From: Puniceibacterium antarcticum
GTDB taxonomy: Bacteria > Pseudomonadota > Alphaproteobacteria > Rhodobacterales > Rhodobacteraceae
Direction of reading: 5' to 3'
NCBI RefSeq assembly: GCF_002760615.1
Contig: NZ_AWWI01000106.1
Coordinates: 1-50,546 of the forward strand
DNA: 50,546 nt
In this document: piece after piece, positions 1-50,546 of the stretch
How the letters are laid out: every line of letters starts with the position of its first letter
How positions within the stretch are numbered: the stretch's first letter is position 1
Notes under the pieces: generated by a model
What the model saw: only the letters and a program-made list of their open reading frames with translations
Databases searched by the model: none
What the model was told of the DNA's origin: nothing
Program-made: the position numbers and the translations under genes

Positions 1-787
1 TCATCGTAAGGTTCCCAACCCGTACTCGCACCCGGTCGCCCTTGTTCACGACCAGCGGATCAATGTCGGGGAAGATCCGGCTGTTCCAGGTCCAAAGGTT
101 GAAATCCGTCATCGTCATGATGCGGGGTACATAGGTACCCGGATCGATGTCGAAAGCATTCAGCATGATCAGGAAATCACGATCCACCGGCATGAATGTG
201 GGATCCTTGGGGTGGACCACGAACATGCCCATCATCCCCATCGCCATCTGGGTCATTTCATCGCCGTGGGGGTGGTACATGAACGTTCCGGACTTCACCA
301 AGTCGAATTCGTAGACGAAGGTTTTGCCCGGCGGGATGCTTGGATGGCTCAATCCGGAGACCCCATCCATGCCTGAAGGAAGAATGAGCCCGTGCCAGTG
401 CACCGTTGTGCCTTCCGGCAGCCTATTGGTGACGTAGATGCGCACCCGGTCGCCTTCGACTGCTTCGATCGTCGGGCCGGTGGATTGGCCGTTGTAGCCC
501 CACAAATGCGCGATCATGCCGTCGGCCAACTCACGCTCCACCGGTTCGGCAACAAGGTGGAACTCCTTCACGCCGTTGTTCATCCGGTGCGGCAGGGTCC
601 AGCCGTTGAGCGTGACGACGGGTGTATAGTCCGGCCCGGATGAGGGGCGCGGTGTGACCAGCGTTGTGGCGCTGTCCATCACGGCCGCCTCGGGCAGGCC
701 CCTGTTCATCGTCTGACCCCAGGCTTGGGTGGAGACCAGTGCCGCTCCTGCGGCACCGGCACCCAGCATTTGACGTCTGTTCAGCAT
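1..787 (-). CDS. Multicopper oxidase, Tat-exported (C-terminus beyond window)
   Basis: The N-terminal 262 residues of a periplasmic multicopper oxidase are visible; the rest lies left of base 1. The protein starts with a twin-arginine leader (NRRQMLGAG, followed by a short hydrophobic stretch and AWG-Q). It carries the first cupredoxin copper ligands, HWHG at residues 130-133, and then YHPHGDEM. Oxidases of this family oxidise Cu(I) to less toxic Cu(II) or act on organic substrates. An AGGAG-like site precedes the ATG at 787. It is the last visible gene of a leftward copper run and follows the TolC gene by 11 bases. It is probably the working counterpart of the broken multicopper oxidase at 8948-10335. 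The substrate is inferred from context. Confidence 0.9.
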   Translation of the reverse strand, partial: MLNRRQMLGAGAAGAALVSTQAWGQTMNRGLPEAAVMDSATTLVTPRPSSGPDYTPVVTLNGWTLPHRMNNGVKEFHLVAEPVERELADGMIAHLWGYNGQSTGPTIEAVEGDRVRIYVTNRLPEGTTVHWHGLILPSGMDGVSGLSHPSIPPGKTFVYEFDLVKSGTFMYHPHGDEMTQMAMGMMGMFVVHPKDPTFMPVDRDFLIMLNAFDIDPGTYVPRIMTMTDFNLWTWNSRIFPDIDPLVVNKGDRVRVRVGNLTM

Positions 788-798
788 GTCGGTTCTCC

Positions 799-2262
799 TC
801 AATGTCCAGCGCCGCCACCGGCGGCAATTGCAGTGCCTTCACCGCCGCCTGCACCGCCTGCGCCGCCGCCGTAGATGGCAGCGGTCAGGTCGGCCTGAGC
901 GAGGTAGAAGTCACGTTTGGCGTTGGCGGCTTCCAGCTCTGCGCTAAGCTTTTCGCGCACATCGGTCAGCAGCTCGAAGGTATTGGTGATCATGCCGTTG
1001 TAGGACAGCAGACCTTCTTCCTCGACCGTGGCGCGTAACGGCACCAACACGTCGCGGTAGTGCCGCGCGATCTTGTAGGAGGCGTGGTAGGAGGTTTCGG
1101 CGCTGCGGGCTTCCGACCGGACAGTCACGGCCTTTTCCGCCAGCACGTTGGCCGCCTGAAGATAGCTCAGTTCCGCTTTGCGCATCCGGGCCTTGCCGGT
1201 GTCGTAGATCGGGATGGCAAACTCCAGTTCCACCTGCGGCGTGGTCGCGGTTTCGATGTCGCCGTCTTCGCCGACCTCGCGTTCCGCCTCGAACCCGCCG
1301 ACGATCTCGAGATCGCTGACGATGCGCGTCTTGTCGGTCAGACCGAAGGCCGCCGCCTGTGCCTCAAGGCCCAGCTTGGCAATACGCAGATCGACGCGGT
1401 TGCTCAGCGCGCGGGCCTCGAGGCTGGTGATCCGACCGACCGAACGCGGCAGGGCGGGCAGAGCATCGGGGACGAAATAATCGAGGTCGCTGCCCCACAA
1501 ACCCATGAGCCGGGTCAGCTGTTCCTTGGCGCGGGCGGCGTTCAGACGCGCCTGTGCCAGTTGGCCGGCGAGTTCGGCGTTGAACGCCTGTTCGCGGGCC
1601 TGCCCGGCGCGGTTCAGCGCCCCGGTCTCACCCAATTTGCGCGCCAGTTCCGAACCGGCGTCCGATGTCGCCTTGGCGCGGCTGAGGTAGCTGACAGCCT
1701 CGAACGCCGAGACTGCATTGACCCAGGCCGTGCGGGTATCGTTGGCCAGCATCAGCGTGTCACTGACTGCGCCCGCCTGTGCTGCGCGAAAGTTCACATC
1801 CGCAAGGGCCATGCGCTGCTGGCGCGTAGTGGCGTCCAGCACGTTCGCGCGGATCAACCCCTCGATGGCCCGGTAGGCGCCGAGTTCCGCCGCTCCGATA
1901 CCCAGCACACCTATGGAGACCACCGGGTTCTGTGGTGTCGCCTGCTGCCACGCTTCGGCGGCTGACAGGCCGACATTGGCGTAAGCCGCCTGAAGCCCTT
2001 TGTTGTTCAGCAGCGCGACCTGCACGGCGGTGTCCGCCGAAATCGTTTTCTTGTGCACAAGGGCCTGCACCTCGCGTTTGATCGCGTCGTTGTCAGCCTG
2101 CGTCTGCGCAAAAACAGTGCGCTTGCCGATCGCTGCCGACGTCTGGTCCGACACGGCGGCAAACCCGGCCTTGGACTCGGTATAAATGCCGGGGACAGCT
2201 GTGGCACAGGCCGACAGCGCCAGCGGCAGCACGACGATGAGGGATTTGCGAAGGTGTCGCAT
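799..2262 (-). CDS. TolC-family outer-membrane efflux lipoprotein
   Basis: This 487-residue protein has a lipoprotein signal (lipobox LSAC about residue 18) and long heptad-rich, alanine-rich helices typical of TolC/CusC outer-membrane factors. It ends in a Gly-rich tail. Such proteins form the outer-membrane channel of export systems, but no RND or MFP partner is encoded nearby, so the partner is unknown. The ATG at 2262 overlaps the TGA of the upstream small lipoprotein gene (TGATG), so translational coupling is likely; a TTG one codon earlier is a less likely start. Its place next to a multicopper oxidase suggests a role in copper handling, which is inference. Confidence 0.85.
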   Translation of the reverse strand: MRHLRKSLIVVLPLALSACATAVPGIYTESKAGFAAVSDQTSAAIGKRTVFAQTQADNDAIKREVQALVHKKTISADTAVQVALLNNKGLQAAYANVGLSAAEAWQQATPQNPVVSIGVLGIGAAELGAYRAIEGLIRANVLDATTRQQRMALADVNFRAAQAGAVSDTLMLANDTRTAWVNAVSAFEAVSYLSRAKATSDAGSELARKLGETGALNRAGQAREQAFNAELAGQLAQARLNAARAKEQLTRLMGLWGSDLDYFVPDALPALPRSVGRITSLEARALSNRVDLRIAKLGLEAQAAAFGLTDKTRIVSDLEIVGGFEAEREVGEDGDIETATTPQVELEFAIPIYDTGKARMRKAELSYLQAANVLAEKAVTVRSEARSAETSYHASYKIARHYRDVLVPLRATVEEEGLLSYNGMITNTFELLTDVREKLSAELEAANAKRDFYLAQADLTAAIYGGGAGGAGGGEGTAIAAGGGAGH

Positions 2263-2483
2263 CAATTGCCCTCCGCCTGTTCATCATTGACCTGACGCCA
2301 GTTGCGCGGCCCGGTCGGCGCGCGGTAGCTGTAGCCTGCCAGCGGATCGGCATAGGAGATCGGCGAGGCGACGGCGGAATTTGCCACGGCCTGTTCTGCC
2401 GTGACGTCCGGAAGCGGTGTCGGCACCTGTGCACAGGCCCCGAGTCCGAGGGCGCAAACCCCCGCAATATATGTCGTTTTCAT
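2262..2483 (-). CDS. Small predicted lipoprotein
   Basis: The 73-residue product has a clear lipobox (LGACA, Cys about residue 17) after a short hydrophobic signal. The mature part is polar, with Pro-rich and Tyr-containing segments and no Cys or His. I do not recognise a named family. Its stop overlaps the start of the TolC gene, so the two are almost certainly one transcription unit. A periplasmic accessory role to the TolC protein or the multicopper oxidase is inferred only from position. Confidence 0.7.
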   Translation of the reverse strand: MKTTYIAGVCALGLGACAQVPTPLPDVTAEQAVANSAVASPISYADPLAGYSYRAPTGPRNWRQVNDEQAEGN

Positions 2484-2558
2484 CTGATTACCTTGAGTCT
2501 GTCATTATGGCCGCGCGGCATGGCTGCGCGACCCTAGACCCCCGCACGGGGGCCGCGA

Positions 2559-2972
2559 TCAGATCAGGTGTTTGGGCGGGCGCAACACGCCGACAGGATC
2601 GAATGCGATCAGACGCACCGTCGATATCTGTTGATGCGCGAACGTCTCTGTCGACACCGGCAGACGCACCGTGTCGGCCAGAACAACGCTCAGACAGATC
2701 CCGTTACAGCACTGGCCCGCTCCGGCCGAAGTCTCTGCCGCGTCGGACGAGGCAGCGCAATGCTGCGCCTGCGCGTGATCATGAGCGTGTCCGTCATCGG
2801 CCTGCATATCCGCGCCTGCAACGGTTTCGTGTGCCGACACTCCCTGTGCAGAGACCCCGTGCATCGCCTCGTGCGCATGCGCCGACGACGGCGGTGACAG
2901 CACCAGGGCCAATGCAAAGGCCAGGCACGACAGCGCCTGCAACACTCTGAAAAGGGCGGGTCTTTGTTTCAT
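2559..2972 (-). CDS. Secreted His/Cys-rich small protein
   Basis: I chose the ATG at 2972 because a typical signal peptide follows (hydrophobic core, then AHAHEAMHG). A longer open frame runs upstream but has no protein-like composition. The mature protein of about 100 residues is rich in His, Met, Asp and Cys (HAHDHAQAQH, QCCNGIC), which suggests periplasmic metal binding. No catalytic domain is visible. It lies within a copper gene run between the glutaredoxin-MauE fusion and the small lipoprotein. Copper binding or sensing is inferred from composition and neighbours. Confidence 0.65.
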   Translation of the reverse strand: MKQRPALFRVLQALSCLAFALALVLSPPSSAHAHEAMHGVSAQGVSAHETVAGADMQADDGHAHDHAQAQHCAASSDAAETSAGAGQCCNGICLSVVLADTVRLPVSTETFAHQQISTVRLIAFDPVGVLRPPKHLI

Positions 2973-3009
2973 CTCGCCATGAATGCCGGCAGAGCGCGAT
3001 CCTGTCAAT

Positions 3010-3034
3010 CGCTCCTGCGCTGGAAGGTTGCCAA
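3010..3034 (-). promoter_or_regulatory. Possible CueR/MerR-type operator
   Basis: On the minus strand TTGGCA is followed by CTTCC-AGCGC-AGGAG, an imperfect dyad similar to the stronger CueR site before copA. It lies about 40 bases upstream of the His/Cys-rich gene. The -10 element is poor, so this is tentative. Confidence 0.3.
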
Positions 3035-3055
3035 CTTTCCCGTGATCTGTGACTC

Positions 3056-3814
3056 TCACGCCAGAGTCCGCACCAGCATCCAAAGCCCCATGCCCAGCAT
3101 CATCAGGTTTTCGGTCAGCGACACGAAGCCCAGCGGCACGTTGCTCGACCCGCCAACGCAGGCGCATTTCAGTTCGCGTTTGTCGATGTAGACCGCCTTG
3201 ATCACCGATATGGCGCCGATGGCGCCGATCACGATGGCGACGGGGGCGGCGATCCAGATCAGCGCGCCAGCGGTCATCAGGATACCGGCCAGCGCTTCGC
3301 CGAATGGATAGACCTTGCCATAGGGCACCCAGCGAACCGCCAGCAGATCGTAATTCAGGAACATGGTCGAAAAGCTCTCGATATCCTGGAGTTTCTGCAC
3401 GGCGAGAAAACACATGGAGATCGAAATGAACCACTCGAACGCCCGCAGAGTCAGGACCGAGCCGAAGCTGGCCCAGGACAGCCCCACAGCCATCAGGAAG
3501 GCGACCGCAAAGATCGCGATCACCGGCTGGTAGGAGGTATCTGACTGCTCTGGCCTTGGCTTGTCCTTGCCGAAATGGATGCGCAAATCATCGTAACCGC
3601 CGATCCGCTCACCCCCGATGAAAGTCTGTGGTGTCGTTTCCACATCGTGGTTCTGCATAAAGGCATCGGTAGCGTCGCGAGTCTCGAGCGGGTGATCCTC
3701 GACCGTGTAGCCTTCACGCTCCAGCAAGTCCTTGGACTTGAGGCCATAGGGGCAGGTGTGGCCAGGCATCACCATCCGGTAGAGTTGCGCCGTCTTGCTG
3801 TCGTCGCGGGGCAT
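3056..3814 (-). CDS. Glutaredoxin-MauE/DoxX-like membrane fusion protein
   Basis: The 252-residue protein joins two parts. Residues about 8-85 form a glutaredoxin-like domain with the redox motif CPYG, a TTPQTF cis-Pro segment and GGYDDL. The remainder is four hydrophobic helices typical of MauE/DoxX-type redox membrane proteins, with a CAC motif near residue 215. MauE-type proteins move disulfide or reducing equivalents across the membrane. The fusion may deliver reducing power to exported cysteine proteins or copper ligands. The ATG at 3814 has a good AAGGAG; an upstream in-frame ATG would overlap the preceding gene. The physiological partner is unknown. Confidence 0.8.
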   Translation of the reverse strand: MPRDDSKTAQLYRMVMPGHTCPYGLKSKDLLEREGYTVEDHPLETRDATDAFMQNHDVETTPQTFIGGERIGGYDDLRIHFGKDKPRPEQSDTSYQPVIAIFAVAFLMAVGLSWASFGSVLTLRAFEWFISISMCFLAVQKLQDIESFSTMFLNYDLLAVRWVPYGKVYPFGEALAGILMTAGALIWIAAPVAIVIGAIGAISVIKAVYIDKRELKCACVGGSSNVPLGFVSLTENLMMLGMGLWMLVRTLA

Positions 3815-3824
3815 GGAGGTCTCC

Positions 3825-4301
3825 TTACTTTCCGTCGATTTCCGGGGTTGCGGCCGGTCCACCTTCGAGGTCGGCGATCAACGCCTTCATCTCGGCGATC
3901 TCCAGCCTCTGCGCCTCGATGATGCCGTCGGCGAGCGCGCGCACCCGCGGGTCGGAAATATTGGCGCGTTCACTCGTCAGGATCGCGATGGAGTGGTGCG
4001 GGATCATCGCGCGCATCCACGATGTGTCGTCGATCGTGCTTTGGCTTCGCACAAGGAACAAAGACAGCGCAAAGACGACGATGCCGCCGGCAAAAATCGC
4101 AATGTTGGCTGCGCGATTGGTATACATCCCCAGCATGAAGGCCAACATGATGACCGCCATCACCGCGCCCATGTAAAGCGCCATATAGCTGCGCGTTTCG
4201 CTGAAAAAGACGTGATCCAGGGCGTAGGTGTTCAGATACATCAGACCGAACATCACCACGGTGGACGTCAGGATCATCAGGAAAAAGCGTGTGTAGGACA
4301 T
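3825..4301 (-). CDS. DUF305-type membrane protein
   Basis: This 158-residue protein has three N-terminal membrane helices and a C-terminal soluble helical segment with the DUF305 signature MIPHHSIAILTSERA. DUF305 proteins are common beside copper and other heavy-metal genes; their His-His motif probably binds metal, but no activity is established. I chose the ATG at 4301 because GAGGAG lies just upstream; a start seven codons earlier lacks such a site. The Grx-MauE gene follows within 10 bases, so they are probably co-transcribed. Confidence 0.85.
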   Translation of the reverse strand: MSYTRFFLMILTSTVVMFGLMYLNTYALDHVFFSETRSYMALYMGAVMAVIMLAFMLGMYTNRAANIAIFAGGIVVFALSLFLVRSQSTIDDTSWMRAMIPHHSIAILTSERANISDPRVRALADGIIEAQRLEIAEMKALIADLEGGPAATPEIDGK

Positions 4302-4341
4302 GGAATGCTCCTCATTCTTCAAATCTCTGCTGTCTGAACGT

Positions 4342-4366
4342 CATTCCAGCGTAGGAGGGTTCCAAG
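4342..4366 (-). promoter_or_regulatory. Possible CueR/MerR-type operator before the DUF305 gene
   Basis: The minus strand reads TTGGAA and then CCTCC-TACGC-TGGA, resembling the CueR-type dyads before copA and the L,D-transpeptidase operon. It lies about 40 bases upstream of the DUF305 start. The -35 and -10 elements are weaker than at copA. Confidence 0.35.
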
Positions 4367-4396
4367 TTTTCTGAGGTTTGAGATGTTATGGCGGTT

Positions 4397-4813
4397 CTAT
4401 TCCTTGCCTCTCGTGGCCACGAGAAAGATGGTAGAAGCCGAGCAGCTGATGAGCAGAAAGCCATTCAGAGCCTCGATGCCAGCAAGAAACCTCAAATGGC
4501 CTGTTGGATAAATATCGCCAAGTCCCAAGGACGAGTAATTTACGACGGAAAAGTAGAAAACCTCCATAAATGAATCTACGTTCTCTTGTGCGAAACCGCC
4601 GATACCCATGATCTCGCCGAAACTGAACCCAAGCGCATAAAGCCCGGCTTCAACTATGTGCGCGGTCCCCAAACAATAGAGAGCAAACAAAAGGCGGCTC
4701 GACTGGGTGAACGTAGAACGCTTGGTGGAGTCCATTACGAAGGTCATTGCGCGGACGTGCACAAGCCCGCTCAATCCGAAGAGCAGAACCGTAAGAATAA
4801 TTGCCCAAGTCAA
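4397..4813 (-). CDS. Two-helix ion channel (K+ channel-like)
   Basis: The 138-residue protein has membrane helices flanking a pore-like segment, SLGLGDIYP, which resembles the potassium-channel filter (T-x-G-x-G-D). It fits the small Ion_trans_2 channel family. It lies between cueR and DUF305 on the same strand, so it may belong to the long leftward copper operon. Potassium selectivity and a role in copper stress are inferred; the first filter residue is Ser rather than the usual Thr. Confidence 0.75.
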   Translation of the reverse strand: MTWAIILTVLLFGLSGLVHVRAMTFVMDSTKRSTFTQSSRLLFALYCLGTAHIVEAGLYALGFSFGEIMGIGGFAQENVDSFMEVFYFSVVNYSSLGLGDIYPTGHLRFLAGIEALNGFLLISCSASTIFLVATRGKE

Positions 4814-4845
4814 CCCCGCAGACCTCGCTAGCCTATATTCTTCAG

Positions 4846-5247
4846 TTAATCTTCATCGCCCTGTTTCGTGGCCAAATCCGCGAGGATCGGACAGTCAGGG
4901 CGGTGATCACCAGCACAAGCGTGAACCAAGTGTGCCAGCGTCGCACGCATTTGCTTCATTTCCGCGATCTTGTGGTCAATCCGTTCAAGATGTTGCTTGG
5001 CGATATCTTTGACTTCAGCACTGGCGCGTTTCTCGTCTTCATAGAGCGCAAGCAGATTGCGGCAGTCTTCTATGCTGAAACCGAGTGCACGGGAGCGGCC
5101 AAGAAACGCGAGCTTATGCGCGTCACTTTCACGGAACGTGCGATATCCGTTCGAACTGCGCAGCGGCTTCACAAGCCCGATATCCTCGTAATAGCGGATC
5201 GTCTTGGCGGGCAGGCCTGAGAGGGCGGCGACATCTCCAATGTTCAT
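4846..5247 (-). CDS. cueR: CueR-type Cu(I)-responsive MerR regulator
   Basis: The 133-residue protein has the MerR winged-helix start (IGDVAALSGLPAKTIRYYED), a coiled dimerisation helix and the CueR metal-loop pattern with two cysteines (CAGDHRPDC). CueR proteins bind Cu(I), Ag(I) or Au(I) through this pair and activate promoters with 19-bp spacers. The ATG at 5247 is preceded by AAGGAGAA; the longer open frame would run into copA. It follows copA by 13 bases on the same strand. Its targets are presumably the CueR-type promoters described at 7808-7890 and 13400-13508. Confidence 0.93.
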   Translation of the reverse strand: MNIGDVAALSGLPAKTIRYYEDIGLVKPLRSSNGYRTFRESDAHKLAFLGRSRALGFSIEDCRNLLALYEDEKRASAEVKDIAKQHLERIDHKIAEMKQMRATLAHLVHACAGDHRPDCPILADLATKQGDED

Positions 5248-5260
5248 GTTCAAGTTCTCC

Positions 5261-7780
<2,520 letters not shown>

Positions 7781-7807
7781 GAGTGTCTCCTTTGTCAATA
7801 AAAATAA

Positions 7808-7838
7808 CAACTAGGGCTTCCATCAACTGGAAGGTCAA
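7808..7838 (-). promoter_or_regulatory. CueR-type promoter of copA
   Basis: On the minus strand the -35 element TTGACC (7838-7833) is separated by 19 nt from a -10-like TAGTTG (7813-7808). The spacer contains the dyad CTTCCA-N5-TGGAAG. The 19-bp spacer with a central dyad is the hallmark of MerR/CueR-activated promoters. Confidence 0.85.
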
Positions 7839-7864
7839 CCTTTTCGGAATGTTTTTTTCCACAC

Positions 7865-7896
7865 TTGACCTTACAGTACTGGAAGCACCCACCTAA
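7865..7896 (+). promoter_or_regulatory. CueR-type promoter of copZ
   Basis: TTGACC (7865-7870) is followed by CTTACA-N4-TGGAAG, a slightly shorter dyad than at copA, and a weak -10 around 7890-7896. It faces right towards copZ. Back-to-back CueR sites suggest joint induction of copA and copZ. Confidence 0.65.
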
Positions 7897-7919
7897 GAGT
7901 GGGAATTAAGGAGATGGAC

Positions 7920-8126
7920 ATGAGCAGATTCAATGTTCCGGAAATGAGCTGCGGTCATTGCACCGCAGCAATCGAAAAAGCGATCAAGGCAATCGATCCT
8001 ACTGCGACCGTTTCTTGCGATCTTGGCATACGAGCGGTGTCGGTCGAGAGTTTTCTAAGCGCCCGGGCGGTGACCGAAGCGATCCGCGACGCGGGATACG
8101 ACGTGGCAGCGCCCGCTGCGACATGA
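7920..8126 (+). CDS. copZ: Copper chaperone, heavy-metal-associated domain
   Basis: The 68-residue protein is a single ferredoxin-like metal domain with MSCGHC near the N-terminus, as in CopZ chaperones that pass Cu(I) to CopA. The ATG at 7920 lies 6 bases after AAGGAG; an upstream in-frame GTG is less likely. It is transcribed away from copA under its own CueR-type promoter and is followed by a hairpin terminator. The second Cys-rich half seen in some chaperones is absent, so it is a minimal CopZ. Confidence 0.9.
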   Translation: MSRFNVPEMSCGHCTAAIEKAIKAIDPTATVSCDLGIRAVSVESFLSARAVTEAIRDAGYDVAAPAAT

Positions 8127-8135
8127 GATTGGGTC

Positions 8136-8156
8136 GGCGTCGGCTTAACCGACGCC
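8136..8156 (+). terminator. Hairpin after copZ
   Basis: A perfect 8-bp stem, GGCGTCGG / CCGACGCC, with a 5-nt loop lies 10 bases after the copZ stop and is followed by a short T-containing stretch. It is terminator-like, though the U-tract is weak. Confidence 0.6.
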
Positions 8157-8184
8157 TATTCCGCACGGCTGTGCTATTCGGCTA

Positions 8185-8370
8185 CCTCGCGCGCCTCATC
8201 GATCAATGACTGGATCGGGTTCTACAACAAAGAGCGACCACATACCGCTCTCGACAAACGATCACCCGACGATGCATTCTTCGACACGGAACGAACCCAA
8301 AAGGCGGCATGAAACCAGCCAGATTACATCTTAGCCAAGCCGCAAAACTGTCCGAATAAGTGGGACCACT
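8185..8370 (+). mobile_element. IS3-family element remnant (transposase C-terminus)
   Basis: Reading right, the frame ending at the TGA at 8310-8312 gives the typical IS3-family OrfB end (INDWIGFYN, then RPHTALDKRSP). After it, the sequence to about 8370 resembles an IS3-type terminal end (TGTCCGAATAAGTGGGACCA). Everything upstream of the last 40 or so codons is gone, so the element cannot move. It sits between copZ and the truncated small frame at 8396-8470 and probably marks the junction that cut that gene. The rest of 8127-8395 shows nothing else I can support. Confidence 0.75.
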
Positions 8371-8395
8371 TCAAGCTCCTTAATCCGCTCGTCAG

Positions 8396-8470
8396 TCAAA
8401 TCTTGGGCGATTGACGCAAAGGGGCAATTGCAAGACCAATCGCCATAGCGATAATTGGAGAACGACGCAT
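8396..8470 (-). pseudogene. Truncated gene: signal-peptide stub at IS junction
   Basis: Immediately after the cytochrome c gene (1-base gap), an ATG at 8470 opens a 24-codon frame whose start (MRRSPIIAMAIGLAIAP) looks like a signal peptide. The frame then loses protein character and stops at 8396, close to the IS3-type end. I read this as the 5' remainder of an exported-protein gene, the last gene of the leftward cytochrome operon, cut by the insertion. Its identity cannot be told. Confidence 0.5.
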
Positions 8471-8471
8471 T

Positions 8472-8948
8472 TCAGTTTCCCTCCCGCTGTCGCTGTGCAG
8501 CACTTCGTTCAGCTTGAACGGCGCGCTGACGCTCGGGCCAAGTTGATTTGATGTAAGCGATGATGTTCCAGATTTCGGCGTCCGACAGCTGATCGCCGAA
8601 CCCGGGCATGCCACTTTGGAAGACGACGCCCTGGAGCGCGAGCGTGGCATCGCCGCCCAGCTTGGTATAGTCAAACAACACGCCATCACGATGATGCCAG
8701 GTATGACCAGTTTCGTCATGCGGCGGTGCAGGCAGGACGCCATTGGGTCCAGGAGAACGCCAATCCGGCTGTCCTTCCAGATTGGCGCCGTGGCAGGCCG
8801 CGCAGTTTTCTATGTAGAGATCCTCACCCTGTGCGACATCGAAAGCTTCCGGCATGGATACAGTCTGCGGGCCAACCGTGCTCATGAGCCAGCCACCGGC
8901 CGCTGCCGCACCCAGTAAAATCACCGATAGCGCCAAGTATCTTCGCAT
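8472..8948 (-). CDS. Membrane-anchored class I cytochrome c
   Basis: The 158-residue protein has an N-terminal hydrophobic anchor or signal, a heme c site CAACH near residue 50 and a downstream MPGFGD segment that supplies the axial Met. It therefore looks like a small mono-heme electron carrier in the periplasm. Its ATG overlaps the stop of the multicopper oxidase pseudogene (TAATG). In the ancestral operon it probably took electrons from that oxidase or fed an oxidase. The C-terminus is a charged Gln/Arg-rich tail of unknown use. Confidence 0.87.
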   Translation of the reverse strand: MRRYLALSVILLGAAAAGGWLMSTVGPQTVSMPEAFDVAQGEDLYIENCAACHGANLEGQPDWRSPGPNGVLPAPPHDETGHTWHHRDGVLFDYTKLGGDATLALQGVVFQSGMPGFGDQLSDAEIWNIIAYIKSTWPERQRAVQAERSAAQRQREGN

Positions 8949-10335
8949 TACGTTACTCGCATCCAGGTCATCATGCCAGAGGCCGCGTGGCTGAGCATGT
9001 GGCAGTGAAAGAGCCAGTCGCCCGGATTGTCGGCGATGAACCCGATTGTCCGAGTCTCACCGCCGAACATCAGAAGAGTGTCACGGAGCGGCCCGAGTGC
9101 ACCGTTCTGGCCGATCTCGCAGAAATGCATTCCGTGCAGGTGCATCGCGTGCGGAAAGGACGTGTCGTTGTAGATTTCGAGCTTTACTGCCTGTCCGGCG
9201 GCCACGTTGGCAAGGGGCGTCTCAGTCATTCCGATAGTATCATTGAAGGCCCAGAATTCGTTCGCCTCGACAAGTTTGCGAAACGTCTTGCGTTGTCCGT
9301 TCAGGATCGCGGCGTCCAGTGTACCCATCGCGCCACCTTGCATGTTCAGGCGCATGTAAACGGCACTTTCAAGGTCGGGCAGCTCCATCTTCAGATTTTT
9401 GGGCAGGGCAGCAGGGGCTCTGCGGCGCGCGGCCATGGCCTGACCGCCGACGGGAAAGGCCACTTGCGACATGCCTTCCTGATCCTCAATGCGTATCAGA
9501 TGCGCCATCTCCCCAAACTTAGCGGTCACGTCGACGATCACGTCGGCGCGCTGACCGGGCCCGAGGATGAGCGGGTCATTGAAAGGCTCTGGCTTGCTCA
9601 AAGGCATCCCGTCGAGCGCGACGGTCCAGCCTTCCATCCCTGCGAGCGACAGGACAAATATTCTCGCATTGGCGGCATTGATCAAGCGCAAACGAAGGCG
9701 CTCATTCTGCCGCACATCGAGAGAGTAATCATAGTGCCCATTCGTCGCAATGAAATTGCCGCGTCGGCCCGCATGACTGCGATCGTGGCGCGACGTGAAA
9801 TCGGGATCGATCTGCGCTGTCTCGGGATCGAGAAGCCAATCGTCGAGGATCAGCACGTCCTCTCGATCTACATCCGGAGCCTCAGCCTCCTCGACGATCA
9901 GCGCACCGTAGAGCCCGCGGGCGACCTGCTCAACCGACCTATTATGCCATGATATTAATAAGTTCCGGCATCAGGTGCAACGAAGTCGTAATCGAAACTC
10001 TCGCCCGGTTCGACGGCGGCTTGCGTCAGCCCTGCAACGCCGTCCATCGCGTTGTCGATCCGGATTCCGTGCCAGTGGATAGCGCTTGCCTGCGGCATCT
10101 CGTTCAGGAATTTTCGTTGAACCCGTGCACCCTGCGCGATCCGCAGTTCCGGGCCGGGCATAACGCCGTCCTAGCCCCAGATTTCCGTCATCTGATAGGA
10201 CGGTGGCGCCAGCTGGATCGCAGCCGATCGCGCTTGGAGTTCAACAAACTGCAACGTCTCTGTGCGGGCTGTACTCGGCAATGCGAGTGCTGCGGCCGCA
10301 GTAGCGCTGCGCAAAAGGAAATCCCGTCGTTTCAT
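8948..10335 (-). pseudogene. Multicopper oxidase pseudogene (two stops and a frameshift)
   Basis: Reading leftward from the ATG at 10335, a Tat-like leader (MKRRDFLLRSATAAAAL) opens a multicopper oxidase. Codon 55 is TAG (10173-10171) between WG and DGVMPGPEL. A second in-frame stop, TAA, lies at 9957-9955 after DAGTY, where the family usually has Trp or another aromatic before YH. A one-base deletion about 9945 then shifts the frame, after which a long open frame keeps all later copper motifs (HAMHLHGMHF, FHCHMLSH). Apart from these lesions the sequence is well preserved, so decay is recent. It lies in a cytochrome c operon. The N-terminal HWHG site is intact. Confidence 0.88.
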
Positions 10336-10385
10336 CTCTTTGTCGTATCCTTGGATGGAGTGGGGCGCCTTTGCGCCCCACTTCG

Positions 10386-11330
10386 TTAATCGTATTTCGG
10401 CTGAGGCACCGGTAAGGCCACCATCCCCTCTTCTTCCGGCAACTCGCTATCCAGAAGATAGACCGCCATCGCGCGCAAATCTGCCTTGGACAGGAACCGC
10501 GTGCCATACTGGACGACCTCTCCCATGCTTCCCCCGAACACATCGCCCGATGGTGTCACACCGCTTTGCAGGGCATAGCTCAGGTTCGCGACGCTCCAGC
10601 CACGCTCCGCCAGAACATCGGGAAGAATGGATGGAGCCTTATTCCCTCCAGGCAGCGCATCGTTGCCCGCAAAGACCGCATTTTCAATCCGTCCGCCAGC
10701 CAGATTGCGACCGGTATGGCAAGCCCCGCAATGTGTGGCCCCCTGTACGAGTTCGCGGCCCCGGTTCCACTCATCGCTTCTACCCTCGACCGGCTCGGTT
10801 TGGGGGTCGCTCAAGTAGGCAGCGCGCCAGAGCTTCAATCCCCAACGCAGATTGAACGGAAATCCGACTTCGTGCGAAGGAGCGGATTCGGCCACAGGCG
10901 CGACCGTCTGAAAAGCCGTCCAGAGATCGGCGACGTCCTGATCTGAAAAGTCCGCATAGAAGGGATAGGTGAAGGCGGGGTAGTAGGGGGTGCCATCGGG
11001 TGCGACACCCTGCCTGATCGCCATCGCGAACTGTTCGACGTTCCAGCCACCGATCCCGTGTTCAGGGTCCGTTGTGATGTTCGGCGGATAGAAAGTACCG
11101 AAATCAGTTTTCAGAGGCGCGCCACCTGCAAGCGGCGCGCCTCCGTCCTCGAAATTCGTGTGACATGCGATGCAGCCACTGGCGCGCGCCAGATAGGCCC
11201 CGCGCTGCAAATCACCCGCCAATTCAATCTTCCCTGCCTCGCGGCCTATCGGCCACGCAGCCAGCATCGCGGCCGCGGTGGCGCCCAAAAGGGTCAGCCC
11301 CACAGTGCCTGCAATAACAACCCGCCCCAT
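10386..11330 (-). CDS. Di-heme cytochrome c, dehydrogenase-subunit type
   Basis: The 314-residue protein has an N-terminal membrane helix and two heme c motifs, CIACH and CGACH, about 170 residues apart. The layout resembles cytochrome subunits of alcohol, fructose or gluconate dehydrogenases (FYPPNITTDPEHGIGGW between the hemes). No dehydrogenase subunit is nearby, so its donor is unclear; the adjacent multicopper oxidase is one option. The ATG at 11330 lies one base after the cytochrome c' stop. A third heme found in some relatives is absent. Confidence 0.87.
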   Translation of the reverse strand: MGRVVIAGTVGLTLLGATAAAMLAAWPIGREAGKIELAGDLQRGAYLARASGCIACHTNFEDGGAPLAGGAPLKTDFGTFYPPNITTDPEHGIGGWNVEQFAMAIRQGVAPDGTPYYPAFTYPFYADFSDQDVADLWTAFQTVAPVAESAPSHEVGFPFNLRWGLKLWRAAYLSDPQTEPVEGRSDEWNRGRELVQGATHCGACHTGRNLAGGRIENAVFAGNDALPGGNKAPSILPDVLAERGWSVANLSYALQSGVTPSGDVFGGSMGEVVQYGTRFLSKADLRAMAVYLLDSELPEEEGMVALPVPQPKYD

Positions 11331-11331
11331 G

Positions 11332-11895
11332 TCACTTGGCTTCTTTACGGAACTTTGTATGACATGATGAACAGGTGTCGCTGACCATCGCGAACACCGC
11401 ATCGGCCGACATTTCTGCCAGCTCTTCCCGGCCCATCGTGGCGTCGGCCATCATCCCTCCGCCCATCATGTCGCTGCCGCCCATCATTGCCCCGGCATCG
11501 GTCATGCCGTCCTGCGACCCGGCCAATCCATTCCCGGCCGCAAGGGCGAGACCCTCAGAAGAGGTGTGAAGCCGCTCAGCGAGTTCGGCAAAGGTCTCCC
11601 AGTCCTCCCAGATGGCGTCCTTGACATAGGATGCCATATTCTCGTTGTCTTCGGGAAAGAGCTCTGTCATCGACTCGCCAGCATGCATGCCGATCGCCTC
11701 GGCGGCTTCGCGGACAGCTGCGGCGTCATAGTCCGCTTCGCCGCTCATCATTGGCGTGACCGCCTTTATGGCATCCCCCATAGCCGACATCGCGACCATA
11801 CGTTCTTTTACGATCCCGGTAGCGCCCGTATGCGCAATGGCCGCCGATGCAATGCCGATGGCCGCTGCGATGGCAATAATTCTATTGGTGTTCAT
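11332..11895 (-). CDS. Cytochrome c' -like protein
   Basis: This 187-residue exported protein has a signal peptide, a four-helix composition and the heme site CSSCH near its C-terminus, as in class II cytochromes c (cytochrome c'). A Met/Gly/Asp-rich insertion (MMGGSDMMGGGMMAD) before the last helix is unusual and may bind copper. Cytochromes c' bind NO or O2 or carry electrons; which applies cannot be read from sequence. It sits between a small exported protein and the di-heme cytochrome in the leftward operon. Confidence 0.85.
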   Translation of the reverse strand: MNTNRIIAIAAAIGIASAAIAHTGATGIVKERMVAMSAMGDAIKAVTPMMSGEADYDAAAVREAAEAIGMHAGESMTELFPEDNENMASYVKDAIWEDWETFAELAERLHTSSEGLALAAGNGLAGSQDGMTDAGAMMGGSDMMGGGMMADATMGREELAEMSADAVFAMVSDTCSSCHTKFRKEAK

Positions 11896-11996
11896 GTTCA
11901 GTTCCTTTATCTCTGTGTATGAGTGCCCAATTCAGATCAGACGAAGCGGCGTGGAGGTGGAGGCTCTTCAGCTAGGTCGAATCCGTTCAGCCGGAT

Positions 11997-12075
11997 GTTA
12001 CCGCCATTGCAGTCTTTCGCCGTGGACGCTGATCCCACGGGGCGCTGGCGTCGTTTCGACTGCAATGGCGGTAAC
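11997..12075. repeat. 18-bp perfect inverted repeat
   Basis: GTTACCGCCATTGCAGTC at 11997-12014 returns as its exact reverse complement at 12058-12075, with 43 bases between. The left arm contains the stop of the small exported-protein gene and the right arm codes for its residues around CAVTAIAVE. It could fold as a hairpin or reflect a local template-switch event. Confidence 0.85.
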
Positions 12076-12288
12076 TGCGCAATCAAGGCCAGGGTGGCAG
12101 TGGCTCAAGTCGCCTTCGATAACGGTGTATATCTCTATATGATCGTCGTTGCTTAGCGCGATCGTCTCAACTGAAACGATCCGAGCATCCATATGCGCTT
12201 CTGCAGTCTGCAGCCCGAGGCTAAACGCGAAAAGCGCACAGAGAAACACTGCGCGCAGGAATGCGAAGAGATGAAGTCCGCCACGCAT
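11998..12288 (-). CDS. Small exported protein of unknown function
   Basis: The 96-residue frame starts 4 bases after the upstream cytochrome stop. It has a strong signal peptide (FLCALFAFSLGLQTAEA) and a short mature domain with HCHPGLDC, a possible metal or disulfide site. I do not recognise the family. The last codons overlap an 18-bp inverted repeat that copies coding sequence from earlier in the gene, so the present C-terminus (ISVHGERLQWR) may be newly formed. It belongs to the leftward cytochrome operon. Confidence 0.6.
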   Translation of the reverse strand: MRGGLHLFAFLRAVFLCALFAFSLGLQTAEAHMDARIVSVETIALSNDDHIEIYTVIEGDLSHCHPGLDCAVTAIAVETTPAPRGISVHGERLQWR

Positions 12289-12292
12289 AATG

Positions 12293-12751
12293 CTAGAAAA
12301 TGCCGTTCTCTGCCTGGAGCTCGCGAACATAGCCCGCGATCATCTTCACATCAGCATCGGTAAGTCCGTCTACCGGAGGCATATTGCCAAAATTCCAGTG
12401 ATGCGATCTGACCCCATTTTTCGCCGCCAAGACGAAAGCCATGTCAGAGTGATGCGAAGGCTCATAGATTTTGTGCACAAGCGGCGGCGCAACGCCATTT
12501 TGGCCTGCGGCGTTGGCGCCGTGACATTCCGCACATTTTGCCTCGAAGGCACGTTTCCCGATCTGCGCATTCGTTGACAATTCGGCCGGTAGTGAAACCT
12601 CCACGATGGGCGCCCCATGCGCGATACCGTTTGTGTCCGGTGGCACCATCGAATGACCTGCGGACTGTTGCCCAGATGAGGTCGCGTTCCAATAGATCGC
12701 TAGGCCGCCGACCAACAAAAATGCCACTACGGCCAGAAGAATCTTATTCAT
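12293..12751 (-). CDS. Membrane-anchored cytochrome c
   Basis: The 152-residue protein has an N-terminal anchor helix, a heme c motif CAECH in the sequence KCAECHGANAAGQ, and a distal GNMPPVDGLTD segment providing the Met ligand. This is a small class I cytochrome of the cbb3-CcoP or alternative-complex type. It follows the L,D-transpeptidase by 32 bases and precedes the small exported protein by 4 bases. It is probably an electron carrier in a copper-oxidising chain; that role is inferred from the operon. Confidence 0.85.
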   Translation of the reverse strand: MNKILLAVVAFLLVGGLAIYWNATSSGQQSAGHSMVPPDTNGIAHGAPIVEVSLPAELSTNAQIGKRAFEAKCAECHGANAAGQNGVAPPLVHKIYEPSHHSDMAFVLAAKNGVRSHHWNFGNMPPVDGLTDADVKMIAGYVRELQAENGIF

Positions 12752-12783
12752 TATCTACGGTCCTTCGCAACAATCTGTCGGCT

Positions 12784-13362
12784 TCAGATAAGTTTGACTT
12801 GTGTTCCCACCGGCGTTCTGTCGAAGACTTCCTCGATATGTTCATTGTAGAGTCCGATACATCCATTTGACGATTTGCGCCCGATCTTTCGTGTATCCTG
12901 CGTTCCGTGGATGCGGTAATACTGCCACGATAAATATAGTGCGCGCGTCCCCAGCGGATTGGTGGGGTCCCCACCAGCGACAAACGGGGGCCATTCAGGG
13001 TTCCGCTCACGCATCGAAGGTGTTGGAGCCCAGCTTGGGTTCTCTCGTTTTTCGACGACTTCCGTGTACCCTCGCCTCGTCAACTCATCAGTCAGAGGAA
13101 CGGAAGTCGGGTAGATGCGCGTCTCGCCATCTGCGGTCCAGTGCTGCAGCACCTTTGTTGTCGTATCTGAAATGATGATACCATTGCCAAGAGTGTCGAA
13201 ATGGTCCCGCCATTCGTGCGTGCGGAAAGACGATACGTTGCGACGTGTCGACGCCGCTTCCTGAGCCAAAAGTAACGACGGTGCGGCCAACGCGGTTGCA
13301 CCGCCTGTCGCAGCCAAGATGAAACGACGTCTATCAATCAGCCTGCGCGCCTGCTCTGCCAT
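12784..13362 (-). CDS. L,D-transpeptidase (YkuD domain), copper-regulated
   Basis: The 192-residue protein has a Tat-like leader (DRRRFILAATGGATALA) and the YkuD catalytic signature HGTQD followed by SSNGCIGL with the active-site Cys. These enzymes form 3-3 cross-links in peptidoglycan or attach proteins to it. I chose the ATG at 13362, which has AGGAG upstream and places the leader at the N-terminus; a longer frame would cover the promoter. The CueR-type promoter lies just upstream, making this the first gene of a copper-induced operon. Copper is reported to inhibit L,D-transpeptidases, so induction by copper would make sense. Confidence 0.88.
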   Translation of the reverse strand: MAEQARRLIDRRRFILAATGGATALAAPSLLLAQEAASTRRNVSSFRTHEWRDHFDTLGNGIIISDTTTKVLQHWTADGETRIYPTSVPLTDELTRRGYTEVVEKRENPSWAPTPSMRERNPEWPPFVAGGDPTNPLGTRALYLSWQYYRIHGTQDTRKIGRKSSNGCIGLYNEHIEEVFDRTPVGTQVKLI

Positions 13363-13399
13363 ATTATACTTGCTCCTGTCTTCATGCCTGTTTGGAGCA

Positions 13400-13430
13400 T
13401 ACAAACCACCTTCCAGCACTGGAGGGTCAA
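13400..13430 (-). promoter_or_regulatory. CueR-type promoter of the transpeptidase-cytochrome operon
   Basis: On the minus strand TTGACC (13430-13425) is followed after 19 nt by TTTGTA (13405-13400). The spacer holds the dyad CTCCAGTGCTGGAAG. The layout matches the copA promoter and implies CueR control of the genes from 13362 to 8396. Confidence 0.75.
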
Positions 13431-13477
13431 GCCGAGCCTGTCTGACATAACAGTGATCTTTGTATCGGTTTGTAACG

Positions 13478-13508
13478 TTGACGTTCCCATGCTGGAGGCC
13501 GGTACCCT
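13478..13508 (+). promoter_or_regulatory. CueR-type promoter facing the DsbD remnant
   Basis: TTGACG, a 19-nt spacer with TTCCCATGCTGGAGG, then TACCCT. It is back to back with the transpeptidase promoter and points at the decayed DsbD-like gene, which was therefore probably copper-induced. Confidence 0.6.
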
Positions 13509-13514
13509 AATCTG

Positions 13515-14066
13515 TTACCAGTGCAGAACCAACAGAAGTAACCGTCTGGGTCGGACCGGCCAGCCTCGAAGCAGTGACGTTCCTGTCGCTTTGCCGGATA
13601 CCGGATGTGGCGAGAATTCCAGGTGCTGCGGTCCTGGCCGTGGACGCGTTGGCACTGGCCGGATTTCTGTCGGAGTCGGGGAACTCCGGCCAGCCGCAGC
13701 AACCGATTGGACCAAATTCAACCGGTCCGAAATCGCGCGTCATATCTTGATCGGACTGGTCGTCTTTGAGGACGTAACGGCCGACTGGTGTCTGACCTGC
13801 AAAGCGAACTAGGCGCTGGTTCTCGACCGGGAGCCCGTCGCTTCGCGACTGCGTCAGCCTGGTATCGTCGCCATGCAGGCGGATTGGACGCGTCCCGAAG
13901 AATCGATCTCGCGCTATCTGGAGAGCTTCGGGCGCTACGGAATTCCATTCAACGTTGTAGATGGTCCTGACGGCCCGGATGGGATCGTCATGCCGGAACT
14001 GTCACTGAGGTCGTGCTTGACGCGCTGTCGGACGCCGCATCGGGCCGGGTCGCTATGAATCAGTAG
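13515..14066 (+). pseudogene. DsbD/ScsB-like thiol-disulfide reductase remnant
   Basis: Scattered frames resemble a DsbD-family protein: an N-terminal piece (TVWVGPASLEAVTFLSL) and, from about 13765, the thioredoxin domain with DVTADWCLTCKAN. A TAG (13810-13812) replaces a Lys-type codon, after which the same frame continues with ALVLDREPVA through QADWTRPEESISRYLESFG and GIPFNVV. A frameshift near 14000 leads to a last segment (EVVLDALSDAA) ending at the TAG at 14064-14066. The transmembrane middle is deleted. Such reductases keep periplasmic cysteines reduced for cytochrome c assembly or copper tolerance. Confidence 0.8.
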
Positions 14067-14133
14067 GGGTTCCGAAACCTCTGACAGCCCTTCCTGCGCG
14101 CCAGCGAGAGTATGAAAGGCACCACGGCGCAGG

Positions 14134-14736
14134 TTACGCCGTCGGGGGATACAGAACAACACGCGTGTCCATCGGGACGCGGTCGTAGAGATCGATCATC
14201 TGATCGTTGACCATCCGGGCGCAACCATTCGACACCCTGCGTGCCAAAGTGGACGGGTCATTGGTGCCGTGAATCCTCAAGAAAGTATCGCCACGGCCTG
14301 GTTGAAACAGGTAAAGAGCGCGTGACCCCAATGGATTGTTTAGGCCGCCGGGCATTCCGTCTCTCCATCTGGAGTAAACTCCTGGCTCTCGGCGCAACAT
14401 GCCAGGCGTAGGTGTCCAACTCGGCCATTCCTTCTTTGCGCCGACATAGAACTCGCCAGCCTCATAGAGACCTGGTCGTCCGATCCCGACGACATAGCGC
14501 ACCGCGATATTTCCTGGCAGGGTCCAATAGAGACCAAACTCTCCCGGGAAAACATGAATCTCGAAGGGTGCAAAGCTCACGCTGATGGGAACGACCCTCG
14601 GCAGCATCTCTACGGGCAAGTTGTAATCCGGCAATTTCTTGGGCGGATGTGCCTTTGCTTGATGTCCGACGGCCGAAAGGGCCAATCCAAACGTTCCGCC
14701 GATGAAAGTCCTTCGATGCACGCCAAACTTCCTCAC
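14134..14736 (-). CDS. Second L,D-transpeptidase (YkuD domain)
   Basis: The 200-residue protein has a Tat-like leader (HRRTFIGGTFGLALSAVG) and the signature HGTNDPSTLARRVSNGCARM with the catalytic Cys. It is clearly related to, but diverged from, the transpeptidase at 12784-13362. It lies downstream of the ccm remnant on the same strand, so its expression may come from the CueR-like site near 15.2 kb. Two cell-wall cross-linking enzymes in a copper region suggest that wall remodelling is part of the response. Confidence 0.87.
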   Translation of the reverse strand: MRKFGVHRRTFIGGTFGLALSAVGHQAKAHPPKKLPDYNLPVEMLPRVVPISVSFAPFEIHVFPGEFGLYWTLPGNIAVRYVVGIGRPGLYEAGEFYVGAKKEWPSWTPTPGMLRREPGVYSRWRDGMPGGLNNPLGSRALYLFQPGRGDTFLRIHGTNDPSTLARRVSNGCARMVNDQMIDLYDRVPMDTRVVLYPPTA

Positions 14737-14772
14737 TTGCTATTCCAGTTCAGACATTCTCTGGAGAACCGC

Positions 14773-15148
14773 TTACCGTCTGGGGTCATCCAAGGCCAAA
14801 TCCGAGATGAGTCCACGAGCCAACCCGTGGGCAACGCGGGCGCATTCCTTCTCGCCGAGCACGCGATTGTCGTTTTGAAGGCGTAACCATCCATCCAGAT
14901 CATCAGAAGAGCATCTCTTTGAGCAAATGCGAGTTCTCGACAACGTTCGTCACCGTGAAATCGCTGACCACGAAAGCTTAATCAGCGCCGCGAACGCGAT
15001 ACCAATGAAAACCAGCTTTGCGATGGATGAAACCCGCGTGCTACGCATCCAAGGGGCATTGCCATGGGCGGCACCGAACTTGGGGAGCACGATCTGAACC
15101 AGTGCCGAGCGCGAGGGCAACGGCAAATTGTCCGATCTCAGGTATCAT
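14773..15148 (-). pseudogene. Remnant of cytochrome c maturation genes ccmF and ccmI
   Basis: From the ATG at 15148 the minus strand gives the N-terminus of CcmF (MIPEIGQFAVALALG, then after a frameshift LPKFGAAHGNAPWMR and AFVVSDFTVTNVVENSH), with at least two frameshifts. The sequence then runs without a gap into a segment resembling the TPR part of CcmI/CycH (SSDDLDGWLRL and RVLGE), ending at the TAA at 14775-14773. A large internal deletion therefore joined ccmF to ccmI. This is dead DNA, but it shows that the island once carried cytochrome c assembly genes to match its many c-type cytochromes. The CcmI call is less sure than CcmF. Confidence 0.72.
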
Positions 15149-15188
15149 CGCGGTTTCCTAATTCTTCAGCAGTCATGCTGGACGGGTG

Positions 15189-15213
15189 CAGCCTTCCTAT
15201 GCGGGAAGGTCAA
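15189..15213 (-). promoter_or_regulatory. Possible CueR-type site before the ccm remnant
   Basis: On the minus strand TTGACC (15213-15208) is followed by the dyad CTTCCCGCATAGGAAG. The 19-nt position has no good -10, so the promoter may be decayed like the gene it served; it might still drive the second L,D-transpeptidase. Confidence 0.45.
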
Positions 15214-15261
15214 TAGTTGATGGCTCACAATTCGGTGGGCATTGGAACGCCCTGCTCTGTG

Positions 15262-15581
15262 TCACAATCCGAGTTTCGCCTTGCGCGCTCGTTCTCCTCT
15301 ACGTCGATTTTGCCCTAAGTATAGTGTTCGCGCAGAATTCCGGCCGCGTCCGATGTGCTGCCTGAGCCGGATTTCGCGGAAAAGTCGCGAACAGCAAACA
15401 CGATCAATGCAATGATCGCCCACCAAAACTACAGCATCATCAAACGGCCGAACATGCCGTATCCACGTCCCTAGATCGTATGATCGAAACCCTCTCCCCA
15501 ACTATCCGCTGACTTGGCGAGCGCGACACCGGCGAACACTAAAAGTGCTGACGGAATTGCGACGGACATCCACTTTATCAT
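15262..15581 (-). pseudogene. SHOCT-domain small membrane protein, pseudogene
   Basis: An ATG at 15581 overlaps the histidine kinase stop (ATGA). The frame gives a signal or anchor, MFGRLMML and a membrane helix, then ILREHYT-stop-GKIDVEENERARR, the C-terminal SHOCT pattern. Three in-frame TAG codons and a final frameshift interrupt it. Small SHOCT proteins are common beside copper and two-component genes. The intact ancestor would have been about 100 residues. The open frame that starts inside this region in another phase is not a real gene. Confidence 0.75.
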
Positions 15582-16984
15582 GATATGCTAGATGCTTGCT
15601 GATCAGGTACCGTTTCGAGCGGTAAAGTGACGATCACGAGGAGACCGCCTTCGGCGCGGTTCGACAGCGCCACATCTCCACCATGGCCCCGGATGATTGT
15701 TCGCGCGATCGACAGGCCAAGGCCGGTTCCGCCCGTTTCGCGAGAGCGAGATTTTTCGAGCCGGAAAAACGGCTCAAATACCTGTTCGAGTTCGGCCTCG
15801 GGAATCCCAGGACCGTTGTCTGCAACGCGAATTTGGACATGTTCGGCGTCATACCCAAAAGTGACTTCGGCCCCTCCGCCATAGCGCTGTGCGTTCTCGA
15901 TGATGTTGCGTAGCGCGCGGCGCACAGATTGGGGCCGCAAGCGAACGTTTATGCTGTTAGCCGTATTCATCGTGAATCCGTCGATCATGTCGGCCTGCAA
16001 CTGCTGCAGGTAGGCGCCCAAATCCACCGTCTCGTAGGCTTCGGCGCTGGCCATGCCCTGTGCAAAGGCGAGCGTTGCATCGACCATCCTCTGCATTTCC
16101 GAGATTGAGGCGACAAGACTCTCGCGTGTTTCGTCCTCGTCCACCATCTCGGCCCGCACCCGCATGGCTGTCAAAGGAGAACGCAAATCATGGCCCAACG
16201 CAGCGAGTATTTGTGTCCTGTCCGTAACGAAGCGTGTCAGCCTTTCCTGCATCTGATTGAATGCCTGCGTGAGCCCGCGCACCTCGTTGGGGCCGACGAG
16301 CGGCAAAGGACCAACGGCTTCCCCTCGTCCAAGAGTATCTGTTGCACGTGAAATGCGCAGGAGCGGACGAGTCAGACGGGTCAGAAGAAACCAGCAGGCC
16401 GTGATTAGGATGATCGCTGCCGTGATCCCAAAACTGACGATCGATATCCAGGGCCATTGCAATGGCGGCGGTTCAAACCGCGTTCCGACATTCAGCCATT
16501 GGCCGTCCTTCAGCGCAATCGACAGCTGCATTTCGATCGCGGATAGCTCGCCACGCATCATCGCGAGATGCATTTCCGCCATCTCTGGTACAAGATGTGG
16601 CATTGGCAGAATGCCATGCTCGACCTCATGCAGCTCGACGCGGATCTCACGGTCTCTGGCGAAACCTAAGAGACTGCGGACACGTGCTTCGATAGCTCTA
16701 TCGGCATGGCTGTTGTGGTCCACCAAGGATTGCTCAGAAACATCAAAACGGACCAATGGAGAATTCGCTGCTCGAAGAATTGCCAGATGCAACGAAACTG
16801 GCGCCTCTTCGAGCAACAGCGCGACGTTCGCGGCCCGACCTGCCGCCTCGAAACCCAGGGCCGCACGCACAGCTAGGCCCCGCTCATCGACAAACAGCCA
16901 CAGGCTGATCGTCTGGGCGACAGCGAGCGCCGCAATGATCAGCAGGACCAACTGCCCTCGAAGACTGTCGACAAGGCGTGGCAT
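15578..16984 (-). CDS. Two-component sensor histidine kinase
   Basis: The 468-residue protein has two membrane helices bounding a periplasmic sensor of about 150 residues rich in Met and His (MPHLVPEMAEMHLAMM). A HAMP segment follows, then the H-box GHDLRSPLTAMR, N-box NIIENAQRYGGG, DNGPGIP and GGTGLGLSIA. Start at 16984 is set by the TGATG overlap with the response regulator. The Met/His-rich loop suggests a metal signal, but no family-level sensor is recognised. The kinase, regulator and divergent EF-hand gene form a unit. Confidence 0.92.
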   Translation of the reverse strand: MPRLVDSLRGQLVLLIIAALAVAQTISLWLFVDERGLAVRAALGFEAAGRAANVALLLEEAPVSLHLAILRAANSPLVRFDVSEQSLVDHNSHADRAIEARVRSLLGFARDREIRVELHEVEHGILPMPHLVPEMAEMHLAMMRGELSAIEMQLSIALKDGQWLNVGTRFEPPPLQWPWISIVSFGITAAIILITACWFLLTRLTRPLLRISRATDTLGRGEAVGPLPLVGPNEVRGLTQAFNQMQERLTRFVTDRTQILAALGHDLRSPLTAMRVRAEMVDEDETRESLVASISEMQRMVDATLAFAQGMASAEAYETVDLGAYLQQLQADMIDGFTMNTANSINVRLRPQSVRRALRNIIENAQRYGGGAEVTFGYDAEHVQIRVADNGPGIPEAELEQVFEPFFRLEKSRSRETGGTGLGLSIARTIIRGHGGDVALSNRAEGGLLVIVTLPLETVPDQQASSIS

Positions 16985-17706
16985 CAGCTCAACTCGCGGA
17001 CATCGGCAGCAAGGCAATAGCCGCCGCCGCGCACTGTGGTGACGATGCGAGGGCGCGACGGATCAAGCTCGATCTTACGGCGGAGCCGACTGATCTGGTT
17101 GTCTATGGTCCGGTCAAAGACTGACGGCGCTCGACCGGCCGAGAGATCAAGCAGCTGATCGCGGCTCAGTACAAAGCGAGGGCGTTCCAGCAGGATCGTC
17201 AGCAGCTTGAACTCTGAGCCAGTCAGGTCGATCTGCACACCTTCCGCGTTCGATAGCACCCGACTATCCGTATCCAGTATCCAATCAGCAAACGCGATGC
17301 GTCGGCCCGATAGTTTGCCCGCGAAGGGCTCGACTTTCGTCGAACGGCGCAGGATGGCCTTGATGCGGGCGACCAGTTCACGCGGGTTGAAGGGTTTCGA
17401 AAGATAGTCATCTGCACCGATTTCGAGGCCAACAATACGATCAGTTTCCCCTCCGAGCGCGGTCAGCATCAGGATCGGCACAGTTCCGGTTGCAGATAAA
17501 CGGCGGCACACGGACAGACCGTCTTCCCCCGGCATCATAACGTCGAGGACGATAAGGTCATACTGCCCGTTCGCGAGCTTCGCATCCATGTCGACCGCAT
17601 CACGCGCCGAGGTCGCGCGCATCCCATTCTTCTTGAGATAACGCGTCACAGCATCGCGTATTTCACGGTGGTCATCGACGACAAGAATGTGTGGCAGCTC
17701 GCTCAT
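16984..17706 (-). CDS. OmpR/PhoB-family response regulator
   Basis: The 240-residue protein has a receiver domain (VVDDHREIRDAV, LIVLDVMMPGEDG with the phospho-acceptor Asp, then a conserved KPF) and a winged-helix output domain ending in IVTTVRGGGYCL. The ATG at 17706 places the receiver at the N-terminus; the longer frame upstream covers the promoter. It probably regulates itself and the divergent EF-hand gene through the direct repeats at 17751-17767. It resembles the QseB/CusR-type layout, but the signal is unknown. Confidence 0.92.
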   Translation of the reverse strand: MSELPHILVVDDHREIRDAVTRYLKKNGMRATSARDAVDMDAKLANGQYDLIVLDVMMPGEDGLSVCRRLSATGTVPILMLTALGGETDRIVGLEIGADDYLSKPFNPRELVARIKAILRRSTKVEPFAGKLSGRRIAFADWILDTDSRVLSNAEGVQIDLTGSEFKLLTILLERPRFVLSRDQLLDLSAGRAPSVFDRTIDNQISRLRRKIELDPSRPRIVTTVRGGGYCLAADVRELS

Positions 17707-17750
17707 AACGCTTCCTCTAGATGAAAGTCGGGTGTGTTCCCGAAGAGATT

Positions 17751-17767
17751 TGTAACAAAGTGTAACA
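17751..17767. promoter_or_regulatory. Direct repeat, candidate OmpR-family operator
   Basis: TGTAACA occurs at 17751-17757 and again at 17761-17767, a 10-bp period (one helical turn), in the gap between the divergent regulator and EF-hand genes. This spacing is typical of OmpR/PhoB-family tandem half-sites. Confidence 0.5.
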
Positions 17768-17877
17768 GGCGCCGCGTTTGTGACCTGCTGATACAAAACG
17801 CCTGGGCTGCCGACATTCCGTCGCGACAATCAGCTACCATATGTTCCATATCGAAACACTTGCACGAGGTGACCTAA

Positions 17878-18465
17878 ATGAAACGCAATACCCTATTAGC
17901 TGCAATGACCCTGACTGCAACCGTCCTTGGCGGTGCAGCTTTCGCGGATTCCAATCACGGACACGGCGGACAACCTGGTGCGAAGCCCGGGTCCGGCATG
18001 ATGCAGAGCGGTGGCCCCGGCATGATGGGGGGCATGGACGGAATGATGGATATGATGCAGCGCATGCATGGCAACATGATGGGCGGCGGCATGATGGGCG
18101 TTATGGGCCCGATGGGCGGAGGCATGACGAAGATGCTGGACGCTGATGGCGACGGCAAGGTCACTCCTGAAGAGATGCGCACGCAGCTGCAGGCCAAGCT
18201 TGCCGAATATGACGGCGATGGCGACGGCTCCCTCTCGATTGCAGAGTTCGAAACGCTTCACAGCGCGATGATCCGCGAGATGATGGTGGACCGATTCCAG
18301 CACCTCGATGCCGACGGTGACGGCGCGGTGACGGCGGAAGAGATGGTGGCGCCTGCCGAAATGATGGAACGGATGCAGATGATGCGGTCGAACATGGCGC
18401 AGTCGCAGGGTCAGCCCGGCAATGGCCAGGGCATGGGCGACGGCACCATGATGAACGACAATTGA
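17878..18465 (+). CDS. Exported Met-rich EF-hand protein
   Basis: The 195-residue protein has a signal peptide (ending AAFA), then a Met/Gly/His-rich stretch of about 70 residues (GMMGGMDGMMDMMQRMHG) and three EF-hand loops (DADGDGKVTPEE, DGDGDGSLSIAE, DADGDGAVTAEE). The C-terminus is again Met and Gln-rich. The EF loops should bind Ca2+, and the Met-rich part is like copper-binding periplasmic proteins. It is divergent from the two-component genes, so it is a likely target of that system. GAGGTGA precedes the ATG. A hairpin terminator follows. Confidence 0.85.
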   Translation: MKRNTLLAAMTLTATVLGGAAFADSNHGHGGQPGAKPGSGMMQSGGPGMMGGMDGMMDMMQRMHGNMMGGGMMGVMGPMGGGMTKMLDADGDGKVTPEEMRTQLQAKLAEYDGDGDGSLSIAEFETLHSAMIREMMVDRFQHLDADGDGAVTAEEMVAPAEMMERMQMMRSNMAQSQGQPGNGQGMGDGTMMNDN

Positions 18466-18472
18466 GAGGTTC

Positions 18473-18494
18473 GGCGCCAGCTCTGACTGGCGCC
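18473..18494 (+). terminator. Hairpin after the EF-hand gene
   Basis: A perfect 8-bp stem, GGCGCCAG / CTGGCGCC, with a 6-nt loop begins 8 bases after the stop and is followed by a pyrimidine-rich stretch. It is a likely terminator. Confidence 0.65.
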
Positions 18495-18522
18495 GCTTCC
18501 CCAAACGTCTGATCCGAAAACA

Positions 18523-18551
18523 TCCGGACGCAACACCAGACCGCGTCCGGA
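18523..18551. repeat. 9-bp inverted repeat before the DUF302 gene
   Basis: TCCGGACGC and GCGTCCGGA enclose 11 bases, ending 17 bases before the annotated ATG (60 before the alternative TTG start). It could be a second terminator, an operator dyad or a leader hairpin. Confidence 0.5.
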
Positions 18552-18568
18552 CTTGCCAAGTCCAGGCA

Positions 18569-18997
18569 ATGAGCAGCAACCACAGAAAATCCGAAAGGGA
18601 GAAAATCGAATTGGCCTATACCTATGATCGTGTCTTGAAAGATGTCGCCTTGGGCGACGCTGAAATGCGCGTCCGCGATGCATTGACAGAAAAGGGCTTT
18701 GGCGTACTGACCGAGATCGACGTGAAGGCGACGATGAAAAAGAAGCTGGGTGTGGAGATGGCGCCCTATCGCATCCTTGGTGCCTGCAATCCGGGCATGG
18801 CCCACAAGGCCATCGAAATCGAGCCGCGCATCGGCGCGATGCTGCCCTGCAATGTGATTCTGCGCCAGATGGACGGAGGCACCGAAATCAGCGCCATTGA
18901 CCCTGTGGCCTCTATGCAAGCGGTAGAGAACGCCGAGTTGCACGAAGTCGCCGATCAAGTCCGCGATTTGCTCCGGGCCGCTTTGGACGCGGCCTGA
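18569..18997 (+). CDS. DUF302 protein
   Basis: The 142-residue frame contains a full DUF302 domain (GFGVLTEIDVKATMKKKLG, YRILGACNP, MLPCNVILRQ). This family is small, cytoplasmic and often near metal or redox genes; its activity is not settled. The ATG at 18569 has no ribosome site, whereas a TTG at 18611 follows GGGAGAA at good spacing and begins closer to where the domain starts. I think the TTG (128 residues) is the real start. TVP38 follows 38 bases downstream on the same strand. Confidence 0.85.
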   Translation: MSSNHRKSEREKIELAYTYDRVLKDVALGDAEMRVRDALTEKGFGVLTEIDVKATMKKKLGVEMAPYRILGACNPGMAHKAIEIEPRIGAMLPCNVILRQMDGGTEISAIDPVASMQAVENAELHEVADQVRDLLRAALDAA

Positions 18998-19035
18998 AGT
19001 CTCTCTCGATGCCCTTGACCTGACATGAGGCGCAG

Positions 19036-19722
19036 ATGAACCGTAACAATACGCTCACACCAACCGTCAAGACCGCCATCGCGCTGGCATTCGCGGCGGC
19101 CTTGCTGGTCCTTGCGTTCGGACCGCTGCCCGACACCCTGACCCGCCTGAACGGCGACAGGATCTCTGCTTGGGTCATGGCTGCAGGTATCTGGGGGCCA
19201 ATTTTAGTCGTCGGACTGATGACGATAGCGATCGTGGCCACGCCGATCCCAAGTGCACCCATCGCACTGGCTGCAGGCGCGGCCTACGGCCACACCGTCG
19301 GAACAGTTTACATCGTTCTCGGTGCCGAATTCGGCGCTCTTGCAGCCTTCGTTCTCGCCCGGTTTTTGGGTCGGGACGTATTGCGGCAATGGTTTGGCGA
19401 CAAGATCGATGTTGGCTGGCTTGGCTCTCAGAACGCGCTGACATTCACGGTTTTTATCAGTCGGCTGTTACCATTCGTTTCGTTCGATATTGTCAGCTAT
19501 GCAGCGGGGCTCAGCCGACTGCATTTCTGGCGCTTCGGACTGGCCACGTTAGCCGGAATTATTCCTGCCAGTTTCGTACTCGCGCATTTCGGCAACGAAG
19601 CCGTCAGCGGAGACACCTCCCGTGCTGCCTGGGCTGCAATCGGACTGGGCGCTCTGACCCTGACCCCGCTCGTCTTCATCGGCGTCAGGGACTGGCAAAG
19701 ATGTAGATTACGCCATGACTGA
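19036..19722 (+). CDS. TVP38/TMEM64-family (VTT-domain) membrane protein
   Basis: The 228-residue protein has several membrane helices and the VTT-domain pattern (ATPIPSAPIALAAGAAYG, FLGRDVLRQW, ISRLLPFVSFDIVSYAAG). Relatives of DedA are thought to move phospholipids or undecaprenyl phosphate across membranes, and many TVP38 genes lie beside mercury or copper genes. The ATG has a GAGGCG site. It lies between DUF302 and lgt in a rightward operon. Confidence 0.87.
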   Translation: MNRNNTLTPTVKTAIALAFAAALLVLAFGPLPDTLTRLNGDRISAWVMAAGIWGPILVVGLMTIAIVATPIPSAPIALAAGAAYGHTVGTVYIVLGAEFGALAAFVLARFLGRDVLRQWFGDKIDVGWLGSQNALTFTVFISRLLPFVSFDIVSYAAGLSRLHFWRFGLATLAGIIPASFVLAHFGNEAVSGDTSRAAWAAIGLGALTLTPLVFIGVRDWQRCRLRHD

Positions 19723-19818
19723 TCGTGACGCACACCATCTTCTGAAACGAGCACCATGGATTGAGCGCCAGGGGCATTTCGGTTTTCGGTTCCAAAGCAA
19801 AGAACAGGGACTCCCTCA

Positions 19819-20742
19819 ATGTTGACCGCAGCGATACCATTTCCGGACATCGGAACCGATCTGTTCTCGATCGAAATCGGCAGTTTCACATTCGCGCTGC
19901 GTTGGTACGCGCTGGCCTATATCGTCGGCATCCTCATCGGATGGCGCATCTGTCTGGCCGCAGTCAATCGCCCGGCACTCTGGCCCCCGGCCGGTCCGCC
20001 ACTTGATCGCGAGCAGATCGAGAACCTTCTGACATGGATCATACTGGGCGTGATCGTGGGTGGGCGCCTGGGTTTCGTGCTGTTTTATCAGCCCGGCTAT
20101 TACCTGGCCAACCCGCTGGAAATCCTCAAGGTGTGGCAGGGCGGCATGTCGTTCCACGGCGGTTTTGCGGGTGTAGGGATTGCGGCGCTGATATTCTGTC
20201 TTCGTCAGAAAAGATCCCTGCTCAGCACCGCAGACCTGCTTGCGCTGGCAACTCCGCCGGGGCTGTTTCTGGGACGGCTGGCGAATTTCACCAACAACGA
20301 GCTTTGGGGGCGGCCTACGGACGTTCCTTGGGCGATAATCTTTCCGGGCGAGGCGGCGCAAGTCTGTGACGGCATCACCGGGCTCTGCGCCCGACACCCT
20401 TCGCAGCTATACGAGGCGCTTCTGGAAGGGCTGCTGCTCGGAACACTCCTGCTCTATCTCGCCTGGCGGCGCGGCTGGCTGAAGGCCCCCGGTGCTCTGA
20501 CCGGGGTTTTCCTTACTGGGTACGGCCTTGCCAGAAGCTTCGTGGAACTGTTCCGGCAGCCGGACATGCAGTTCGTGACCGCCGAGAATCCGATCGGTCA
20601 CGCGCTTCATTTCGGCGAATGGGGGCTGACGATGGGTCAAGTGCTTTCCGCGCCGATGATCGTGACAGGACTGGCTCTGATTTTTTACTCCTTCAGTCAC
20701 TTCGGAAGCGCGGCCGACCAGAGGCCAAATACCGTCGTGTGA
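19819..20742 (+). CDS. lgt: Prolipoprotein diacylglyceryl transferase (accessory Lgt)
   Basis: The 307-residue membrane enzyme transfers diacylglycerol to the lipobox Cys of prolipoproteins. It shows the Lgt signature ([50 protein letters not shown]). The length is normal. A housekeeping lgt is expected elsewhere in the genome, so this is probably a second copy; here it sits between a TVP38 gene and an ECF sigma gene. A specialised role in lipoprotein maturation under metal stress is inferred. The ATG at 19819 has only a modest ribosome site. Confidence 0.93.
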
Positions 20743-20773
20743 TTAAGTGGAGCCAATAAAAGGAGGAACTCGA

Positions 20774-21337
20774 ATGAACAGCAATGTGGAAGAACAATAT
20801 AGTGGAACAGCGACCGAGAACGCACTGGTCGAAGGCCGAAAAGCGTTTCTTGGCTTCCTCGCGAAACGGCTCGGCAACCGCGCGGATTCCGAGGACGTTT
20901 TCCAAGAGTTCTGCATTCGGGTGCTGACTCGCAAGGATCAGCTTCGCGACGTGGAACGCATGGATGCATGGCTATACGCGATCCTCCGGTCCACCATGAA
21001 CGATCATTTCCGCAAAGCCACTCGGCGCAACCGCTTGGCCGTAGCTGTCGCACGAGACCCACATCAGTTGGTTGCCGATGCGCCGGTGCAGATGGCGCGG
21101 CCCTGCACTTGTCCGAGCAGGCTGCTTACCGAGCTTCGTACCGTTGATGCCAAATTGATCCGGCGGATCGATTTCGGTGAAGAGGATCGGAAAATCGTGG
21201 CCGCCGATATGGGGTTGAACCGCAATGCCCTTGGCGTTCGGCTGCACAGGGCGCGCGCTGCTCTGCGCGAGGCGATCCAATACCATTGTGGAGCCTGCTG
21301 CCTGGAGGATCCCGATGATTGCTACTGCCCAGTCTAG
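20774..21337 (+). CDS. ECF sigma factor with Cys-rich tail (copy 1)
   Basis: The 187-residue protein has sigma region 2 (RLGNRADSEDVFQEFCIRVL, MDAWLYAILRSTMNDHFRK) and region 4 (DMGLNRNALGVRLHRARAAL). A CxC (PCTC) lies in the linker before region 4, and the tail reads HCGACCLEDPDDCYCPV. That tail fits C-x2-C-x7-C-x-C, as in the other two sigma factors here. The pattern of linker CxC plus Cys-rich tail is what CorE-like metal-sensing sigma factors have. No anti-sigma gene is adjacent. The ATG at 20774 follows AGGAGG; a start nine codons earlier overlaps that site. It is about 60% identical by eye to copy 2. Confidence 0.88.
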   Translation: MNSNVEEQYSGTATENALVEGRKAFLGFLAKRLGNRADSEDVFQEFCIRVLTRKDQLRDVERMDAWLYAILRSTMNDHFRKATRRNRLAVAVARDPHQLVADAPVQMARPCTCPSRLLTELRTVDAKLIRRIDFGEEDRKIVAADMGLNRNALGVRLHRARAALREAIQYHCGACCLEDPDDCYCPV

Positions 21338-21383
21338 CGCCGAAGCGATCCCCTACTGCGACAAGCAAAGCTAGGCGACGGAA

Positions 21384-22070
21384 TCAGGCGAACAATTCAG
21401 GGCATTCACGGGCGCATTTGTTGGTCAAAATGATGTACACCAGATGCAGCGTTGCGAGCCCCGCCAGCAGGCAGAAAAACGAAATGTAGGCAAACTGGAG
21501 AAAGGCGATATCGATCACGATCACCGCCACCAGCGTCAGGGCGAAATGGCGCATATGTTTGTAATGCGACAGCGCTGGCGGCAGGGTGATAAGGGTCACA
21601 TAGATCGTATTGGTCAGCCAGCGTGGCATCATGTAATCAAGCCACATTGATTTTTCATAGGCCAGCGACTGGTTGTTGATCTCGACCACGACCATGCTGC
21701 TGTTCAGCCCGTGCGGGATGTAAAGCAATAGACCGAAGGCCAGTCCGATCAACGCCATGAGGCGGAACAACCGCTTCCGAGGGCTGTCGTCCGGTTCCAG
21801 AACGTAGACCGAGTATGGCACCCAGATCGGCCACATGAACCAGGTGAAAAAAATGAACCCCATAGCTCCCCATAAGACCGTCAGGGGATCGTTTCCGTTC
21901 ATGCCGACCCAGACAAAACCCTCGGTAAACTGTTGCAGTCCGGCAAAAAGCGGCATCAGGGCAAGCGGAAGATACCGTTTGTTTCGCCGCCACGCCACAA
22001 TTGAAATGGCCGTGCCGCCGCCAACAAGAAAAACGCTGGCGGCAAAGCTGACTTGCGCGGACAAGCACAT
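21384..22070 (-). CDS. DUF6629-type membrane protein
   Basis: The 228-residue protein begins MCLSAQVSFAAS and has seven or so membrane helices with conserved polar residues (QQFTEGFVW, YIPHGLNSS). It fits the DUF6629 family, whose function is unknown. I chose the ATG at 22070 because the family begins with a conserved Met-Cys; the longer frame adds a basic stretch without support. It is convergent with sigma copy 1 and divergent from the CPD ATPase. Two Cys lie in the C-terminal tail (KCARECPELFA). Confidence 0.75.
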   Translation of the reverse strand: MCLSAQVSFAASVFLVGGGTAISIVAWRRNKRYLPLALMPLFAGLQQFTEGFVWVGMNGNDPLTVLWGAMGFIFFTWFMWPIWVPYSVYVLEPDDSPRKRLFRLMALIGLAFGLLLYIPHGLNSSMVVVEINNQSLAYEKSMWLDYMMPRWLTNTIYVTLITLPPALSHYKHMRHFALTLVAVIVIDIAFLQFAYISFFCLLAGLATLHLVYIILTNKCARECPELFA

Positions 22071-22318
22071 GGAATTCTTTCTCCGACATATTTTTTTGGG
22101 ACGGCCCAAAGTGCAAACCTAAGGCACAAACTGGGCGTTGAAAAGCAACCGGCTCATTACGGGAGTCCTCTCGGCGCCGCTGACCACCCATTGCGATGGG
22201 ACGGTCGCGGGCGCAGCTCAGTCGCGATTACCTCCCTGAGCACGAGGCCTCTGCGGAGACTTGGCGCGCCCCGTCGGCAAAGTATTCGAATTGCCGAGTT
22301 GAGGAATCGCCAGTGGCT
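22071..22318. other. Intergenic region without a supported gene
   Basis: This is the left part of a 358-base divergent gap between the DUF6629 gene and the CPD ATPase. I see no convincing coding frame, RNA gene or strong hairpin. The right part of the gap holds the FNR-like box and ECF-type promoter described separately. Confidence 0.5.
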
Positions 22319-22332
22319 TTCATGCAAATCAA
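22319..22332 (+). promoter_or_regulatory. FNR/Anr-like box
   Basis: TTCATGCAAATCAA matches the FNR consensus TTGAT-N4-ATCAA at all but one position. It lies 31 bases upstream of the ECF-like -35 and 97 bases before the ATPase start. This suggests low-oxygen activation of the operon with the arginine deiminase genes. Confidence 0.5.
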
Positions 22333-22349
22333 TGCCTTTCGGATGGAAC

Positions 22350-22377
22350 TGTAAGGTTTGGAGACCGGCAACGTCTA
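22350..22377 (+). promoter_or_regulatory. ECF-type promoter of the CPD ATPase-arc operon
   Basis: TGTAAGG (22350-22356), 15 nt, CGTCTA (22372-22377). One of five sites with this motif and identical spacing; it ends 51 bases before the TTG start. Confidence 0.7.
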
Positions 22378-22428
22378 TTTACCTAAACGGTCGTTCTCGA
22401 TCGCAAGGAAAATCGACAGGAGCCAACA

Positions 22429-24795
22429 TTGAAAAAATTGACCCTTGAGGTCCGCGGGCTGTTCGAGGAACTCGATCATCTCGCGGTCGAACGCCATTTG
22501 TCAGCTCTCGGCGGCGTGCACAGCGCCGAAGCGAACCCGGCATCGGCAAGCGTGACAGTCCACTACGATGAGACGGCAGTGGGCGAGGAAGAGCTGCGCA
22601 ACACGGTTGAGGCCTGCGGATTCCACTGCGCCGGGGAGCGGGTTCCGAACCATGTCTGCCACGCCGACCATCAAATGTCTGGCGCGGAGGCCCCGGCTGG
22701 CCACGACGCGATGGCGCACGAGATGGGCCACGGCGGTGGTATGGACATGGCCAGCATGGTCCGCGACATGCGCAACCGCTTCTGGGTGGCGCTGCTGTTC
22801 ACCATCCCGATCTTCACTTATTCGCCGATGGGTGGCCTGTTCACGCCACCCGCGCCGCCCTTCGGGCTGGAACTGGATCTGTGGCTGTTCTTCCTGGGTA
22901 GTGCCGCGATTATCTGGCCAAGCTGGCCGTTCTTCGTCGCCGCCTGGCGCGCCCTGCGCAACGGCATCCTGAACATGGCGGTCCTGGTCGTGCTGTCGGT
23001 TGGCACCGGTTATGTGTTCAGCGTCGGGTCTACCTTCTTCTTTCCGGGCGTGCAATTCTACGAGGCGGTGGCGGTGCTGCTGGTGTTCATCCTGTTGGGT
23101 CACTGGCTGGAGATGCGCGCGCGGGCCGGGGCGTCCGCTGCAATCCGCGCACTGCTCGATCTTGCACCGCCGATGGCGACCGTTATCCGCGATGGGCAAG
23201 ACGTTGAGGTGCCTACCTCCGAAGTACTTGAGGGCGAGATCGTGCTGATCCGGCCCGGCAACAAGATCCCGGTGGATGGCGAGGTTGTCGAAGGCGCGTC
23301 GCTGGTCGACGAATCCATGCTGACAGGCGAATCCATGCCGGTCAACAAGGCCGTCGGCGACACCGTGATCGGCGCCACCATCAACAAGAGCGGCAGTTTC
23401 CGGTACCGCGCCACCAAGGTCGGGGCCGACACCGCGCTGGCGCAGATCGTCAAGCTGGTGCAGGAGGCGCAGAACTCCAAGGCACCCGCCCAGCTTCTGG
23501 CCGACAAAGCCTCACAATGGCTGGTGCTGATCGCCGTCGTGATCGGACTTGCAACCTTCGCGGTCTGGTTCTGGTGGATCGGCTCTCCGCTTTTGTTCGC
23601 GCTGACGCTGACGATCACCGTCTTCGTCATCGCCTGCCCGGACGCGCTTGGGCTTGCTACGCCGATGGCGGTGATGGTGGGCACAGGGTTAGGGGCGCAG
23701 CACGGTATCCTGTTCAAGAATGCCGGTGCGCTGGAAGACGCGACCAAGCTTGACGTGATCGTCTTCGACAAGACCGGCACGTTGACCATGGGCGAACCGC
23801 GCGTGGTCGAGGTCGTTGCCGCCGAAGGCGGCGCGGAGGATGACGCGCTGCGGGCTGCGGCGGCCGTCGATCGCGGCTCGGACCACCCGCTGGCGCTCGC
23901 CATTGTCGAACGCGCGGCGGACCTCGACGTCCCGCAGATGGCCGAGTTTCTCAACCTCGAAGGCCGCGGCGCGCGCGCCGAAGTCGCAGGCAAGACCGTG
24001 CTGGTCGGCAATCGGCGCCTGATGGACGAGGAGGGTATCGACGTCGGCACCCTGACGGCGGAGGCCGAGCGCCTGAAGGGCGAGGGCCGCACGGTTGTGC
24101 ATGTGGCGCAGGGCGGACGGATGCTGGGCCTGATCGCCATCGCTGATGCGCCGCGTCCGAGCGCCAAGGCCACCGTGGCCAAGCTGCGCGCACGCGGCGT
24201 CGAGGTGGCGATGCTGACCGGCGACAACGAAGGTACCGCAAGGCGGATCGCGGGCGAGCTGGGCATCGACATTGTGCTGGCAGATGTTCTTCCGGGCCAA
24301 AAGGCCGAGAAGGTCAAAGAGCTTCAGGCCCAGGGTAAGAAGGTCGGCATGGTCGGTGACGGTGTCAACGACGCACCCGCGTTGACCCAGGCCGATGTCG
24401 GATTTGCCATCGGTGCGGGCACCGACGTGGCGATGGAAAGCGCCGATGTCGTGCTGATGAAAAGCGATCCCTACGATGTCGTGGGGGCCATCGAGTTGTC
24501 GCGCGCCACCTTGCGCAAGATGCACCAGAACCTGTTCTGGGCCGTGGCTTACAACGTGGTCGCCTTTCCGATGGCGGCAGGGGTGTTTTATCCGTTGATC
24601 ATCAGCCCCGCCGTGGCAGCACTTGCCATGTCGGGCAGCTCCGCGCTGGTGGCGGTCAACGCGCTGCTGCTGAAACGAACGCGGCTGGAAGGTATTGGTG
24701 CGGGCAAGAGTGGGTCCGCCAGCGGCGGCGGTCAGGGCGATGCGCAGGCAGGCCAGGTGCCGCTTCACGCCGGACACTCGCAGAAATCACATTGA
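22429..24795 (+). CDS. P1B-type metal ATPase with CPD instead of CPC
   Basis: The 788-residue protein has an N-terminal HMA-like fold without the CxxC pair, a His/Met-rich linker ([17 protein letters not shown]) and a P-type ATPase core. The phosphorylated Asp is residue 447 (DKTGT) and [10 protein letters not shown] follows. The membrane metal motif at residues 403-405 is CPD, not the CPC, CPH or SPC of the standard copper, mixed and cobalt types. The substrate is therefore uncertain; I favour a copper-related or other divalent ion. The start is a TTG with ACAGGAG at good spacing. It is the first gene of the arginine deiminase operon. Confidence 0.9.
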
Positions 24796-24811
24796 ATAAG
24801 GGGGACTTGAG

Positions 24812-26260
24812 ATGTCTGACACATCATCGACCAAGACACCGGACGGGAAGGGCATGGCGGCGCGGTTTCCCACCGCGTATTCCATCCTGTTCGGCCTGAT
24901 CATCGTTGTCGCGGCGCTGACCTGGATTATCCCTGCGGGCCAATATGACCGCGCCATGAACGAAGAGGTCGGGCGCGAGATCGCCGTGCCGGGTACGTAT
25001 CAAACGGTCGAGCCCAATCCACAGGGGGTCATCGACGTCATGCTGGCACCGGTGGCGGGGTTTTATGATCCCGACAGCTATGCCGCAAATGCCATCGACG
25101 TGGCGCTGTTCGTACTGCTTTTGGGCGGCTTTCTGGGCGTGGTGAATGCCACGAATGCCATCGACACCGGCATCCAGACGGCGATGGTGCGGCTGAAGGG
25201 GCGCGAGATCTGGATGATCCCGATCCTGATGTCGCTCTTTGCCCTGGGCGGCACGACCTATGGCATGGCCGAGGAAACGCTGGCCTTTTACGCGCTTCTG
25301 ATCCCGGTGGTGATCGCGGCGGGCTACGATTCCGTGACCGGCGTGGCGATCATCCTGATCGGTGCCGGGATCGGCACGCTGGGATCGACAATCAACCCCT
25401 TCGCCACGGTGATCGCGTCTAACGCGGCAGGCATCCCGTTCACGGATGGTATTGCGCTGCGGCTGGTCCTTCTGTTGGGCGGCCTCGCGATCTGCGTGGC
25501 CTACGTCATGCGCTATGCCTCGAAGGTTAAGGCCGACCCGGCCCGGTCCGTCGTCGCTGCGCAACGCGACAGCGACCGGCAGTTTTTTCTGAACGAGACG
25601 GATGCAACGTTCGAGGAGCCGAAGCTGAGCGGAACTCAGAAGCTGGTCCTGATCCTGTTTTTTACGACCTTTGCGGTAATGATTTGGGGTGTCTCGAGCC
25701 AGGGATGGTGGATGGCTCGGATGGGCGCGCTGTTCTTCGGCATGGCCATCGTCGTCGGGCTGGTCGCCCGCATGGGGGAGAAGAAGCTAACGTCGTCCTT
25801 TGTCGACGGAGCGAAGGATCTTCTGGGAGTTGCGCTGGTGATCGGTCTGGCGCGCGGCATCGTGGTGATCATGGAGCAGGGCCTGATTGCCGACACGATC
25901 CTGAATAGTGCCGCCGATACCCTCGGCGGCCTGCCGGAAGTCGCGTTCATCAACCTGATGCTTTGGATCGAGATCGGGATGAGCTTTCTCGTGCCGTCGT
26001 CGTCCGGCCTGGCCGTCCTGTCGATGCCGATCCTTGCCCCGTTGGGGGATTTCGCGGGGGTCGGCCGTGACCTCGTGGTGACGGCCTATCAATCGGCGAG
26101 CGGGCTCGTGAATCTGATCACGCCCACCTCTGCGGTTGTGATCGGCGGTCTGGCCATCGGGCGCGTGTCGTTCGACCGCTGGGTCGTCTTCGTCTGGCCC
26201 CTGCTGCTGATCCTCGTCGTCTTCATCTCGGCCGGGATCAGCCTGGCCGCCATTCTCTGA
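24812..26260 (+). CDS. YfcC-family amino-acid carrier (putative arginine/ornithine exchanger)
   Basis: The 482-residue protein has about 12 membrane helices and YfcC/DcuC-superfamily signatures ([73 protein letters not shown]). YfcC-like carriers often sit in arginine deiminase operons, where they replace ArcD in exchanging arginine for ornithine. That substrate is inferred here from the arcA-arcB-arcC genes directly downstream. The start ATG follows GGGGGA. It begins 17 bases after the ATPase stop. Confidence 0.85.
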
Positions 26261-26283
26261 TTAGAAAGAAGGAGGCATTCCAG

Positions 26284-27513
26284 ATGTCTGAACCAAAATT
26301 GGGCGTTCATTCCGAAGCCGGTACATTGCGGCAGGTGATCGTATCGCCACCCGGCCTGGCGCATCGCCGTCTGACACCGGACAACCGCGAAGACCTGCTG
26401 TTCGACGATGTGTTCTGGGTCAAACAGGCGATCAAGGATCACGCCGTCTTTGCCGATGTCATGCGCGGCGAAGGGGTCGAGGTGTTGGATGCGATGGCGC
26501 TGCTGGGCGAGACGCTGGACATTTCCGACGCGCGCGCCTGGGTTCTCGACCACCGCATCACCCGCAATGACGTCGGCGTGGGGATGCGGGACGACTTGCG
26601 TGCCTGGATGGAGGGTCTGCCCGGCACGGAACTGGCCCGTTTGCTGGTCGGCGGCATCCGGGTGGACGATCTGCCTTTCACGCCCTCCGGCATGTTCGGC
26701 AGCTACCTTGGCCCCCACGGTTTCGTGCTGCCGCCGCTGCCAAATTTCATCTTTACCCGCGACAATTCAGCCTGGGTTTATGGCGGCGTGAGCCTGAACC
26801 CGATGCATTTCGCGGCACGGCGGCCCGAAACGCTGCTGATGGCAGCAGTCTACCGGTTTTATCCGACATTCGCGGATCGAGTGCGGGTCTGGTTCGGCGA
26901 TCCGACGCGGGAATTCGGGACGGCCACGCTGGAAGGCGGCGACATCATGCCAATCGGGCACGGTGTCGTCATGGTCGGCATGGGCGAACGATCGACCCCG
27001 CAGGCGGTGGGCCAACTGGCCGAGGCGCTGTTCGAGGGTGGCGACGTGACGCGGGTGATCGCCTGCCAGATGCCCAGTTCGCGCGCGGCGATGCATCTGG
27101 ACACCGTTTTCACCCATTGCGGGGGCGATGTGGTGACCACTTTCAAGGAGGTGGCGGATGCGATCACCTGCTATGACCTGCGCCCCGGTCAGGGCAAGGC
27201 CGCGCTCGATATCCGCCGGGATGCGCGCCACATATTCGAGATCACCGCTGAAATTCTGGGCCACAAGAAACTGCATCTAGTGCCCACCGGCGGGGCCGAC
27301 GCCGCGGAGCAATCGCGCGAACAGTGGAATGATGGCAACAACGTGCTGGCGCTGCGCCCCGGCGTCGTCATCGGCTATGACCGCAACGACGACACCAACG
27401 CCGCACTGAAGGAGGCCGGGATCGAGGTGCTGGCCATCCCCGGTGCCGAACTCGGCCGGGGCAGGGGCGGCAGCCACTGCATGAGTTGCCCGACGATCCG
27501 CGACGCAATCTGA
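26284..27513 (+). CDS. arcA: Arginine deiminase
   Basis: The 409-residue enzyme hydrolyses arginine to citrulline and ammonia, the first step of the arginine deiminase pathway. Its motifs include [30 protein letters not shown] and the C-terminal [11 protein letters not shown], with the nucleophile Cys at residue 399. A strong AAGGAGG precedes the ATG. The pathway yields ATP without oxygen through arcB and arcC, which follow in order. Ammonia release also counters acid. The operon is likely activated by low oxygen through the FNR-like box. Confidence 0.96.
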
Positions 27514-27536
27514 ACCACCGACGATAAGGAAATCCC

Positions 27537-28538
27537 ATGTCCTACAATCTGAGAAACCGCCATTTCCTGGCCCTGCGCGACTTCACGCCGCAGGAAATCA
27601 GCTTCTTGCTGAAACTCTCCGCCGACCTGAAGGCGGCGAAATACGCCGGCACTGAAGTTCCGCGCCTGACCGGCAAGGAAATCGCCCTGATCTTCGAGAA
27701 GGACAGCACCCGCACCCGCGTCGGCTTTGAGGTGGCGGCCCACGATCAGGGCGCGCATGTGACCTATCTTGGCCCCTCGGGGTCGCATCTGGGCAAGAAG
27801 GAAACCGTCAAGGACACCGCGCGCGTGCTAGGCCGGGTCTATGACGCGATCGAATATCGCGGATTTGGTCACCCTATCGTCGAGACGCTGGCGCAATACG
27901 CTGGCGTGCCCGTCTATAACGGGCTGACGGACGAATTCCACCCGACGCAGATCCTTGCCGATTTCCTGACCATGCAGGAACATTCCGACAAGCCGCTGCG
28001 CGAGATCGCCTATTGCTTCATGGGCGATGCGGGCAACAACATGGGTGACAGCCTGCTGATCGGCGGGGCGAAGATGGGCATGGATGTGCGCCTGTGCGCG
28101 CCCGAAAGCCTGTGGCCGGGCCAGGCGATCCGCGACGAGGCCGATGACGTCGCCGTGCAGACCGGCGCGCGGATCACGATCACCGAGGATGTGGACGCCG
28201 CGGTGAAAGACGTCGATTTCGTCTATACCGATGTCTGGGTGTCGATGGGTGAGCCCAAGGAAAAATGGGCGGAACGGATCGAGCTGCTGACGCCCTATCA
28301 GGTGAATTCCGATGTGATGGCCAAAACCGGCAATCCGAGGGCCAAGTTCATGCATTGCCTGCCCGCCTTCCACAATGCCGAGACCGAAGTCGGCGCCGAT
28401 ATCGAAGAGGAATTCGGCATCACGGCGATGGAAGTCACCGAAGAGGTGTTCGAAAGCCCGGCCTCCATCGTGTTCGATCAGGCCGAGAACCGGCTGCACA
28501 CGATTAAGGCGGTGCTCGTCGCCACGCTGGGCAACTAG
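27537..28538 (+). CDS. arcB: Ornithine carbamoyltransferase, catabolic
   Basis: The 333-residue enzyme carries the carbamoyl-phosphate site FEKDSTRTR, the HPTQ motif ([11 protein letters not shown]) and the ornithine-binding HCLPAFHN segment. It converts citrulline and phosphate to ornithine and carbamoyl phosphate here, the reverse of the anabolic reaction; the direction is inferred from its place between arcA and arcC. The anabolic argF is expected elsewhere. AAGGAA lies before the ATG. Confidence 0.95.
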
Positions 28539-28540
28539 CG

Positions 28541-29452
28541 GTGCTGGTTGTCGCCGCATTGGGGGGCAATGCATTGTTGCGCCGTGGCGAGCCGCTGACC
28601 GCCAAGGCGCAGCGCGAGAACGTCGCCACCGCGGCTACCGCGCTGGCGCAGATCATCAAGGCCGGACACCGGCTGGTCGTCACCCACGGCAACGGGCCGC
28701 AAATCGGCCTGCTTGCATTGCAGGGTGCGGCCTACAAACCCGATGCAGTGTTCCCGCTGGATGTGCTGGGGGCGGAAACCGATGGCATGATCGGTTACAT
28801 GATCGAGCAGGCGCTTGAAAACGCCCTGGGCCATGACCGCCCGGTCGCGACCCTGCTGACCCAGATCGAGGTCGATCCCAAAGACCCGGCCTTCGCCAAA
28901 CCCACCAAGTTCATCGGCCCGGTCTATGACAAGGCGGAAGCCGAACGGCTCGCGCAGGCGCGGGGGTGGAGCATTGCTGCGGATGGCGCGCATTGGCGCC
29001 GCGTGGTGCCGTCGCCGATGCCGAGTGGCATTCCCGACCTGAAGGTGCTGGAACTGCTGCTCGAGCAGGACGTGACGCTGATCTGCGCAGGCGGCGGTGG
29101 CATTCCGGTCGTCCGGCGTGCCGACGGTTCGCTGATCGGGGTCGAGGCGGTGATCGACAAGGATCACGCGACGGCGCTTCTGGCACACAAGCTGAACGCC
29201 GACGCGCTGTTGCTGCTGACTGACGTCGAGGCCGTGTTCCGCGACTTCGGCACCGAAACGCAATCGGCTATTAGGCAGGTGTCGCCGGAGGACGCAGTGC
29301 GTCTGGACTTGCCCGACGGCTCGATGGCGCCGAAGGTGGCCGCCGCCGCGGCTTTCGTATCCGATCGTGCGCGTTTCGCCTCCGTGGGTCGCCTGGAGGA
29401 TGCGCTTGCCCTGCTAGATGGCAAGGCGGGCACGATGATCGTAAACAACTAA
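28541..29452 (+). CDS. arcC: Carbamate kinase
   Basis: The 303-residue enzyme makes ATP from carbamoyl phosphate and ADP, completing the pathway. It shows the ArcC pattern ALGGNALLRRGE, THGNGPQIGLLALQ, GGGGIPVV and DKDHATALLA. It starts with GTG at 28541, two bases after the arcB stop, so it is translationally coupled. The length is normal. Confidence 0.95.
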   Translation: MLVVAALGGNALLRRGEPLTAKAQRENVATAATALAQIIKAGHRLVVTHGNGPQIGLLALQGAAYKPDAVFPLDVLGAETDGMIGYMIEQALENALGHDRPVATLLTQIEVDPKDPAFAKPTKFIGPVYDKAEAERLAQARGWSIAADGAHWRRVVPSPMPSGIPDLKVLELLLEQDVTLICAGGGGIPVVRRADGSLIGVEAVIDKDHATALLAHKLNADALLLLTDVEAVFRDFGTETQSAIRQVSPEDAVRLDLPDGSMAPKVAAAAAFVSDRARFASVGRLEDALALLDGKAGTMIVNN

Positions 29453-29470
29453 ACCCAAGGAGCATATTCG

Positions 29471-30241
29471 ATGAAACGTCTGGCAGAAAAAGTCACCCTG
29501 ATCACTGGAGGAGCGGCAGGCATCGGTCTGGAAACCGCCCGGCTTTTCTTGAGTGAGGGGGCCAAGGTTGCGCTTGTGGACCTCCACGTTGACGACCTGT
29601 CGGATGCTGCGGGGGATCTGGGCAATCCGGACGACCTGCTGACAATCGCCGCCGACGTCTCATCGGTCGAAGATTGCAAAAGATACGTCGCGCAGACCGT
29701 CGAGAAGTTCGGGCGCATCGACGTGTTCTTCAACAACGCCGGAGTCGAAGGCATGGTCGCGCCGCTGGTCGATCAGAAGATCGAGGATTTTGACCGCGTG
29801 ATGGCGGTTAATGTGCGCGGCGCTTTCCTTGGGTTGCAGCATGTCTTGCCCGTGATGACTGGGCAGCAATCGGGCAGCGTGATCAACATGTCGTCGATCG
29901 CGGGCCTCAAGGGCAGCCCGAACGTCGCGCCCTATATCACGTCGAAACATGCCGTTGTCGGTTTGACGCGCGCCGCCGCGATAGAGGTCGCAGGCCACAA
30001 CGTGCGTGTCAACTCGGTGCATCCCTCGCCGGTCAACACGCGGATGATGCGGTCGCTGGAGGAAGGGTTCAATCCCGGCCACGGCGACGAAGTGAAGCAA
30101 CAGCTTGCCGGCACGATTCCGCTGGGTCGCTATGGTGAAAGCATAGAAATCGCCAATCTGGTCCTGTTCCTCGCCTCCGACGAGTCCGCCTTCATCACGG
30201 GAGCGCAGTATCCCATCGACGGGGGCATGTCGGCGGGCTGA
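29471..30241 (+). CDS. SDR-family oxidoreductase
   Basis: The 256-residue protein is a classical short-chain dehydrogenase. It has the nucleotide site GGAAGIGLE, the NNAG motif and the catalytic Ser-Tyr-Lys set (MSSIAG, YITSKHAVVG). The substrate cannot be read from sequence. AAGGAGCA precedes the ATG and it follows arcC by 18 bases, so it is the last gene of the arc operon. It could regenerate NAD+ or reduce a by-product; this is a guess from context. Confidence 0.9.
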   Translation: MKRLAEKVTLITGGAAGIGLETARLFLSEGAKVALVDLHVDDLSDAAGDLGNPDDLLTIAADVSSVEDCKRYVAQTVEKFGRIDVFFNNAGVEGMVAPLVDQKIEDFDRVMAVNVRGAFLGLQHVLPVMTGQQSGSVINMSSIAGLKGSPNVAPYITSKHAVVGLTRAAAIEVAGHNVRVNSVHPSPVNTRMMRSLEEGFNPGHGDEVKQQLAGTIPLGRYGESIEIANLVLFLASDESAFITGAQYPIDGGMSAG

Positions 30242-30286
30242 TCGGGTCTCTGCCCTATGGGTTTGGAACCTGTTGCTAGGGGGCTG

Positions 30287-31381
30287 TCAGGTCGCCGTAA
30301 ATGTCCCGACCCCAAGCGCCGCGTTCGTACGCGCAATCGACGCCGATCCGTCTCGCTCGGCTTCCGTCAGGGCGCGGATCGCGTCGATGGTTTCGGGGAT
30401 CACGATGGCTTGGTTGTCGACCATGTAGGCATAGTACAATTCGTCGCCCTCGACCTTGAGCATGTCCTCCCACAGAGCCACCTCATAGAGGCTGTCGTTG
30501 GGACGCCCGAAATCGGCCATCATCTCCTTGACCGCGTTAAGTGCGCCCAGCCCGTCCGCCATCCGGATCAACGCGATGCGGGAGGAGGCGCGGAACGCTT
30601 CGAGTACCTCGTCTTTGGACGCCTTGCGCGGCATCCTGACCGACCAATAATGCAGATGGGCAAGGGTCTGCGGCACCTTCACGGCCATCGTGATCACGTC
30701 GAGATCGGGATCGACGCTTTGTGCATCCGGGCCCTGATGGCTGGGAATATCGGGTTCGGGCACAAGCGTGTTCATGATTCCACCCAGATGGCTTTCCCAC
30801 GGGTCGGTGGCGCGCCGCAGGAGCGTTCCGCGCGCTGAGCCAAGAAGCCCTGCAACTTTCAGCGCTGTGAGGGTGCGGACGATCGACGTCGTGTTGCAGG
30901 ACACCACGCGGGTGCGATCGCGCCCAATCGCGCTTGCATAGTTTGCTTCGGCAACAAAGGAATGGCCGGTCACCTCGTGTTTTTCGCCGCCATGAACGAT
31001 GAACCGGATGCCTCTTTCGCGATAGGTTTCCACATTGCGCACAGCCACTTTCTTGGGCGTGCTGTCCACCACGATGTCTGCGGTAGCAAGCAGGTCGTCG
31101 AGCCCTCCGGCCACGTCAAGGCCGGCCTCTCGCATGGCCGGGGTGCGATCCGGGTCGGCGGCATAAAGCGCGAAACCCTTCGCGCGCGCCATGCGGGCGC
31201 GCCAGTCGGAGGTGACATCCGCCACGCCAACCGCGCGCGCCATGCGGGCGCGCCAGTCGGAGGTGACATCCGCCACGCCAACGAGGTCCATGTCCTCTTG
31301 TGCGACCACTGCGTCTGCCACACGTTTGCCGATCACGCCGTATCCGTTTACGGCAACTCTGATAGGTCTCATGTCAGTCAT
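30287..31381 (-). CDS. Type II (archaeal-type) glyceraldehyde-3-phosphate dehydrogenase
   Basis: The 364-residue protein fits the type II GAPDH family. It has the Rossmann start VAVNGYGVIGKRVADAV, the catalytic Cys in SCNTTSIVRTL and DPWESHLGGIMNTL. It carries an exact in-frame tandem repeat of 17 residues (VGVADVTSDWRARMARA twice, residues 34-50 and 51-67) in the nucleotide-binding domain, making it longer than usual. The effect on activity is unknown. It overlaps the cfa stop by ATGA, so both are one operon. Confidence 0.9.
   Translation of the reverse strand: MTDMRPIRVAVNGYGVIGKRVADAVVAQEDMDLVGVADVTSDWRARMARAVGVADVTSDWRARMARAKGFALYAADPDRTPAMREAGLDVAGGLDDLLATADIVVDSTPKKVAVRNVETYRERGIRFIVHGGEKHEVTGHSFVAEANYASAIGRDRTRVVSCNTTSIVRTLTALKVAGLLGSARGTLLRRATDPWESHLGGIMNTLVPEPDIPSHQGPDAQSVDPDLDVITMAVKVPQTLAHLHYWSVRMPRKASKDEVLEAFRASSRIALIRMADGLGALNAVKEMMADFGRPNDSLYEVALWEDMLKVEGDELYYAYMVDNQAIVIPETIDAIRALTEAERDGSASIARTNAALGVGTFTAT
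31181..31282. repeat. Perfect 51-bp tandem duplication inside the GAPDH gene
   Basis: Bases 31181-31231 are repeated without any mismatch at 31232-31282. The unit is a multiple of three and adds 17 residues. The lack of divergence suggests a recent event. The G+C-rich unit includes CGCGCGCGCC at its left end, which could promote slippage. Confidence 0.95.
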
Positions 31382-32718
31382 CCCGCTCTCGTGAATTCTG
31401 TGCCGGTCGAAATATCCCAGGCGGATTCGCCTGCCTTGACCTTGGCGATATAGTCACGGGTCAGCGGAACCGCATCACGGCGCTTGGCAAGCTGGATCTG
31501 GAAGACCATCAACCGCCCATTCCGGAACGCCATTTCGCAGACAGCCAGATAGAATTCCCACATACGGCAGAACCGCTCGTCGTAAAGCATGCGCGCTGTT
31601 TCGCGTTCCTGGGCAAATCGTTCGGACCAGTGGCGCAGAGTCTCGGCATAATGCAACCGCAGGACCTCGACATCCGTGACCCACATTCCCGCACGCTCTG
31701 CTGCCGCGATGGTTTCGGACAGCGTGGGCAGATAGCCCCCGGGGAAGACGTATTTGCGGATCCACGGATCGCTGCCGCCTTTGGGCGCCATCCTGCCGAT
31801 CGCATGCAAAAGTGCGACGCCATCGGGCCTGAGAACGCGCTGAAGGGTGGTAAAAAACGCATCGAATCCGCTGCGGCCCACATGCTCGAACATACCTACG
31901 GACACGACGCGATCGTATAGCCCATGCTCTTCGCGGTAATCGCGCCGTTCAAAGGCCACCTGATCAAACAGGCCGGTTTGCTGGGCACGTTCGCGGGCAG
32001 CGGCAATCTGTTCGGTCGAGAGGCTGAGCCCGGTCACGCGCGCCTCGTGTTGCTGGGCAAGCTCCATCGCCAGCCCGCCCCAGCCCGAGCCGATGTCGAG
32101 AACCTCCAGACCGGGTCGCATCAAGAGCTTTGCTGCGATGTGCTTTTTCTTGAAGGCCTGGGCCTCGTCCAACGTTTCGGTCCCGATCGGGAAGTAGGCG
32201 CAGGAGTATTGTCGATCCGCATCCAGAAAAAGGTCGTAGAGTTCGGTCGAGATGTCGTAGTGATGCGCCACGTTCGCGTGAGACCGGCTGATCGGATTAT
32301 GATGCAGCCTGCGGCTCAGGAATGCGTCCAGCCAGCGGGTCAATCGTCTGCCAGGCAATGCGTCGATAGTATCTATGTCGGTCATGCAGATCGAGAGGAG
32401 GTCGCGCAGGCTGCCAGTTTCAATGCGCAGCGTCCCGTCCATATAAGCCTCGCCAAGTGCAATGCTGGGGTTCACCAGAAGTTGCACAGGCAGCACCTTT
32501 TCGGTCAAACGGACGGAAACGGCGGGTTCGCCGCCGGGGCCGAAATGCCACGTCTGGCCGCAGGGATCGTAGATGGTGAGGCGTCCGTTTTGAACGAGGC
32601 GTCGCAGCGATTTGGCGAGCAACCACATGGCCGCCCGTCCCGGTGCGAGACGTCCGGTTTCAATCCGGCTACCTTCTTGTTCAAAGCGTTCGTCGGGAGA
32701 GGTTTCGCTATTGGACAT
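31378..32718 (-). CDS. cfa: Cyclopropane-fatty-acyl-phospholipid synthase
   Basis: The 446-residue enzyme adds a methylene from S-adenosylmethionine to unsaturated acyl chains of membrane lipids. It shows the SAM site VLDIGSGWGGLAMELA, the Cfa signature YSCAYFPIGTETLDEAQ and VGMFEHVG. Cyclopropane lipids protect against acid, metal and stationary-phase stress. It has an ECF-type promoter with 15-nt spacing upstream. It leads an operon with the type II GAPDH. Confidence 0.93.
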   Translation of the reverse strand: MSNSETSPDERFEQEGSRIETGRLAPGRAAMWLLAKSLRRLVQNGRLTIYDPCGQTWHFGPGGEPAVSVRLTEKVLPVQLLVNPSIALGEAYMDGTLRIETGSLRDLLSICMTDIDTIDALPGRRLTRWLDAFLSRRLHHNPISRSHANVAHHYDISTELYDLFLDADRQYSCAYFPIGTETLDEAQAFKKKHIAAKLLMRPGLEVLDIGSGWGGLAMELAQQHEARVTGLSLSTEQIAAARERAQQTGLFDQVAFERRDYREEHGLYDRVVSVGMFEHVGRSGFDAFFTTLQRVLRPDGVALLHAIGRMAPKGGSDPWIRKYVFPGGYLPTLSETIAAAERAGMWVTDVEVLRLHYAETLRHWSERFAQERETARMLYDERFCRMWEFYLAVCEMAFRNGRLMVFQIQLAKRRDAVPLTRDYIAKVKAGESAWDISTGTEFTRAG

Positions 32719-32780
32719 GATCGCTTGCTCCGTCTTGTTTTTTGTCGGCAGGCGGCGTCAACCGCCGCTTTCTGATAAAA

Positions 32781-32808
32781 CAGACGAAAGATGACAAGGT
32801 TCATTACA
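32781..32808 (-). promoter_or_regulatory. ECF-type promoter of the cfa-GAPDH operon
   Basis: On the minus strand TGTAATG (32808-32802), 15 nt, CGTCTG (32786-32781), about 63 bases before the cfa start. Motif and spacing match four other sites in the window. Confidence 0.7.
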
Positions 32809-32960
32809 GCGCAGCGGCCTGCCGACACGGTGCCCGCGGTGCACAGGCGTGCGTAGGCGGAACCCTTGGAAAACGGATCGGCGTGTCCTCGCTGGCGGAC
32901 AATAGAACGCGATCCGTGAATTGCAGACACGCCGGTGAGAGAGGGCCAGCACATCGGGGC

Positions 32961-33629
32961 TCAGTCCGTCGTTTTCGCTCCGGCGTCGTCCTTCATCGCT
33001 TGAAAACGAGCGCGGGCCTTTTCCGCTGCGTCGCAATCGCAATCGAGAAAGCCATGAACCGGGCAGGTCAGGCACATCTGTTCCAACCTTGTCTTCAACG
33101 CCTGCCGACCCCGGTGAAGGCGGACCGTGATGTTGTTCAAGGTGATGCCAAGGTCTTTGGCGACAGCATCGCGCGGCTGCTCCTGAAGATCGACGCGCCA
33201 GATTACTTCGGCATATTCCGGTCTGAGCGTCGGCAACAGCTTGTACAGACAATTGCATATCGCCTCGTCGAGTTCTTCGTCGAACCCGTTTTGGACGCTG
33301 TCCAGGTCGGTTGGGGCCATGACTACCTCCCTCTGGCGCCTTCGCGAAACCTTGCGACCGTAGTCGGCGATGGACGACGCCAGAATCTGGCCGAGCCAGC
33401 CACGAACGGCGCGCACATCGCGAAGTTGCTCGGAGCGGTCAATGGCGCGCAGCATGAACGTTTGCAGGACATCCTCGGCTGCCTCCGGATCTCCCAGTCG
33501 CCGACGCAGGAAATTCAGGATATGCTGCCGACCTTCCACCAGCGAGCGACGGACAGCGATGTCCGCATCCTTGGCGGCTGTGTTGGGCTGATCTGCTGTG
33601 GATAACCGATCATTCGGGTCGTGATTCAT
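32961..33629 (-). CDS. ECF sigma factor with Cys-rich tail (copy 3)
   Basis: The 222-residue protein has sigma region 2 (RLGDPEAAEDVLQTFMLRAI, RGWLGQILASSIADYGRK) and region 4 (DLGITLNNITVRLHRGRQAL). A CxC (ICNC) precedes region 4 and the tail reads MCLTCPVHGFLDCDC, i.e. C-x2-C-x7-C-x-C. It is more distant from the two other copies than they are from each other. It alone has the TGTAACG-N15-CGTCTT promoter directly upstream, so self-activation is likely. The ATG at 33629 has AGAGG upstream; the longer frame would cover the promoter. Confidence 0.88.
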   Translation of the reverse strand: MNHDPNDRLSTADQPNTAAKDADIAVRRSLVEGRQHILNFLRRRLGDPEAAEDVLQTFMLRAIDRSEQLRDVRAVRGWLGQILASSIADYGRKVSRRRQREVVMAPTDLDSVQNGFDEELDEAICNCLYKLLPTLRPEYAEVIWRVDLQEQPRDAVAKDLGITLNNITVRLHRGRQALKTRLEQMCLTCPVHGFLDCDCDAAEKARARFQAMKDDAGAKTTD

Positions 33630-33647
33630 GATACACCTCTGAAAAGT

Positions 33648-33675
33648 AAGACGCCGAACCATCGAGAACGTTACA
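33648..33675 (-). promoter_or_regulatory. ECF-type promoter of sigma copy 3 (autoregulation)
   Basis: On the minus strand TGTAACG (33675-33669), 15 nt, CGTCTT (33653-33648), 18 bases before the start. It matches the site before the DUF3141 operon in both hexamers. A regulator with its own regulon motif suggests positive feedback. Confidence 0.75.
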
Positions 33676-33884
33676 CTTTTTCGGGTGCTTCGGGTGACCT
33701 GATTGTTGGTGGTTTTGCTGTTGGGTATGCACAGGCGCGGTCTTTTGGAACCCGGGCCAACGGGCGTATGCCCAGGAATGCGTAAGGTTTCGGCTGCCGC
33801 AGCGTCTTCTTACTTCGCCCCTGAGTTGGCACATCGGAAAATTTCTGCAATTCCTGCCACTTCTGACTTGGAAAGGAAATCTCG

Positions 33885-34775
33885 ATGTCGCCGACTGTCA
33901 TAACCAAAATCGTTTTGGCCATGTTCCTGTGGGCGGCGTGCTTTCCGTTGATCACGGCAGGGCTGCAATACTCGCCGCATCTGACTTTTGCGACAATGCG
34001 CGCAGTTCTGGCCGGAGCAACTTTGGTGGGTCTGGCCATGATTTTGCGCAGACCATTCCCGCGCGGTTGGCGCACGTGGTTGACCTTGGGGATCGTCGGG
34101 ATTGGTGCGACAAGTTTGGGATTTCTGGGCATGTTTCATGCAGCAGAATTCGTGTCTCCGGGCCTCGCCACGGTCATCGCAAACGCGCAGCCGCTGCTGG
34201 CCGCAATACTGGGTGTTGTATGGCTTGGCGAAAGGCTGCCGAAGGTCGGTTGGGTCGGCCTTTCGATCGGATTCATGGGAATCCTCGTGATCGCGCTGCC
34301 GCAATTGCTTGATGGAGGGCAAGAGGGGTCGGCCATCGGTTTCGCCTATATCGTTTTGGCCGCGGTTGGGGTGACCATCAGCAACGTGGCCATCAAGTCC
34401 ATCGCCGGCAAAGTGGACGGGCTTTTTGCAATGGGGTTACAGTTGCTCATCGGCAGCGCGCCGCTCGCGTTCGCAGCCCTCGCGCTGGAAGATCAAAACG
34501 CCATTCAATGGAACGCGGTCTTCACGGCATCGCTTTTGGGGCTGGCCCTGTTCGGCTCAGCGCTGGTGTATTGGCTCTGGTTTTCCGTGCTGGAGGCAGT
34601 TGAGCTGAACCGGGCGATTGTGTTCAGCTTTCTTGTTCCAATCTTCGGTCTTTCAATTGGTGCCTTGTTTTTCGGGGAACGCCTGTCCGGGATTCAATTT
34701 TCCGGTATTGCGCTGGTCATTTTGGGGATCGTGTTCGTCAATCTTAAGGGAGCACGGCGGTCTCAAGGTCGATAA
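33885..34775 (+). CDS. EamA-family (DMT) transporter
   Basis: The 296-residue protein has ten predicted membrane helices in two EamA repeats (residues about 5-135 and 150-290), with the family's typical ATVIANAQPLLAAILG and FLVPIFGLSIGALFFGE segments. Such proteins export amino acids or other metabolites; the substrate is unknown. GGAAAGGAAA precedes the ATG. It is divergent from sigma copy 3 and upstream of sigma copy 2. No copy of the ECF motif was seen before it. Confidence 0.88.
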   Translation: MSPTVITKIVLAMFLWAACFPLITAGLQYSPHLTFATMRAVLAGATLVGLAMILRRPFPRGWRTWLTLGIVGIGATSLGFLGMFHAAEFVSPGLATVIANAQPLLAAILGVVWLGERLPKVGWVGLSIGFMGILVIALPQLLDGGQEGSAIGFAYIVLAAVGVTISNVAIKSIAGKVDGLFAMGLQLLIGSAPLAFAALALEDQNAIQWNAVFTASLLGLALFGSALVYWLWFSVLEAVELNRAIVFSFLVPIFGLSIGALFFGERLSGIQFSGIALVILGIVFVNLKGARRSQGR

Positions 34776-34995
34776 TACAGAACAACCTGTTAACCTGTTT
34801 TCAAACGGTCGTTTTGGCTATTGTCTTCGTCGAAAGCCTGTTTGCTTCGATACGAATGTGTGTTGCTTATTCAGAGTGACGCGCGGAGGGGCAAATTGTT
34901 CTTAGAATGACTGCGCGCATTGTACGTTAGAGAGACAATGCTCGAATCAGCGCTGATCGCACCTTCGCAAACCTCTTGGAAAGGGCAGAGACATC

Positions 34996-35622
34996 ATGGC
35001 ATCGCAAGACAGTGGCAAGCCCGATGTGCCCGACGCTTCGCCGGAACGCGCCCTGTTGGACGGGCGCGGAGCGTTTATGGGATTTCTGGTCAAACGGCTT
35101 GGCAACCGCGCAGATGCAGAGGATGTCCTGCAAGACTTCTGCATCCGCGTGCTGTCACGCAAGGATCAGCTCCGAGAGGTCGAACGAATGGATGCGTGGC
35201 TCTACACAATCCTGCGGTCCACTTTGAACGATCACTACCGCAAAGGGACCCGGCGTAGCCGGCTGGCGGCGGCGGCGGCGCGCGAACCAGAGGGATGGAT
35301 TGCCGATGCGCCCTCACAGATGGCGCGGCTGTGCACCTGCCATGGCGGGTTGATTTCCGAACTGCGCCCGGCGGATGCCGAACTGATCCGGCGCATCGAT
35401 TTCGGCGAAGAAGATCGCGAAAGCGTGGCAGCCGATCTGCGGCTTAACCGCAACGCACTTGGTGTCCGGCTACACCGGGCACGCACTGCTTTGCGCGAGG
35501 CGCTTACAACGCATTGCGGCAAGTGCTGCCAAGAGGACCGGGACGATTGTTACTGTCCGCCCGAGGGCTGCGAGAACGACAAACACGAGACTGATTGCGA
35601 AGAAGAGGGACAACTATCCTGA
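34996..35622 (+). CDS. ECF sigma factor with Cys-rich tail (copy 2)
   Basis: The 208-residue protein is close to copy 1: region 2 (RLGNRADAEDVLQDFCIRVL), linker CxC (LCTC) and region 4 (DLRLNRNALGVRLHRARTAL). The tail is longer, with HCGKCCQEDRDDCYC, then further Cys, Asp and Glu residues. It lies just upstream of the TGTAACG promoter of the DUF3141 operon. No anti-sigma gene is next to it. I see no copy of the motif before its own gene, so it may be constitutive or driven by another factor. The ATG follows AAAGGGCAGAGA. Confidence 0.88.
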   Translation: MASQDSGKPDVPDASPERALLDGRGAFMGFLVKRLGNRADAEDVLQDFCIRVLSRKDQLREVERMDAWLYTILRSTLNDHYRKGTRRSRLAAAAAREPEGWIADAPSQMARLCTCHGGLISELRPADAELIRRIDFGEEDRESVAADLRLNRNALGVRLHRARTALREALTTHCGKCCQEDRDDCYCPPEGCENDKHETDCEEEGQLS

Positions 35623-35640
35623 TCGCAGCGAAGTCGGGTC

Positions 35641-35668
35641 TGTAACGATTTCCATGATCCAGCGTCTT
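35641..35668 (+). promoter_or_regulatory. ECF-type promoter of the DUF3141-FabI operon
   Basis: TGTAACG (35641-35647), 15 nt, CGTCTT (35663-35668), 45 bases before the start at 35714. Both elements are identical to those before sigma copy 3. Confidence 0.75.
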
Positions 35669-35713
35669 CTTCTGTGAGTGTGCCCGAAGGCACAACCGCA
35701 GGAGAAATTGAAC

Positions 35714-36046
35714 ATGCCACGTATCACGTCGGATTGGAACTCGGGAGTACCCCGTCAACCATCATCCGATGACGATCTTCGCGTCTTTTTATCCCGGATG
35801 ACCTGCGCATGTGCCGAGACTTCCGCGTACGCAGATGCCCCGATGGCACGCGCGTTGTTCAACCGTGTGGAAGTGATGAAACAACCCCCGACGCTTGCGG
35901 CACGCGCGCTGGGTATTGCGTCTCGCGATGCGACCTATCTCCTTTCCGGTCTGCGCGAGGATGTGGCGAAGGATTTCGTGCGTGTGATGCTCGCTGGACG
36001 ACCCTCCATAGACACTACCAATCAAGAGGAAGCTGATGATGAATAA
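35714..36046 (+). CDS. Unknown small protein, first gene of the DUF3141 operon
   Basis: The 110-residue protein is helical and acidic at its end. Near the middle it has CAC in MTCACAETSAYADAP, then a C-terminal helix pair. No membrane segment, signal or named domain is recognised. The ATG at 35714 follows GGAGA; a longer start would cover the ECF promoter. Its end overlaps the DUF3141 gene by 11 bases. It might assist the DUF3141 protein, as small partners of PHA-synthase-like proteins do; that is a guess. Confidence 0.65.
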   Translation: MPRITSDWNSGVPRQPSSDDDLRVFLSRMTCACAETSAYADAPMARALFNRVEVMKQPPTLAARALGIASRDATYLLSGLREDVAKDFVRVMLAGRPSIDTTNQEEADDE

Positions 36047-37829
36047 GAGCCTGCGCCTTGCGACAGTGACCCCGGAACAATTTCTTGCACCCGTTTCCGG
36101 TAACGCAACGACCGCTAGTAACGTGCCTTACGTCCAAGACGCCTTTGAACGCTGGGTGCTGCTTCTCGACACGCTGCGTGAACGCGCCGACAATATGATC
36201 GCGCATGAGCGGCAGGGCATGCCGCCGCTTCTGGATTTCGATTACGAACTGCTGCTGGACGCACGCACCTTTGAGCGGTCGGCCAACTACGCGCTGCTCA
36301 GGATCACGCGGGTCGGCGACGATTGCTGGGACGATTGCGTGGACGAGGCCAAGCCGCCCGTGATCGTCATTGATCCGCGCGCCGGGCACGGGCCCGGTAT
36401 CGGCGGCTTCAAGCGCGACAGCGAGGTCGGCATGGCGATGCACGAGGGCCATCCGGTCTATTTCGTGATCTTCTACCCCGAGCCCATGCCAGGTCAGACG
36501 CTGTCGGATGTGCATTATGCCTTGCGCGACTTCGTCTCCGAGGTCGCTCGCCGTCACCCGGACACAGGCCCCGTGCTCTACGGCAATTGCCAGGCCGGTT
36601 GGGCGGCCACGCTGCTGGCGGCGGATTGCGACGGTCTGACCGGTCCGATTGTACTGAACGGCTCGCCGCTCAGCTACTGGTCGGGCGAGGCGGCAAGCAG
36701 CCCGATGCGGATGATGGGCGCACTGTCGGGCGGGGCATGGGCCGCCCATATGATCTCCGATCTGGGGGACGGGCGGTTCGACGGTGCCTGGCTGGCACAG
36801 AATTTTGAGACCTTGCAACCCGAAAAGGCGATCTGGGACAAATACGCGAACCTCTTTGCCCATGCCGACACCGAACGCGAGCGGTTCCTTGAGTTCGAAC
36901 GCTGGTGGAATGGCTACTACACGCTCAGCCGCGAGGAAATCCTCGGCATCACGCAGAACCTGTTCATCGGCAACCGGCTGGAACAGGGCGAGATGCAGCT
37001 GGATGCGCATTGCACCGTCGATCTTAAGCGCATCAGCAATCCGCTGATCATCTTCGCCTCGGACGGTGACAACATCACGCCGCCCGAACAGGCAATGGGG
37101 TGGATTGGCAAGCTTTATCCCGATACCGATGCGCTCAAGGCAGCCGGGCAGCGCATCGTCTATATGACGCATCCGCGTGTCGGGCATCTGGGCATCTTCG
37201 TCTCCGGCTCCGTCGCGCGGCTCCAGCATCGTGCGATTCTGGAAAGCCTGGACGATGTCGAGGCCCTTTCCCCGGGTCTCTACGAGATGGTGATCGACAA
37301 CCCGTCGGGTGACCCGGACTGCGAGACCGGCGATTTTGAGGTGCGATTCGAACCGCGCGAGGTCGATGATCTGGGCATTGCATCGGACGATGCGGCCTTG
37401 AAACAAGTGGCGCAGATATCGCGGATCAACGAGGCGGTCTATTCGACTTTCGTCAGTCCTTGGATCCGCGCCGCGACGACCCCGGCCAGCGCTGAGGCGC
37501 TCCGTGCGCTGCACCCCATGCGCTGGACCAGAACGATGTTCTCCGAACAGGTGAACCCGTGGATGGCCCTGATCAAGTCCACCGCCGAAACGCTGCGCGA
37601 GACGCGCTCACCATTGCCGGACGACCACCCCGCGATCGTGGCCGAGCGTGCGCTGTCGGCGCGCACCGGCGAGGGTATAGGCGCATGGCGCAAGGGACGC
37701 GATGCCTGGATCACCCATGTCTTTGGCGCGATGTTCGGCAATTTCCCGTTCGCCGCAGCAACCACACAGGCGGAAAAACCGTCGGCCTCATCAAAAAAAG
37801 GAATGAACAATTATGGAATGGCTTTTTGA
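36036..37829 (+). CDS. DUF3141 alpha/beta-hydrolase-like protein
   Basis: The 597-residue protein matches DUF3141, related to poly-3-hydroxyalkanoate synthases. It has an alpha/beta-hydrolase core (VIDPRAGHGPGIGGFK, YGNCQAGWAATLLA in place of the lipase box, FASDGDNITPPEQ and HPRVGHLGIFVSG). The nucleophile position appears to be Cys in GNCQAG, as in PHA synthases. Whether it makes a polymer or acts as a hydrolase is unknown. It overlaps the gene upstream and the small gene downstream. Confidence 0.85.
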   Translation: MMNKSLRLATVTPEQFLAPVSGNATTASNVPYVQDAFERWVLLLDTLRERADNMIAHERQGMPPLLDFDYELLLDARTFERSANYALLRITRVGDDCWDDCVDEAKPPVIVIDPRAGHGPGIGGFKRDSEVGMAMHEGHPVYFVIFYPEPMPGQTLSDVHYALRDFVSEVARRHPDTGPVLYGNCQAGWAATLLAADCDGLTGPIVLNGSPLSYWSGEAASSPMRMMGALSGGAWAAHMISDLGDGRFDGAWLAQNFETLQPEKAIWDKYANLFAHADTERERFLEFERWWNGYYTLSREEILGITQNLFIGNRLEQGEMQLDAHCTVDLKRISNPLIIFASDGDNITPPEQAMGWIGKLYPDTDALKAAGQRIVYMTHPRVGHLGIFVSGSVARLQHRAILESLDDVEALSPGLYEMVIDNPSGDPDCETGDFEVRFEPREVDDLGIASDDAALKQVAQISRINEAVYSTFVSPWIRAATTPASAEALRALHPMRWTRTMFSEQVNPWMALIKSTAETLRETRSPLPDDHPAIVAERALSARTGEGIGAWRKGRDAWITHVFGAMFGNFPFAAATTQAEKPSASSKKGMNNYGMAF

Positions 37830-37992
37830 AAACTGGGTTTTGGTTCTCGTCTTCGGCGGAATGGCCGCAATGCACCTTTTCGGGCACGGACATGGCGGAC
37901 ACAAACATGGCAAGTCGGCCAAGCGTCATGGTGCGCACGACAAGAAGTCCGAAGCTTCCGCCGATACCGAGGCAGTGTCGGAGGATGCCTGA
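37813..37992 (+). CDS. Tiny His-rich membrane protein (DUF2933-like)
   Basis: A 59-residue frame starts at 37813 within the end of the DUF3141 gene (AAGGA 9 bases upstream) and ends overlapping the FabI start. It has one membrane helix (WVLVLVFGGMAAMHLFG) followed by HGHGGHKHGK and a charged tail. It resembles the C-terminal half of the DUF2933 protein at 49499-49768. Overlap on both sides argues for a real gene with translational coupling. Function is unknown; metal binding by the His cluster is possible. Confidence 0.75.
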   Translation: MEWLFENWVLVLVFGGMAAMHLFGHGHGGHKHGKSAKRHGAHDKKSEASADTEAVSEDA

Positions 37993-38827
37993 ATTCGACG
38001 CATGCTGCGATCCTGCGGAACTGCTTGATCTGTCCGGCCGGAAGGGTCTGGTTGTCGGCATCGCCAATGATCGCAGTCTGGCGTGGCCTGCTGCCCTGCA
38101 TTTCCGTCAAGCGGGTGCCGAGCTCGCCATCACCTATGTCGATGAGCGCACCAAACCTCATGTGGTGCCATTAGCTGCACGTCTCGAAGCGCCGATCCTG
38201 CTGCCCTGTGACGTGAATGCGCCGCACGAACTCGACGCTGTCTTCGACGCCATCACGGACCGCTGGGGAAAATTGGATTTCATCCTTCATGCCGTGGGCA
38301 GCGTGCCGCCCGGCGACCTTCATGGCCGCCTGACTGACTGTTCGGCTGCAGGGTTTTCCCAAGCGATGCATGTGTCCGTCCATTCGCTGATCCGCATGGC
38401 GCATCTTGCCGAGCCCCTGATGAAAAGAGGCGGCAGCCTGATCACTCTGAGCTATCTGGGTGGCGAACGTGTGGTGGAGAATTACAACGTGATGGGGCCG
38501 GTCAAGGCGGCGCTTGAGGCCACCGTGCGCTATCTGGCTCACGAACTCGGGCCATCGAACATCCGCGTCAACGCCATTTCGGCGGGACCCGTGATGACCC
38601 GCGCGGCGTCCGGGTTGACCGGCTTTGCGGGTCTTCTGGACGCGACCGCGCGAGTTGCCCCTTTGCGGCGCAACGTCACGGCCGACGAGGTGGGCCGCGC
38701 CGCCCTGCTGTTCGCCAGCGACTATACCGACGGCATCACGGGCGAGGTGCTGCATGTCGATGCGGGTGTTCACGTCGAAAGCCCTGTCGCCGCAGCCAAA
38801 ATGAACGTCAAATCGGAGGAATCATGA
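37985..38827 (+). CDS. FabI-like enoyl-ACP reductase
   Basis: The 280-residue protein is a divergent SDR of the FabI type. It has the nucleotide site [38 protein letters not shown] with the Tyr and Lys of FabI, and [13 protein letters not shown]. It reduces trans-2-enoyl-ACP in fatty-acid synthesis. A housekeeping fabI is expected elsewhere, so this is probably a stress copy. The ATG at 37985 overlaps the tiny His-rich gene; an upstream extension runs through DUF3141 in another frame and is not real. Confidence 0.87.
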
Positions 38828-39426
38828 TGCGCCAGACAATTGACGAAACCAATCAGTTGCCCGCAACAGAGCGCCGCGATTTCCTTTATTATGCAACGGC
38901 CTCAACCGGCGCGATTGCCGCAGGCGCGGCGGTCTGGCCGTTGATCAATTCGATGAACCCCTCTGCGGATGTGACCGCGTCCGGCACGGTCAGGGTCGAT
39001 CTTGCCGGTGTCGAACCGGGTCAACGTATTACCGTGAAATGGCAGGGGCGCCCGGTCTTCGTCTGGCGCCGGTCACCAGCCGCAATTGAGGCTGCACGAG
39101 CCGTCGATCTCGACCAGCTTCCCGATCCTGTTGACGAAGCGGTCGAGAATCCGAACGCAAGTAGTGAAGAGCCAGCGCTGGATGAAAACCGCGCGGCGGG
39201 CGAGGATGGCGAATGGCTGATCGTCATCGGTGTCTGCACCCATCTGGGGTGCATTCCGCTGGGGCAGGATGGGTCGGCGGTGGGCGAATTCGGCGGTTGG
39301 TTCTGCCCGTGCCACGGATCGCATTACGATACCTCGGGCCGGATCCGGAAGGGGCCGGCCCCACGCAACCTCGACATCCCACCTTACGATCTGGGCGACG
39401 ACCTGCAACTCGTTATCGGCACCTGA
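38824..39426 (+). CDS. Rieske iron-sulfur protein (cytochrome bc1 type), without its partners
   Basis: The 200-residue protein looks like the Rieske subunit of ubiquinol-cytochrome c reductase. It has a Tat-like leader ([23 protein letters not shown]) and the cluster motifs CTHLGC and CPCHGSHYD. No cytochrome b or c1 gene is present. It may swap into the host bc1 complex or serve another quinol chain. ATG overlaps the FabI stop. Its N-terminal leader and motifs are alphaproteobacterial in style. Confidence 0.92.
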
Positions 39427-39465
39427 CGTGCTGAACCAGCCAAAACTCAAGAAGGAGACTATTAC

Positions 39466-40161
39466 ATGCTCGCTAGGGATATCATGACAACATCGGTGAT
39501 CTCGGTCCCGCTCGAGGGACAAATCGAGGACGCGGTTCGCCTCATGCTCGACCACAATATCAGCGCGCTGCCCGTCGTTGACGAAGAGGGCGATCTGAAG
39601 GGTCTTGTCAGCGAAGGCGACCTCATGCGGCGTGTCCGCGAAACAGACGGACCACGTCGGTCGTGGTGGCTCGAGGTGCTTGGCGGATCGGGCGATGCTG
39701 CCAGGGATTTCGTGAAGCTCAAAAGCCACCGCGTCGAAGACGTGATGACAAGGGATGTGGTTTCGGTAGACGAAGACACCAATGTCGCAGAGATCGCGCG
39801 TCTTCTGGAAAAGCACCGGATCAAGCGCGTGCCGGTGGTGAGATCCGACAAAGTGGTCGGCATCGTCAGCCGGGCGAACCTGCTCCACGCCTTGTCGGCG
39901 CTTCAGGATGGGGCGCTGCCGGAGCCGTCGGAGGACGACCGCGTGCTGCGTGCGAAGATTGAAGAGGCTCTGAAAGAAGTGCCTGGTGCAGCGGTCAACC
40001 TCATCAACTACACGGTGGACAAGGGGAATGTCGCCGTCTGGGGTGTCGCCGACAGCGATTTCGAGGAGAATGCGATCCGGGTTGCCGTCGAAAACGTGCC
40101 CGGTGTCAGGACGGTTGAGGTCCATATGGGACGACTGCCGGCCTGGGCTTACGGGATCTGA
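39466..40161 (+). CDS. CBS-pair and BON-domain protein
   Basis: The 231-residue protein has two CBS motifs (DIMTTSVISVPLEGQIEDAVRLM, VEDVMTRDVVSVDED) and a C-terminal BON domain (IEEALKEVPGAAVNLINYTV). CBS pairs sense adenine nucleotides; BON domains bind membranes or proteins. It is cytoplasmic with no signal. AAGGAG precedes the ATG. It likely modulates an unknown partner according to energy charge, which fits the low-energy theme of the operon. Confidence 0.9.
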   Translation: MLARDIMTTSVISVPLEGQIEDAVRLMLDHNISALPVVDEEGDLKGLVSEGDLMRRVRETDGPRRSWWLEVLGGSGDAARDFVKLKSHRVEDVMTRDVVSVDEDTNVAEIARLLEKHRIKRVPVVRSDKVVGIVSRANLLHALSALQDGALPEPSEDDRVLRAKIEEALKEVPGAAVNLINYTVDKGNVAVWGVADSDFEENAIRVAVENVPGVRTVEVHMGRLPAWAYGI

Positions 40162-40221
40162 CTCACATTGCGGAGATAAACCCGGCCTGTCAGGACGTCG
40201 ATCGCATCGAGGAGGGTTCGT

Positions 40222-41213
40222 ATGATGGCGCTAACGCCAGGTTCCGCCGACCCTGAAGACAAAACGATTGAAATCGTCGGGGCCGGTCCCGCAGGTCTGG
40301 TCTGTGCAATCGTTTTGGCCAAGGCCAATCGTCGGGTCGTGGTGCGAGAGTGGCACGAAGATGTCGGCCATCGGTTCCACGACGACTTTCAAGGCCTTGA
40401 AAACTGGACCGCCGCCGGGAACGTTCTGGGCGAGTTGGCGGAGGTAGGGGTCGCCGCGGATTTCGATCATCTTGGCGTGACGGAAGGGGTCGTCTTTGAT
40501 AGCCGCGCCACAGCGCACCGGGTGCATGGATCGCAACCCCTGTTCTACCTGTTGCGGTGCGGCAATGCAGCGGGAACGCTCGACAGGGCCTTGCTGGATC
40601 AGGCGCGTACGGCGGGGGTAGAGGTGCGATTCAATGATCGCGTGAAGAGAACCGCCGGCAATATGATCCTGGCAGGCGGGCCGCGGCGGGCCGATATCAT
40701 CGCCGTGGGCTATGTCTTTGACACGACCATGGCCGATGGCACGTGGCTGGCGTTCGGGGCGGAGATTGCCCCGAAGGGCTACGCCTATCTGCTCGTGCGT
40801 CAGGGGCGCGGCACGGTGGCCAGTTGCATGTTCTCGGGCTTTCGCGATCAGGCAAAATATCTTGCCGCGACGGTGGCATATTTCGAACGTCACGCCGGGC
40901 TGCAAATGCAAAGACCGAGAGGCTTCGGGGGTTTCGGGAATGTCCGATTGCCGCGCACCGCGATGCAGGGCAGAAACCCGGTGATCGGCGAACACGCGGG
41001 CCTCGCGGGATCGACTACCTGGTCGGAAAGCTGGGATCAAACGACACGGACGACTCCTTGGGCCAGGCCTACCGGCTGTCATTGCCTAAGCGCCTGCTGC
41101 TGCCGCTCGCCCGATTTCGCTATCGCAACCCTTTGCAGGATCGCAGTTGCAGCCACAACAACTGCGATTGTGTCTGGTGCCAGCACGGCGCGCATGAAGT
41201 AGCGGACACCTGA
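40222..41213 (+). pseudogene. FAD-dependent oxidoreductase, frameshifted
   Basis: The frame from the ATG at 40222 encodes a Rossmann flavoprotein (IEIVGAGPAGLVCAIVLAKANRRV) of the geranylgeranyl-reductase-like group. The 40222 frame runs as normal protein to NPVIGEHAG (about 41000) and then becomes unrelated Cys/Thr-rich sequence. The next frame gives a convincing end: IDYLVGKLGSNDT, RLSLPKRLLLPLARFRYRNP and a Cys-rich tail (CSHNNCDCVWCQHG), stopping at 41213. An internal deletion with a frameshift near 41005 explains both. The deletion also removed the expected FAD-binding DALWGFGLR-type part. Confidence 0.75.
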
Positions 41214-41308
41214 CGGATGTGCTTCCTTGCGAATTCGCGTTCCAAGCATAGCGCCGGCGTCGTGACGCCGATGTTGCGACTGGACCGGTGGGGCGGTAAG
41301 CCGCGATT

Positions 41309-42472
41309 ATGAGCAACTCGCACGCACCTCGTGAAAATTCCCTGACGATACCGCAGGCCCGGCAAGCGATCTGTGTGCCAAATCTGGGCGAAGGGCGGGG
41401 CGCTTTCCAGCTGTTCTTCGAGGGAGATGCTCTTTTCGATGCGATGATCGCGGCGATCGAGGGCGCGACTGAAGCGATCTGGATGGAATCCTACATCTTT
41501 GTCGCCGACGAAGTCGGGGCGCGTTTTGTCGCCTTGCTCGCAGCTAAAGCGCGAACCGGGCTTGACGTGCGGTTGCATCTCGACGCTTTCGGTGCCGGCC
41601 AGCGGAACTTCGATAAGTTTCGGCGGGAACTGGAACGCAGCGGCGTGCGGTTTCGCTGGTTTCGTCCCTTTGATCTCCGACACCCGCTGCGATATTTCCA
41701 ACGCAACCACCGCAAGCTTCTCATTGTGGATGGCCGGGAAGCGTTCCTGGGCGGTTTCAACATCCGCCGGTTGAACTCGCGTCGGCTTCACGGCGAGACT
41801 CGCCAGCGCGATACACATGTGCGTGTCCCGGCGCCGTTGGCAAACCTTGCAGCAAGTCACTTCGACCGGCTCTGGCAGGACGCCCGCCCGCTTCCGGCAA
41901 ACGCCATTCCCGAAGAGGCCGACGCAATCGAAGGACTGCTGGTACCGAGCTATTCGCGCAAGTGTCAAAAGAGGCTTGCCTGTCTGCACGCGGGACTGAT
42001 CGGGATGGCACAGACCTGCGTTTATCTGACGTCGCCCTATTTCGGTCCGGGCACCGTGGTCGACCGGGCGCTTCAGGATGCCGCGCGTCGCGGCGTGGAC
42101 GTCCGTCTGCTGGTGCCTCGCACGAGCGATCCTATGGTCGCTGGCTGGGCGACGCGGGCGGCATATGCGCAGCTTCTCTCGGCGGGCGTGAGCGTCTACG
42201 AGTATCTGCCCCGTCCATTGCATGCCAAGACGTCGGTCGTCGATACAGGCTGGTCGATCATCGGGTCAGCTACCCTCGACTACCGAAGCCTGTTCGTCAA
42301 TCAGAAGCTGGTTCTGGTCGCACATGACCGCGTCCTGGCAGGGCAGTTGCAGGCGCAATATCTGCAAGATCTTTCGGATGCCCGCGAAGTCACTCTTCGG
42401 GCTTGGCATTCCCGCAGCTGGCGCGCGCGAGGTTTCGAGGTGATCGGATGGGCCGCGCGGCGGCTGCTGTAA
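41309..42472 (+). CDS. Phospholipase D-family (cardiolipin synthase-like) protein
   Basis: The 387-residue protein has two HKD-type motifs: NHRKLLIVDGREAFLGGFN and LHAKTSVVDTGWSIIGSATLDYRS. It lacks N-terminal membrane helices, as in ClsB/ClsC-like enzymes. It likely makes or alters cardiolipin, or hydrolyses phosphodiesters. The gap from the flavoprotein is 95 bases with a weak GGCGTC/GACGCC dyad. With cfa and FabI it points to membrane remodelling under stress. Confidence 0.88.
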   Translation: MSNSHAPRENSLTIPQARQAICVPNLGEGRGAFQLFFEGDALFDAMIAAIEGATEAIWMESYIFVADEVGARFVALLAAKARTGLDVRLHLDAFGAGQRNFDKFRRELERSGVRFRWFRPFDLRHPLRYFQRNHRKLLIVDGREAFLGGFNIRRLNSRRLHGETRQRDTHVRVPAPLANLAASHFDRLWQDARPLPANAIPEEADAIEGLLVPSYSRKCQKRLACLHAGLIGMAQTCVYLTSPYFGPGTVVDRALQDAARRGVDVRLLVPRTSDPMVAGWATRAAYAQLLSAGVSVYEYLPRPLHAKTSVVDTGWSIIGSATLDYRSLFVNQKLVLVAHDRVLAGQLQAQYLQDLSDAREVTLRAWHSRSWRARGFEVIGWAARRLL

Positions 42473-42598
42473 CCTATAGCACCGGTCAGCCGACAGCCTG
42501 CCGGGATGCAGTAACTCTGTCTGCAATATCGACGCCTTCCTACGGCAGAGCGATACACTTGCTCCTGTACTAACGAAGACCGACAGGTTGCTAATTTC

Positions 42599-42626
42599 TG
42601 TAATGCTTCCGGTCGGGGCGCGTCTA
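42599..42626 (+). promoter_or_regulatory. ECF-type promoter of the Cys-rich peptide operon
   Basis: TGTAATG (42599-42605), 15 nt, CGTCTA (42621-42626), 30 bases before the ATG at 42657. It matches four other sites in the right half of the window. Confidence 0.75.
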
Positions 42627-42656
42627 TAGAACGAAACCAAACAAAAGGAGGTCCAG

Positions 42657-42818
42657 ATGGACGACCGATCAACTTCTCAGACGCAAGACACAGCACAGCA
42701 AAAACAGGGCGGATGTTGCGGTGGCAAGACCGATGCACAGCCGAAAGCAAATGTCGAACCGCAGGTCGCGGAACCCGCAAAGGCAAAACCGGCCAAATCC
42801 GGCTGCTGCTGCGGCTAG
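42657..42818 (+). CDS. Small Cys-rich, metallothionein-like protein
   Basis: A strong AGGAGG precedes an ATG for a 53-residue protein. It has GGCCGG in the first half and SGCCCG at the very end, with a Lys/Ala/Pro/Gln-rich polar middle. It has no signal. The paired and triple Cys suggest binding of soft metals (Cu, Zn, Cd). The frame is too short for routine gene calling. It leads an operon with its own ECF-type promoter and a hairpin directly after it. I know no named family for it. Confidence 0.7.
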   Translation: MDDRSTSQTQDTAQQKQGGCCGGKTDAQPKANVEPQVAEPAKAKPAKSGCCCG

Positions 42819-42837
42819 GGCCGAGGCAAAGCCACCG

Positions 42838-42873
42838 CAGGATGGGCGTCTGGCGCTTGGTGCGCCCATCCTG
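42838..42873 (+). terminator. 11-bp stem-loop after the Cys-rich gene
   Basis: CAGGATGGGCG and CGCCCATCCTG form a perfect 11-bp stem with a 14-nt loop, 20 bases after the stop. There is no U-tract, so it may be a leaky terminator or an RNA-processing/stability hairpin that raises output of the first gene over the later ones. Confidence 0.55.
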
Positions 42874-42938
42874 AACCGGCGCCGTCCAGCGGCTGTGTTC
42901 GCGCTCCGTCCGGATCCACGACAAGAAGGGAGAAAGCC

Positions 42939-43304
42939 ATGATGCCCATTTTCTATTTCACCGCAGTCGCGGTGATCCTTTTCCTGGCCCTGCGCATGAT
43001 GTGCGGGGCCTGCGTCATGGGCGGGTCTGCCGGGGCAGGGCGTGTGCGTCTGCCGGTTGTGCCGCTTGGTTGGGCGCTGAGCCTGTTCCTGGCGCTGACC
43101 TACCTTGTGTGCATCGCATTCGATCTGATCTTTCCCGCCTATGCAATGTATGAAACCTGGTCCGGTCTGCTGCCCGGTTTCGTCTGGCTGACCCCGGTGG
43201 GCTTCATCATCGGGCTGGTCGAGAGCTTTCTCTACGGTTGGTACGCCGCGCTGATCTTCGGCGGCCTTTACAACGCCATCGCGGCAAGGGGAACAGCGAC
43301 ATGA
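42939..43304 (+). CDS. Small membrane protein (DUF5676-like)
   Basis: The 121-residue protein has three to four membrane helices, an early MMCGACVMGG with two Cys and the closing pattern GLVESFLYGWYAALIFGGLYNAI. The end resembles DUF5676. Function is unknown. AGGGAG precedes the ATG. Its stop overlaps the next start (ATGA). Confidence 0.7.
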   Translation: MMPIFYFTAVAVILFLALRMMCGACVMGGSAGAGRVRLPVVPLGWALSLFLALTYLVCIAFDLIFPAYAMYETWSGLLPGFVWLTPVGFIIGLVESFLYGWYAALIFGGLYNAIAARGTAT

Positions 43305-44683
43305 TCCCGACCGCACGTCCGAAACTGCGCTTTCTTGGCGCCGCCGGGACGGTGACGGGATCGCGCTATCTGGTCGAGGCCCTGGGGCGGCGCATTCTGG
43401 TCGATTGCGGGCTGTTCCAGGGCTTCAAGCAGTTGCGGGCGCGCAATCGCAAACCTTTCCCTGTGCGTGTCAACACCATCGACACTGTGCTGCTCACCCA
43501 TGCTCATCTGGACCATTCGGGATATCTGCCGACACTGATCCGGGCGGGGTTTCGCGGGCGGGTTCTTTGCACAGAAGCAACGGCAGATCTGTGCGGGCTT
43601 ATTCTGCCCGACAGCGGCCATATCCAGGAAGAAGAGGCGCGCTTTGCCGCGCGGAGGGGATATTCCAAACACAAGAAGCCAAAACCGCTCTATACGCTCA
43701 AGGATGCAAAGGCCGCGCTGGACCGCTTTGATCTTCAACCGTTCGACCGGCGAATAGATTTAGGCGACGGCATCGCGGCCCGTTTCATTCCGGCGGGGCA
43801 TCTGCTCGGGGCGGCGCAGATCCGGCTTGAGGTCGGCGGCAGGGTTGTCCATTTCAGCGGCGATCTGGGCCATGATCCCGATCCGCTGATGCGACCGCCC
43901 CAGCCATTCGGCGGAGCAGATGTTCTGGTCTGCGAGTCCACCTATGGCAACCGGTCCCATTCCGACGTGGACCCAGAAGCCGAACTGGCTCCGATCCTCA
44001 AACGCACCTTTGCCCGCGGCGGCACGGTGCTGATCCCGTCCTTTGCCGTCGGACGGGCGCAGGGGCTGATGCTGCACATTGCGCGATTGATGGAGCGCGG
44101 CGATATTCCCTATGTCCCGGTGTTCCTCAACAGCCCGATGGCGGTGAATGCGACCGAGATCTATCACCGTCATCACGCCGAGCACCACGTCAGCCGCGAA
44201 GACTGCATTGCGATGTTCGAGATCGCCAAGAGGGTAAACACGGTCGAGCAATCCAAGGAGCTGAACACGCGCCAGGGCCCGATGATCATCGTCTCCGCCA
44301 GCGGAATGCTGACCGGCGGGCGTATCCTGCACCATCTGGCCAGCTTCGGCGGCGATCGGCGGAACGCGATCTTGCTCTCCGGTTTCCAGGCCGGTGGCAC
44401 GCGCGGCGCGGCGCTGGCCGGAGGCGCGCGGACATTGCGCATGTTCGGACGGGAGTTCCCGATCGAGGCCGAAGTGGTTCAGCTCCAGTCCTTTTCCGGA
44501 CATGCCGATGCCGATGAGATCCTGCGCTGGATGTCCGCCGGTCCCGCCCCCGAGATGACCTATCTCACCCATGGGGAACCTGTCGCCGCCGATACCCTGC
44601 GATTCCGCGTCGAACACGAGCTAGGGCGATCCGCGCGCGTGCCCGAACATCTCGAATCCGTCTACCTGGACAGGCCGCGATGA
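43301..44683 (+). CDS. Beta-CASP metallo-beta-lactamase nuclease
   Basis: The 460-residue protein has the MBL motif THAHLDHSG, then GDLGHDPDPLM and the beta-CASP and RNA-specificity segments (ESTYGNRSHSD, FAVGRAQGLM, FSGHADADEIL, THGEP). It resembles bacterial and archaeal YSH1/CPSF-type RNA endo- or exonucleases. It degrades or processes RNA in the cytoplasm. ATG at 43301 overlaps the upstream stop; a longer frame overlaps the upstream gene. Products could feed the phosphorylase encoded next. Confidence 0.9.
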   Translation: MIPTARPKLRFLGAAGTVTGSRYLVEALGRRILVDCGLFQGFKQLRARNRKPFPVRVNTIDTVLLTHAHLDHSGYLPTLIRAGFRGRVLCTEATADLCGLILPDSGHIQEEEARFAARRGYSKHKKPKPLYTLKDAKAALDRFDLQPFDRRIDLGDGIAARFIPAGHLLGAAQIRLEVGGRVVHFSGDLGHDPDPLMRPPQPFGGADVLVCESTYGNRSHSDVDPEAELAPILKRTFARGGTVLIPSFAVGRAQGLMLHIARLMERGDIPYVPVFLNSPMAVNATEIYHRHHAEHHVSREDCIAMFEIAKRVNTVEQSKELNTRQGPMIIVSASGMLTGGRILHHLASFGGDRRNAILLSGFQAGGTRGAALAGGARTLRMFGREFPIEAEVVQLQSFSGHADADEILRWMSAGPAPEMTYLTHGEPVAADTLRFRVEHELGRSARVPEHLESVYLDRPR

Positions 44684-46188
44684 CCGAAACGCTTGCCCTA
44701 GTCTCTTCCCGCATCGACACCTACCGGCAGCCGGTCGTCTACATGCATGAAGACTGTCACGTTTGCCGTTCCGAGGGGTTTGCTGCCCAGACACGCATAC
44801 GGATCGACCTGAAGGACCGCTGGATCATCGCGACCCTGAATGTCGTCGGCCGCGGAGCATGGCTTGCCGTGGACCAGGCGGCATTGTCCGTTTCCGCGTG
44901 GGCCGCGCTTGGCGCTGAGATTGGAGACGAAGCCGCTTTCTCGCACCCTGAACCGCCCGCTTCGGCGTCTATGATCCGGGCGAAAGCCTATGGCGAGAGG
45001 CTGGACCGGGCCGGGTTCGCGACGATCGTGCACGACACGCTCGACAGCCGGTTATCGGACCTCGACCTTGCCGCCTTCGTGACCGCCTGCGCCGGCGACA
45101 GGCTGAACGAGGCCGAAACCGTGGCGCTGACCCGCGCCATGAAGGAAGCAGGGCAGACGCTCGACTGGGGGCAGCACACTGTCCTCGATAAGCATTGCGT
45201 CGGCGGATTGCCGGGCAACCGGACGACACCCATCGTCGTCGCGATCGTCGCGGCGGCGGGGCATCTGATCCCCAAGACGTCGAGCCGTGCGATCACATCG
45301 CCTGCCGGAACCGCCGACACCATGGAGGTGATGGCGCCCGTCGCGCTTGACGCCGCCGCGCTGCGCCGGGTGGTCGAAGCCGAGGGCGGTTGCCTCGTCT
45401 GGGGTGGCGGGCTCGCCCTCAGTCCTGCCGACGATCATTTTATCCGTGTCGAACGCCCCCTCGATTTCGACTCCACCGGTCAACTCGTAGCGAGCGTACT
45501 GTCGAAAAAGGCGGCCGCCGGTGCCACCCATGTTCTGATCGACATGCCGGTCGGACCAACGGCCAAGGTGCGGTCTGCCGGAGCGGCGGAGGCACTCGGG
45601 ATACGGCTGTCTTCGGTGGGCAAGGCGTTGGGTCTGAACCTGGCGCTACATATCAGCGATGGCGTGGCCCCGGTGGGACGTGGCATGGGCCCGGCGCTGG
45701 AGGCGCACGACGTGCTCGCGGTTTTGCGGCGCGCGCCGGATGCACCTGGCGACCTGCGTGCGCGGGCGCTGGATCTGGCCGGACATCTTCTGGACCTCGC
45801 ACCGCACGCCGTTGCTGGGCGGGGGCGGGACCGCGCGCAGGCGCTTCTCGATAGTGGTGCAGCGGAGGCAAAGTTCATGGCAATTTGCGCGGCACAGGGC
45901 GGTTTCCGCAAACCCGGAACCGCAGCGCAGCAGATCGAAATACGCGCCCCTCATGCGGGCCAGTTGACCGCCATCGACAACCGACGCATCGCACGCATCG
46001 CCAAGCTGGCCGGGGCCCCGCGTCAGAAGAGCGCCGGCATCCGCCTTCTGGTGCGGATCGGGGATTGGGTGGACAAGGGCCAGCCGCTTTATGAGCTTCA
46101 TGCCGAGACACCAGGCGAACTGGCCTATGCCCTGGCTTACGCGGAGTCCCAGACCGGGGTGCTGACGCTGTCCGAGGCAGTGTCATGA
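44680..46188 (+). CDS. Thymidine/AMP phosphorylase-family enzyme
   Basis: The 502-residue protein begins with an extra N-terminal domain, as in archaeal AMP phosphorylases, then has the family signature KHCVGGLPGNRTTP, followed by SSRAITSPAGTAD, and ends in a PYNP C-terminal domain. AMP phosphorylases convert a nucleoside 5'-monophosphate and phosphate to base and ribose 1,5-bisphosphate; thymidine phosphorylases act on pyrimidine nucleosides. The longer N-terminus favours the NMP type, but this is not certain. It overlaps both neighbours by ATGA. Confidence 0.85.
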   Translation: MTETLALVSSRIDTYRQPVVYMHEDCHVCRSEGFAAQTRIRIDLKDRWIIATLNVVGRGAWLAVDQAALSVSAWAALGAEIGDEAAFSHPEPPASASMIRAKAYGERLDRAGFATIVHDTLDSRLSDLDLAAFVTACAGDRLNEAETVALTRAMKEAGQTLDWGQHTVLDKHCVGGLPGNRTTPIVVAIVAAAGHLIPKTSSRAITSPAGTADTMEVMAPVALDAAALRRVVEAEGGCLVWGGGLALSPADDHFIRVERPLDFDSTGQLVASVLSKKAAAGATHVLIDMPVGPTAKVRSAGAAEALGIRLSSVGKALGLNLALHISDGVAPVGRGMGPALEAHDVLAVLRRAPDAPGDLRARALDLAGHLLDLAPHAVAGRGRDRAQALLDSGAAEAKFMAICAAQGGFRKPGTAAQQIEIRAPHAGQLTAIDNRRIARIAKLAGAPRQKSAGIRLLVRIGDWVDKGQPLYELHAETPGELAYALAYAESQTGVLTLSEAVS

Positions 46189-47132
46189 TCCTTGTCGCGT
46201 TTCCCGAGATGAGGCCGCTTGCCGAAGACCTGGCACCCGCGCTTGGGGCGGACCTGCTCGCTCTCGACTGGCACCACTTCCCAGATGGCGAAAGCCTGAT
46301 CTCGCTGCCCGGCGATCTGGACGGGGCCGATGTGGCATTTCTGGCGACTTTGCGCGATCCCGACCGCCTAGCCCTGCCCTTGCGCTTCGCCGCGGCGACG
46401 GCGCGCGAGATGGGCGCGCGTCGCGTCGGATTGATCGCGCCTTATCTTGGCTACATGCGGCAGGACCGCCGCTTCGAGCGCGGGCAGGCGGTCAGCGCGC
46501 CGCTCTTTGCGCAATTCCTGGGGGAAAGCTTCGATTGGCTGGTGAGTGTCGATCCGCATCTGCACCGCATCGCCCGGCTGCAGGATGTCTTCCCGATGCC
46601 TGCCATTCGCGCCGTATCCGCCCCGCTGCTTGCGACCTGGATCAGCACGAACCTGCCAGACGCCGTTCTTCTGGGCCCTGACAGCGAAAGCCAGCAATGG
46701 GTCGCCGAGGTGGCCCGGCTGGCCGGACGGCCCTATGAGGTCTTGCGCAAGGTGAGATCCGGTGACCGCAGTGTCGATGTCAGTGTGCCGGAAAGCGCGG
46801 CGCTGCGCGAAGGCACGCCAGTGATCCTCGACGACATCGCATCTTCCGGCGTCACGATGGCACGCGCCGTCGAAAGATTGCTTGCGGCTGGAACCGCCGC
46901 GCCTGTCTGCCTGGCTATCCATGCGGTCTTTGCGCACGGCGCTCAGGACGCCATTCTGTCGGCTGGTGCGGCAAGAATCATCACCACCGACACCATACCC
47001 CATCCAACGAATGCGATCGGAATTGCCGGTCTATTGGCCGAAGCGATCCTTTCGGTCGTGACAGCCCTTGACCTTCCAGTTGCTGGAACAATTAGGCTGG
47101 ACCCGAATCCCGCCGAGAGGACAACCGAATGA
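46185..47132 (+). CDS. prs: Ribose-phosphate diphosphokinase-like
   Basis: The 315-residue protein has the PRPP synthase fold: YMRQDRRF early, DPHLHR and the PRPP loop [16 protein letters not shown]. It makes PRPP from ribose 5-phosphate and ATP, or in this operon might act on products of the phosphorylase. It is a divergent copy; a housekeeping prs is expected elsewhere. The gene overlaps the phosphorylase (ATGA) and the next ATPase (ATGA). Confidence 0.88.
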
Positions 47133-49483
47133 ACGACCAAGTAAGCCATGCTGCACATGAAACCGAATCCAACATTTACGTCTGCCCGATGCACCCTGAG
47201 GTACGGCAGAACGGTCCGGGCGATTGCCCGAAATGCGGGATGCATCTTGTGCCCGAGGCGGAGCTCGACAACCATGCCGGGCATGATCACCACGGTCATG
47301 ACCATCACGCTGGTGCCGCCCCGGCGGACGGCAGATATGATACCGTCCCGGAGGGCTATGACGGCGCTGTCTACACCTGTCCGATGCACCCGCAGGTTCG
47401 CCAGGTCGAGCACGGCTCCTGCCCGATCTGCGGAATGGGGTTGGAGCTTGAGTCCGGGGTCCCGATGGACGACGGCCCGAACCCCGAACTGGTGGATTTC
47501 ACCCGGCGTTTCTGGGTTGGCACGGTACTGACCATTCCGCTTCTGATCCTCACCATGGGTCCCTATCTCGGCTTTCCGGGAGTGCGCGAGATTTTCGGCG
47601 AGCGCGCAACCCTCTGGATCGAGTTAGTTTTCGGGACCCCGGTGGTTCTTTGGTGCGGCTGGCCGTTTCTGGTTCGGGGCTGGAATTCGTTCCGGACGAT
47701 GAATCTCAACATGTTCTCCCTCATCGGTATGGGGGTAATCGCGGCCTGGCTCTTCAGCGTCGTCGCCGTTCTGGCACCCGGCATATTCCCGGACGGATTT
47801 CGCGACGCCGAAGGTCATGTCGGCGTCTATTTCGAGGCGGCGGCGGTGATCGTGACGCTCGTGCTGCTTGGCCAGGTGATGGAATTGCGCGCCCGTGAAG
47901 GCACCGGCAAGGCGATCCGCGCGCTTCTCGACATGGCGGCCAAGACCGCGAGGGTCATCCGAGACGACGGGTCCGAAGAGGAGATTCCGCTGGAGGACGT
48001 ACAGGTCGGGGACCGGCTGCGCGTGCGTCCCGGTGACAAGGTGCCGGTCGATGGCGTTGTGCTGGACGGCCGGTCCTCGGTCGATGAAAGCATGATCTCA
48101 GGTGAACCTGTGCCGGTGGAGAAGACCGAGGGCGACCCGCTGACCGGCGCGACGATCAATGGCACCGGTTCTCTGGTGATGGAGGCGACGCGTGTCGGGT
48201 CCGACACGATGCTCGCGCAGATCGTCGAGATGGTGTCGAACGCGCAACGCTCGCGCGCACCGATCCAGAAGTATGCCGACAAGGTGGCGGGATATTTCGT
48301 TCCGGCCGTGATCGGTATCGCGGTCCTGTCCTTCATCGCGTGGGCGGTCTGGGGGCCATCCCCGGCGCTGTCCTACGCATTGATCTCGGCTGTCGCCGTG
48401 TTGATCATCGCCTGTCCCTGTGCGCTTGGCCTGGCGACACCGATGTCGATCATGACGGCAACGGGGCGAGGGGCCCAGGCCGGGGTGCTGATCAAGAACG
48501 CCGAGGCGCTGGAGCGGTTCGAGAAGGTCGATACCTTGATCGTCGACAAGACCGGCACGTTGACGATGGGCAAGCCGCAGCTTGTCGCCGTCCTGCCGCA
48601 ACCCGATCACGACGAGGCCGAGGTCCTGCGTCTCGCCGCATCGCTGGAGCGCGGATCGGAACACCCCCTCGCCGAGGCCATCGTGCGCGGCGCCGAAGAG
48701 CGCGATGTGAATATGGCGGACGCGGACGACTTCGAGGCGGTCACAGGAAAGGGCGTGAAGGGCGTCGTGGGCGGCAAGGCGGTCGCATTAGGCAACCTGG
48801 CGATGATCCGGGACCTTGGCCTTGAGGCCGGCGACCTGACCGCCAAGGCAAATGCCCGTCGCGACGAGGGCGAGACGGTGATGTTCGTGGTGCTGGATGG
48901 CGAGATCGCGGGTCTCGTCGCTGTCGCCGATCCGGTGAAGGAGACCACGCCCGCCGCCATCAAGGACCTGCATGCACTGGGATTCCGCGTCATCATGGCC
49001 ACCGGTGACAACGAGCGCACGGCCAAGGCGATCGGCGCACGTCTCGGCATTGACGAGATCCGGGCCGACGTGCTGCCCGAGGACAAGGCGCGGATCATCA
49101 AGGAATTGCAGCAGCAGGGCCGCAAGGTGGCGATGGCCGGCGATGGCGTCAACGACGCGCCGGCCCTGGCCCAGGCCGATGTCGGCATCGCCATGGGCAC
49201 CGGGGCCGATGTGGCCATCGAAAGCGCGGGCATCACGCTGGTCAAGGGCAACCTCGACGGTATCGTGCGCGCACGGCGGCTCGCACGGGCCACCATGCGT
49301 AATATCCGGCAGAACCTGTTCTTCGCACTGATCTACAACGCCTCTGGCGTGCCTGTCGCGGCGGGGGTGCTGTTTCCGTTCTTCGGCATCCTCATCAGCC
49401 CGATGTTTGCCGCCTTCGCCATGAGCGCCTCGTCGATATCGGTGGTGCTCAATTCGCTGCGCCTTCGCGGCGCAAAGATCTAG
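47129..49483 (+). CDS. P1B-type ATPase with two heavy-metal-binding zinc-ribbon-like repeats
   Basis: The 784-residue protein opens with two short repeats [22 protein letters not shown] and [22 protein letters not shown], separated by a His-rich linker ([14 protein letters not shown]). These are the heavy-metal-binding type, not the CxxC HMA type. The core has CPC at residues 429-431, DKTGT with Asp 473 and [10 protein letters not shown]. It is a copper- or silver-type exporter (P1B-1-like). It overlaps prs by ATGA. This is the third P1B ATPase in the window. Confidence 0.92.
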
Positions 49484-49498
49484 AAAGGAAGCCACAAC

Positions 49499-49768
49499 GT
49501 GACCCATCAACCTGATCCATCACATGTTAATCAAAGTCAATCGGAGCATGCCCACCGCCCGCCCTCATTCTGGCGATCACGCGCCGGCATCTATCTGATC
49601 GTTGCGCTGGCAGTTGGCGGCCTTCTTCTGGGTTACGAGCACCGGGTGCACATCCTGAGCAGCGGATTGCTGATCTGGCTGCCATTGCTGCTTTGCGTTG
49701 GAATGCACTTCTTCATGCACGGCGGTCATGGAGGCCACGGCGGGCACGGTAAGGGAGACGACCAGTAA
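49499..49768 (+). CDS. DUF2933 small membrane protein
   Basis: The 89-residue protein has two membrane helices and a His/Gly tail (HGGHGGHGGHGKGDDQ). It starts with GTG after AAAGGAAG. DUF2933 proteins lie next to copper and silver ATPase genes in many bacteria; a metal-handling role is likely, but no activity is known. It overlaps the following ATG (TAATG). Confidence 0.82.
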   Translation: MTHQPDPSHVNQSQSEHAHRPPSFWRSRAGIYLIVALAVGGLLLGYEHRVHILSSGLLIWLPLLLCVGMHFFMHGGHGGHGGHGKGDDQ

Positions 49769-50421
49769 TGACCGATGCAGGTACTTCCTATGGACTCTGG
49801 CTGCTGGTATTTATCAATTCGGCGGTGTTCATCATTTTCGCCTTCAGTTTCTTCAAGCCGCAGACAAAACGCGACTGGCGCAGTTTTGGAGCGTTCAGCG
49901 CTTTTGTCGTAGCTCTCTTCACCGAGATGTACGGGTTCCCGTTGACCATCTTCTTTCTTTCCGGCTGGCTGCAATCGACCTGGCCGGAGGTAGACTGGTT
50001 TGCCCACGACAGCGGACATCTCCCCGAAATGATGTTCGGCTGGCAATCGAACCCGCATTTCGGGCCGTTCCACCTCCTGAGCTTCGTCTTTATCGGCGGC
50101 GGCTTCTGGCTCATATCCGTGGCATGGCACCATCTGTGGAATGCGCAGCGTCAGGGGTTGCTTGCGACGACAGGCCCCTATGCCCGCATTCGCCATCCTC
50201 AATATGTGGGGTTCGTTCTGATCATGCTTGGTTTTCTCGTGCAATGGCCGACCCTCCTGACGCTGGCCATGTTTCCGGTACTGGTCTGGATGTACGCACG
50301 GCTGGCCCGCGGCGAGGAGAAGGACAGCCGAGAACGGTTCGGCGCTGGCTGGGACAGGTATGCCAGCCGGGTTCCCGCTTTCATACCAAACGTTAACACT
50401 CTGCAGAATGTTGAACGCTGA
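49768..50421 (+). CDS. Isoprenylcysteine methyltransferase-family (ICMT/PEMT-like) protein
   Basis: The 217-residue membrane protein has five or so helices and the ICMT/PEMT signature TTGPYARIRHPQYVGFVLIMLGF plus a C-terminal EEKDSRERFGAGWDRYASRVP. Members methylate lipid or prenyl groups using SAM. In metal operons of this kind it is often the last gene. It ends the operon visible here. Confidence 0.85.
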   Translation: MTDAGTSYGLWLLVFINSAVFIIFAFSFFKPQTKRDWRSFGAFSAFVVALFTEMYGFPLTIFFLSGWLQSTWPEVDWFAHDSGHLPEMMFGWQSNPHFGPFHLLSFVFIGGGFWLISVAWHHLWNAQRQGLLATTGPYARIRHPQYVGFVLIMLGFLVQWPTLLTLAMFPVLVWMYARLARGEEKDSRERFGAGWDRYASRVPAFIPNVNTLQNVER

Positions 50422-50493
50422 TTGGAAGCGAAAGCCGATCTGATGTGTTATTTGCGTGCCTAAAACATCTTTGGAAGACTGCAAACCTTGGAT

Positions 50494-50546
50494 TCAAGTT
50501 TGAAGTGCGACGGTTGATTTGATGGCCGCGAGTTCTTCGGCCATGG
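50494..50546 (-). mobile_element. Possible transposase C-terminus (partial)
   Basis: The minus strand reads MAEELAAIKSTVALQT and a stop, continuing off the window to the right. It looks like the last residues of a transposase, with ALQT close to an element end, but the piece is too short to assign to a family. Confidence 0.3.

Follow-up and report, generated by a model that had tools for sequence, protein, structure and literature searches.

A fixed-spacing, probable ECF-type promoter motif and CorE-like sigma factors in a gene cluster of Puniceibacterium antarcticum

The DNA analyzed here, called the window throughout, is the whole stretch of 50,546 bases from Puniceibacterium antarcticum, and its gene groups sit on what is probably the plasmid of a marine bacterium. 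An exact pattern scan of both strands for TGTAA[CGT]G-N15-CGTCT returned exactly five matches, the same five that the initial annotation had described with identical 15-nt spacing. The mean number of matches to TGTAABG-N15-CGTCT in dinucleotide shuffles (n = 100) was 0.00. The sites precede unit 1 (22350-22376, plus strand, TGTAAGG), unit 2 (32782-32808, minus, TGTAATG), unit 3 (33649-33675, minus, TGTAACG), unit 4 (35641-35667, plus, TGTAACG) and unit 5 (42599-42625, plus, TGTAATG). When the window was scored with a PWM built from 80 dereplicated sites that excluded its own, these five ranked first, with scores of 24.5-36.4 (35.0, 24.5, 29.5, 33.7 and 36.4 for units 1 to 5). The distance from CGTCT to the start codon was estimated before as 18 to about 65 bases and measured here as 19-63: 52 for the P1B ATPase of unit 1 (TTG 22429), 63 for cfa in unit 2, 19 for sigma copy 3 in unit 3 (ATG 33629), 46 for the small protein of unit 4 (ATG 35714; an in-frame GTG lies closer, at 35678) and 31 for the Cys-rich peptide of unit 5 (ATG 42657). 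The unit 4 site is separated by 18 bases from the stop codon of sigma copy 2. A sixth site, CGTAAGG-N15-CGTCT (33781-33807, plus), lies before an EamA/DMT transporter gene (33885-34775). Its PWM score of 18.1 exceeds the highest value reached in 40 first-order Markov simulations, 15.0, and identical copies occur in near-identical relatives. Its counterpart in Sulfitobacter dubius is only AGTAAGG..CGTCT (PWM 11.7), and we keep it as a weak candidate site.

The functions of the genes behind the sites are predicted from family names, using Pfam and annotated pSMR3-1 orthologues, with NCBIfam in addition for units 1, 2 and 5 and ORFs for unit 1. Unit 1 (22429-30241, plus) comprises a P1B ATPase with CPD motif, a YfcC/DcuC-type carrier, arcA, arcB, arcC and an SDR gene. 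Unit 2 (30287-32718, minus) holds cfa (31378-32718) and a type II GAPDH gene (30287-31381), both on the minus strand, and unit 3 is sigma copy 3. The first gene of unit 4 encodes a small protein of 110 aa (35714-36046, plus), followed by DUF3141, FabI, a Rieske protein, a CBS-BON protein, an NAD(P)/FAD-binding protein and a PLD/cardiolipin-synthase-like protein (36036-42472, plus). Unit 5 starts with a Cys-rich peptide of 53 aa (CCGG...CCCG; 42657-42818, plus), which appears metallothionein-like by eye and had no match up to E 1 in Pfam. It continues with a DUF5676 membrane protein, a beta-CASP MBL RNase-like protein, thymidine/AMP phosphorylase, PRPP synthase, CopA, DUF2933 and an ICMT-like protein (42939-50421, plus). 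Of the 26 genes called between 22.4 and 50.4 kb (with the Cys-rich peptide replacing an out-of-frame ORF at 42721), 24 follow one of the five sites in the same orientation, in line with the earlier proposal that the sites could cover most genes of this region. Two genes are excepted: the EamA/DMT transporter, preceded only by the weak sixth site, and sigma copy 2, which has no site. Membership of genes in operons is predicted from strand and spacing. Since neither sigma-70-like promoters (3 found vs 4.6 expected from shuffles) nor terminators (14 found vs 17.5 in shuffles) were in excess in 22.0-41.9 kb, we also infer the operon ends.

Three ECF sigma factors had been reported in the window, and all three were recovered: sigma copy 1 (20774-21337, plus; clade A), sigma copy 2 (34996-35622, plus; clade A) and sigma copy 3 (32961-33629, minus; clade B). 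Sigma70_r2 of Pfam was found in each of them, Sigma70_r4_2 was reported in copy 3 only, and the three exceeded the cut-off of 42.9 bits for the NCBIfam ECF superfamily model TIGR02937 (45.8, 63.3 and 43.6 bits). That these sigmas are CorE-like and carry a Cys-rich tail of their own had escaped the initial annotation. CorE is described in the available text of two papers as a metal-activated sigma of Myxococcus xanthus that has no linked anti-sigma and belongs with CorE2 to group ECF44, now mostly ECF238; its tail carries Cys 181, 184, 192 and 194 in the invariant spacing C-x2-C-x7-C-x-C (PMC3107203, PMC8999054). This same spacing is present in the Cys-rich domain (CRD) of all three window sigmas (CGACCLEDPDDCYC in copy 1, CGKCCQEDRDDCYC in copy 2, CLTCPVHGFLDCDC in copy 3) and in a further sigma on contig C142. 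The linker between sigma2 and sigma4 holds a CxC motif (CTC in copies 1 and 2, CNC in copy 3), whose C113 and C115 are invariant in 11/11 aligned sigmas. CxC was present in 90 of 94 sigma rows, and tail and CxC together in 87. As in the CorE type, the window sigmas consist of sigma2 and sigma4 domains only, with the alignment spanning the whole length. Judged by domains, tail and linker CxC, the three are CorE-like ECF sigma factors. A Pfam scan of 17 non-sigma window proteins, each read in its own frame, detected no linked anti-sigma. Assignment to SigZ (NCBIfam TIGR02959, PRK09637) was rejected, with 68.5-83.4 bits lying under the cut-offs of 168.65 and 212. The two clades are about 33% identical and both are associated with the motif; the tree fork uniting all of clade B is weakly supported (85/49). 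The expectation of one site per sigma copy was not borne out. Motif and PWM scans gave no promoter site within 300 nt upstream and 600 nt downstream of copy 1, and none upstream of copy 2, an arrangement that is unusual for autoregulated ECF sigmas.

Directly behind sigma copy 2, and under the shared motif, lies the gene for the 110-aa protein of unit 4, a sigma-4-only paralogue that likewise had gone unremarked before. It contains a CxC but lacks sigma-2 and the CRD. Profile comparison with the sigmas (hhalign) gave a probability of 97.0 and E 9.5e-11, and direct sigma-HMM matches in four relatives reached E 1e-16 to 3e-22. An AlphaFold model had a mean pLDDT of 73.3 and pTM of 0.52, with blocks in residues 41-90 at pLDDT 86-95 and a sigma-4-like helix order. 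Foldseek placed the ECF sigma 6dv9 first (E 0.12, probability 0.99), followed by several sigma-4 domains at probability ~0.9 interspersed with unrelated entries. Since Foldseek gave no match at E<=0.001 for this model, the homology rests on the profile comparison and the direct HMM matches. The recognition-helix H and R are missing in 22/22 aligned sigma-4-only members, while CxC is kept, and the protein probably cannot contact the -35 element in the usual way. It is a probable half-sigma modulator of sigma or RNA polymerase, and a candidate for a new kind of sigma regulator; it could itself serve as an anti-sigma. SigO-RsoA of Bacillus and gp33-gp55 of phage T4 likewise divide sigma functions between separate proteins, and one partner is sigma-4-like. 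In contrast to these systems, a complete sigma is also present here, and the sigma-4-only protein is without the two conserved recognition-helix residues.

We compared the motif across 80 named loci (1.48 Mb) that had been fetched by sigma similarity. In a spacer scan, N15 accounted for 119 distinct contexts and every other length from 5 to 30 for 0-3 (six in total over 25 spacings), while reversed and complemented control patterns gave one match each. Since the loci include near-identical recent copies, 119 overstates independence; dereplication at 70% identity over 67 nt leaves 85 sites, a safer number that is still not fully independent. Positions outside the search pattern were conserved as well: the base before CGTCT is G or A in 79/85 sites, the base after it A or T in 77/85, and a purine stands at the ninth base after CGTCT in 71/85 and at the tenth in 68/85, which would fit transcription start there. 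Shuffles, spacer scan and reversed controls together rule out chance repeats as the source of the motif. The first gene within 260 nt belongs to a window family or encodes a small Cys-rich peptide at 110 of 136 sites; the other 26 have no labelled gene behind them. Small Cys-rich ORFs (<90 aa, >=5 Cys, CC, start <60 nt) follow 26/136 sites, and five more were labelled by BLAST. Three loci (L116, L138, L142) have no site reaching a PWM score of 12, and a cluster version on the Roseobacter litoralis plasmid pRLO149_83 has two sites.

A genome-wide comparison with random expectation had been proposed as a check. The whole genome (5.55 Mb) contains 10 exact matches vs 4 for the reversed pattern. 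Five are those of the window, three lie on contig C142 next to another copy of this gene set, and the remaining two overlap coding ORFs and look like chance. Among 198 genomes of the family, at least three motif matches occurred in 6/8 that were sigma-positive at E<=1e-25 and in 0/190 others (Fisher 3.6e-10). In a second set of 292 genomes, with sigma-positive set at E<=1e-35, the numbers were 7/11 and 0/281 (9.9e-12). These values are to be read knowing that G000, G049 and others belong to both sets, that genomes within a family are not independent and that the cut of three or more sites was set after the first set was seen. Three sigma-positive genomes have no exact site: G121 carries three one-mismatch sites, G248 one two-mismatch site (score 14.7), and G086, whose weak sigma match is without tail or CxC, no site. 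G372, G386 and G387 have only two sites each. Leisingera, with a single clade A sigma, has 4/4 sites within ~11 kb of it; Tritonibacter, also with a single clade A sigma, 2/2 within ~3.5 kb; and Devosia, with two clade B sigmas, 6/6 within 20 kb. Since clade-A-only genomes and one clade-B-only genome carry the motif, one promoter served by several sigmas is the better description. The initial annotation had inferred one sigma regulon; the comparisons support the single ECF-type promoter and regulon, because the spacing is fixed, sites recur before the same families and clustered sites track the sigma type, whereas "one sigma" gives way to several.

Could the motif belong to another sigma, with the CRD sigmas as mere neighbors? 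The -35 half resembles that of ECF16, given as GTAAC(g,a)-N14-15-(c,t)CG(t,a) for EcfF of Bradyrhizobium and GTAACC-N16-CGAA for SigF of Caulobacter, both alphaproteobacterial ECF sigmas responding to metal or peroxide (PMC3511200, PMC3420878), and SigX of B. subtilis is described, in the text available, with -35 TGTAAC and -10 CGWC. A housekeeping ECF sigma would be a further candidate. However, SigF and EcfF differ in the -10 element, CGAA or (c,t)CG(t,a), and have membrane or partner anti-sigmas, NrsF and OsrA; the available parts of these papers mention no Cys-rich tail (PMC3511200, PMC3420878). A Pfam scan found no anti-sigma partner of this type among the window proteins covered. The 80 loci hold no GTAACC-N16-CGAA and one TGTAABG-N15-CGAA compared with 119 sites ending in CGTCT, and we rejected the ECF16 assignment because a CGAA-type -10 does not follow the -35 there. 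Moreover, the distance between a site and a CRD sigma gene is often only tens of bases, and three or more sites are found in none of the genomes that lack the sigma at the respective cut-off (190 and 281), even though the sigma-negative genomes listed still contain 6-42 loose sigma-like candidate stretches at first look. We regard such a foreign sigma as improbable.

It is very unlikely, too, that the sites are operators of an ordinary metal regulator of the MerR, CsoR or two-component type. Metal genes do occur in the units; on the related plasmid pSMR3-1 the cluster is preceded by genes for a response regulator and an ATP-binding (kinase-like) protein, and pRLO149_83 also carries CueR. But two non-palindromic boxes at one fixed spacing, the A/T step after the -10 and the purine at +9/+10 are promoter features, the window sites always lie on the coding strand 19-63 nt before a start codon, and sigma-70-like promoters are, as stated, not in excess in 22.0-41.9 kb. 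To mere inheritance with young, plasmid-copied DNA we give next to no weight, and this explanation is largely refuted by spacer divergence and dereplication. Sigma genes are indeed 99-100% identical in Roseovarius, Thalassovita, Yoonia and Seohaeicola, and there is 98.8% identity to Roseovarius plasmids. Nevertheless, the 85 sites survive dereplication, 118/136 spacers are distinct while the boxes are exact, and the same gene families stand behind sites in several different gene orders. G049, G093 and G153 carry a site with another spacer before the orthologous ATPase, and the unit 3 site of G049 also differs from that of the window in its spacer.

We therefore consider it highly probable, on the comparative evidence above, that CorE-like ECF sigmas with Cys-rich tails use TGTAAyG-N15-(G/A)CGTCTw as their promoter and that the five units form one regulon. 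The best reading of the locus would be a mobile CorE-type metal regulon with several sensors, one promoter and a probable half-sigma modulator. A toxic metal or its redox state might be read directly by the Cys-rich tail and the linker CxC; copper seems most likely, with zinc or cadmium possible. The activated sigma would then bind RNA polymerase and open every copy of the promoter. Since three sigma copies with two tail types would use this same promoter, different signals may feed one output, and copy 3, which alone has a site before itself, could amplify it. The output would include metal export and chelation (two P1B ATPases, the Cys-rich peptide and the DUF2933 and DUF5676 membrane proteins), ATP without respiration via the arginine deiminase route, lipid remodelling by cfa, FabI and the cardiolipin-synthase-like protein, and nucleotide recycling. 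It would also yield the sigma-4-only paralogue, which may tune sigma or RNA polymerase, probably without the usual -35 contact. One switch thus seems to govern defence against metal, energy metabolism in an emergency and changes to the membrane, and metal stress is predicted to turn on arginine fermentation and lipid change along with export. Taken jointly, it is conceivable, and we propose this tentatively, that several CorE-type sigmas, differing in their metal-binding tails, sense in parallel and feed one promoter class, that a metal-binding half-sigma from the same promoter is their brake or co-factor, and that the unit, carried between genera by plasmids, links metal toxicity to respiration-free ATP supply and membrane repair.

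Two reviews, in the text available, name CorE and CorE2 as the sole studied sigmas of the metal-sensing kind. The window sigmas share with them the C-terminal Cys-rich domain and the linker CxC, and P1B ATPase genes are among the targets there and among the predicted targets here. In the descriptions available, CorE and CorE2 differ from the present system, which has two or three sigmas per cluster on one promoter motif, at least five units including arginine deiminase, cfa, FabI, RNase-like and nucleoside phosphorylase genes, and a sigma-4-only paralogue. The strict N15 TGTAAyG/CGTCT also differs from the CorE promoter, compared by its text description only, which has an AAC-containing -35 with a G 16-18 nt on. 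As far as we searched the literature, the promoter, its tie to two sigma clades and the sigma-4-only paralogue behind a sigma under the same promoter are new, as is the regulon content (P1B ATPases, Cys-rich peptide, arginine deiminase operon, cfa, FabI, Rieske, nucleoside phosphorylase). The earlier statement that no regulon of this make-up had been described holds within that literature; a predicted motif for the sigma group may be in print in the 2021 ECF re-classification. For dozens of relatives, most of them marine Rhodobacterales, the motif defines a promoter and a set of predicted targets precise enough to be tested. Of the 21 CRD sigmas on a 2011 list, as far as its text is available, three come from Roseovarius sp. 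217, two from TM1035 and one from R. litoralis (PMC3107203, PMC8999054). According to the available part of another report, R. litoralis is more zinc-tolerant than R. denitrificans, which is itself more copper-tolerant, and other genes of pRLO149_83 were offered as the cause (PMC3141670).

The initial annotation had read five transcription units of the window as one regulon behind a shared candidate ECF sigma promoter, TGTAA[CGT]G-N15-CGTCT. Indeed, the window contains this pattern five times and no more, at the places given for it, compared with 0.00 in 100 shuffles, and the five sites lie close to their genes as claimed (19-63 nt to the first start codon). Scanning the entire genome (5.55 Mb) revealed 10 exact matches versus 4 for the reversed pattern. 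Besides the five in the window, three were found on contig C142 and two overlap coding ORFs, one at the start of a 215-aa ORF (contig C112) and one within a 583-aa ORF on the opposite strand (contig C121). The window's genes are present again on contig C142, there with a sigma factor of their own (DUF2933-ICMT, sigma, DUF5676-DUF3141, FabI and P1B ATPase), and the three sites of this contig stand before three of these units.

The pattern had been set from the window before it was tested elsewhere. With A1, an alignment built from 11 sigma proteins, we retrieved 80 named loci, which were the top-ranking ones among 291 confirmed. In these loci (1.48 Mb) the 15-nt spacer was found in 119 distinct contexts, while each of the other 25 spacer lengths between 5 and 30 nt gave 0-3 matches, six in total; the reversed and the complemented control patterns each matched once. 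Together with further loci and the window, the collection comprises 136 sites with 118 different spacers, of which dereplication at 70% over 67 nt leaves 85. Positions that the search had not selected are also conserved in this set, with G or A before CGTCT in 79/85 sites and A or T after it in 77/85. Purines at the ninth (71/85) and tenth (68/85) base past CGTCT would fall where the predicted start site would lie. A PWM score of at least 20 was reached in 75/80 loci versus 0/80 reversed sequences, a figure that is only descriptive since the training sites came from the same loci; the independent test of the signal is the spacer scan.

Three or more sites were found only in genomes with the sigma factor. 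Of 198 family genomes, eight were sigma-positive with the A1 profile (E<=1e-25), and these hold 33 exact sites (G000 10, G072 7, G049 6, G153 4, G093 3, G156 3, G121 0, G086 0), versus 30 sites and at most two per genome in the remaining 190. At least three sites were thus present in 6/8 versus 0/190 genomes (Fisher 3.6e-10). A second, partly overlapping set of 292 genomes contained 11 with the sigma (E<=1e-35) and 43 exact sites therein (G000 10, G049 6, G213 5, G363 5, G223 4, G396 4, G404 3, G372 2, G386 2, G387 2, G248 0), versus 60 sites, again at most two per genome, in the other 281; here at least three sites were present in 7/11 versus 0/281 (Fisher 9.9e-12), both Fisher values counting related genomes as independent. 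Among the exceptions, G121 has three one-mismatch sites close to its sigma, G248 a single site with two mismatches, and G086 a weak sigma match lacking both tail and CxC.

The three sigma factors of the window (copy 1, 20774..21337, +; copy 2, 34996..35622, +; copy 3, 32961..33629, -) and the C142 copy share an invariant CxC ahead of sigma-4 and a C-x2-C-x7-C-x-C tail, and both elements are present in 87/94 sigma rows from all loci. The same elements are stated features of CorE-like sigmas (PMC8999054; PMC3107203), and three such sigmas are listed for Roseovarius sp. 217 (PMC3107203). A locus of that strain (L070) is near-identical to the window, and we infer that the three listed sigmas correspond to these three genes. 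This kind of sigma is already known, and orthologues probably appear in the 2011 listing. In the tree, copies 1 and 2 fall in clade A (70 rows, support 96/87) and copy 3 in a 14-row group (100/99) inside clade B, whose common fork is weakly supported (85/49); the two types share about 33% identity. Either clade is found without the other in motif-bearing genomes: Leisingera and Tritonibacter each carry a single sigma, from clade A, and the two sigmas of Devosia are both from clade B, with one of them in the copy 3 group. All exact sites of these genomes lie near the sigma genes. Since, in addition, the sigma-4 residues V157, R158, H160, R161 and R163 are identical in 11/11 aligned sigmas, all copies probably recognize the same promoter. 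As far as the comparison reaches, the proposed single regulon would hold as the main interpretation.

First genes (start <=260 nt past the site) were tallied over all 136 sites, without dereplication. Small Cys-rich ORFs were commonest (26, plus 5 by BLAST to the window peptide), followed by a sigma-4-only protein (22), DUF5676 (17), and P1B ATPase, cfa and sigma copy 3 type (10 each); flavoprotein (4), DUF2933 (3) and three others were rarer, and 26 were unlabelled. Gene order is not alike among G072, C142, Leisingera, Devosia and the window, so the association of sites and genes does not simply reflect a single fixed layout. In the plasmids pSMR3-1 (Roseovarius mucosus) and pRLO149_83 (Roseobacter litoralis), copper genes surround the cluster, multicopper oxidase, cytochrome and TolC among them, and in pRLO149_83 there are RND efflux genes as well. 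The arginine deiminase route yields ATP without respiration, which suggests a rescue role upon metal damage to respiration.

The 53-aa Cys-rich peptide (42657-42818), of one of the commonest first-gene kinds, looks metallothionein-like by eye and had no match in a Pfam search. By eye, the P1B ATPase (22429-24795) carries CPD where CPC is usual and lacks CxxC in its N-terminal HMA domain. The type II GAPDH gene (30287-31381, -) contains an in-frame tandem duplication (31181-31281, 51-nt period, units beginning at 31181 and 31232) that encodes VGVADVTSDWRARMARA twice and could reflect either an assembly error or a recent change. The NAD(P)/FAD-binding ORF (40222-41202) encodes 326 aa versus 383-442 aa in most relatives, its C-terminus looks out of frame, and it is probably broken in Puniceibacterium antarcticum.

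Unit 4 begins with a 110-aa sigma-4-only protein (35714..36046, +), termed half-sigma here. In Pfam and NCBIfam scans, for which a 122-aa form starting at the GTG at 35678 was used, it had no match. An alignment of the protein with 21 relatives corresponds to the sigma profile over the stretch between CxC and the end of sigma-4 (hhalign probability 97.0, E 9.5e-11). Those from Hoeflea, Roseovarius lutimaris and Pelagivirga match the sigma HMM directly and retain part of the Cys-rich tail. Each CxC cysteine is present in 21/22 rows and R163 is retained in 22/22, while neither H nor R stands at the H160 and R161 positions in any row; from their place in the recognition helix, these two residues are expected to contact the -35 element. 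A half-sigma gene lies within 700 nt after 50/99 genes for sigmas with the Cys-rich tail, near-copies included, and a site precedes it in 45 of the 50, a count that is not independent because the alignment used includes members of the same loci. We predict that the half-sigma responds to metal and acts as a modulator rather than by reading the -35 element. Its role, the start sites and the inducing metal are predictions.

The promoter, the half-sigma and the multi-unit regulon, the last being one for which the initial annotation knew of no described counterpart, were absent from the literature searched, the 2021 ECF classification lying outside that scope; within it, these three elements are new. 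Furthermore, when the window was compared with the conjugative plasmid pSMR3-1, 93% of a 24.5-kb query aligned at 98.8% identity. For sigma copy 2, identity is 99-100% in Thalassovita, Yoonia and Seohaeicola, and a Hoeflea MAG has a 93% match. By these identities the metal cluster is judged mobile and recently transferred. A rearranged cluster in Devosia pacifica (L206, 3739-18405), a genome in which only clade B sigmas were found, offers a useful single-clade test system.
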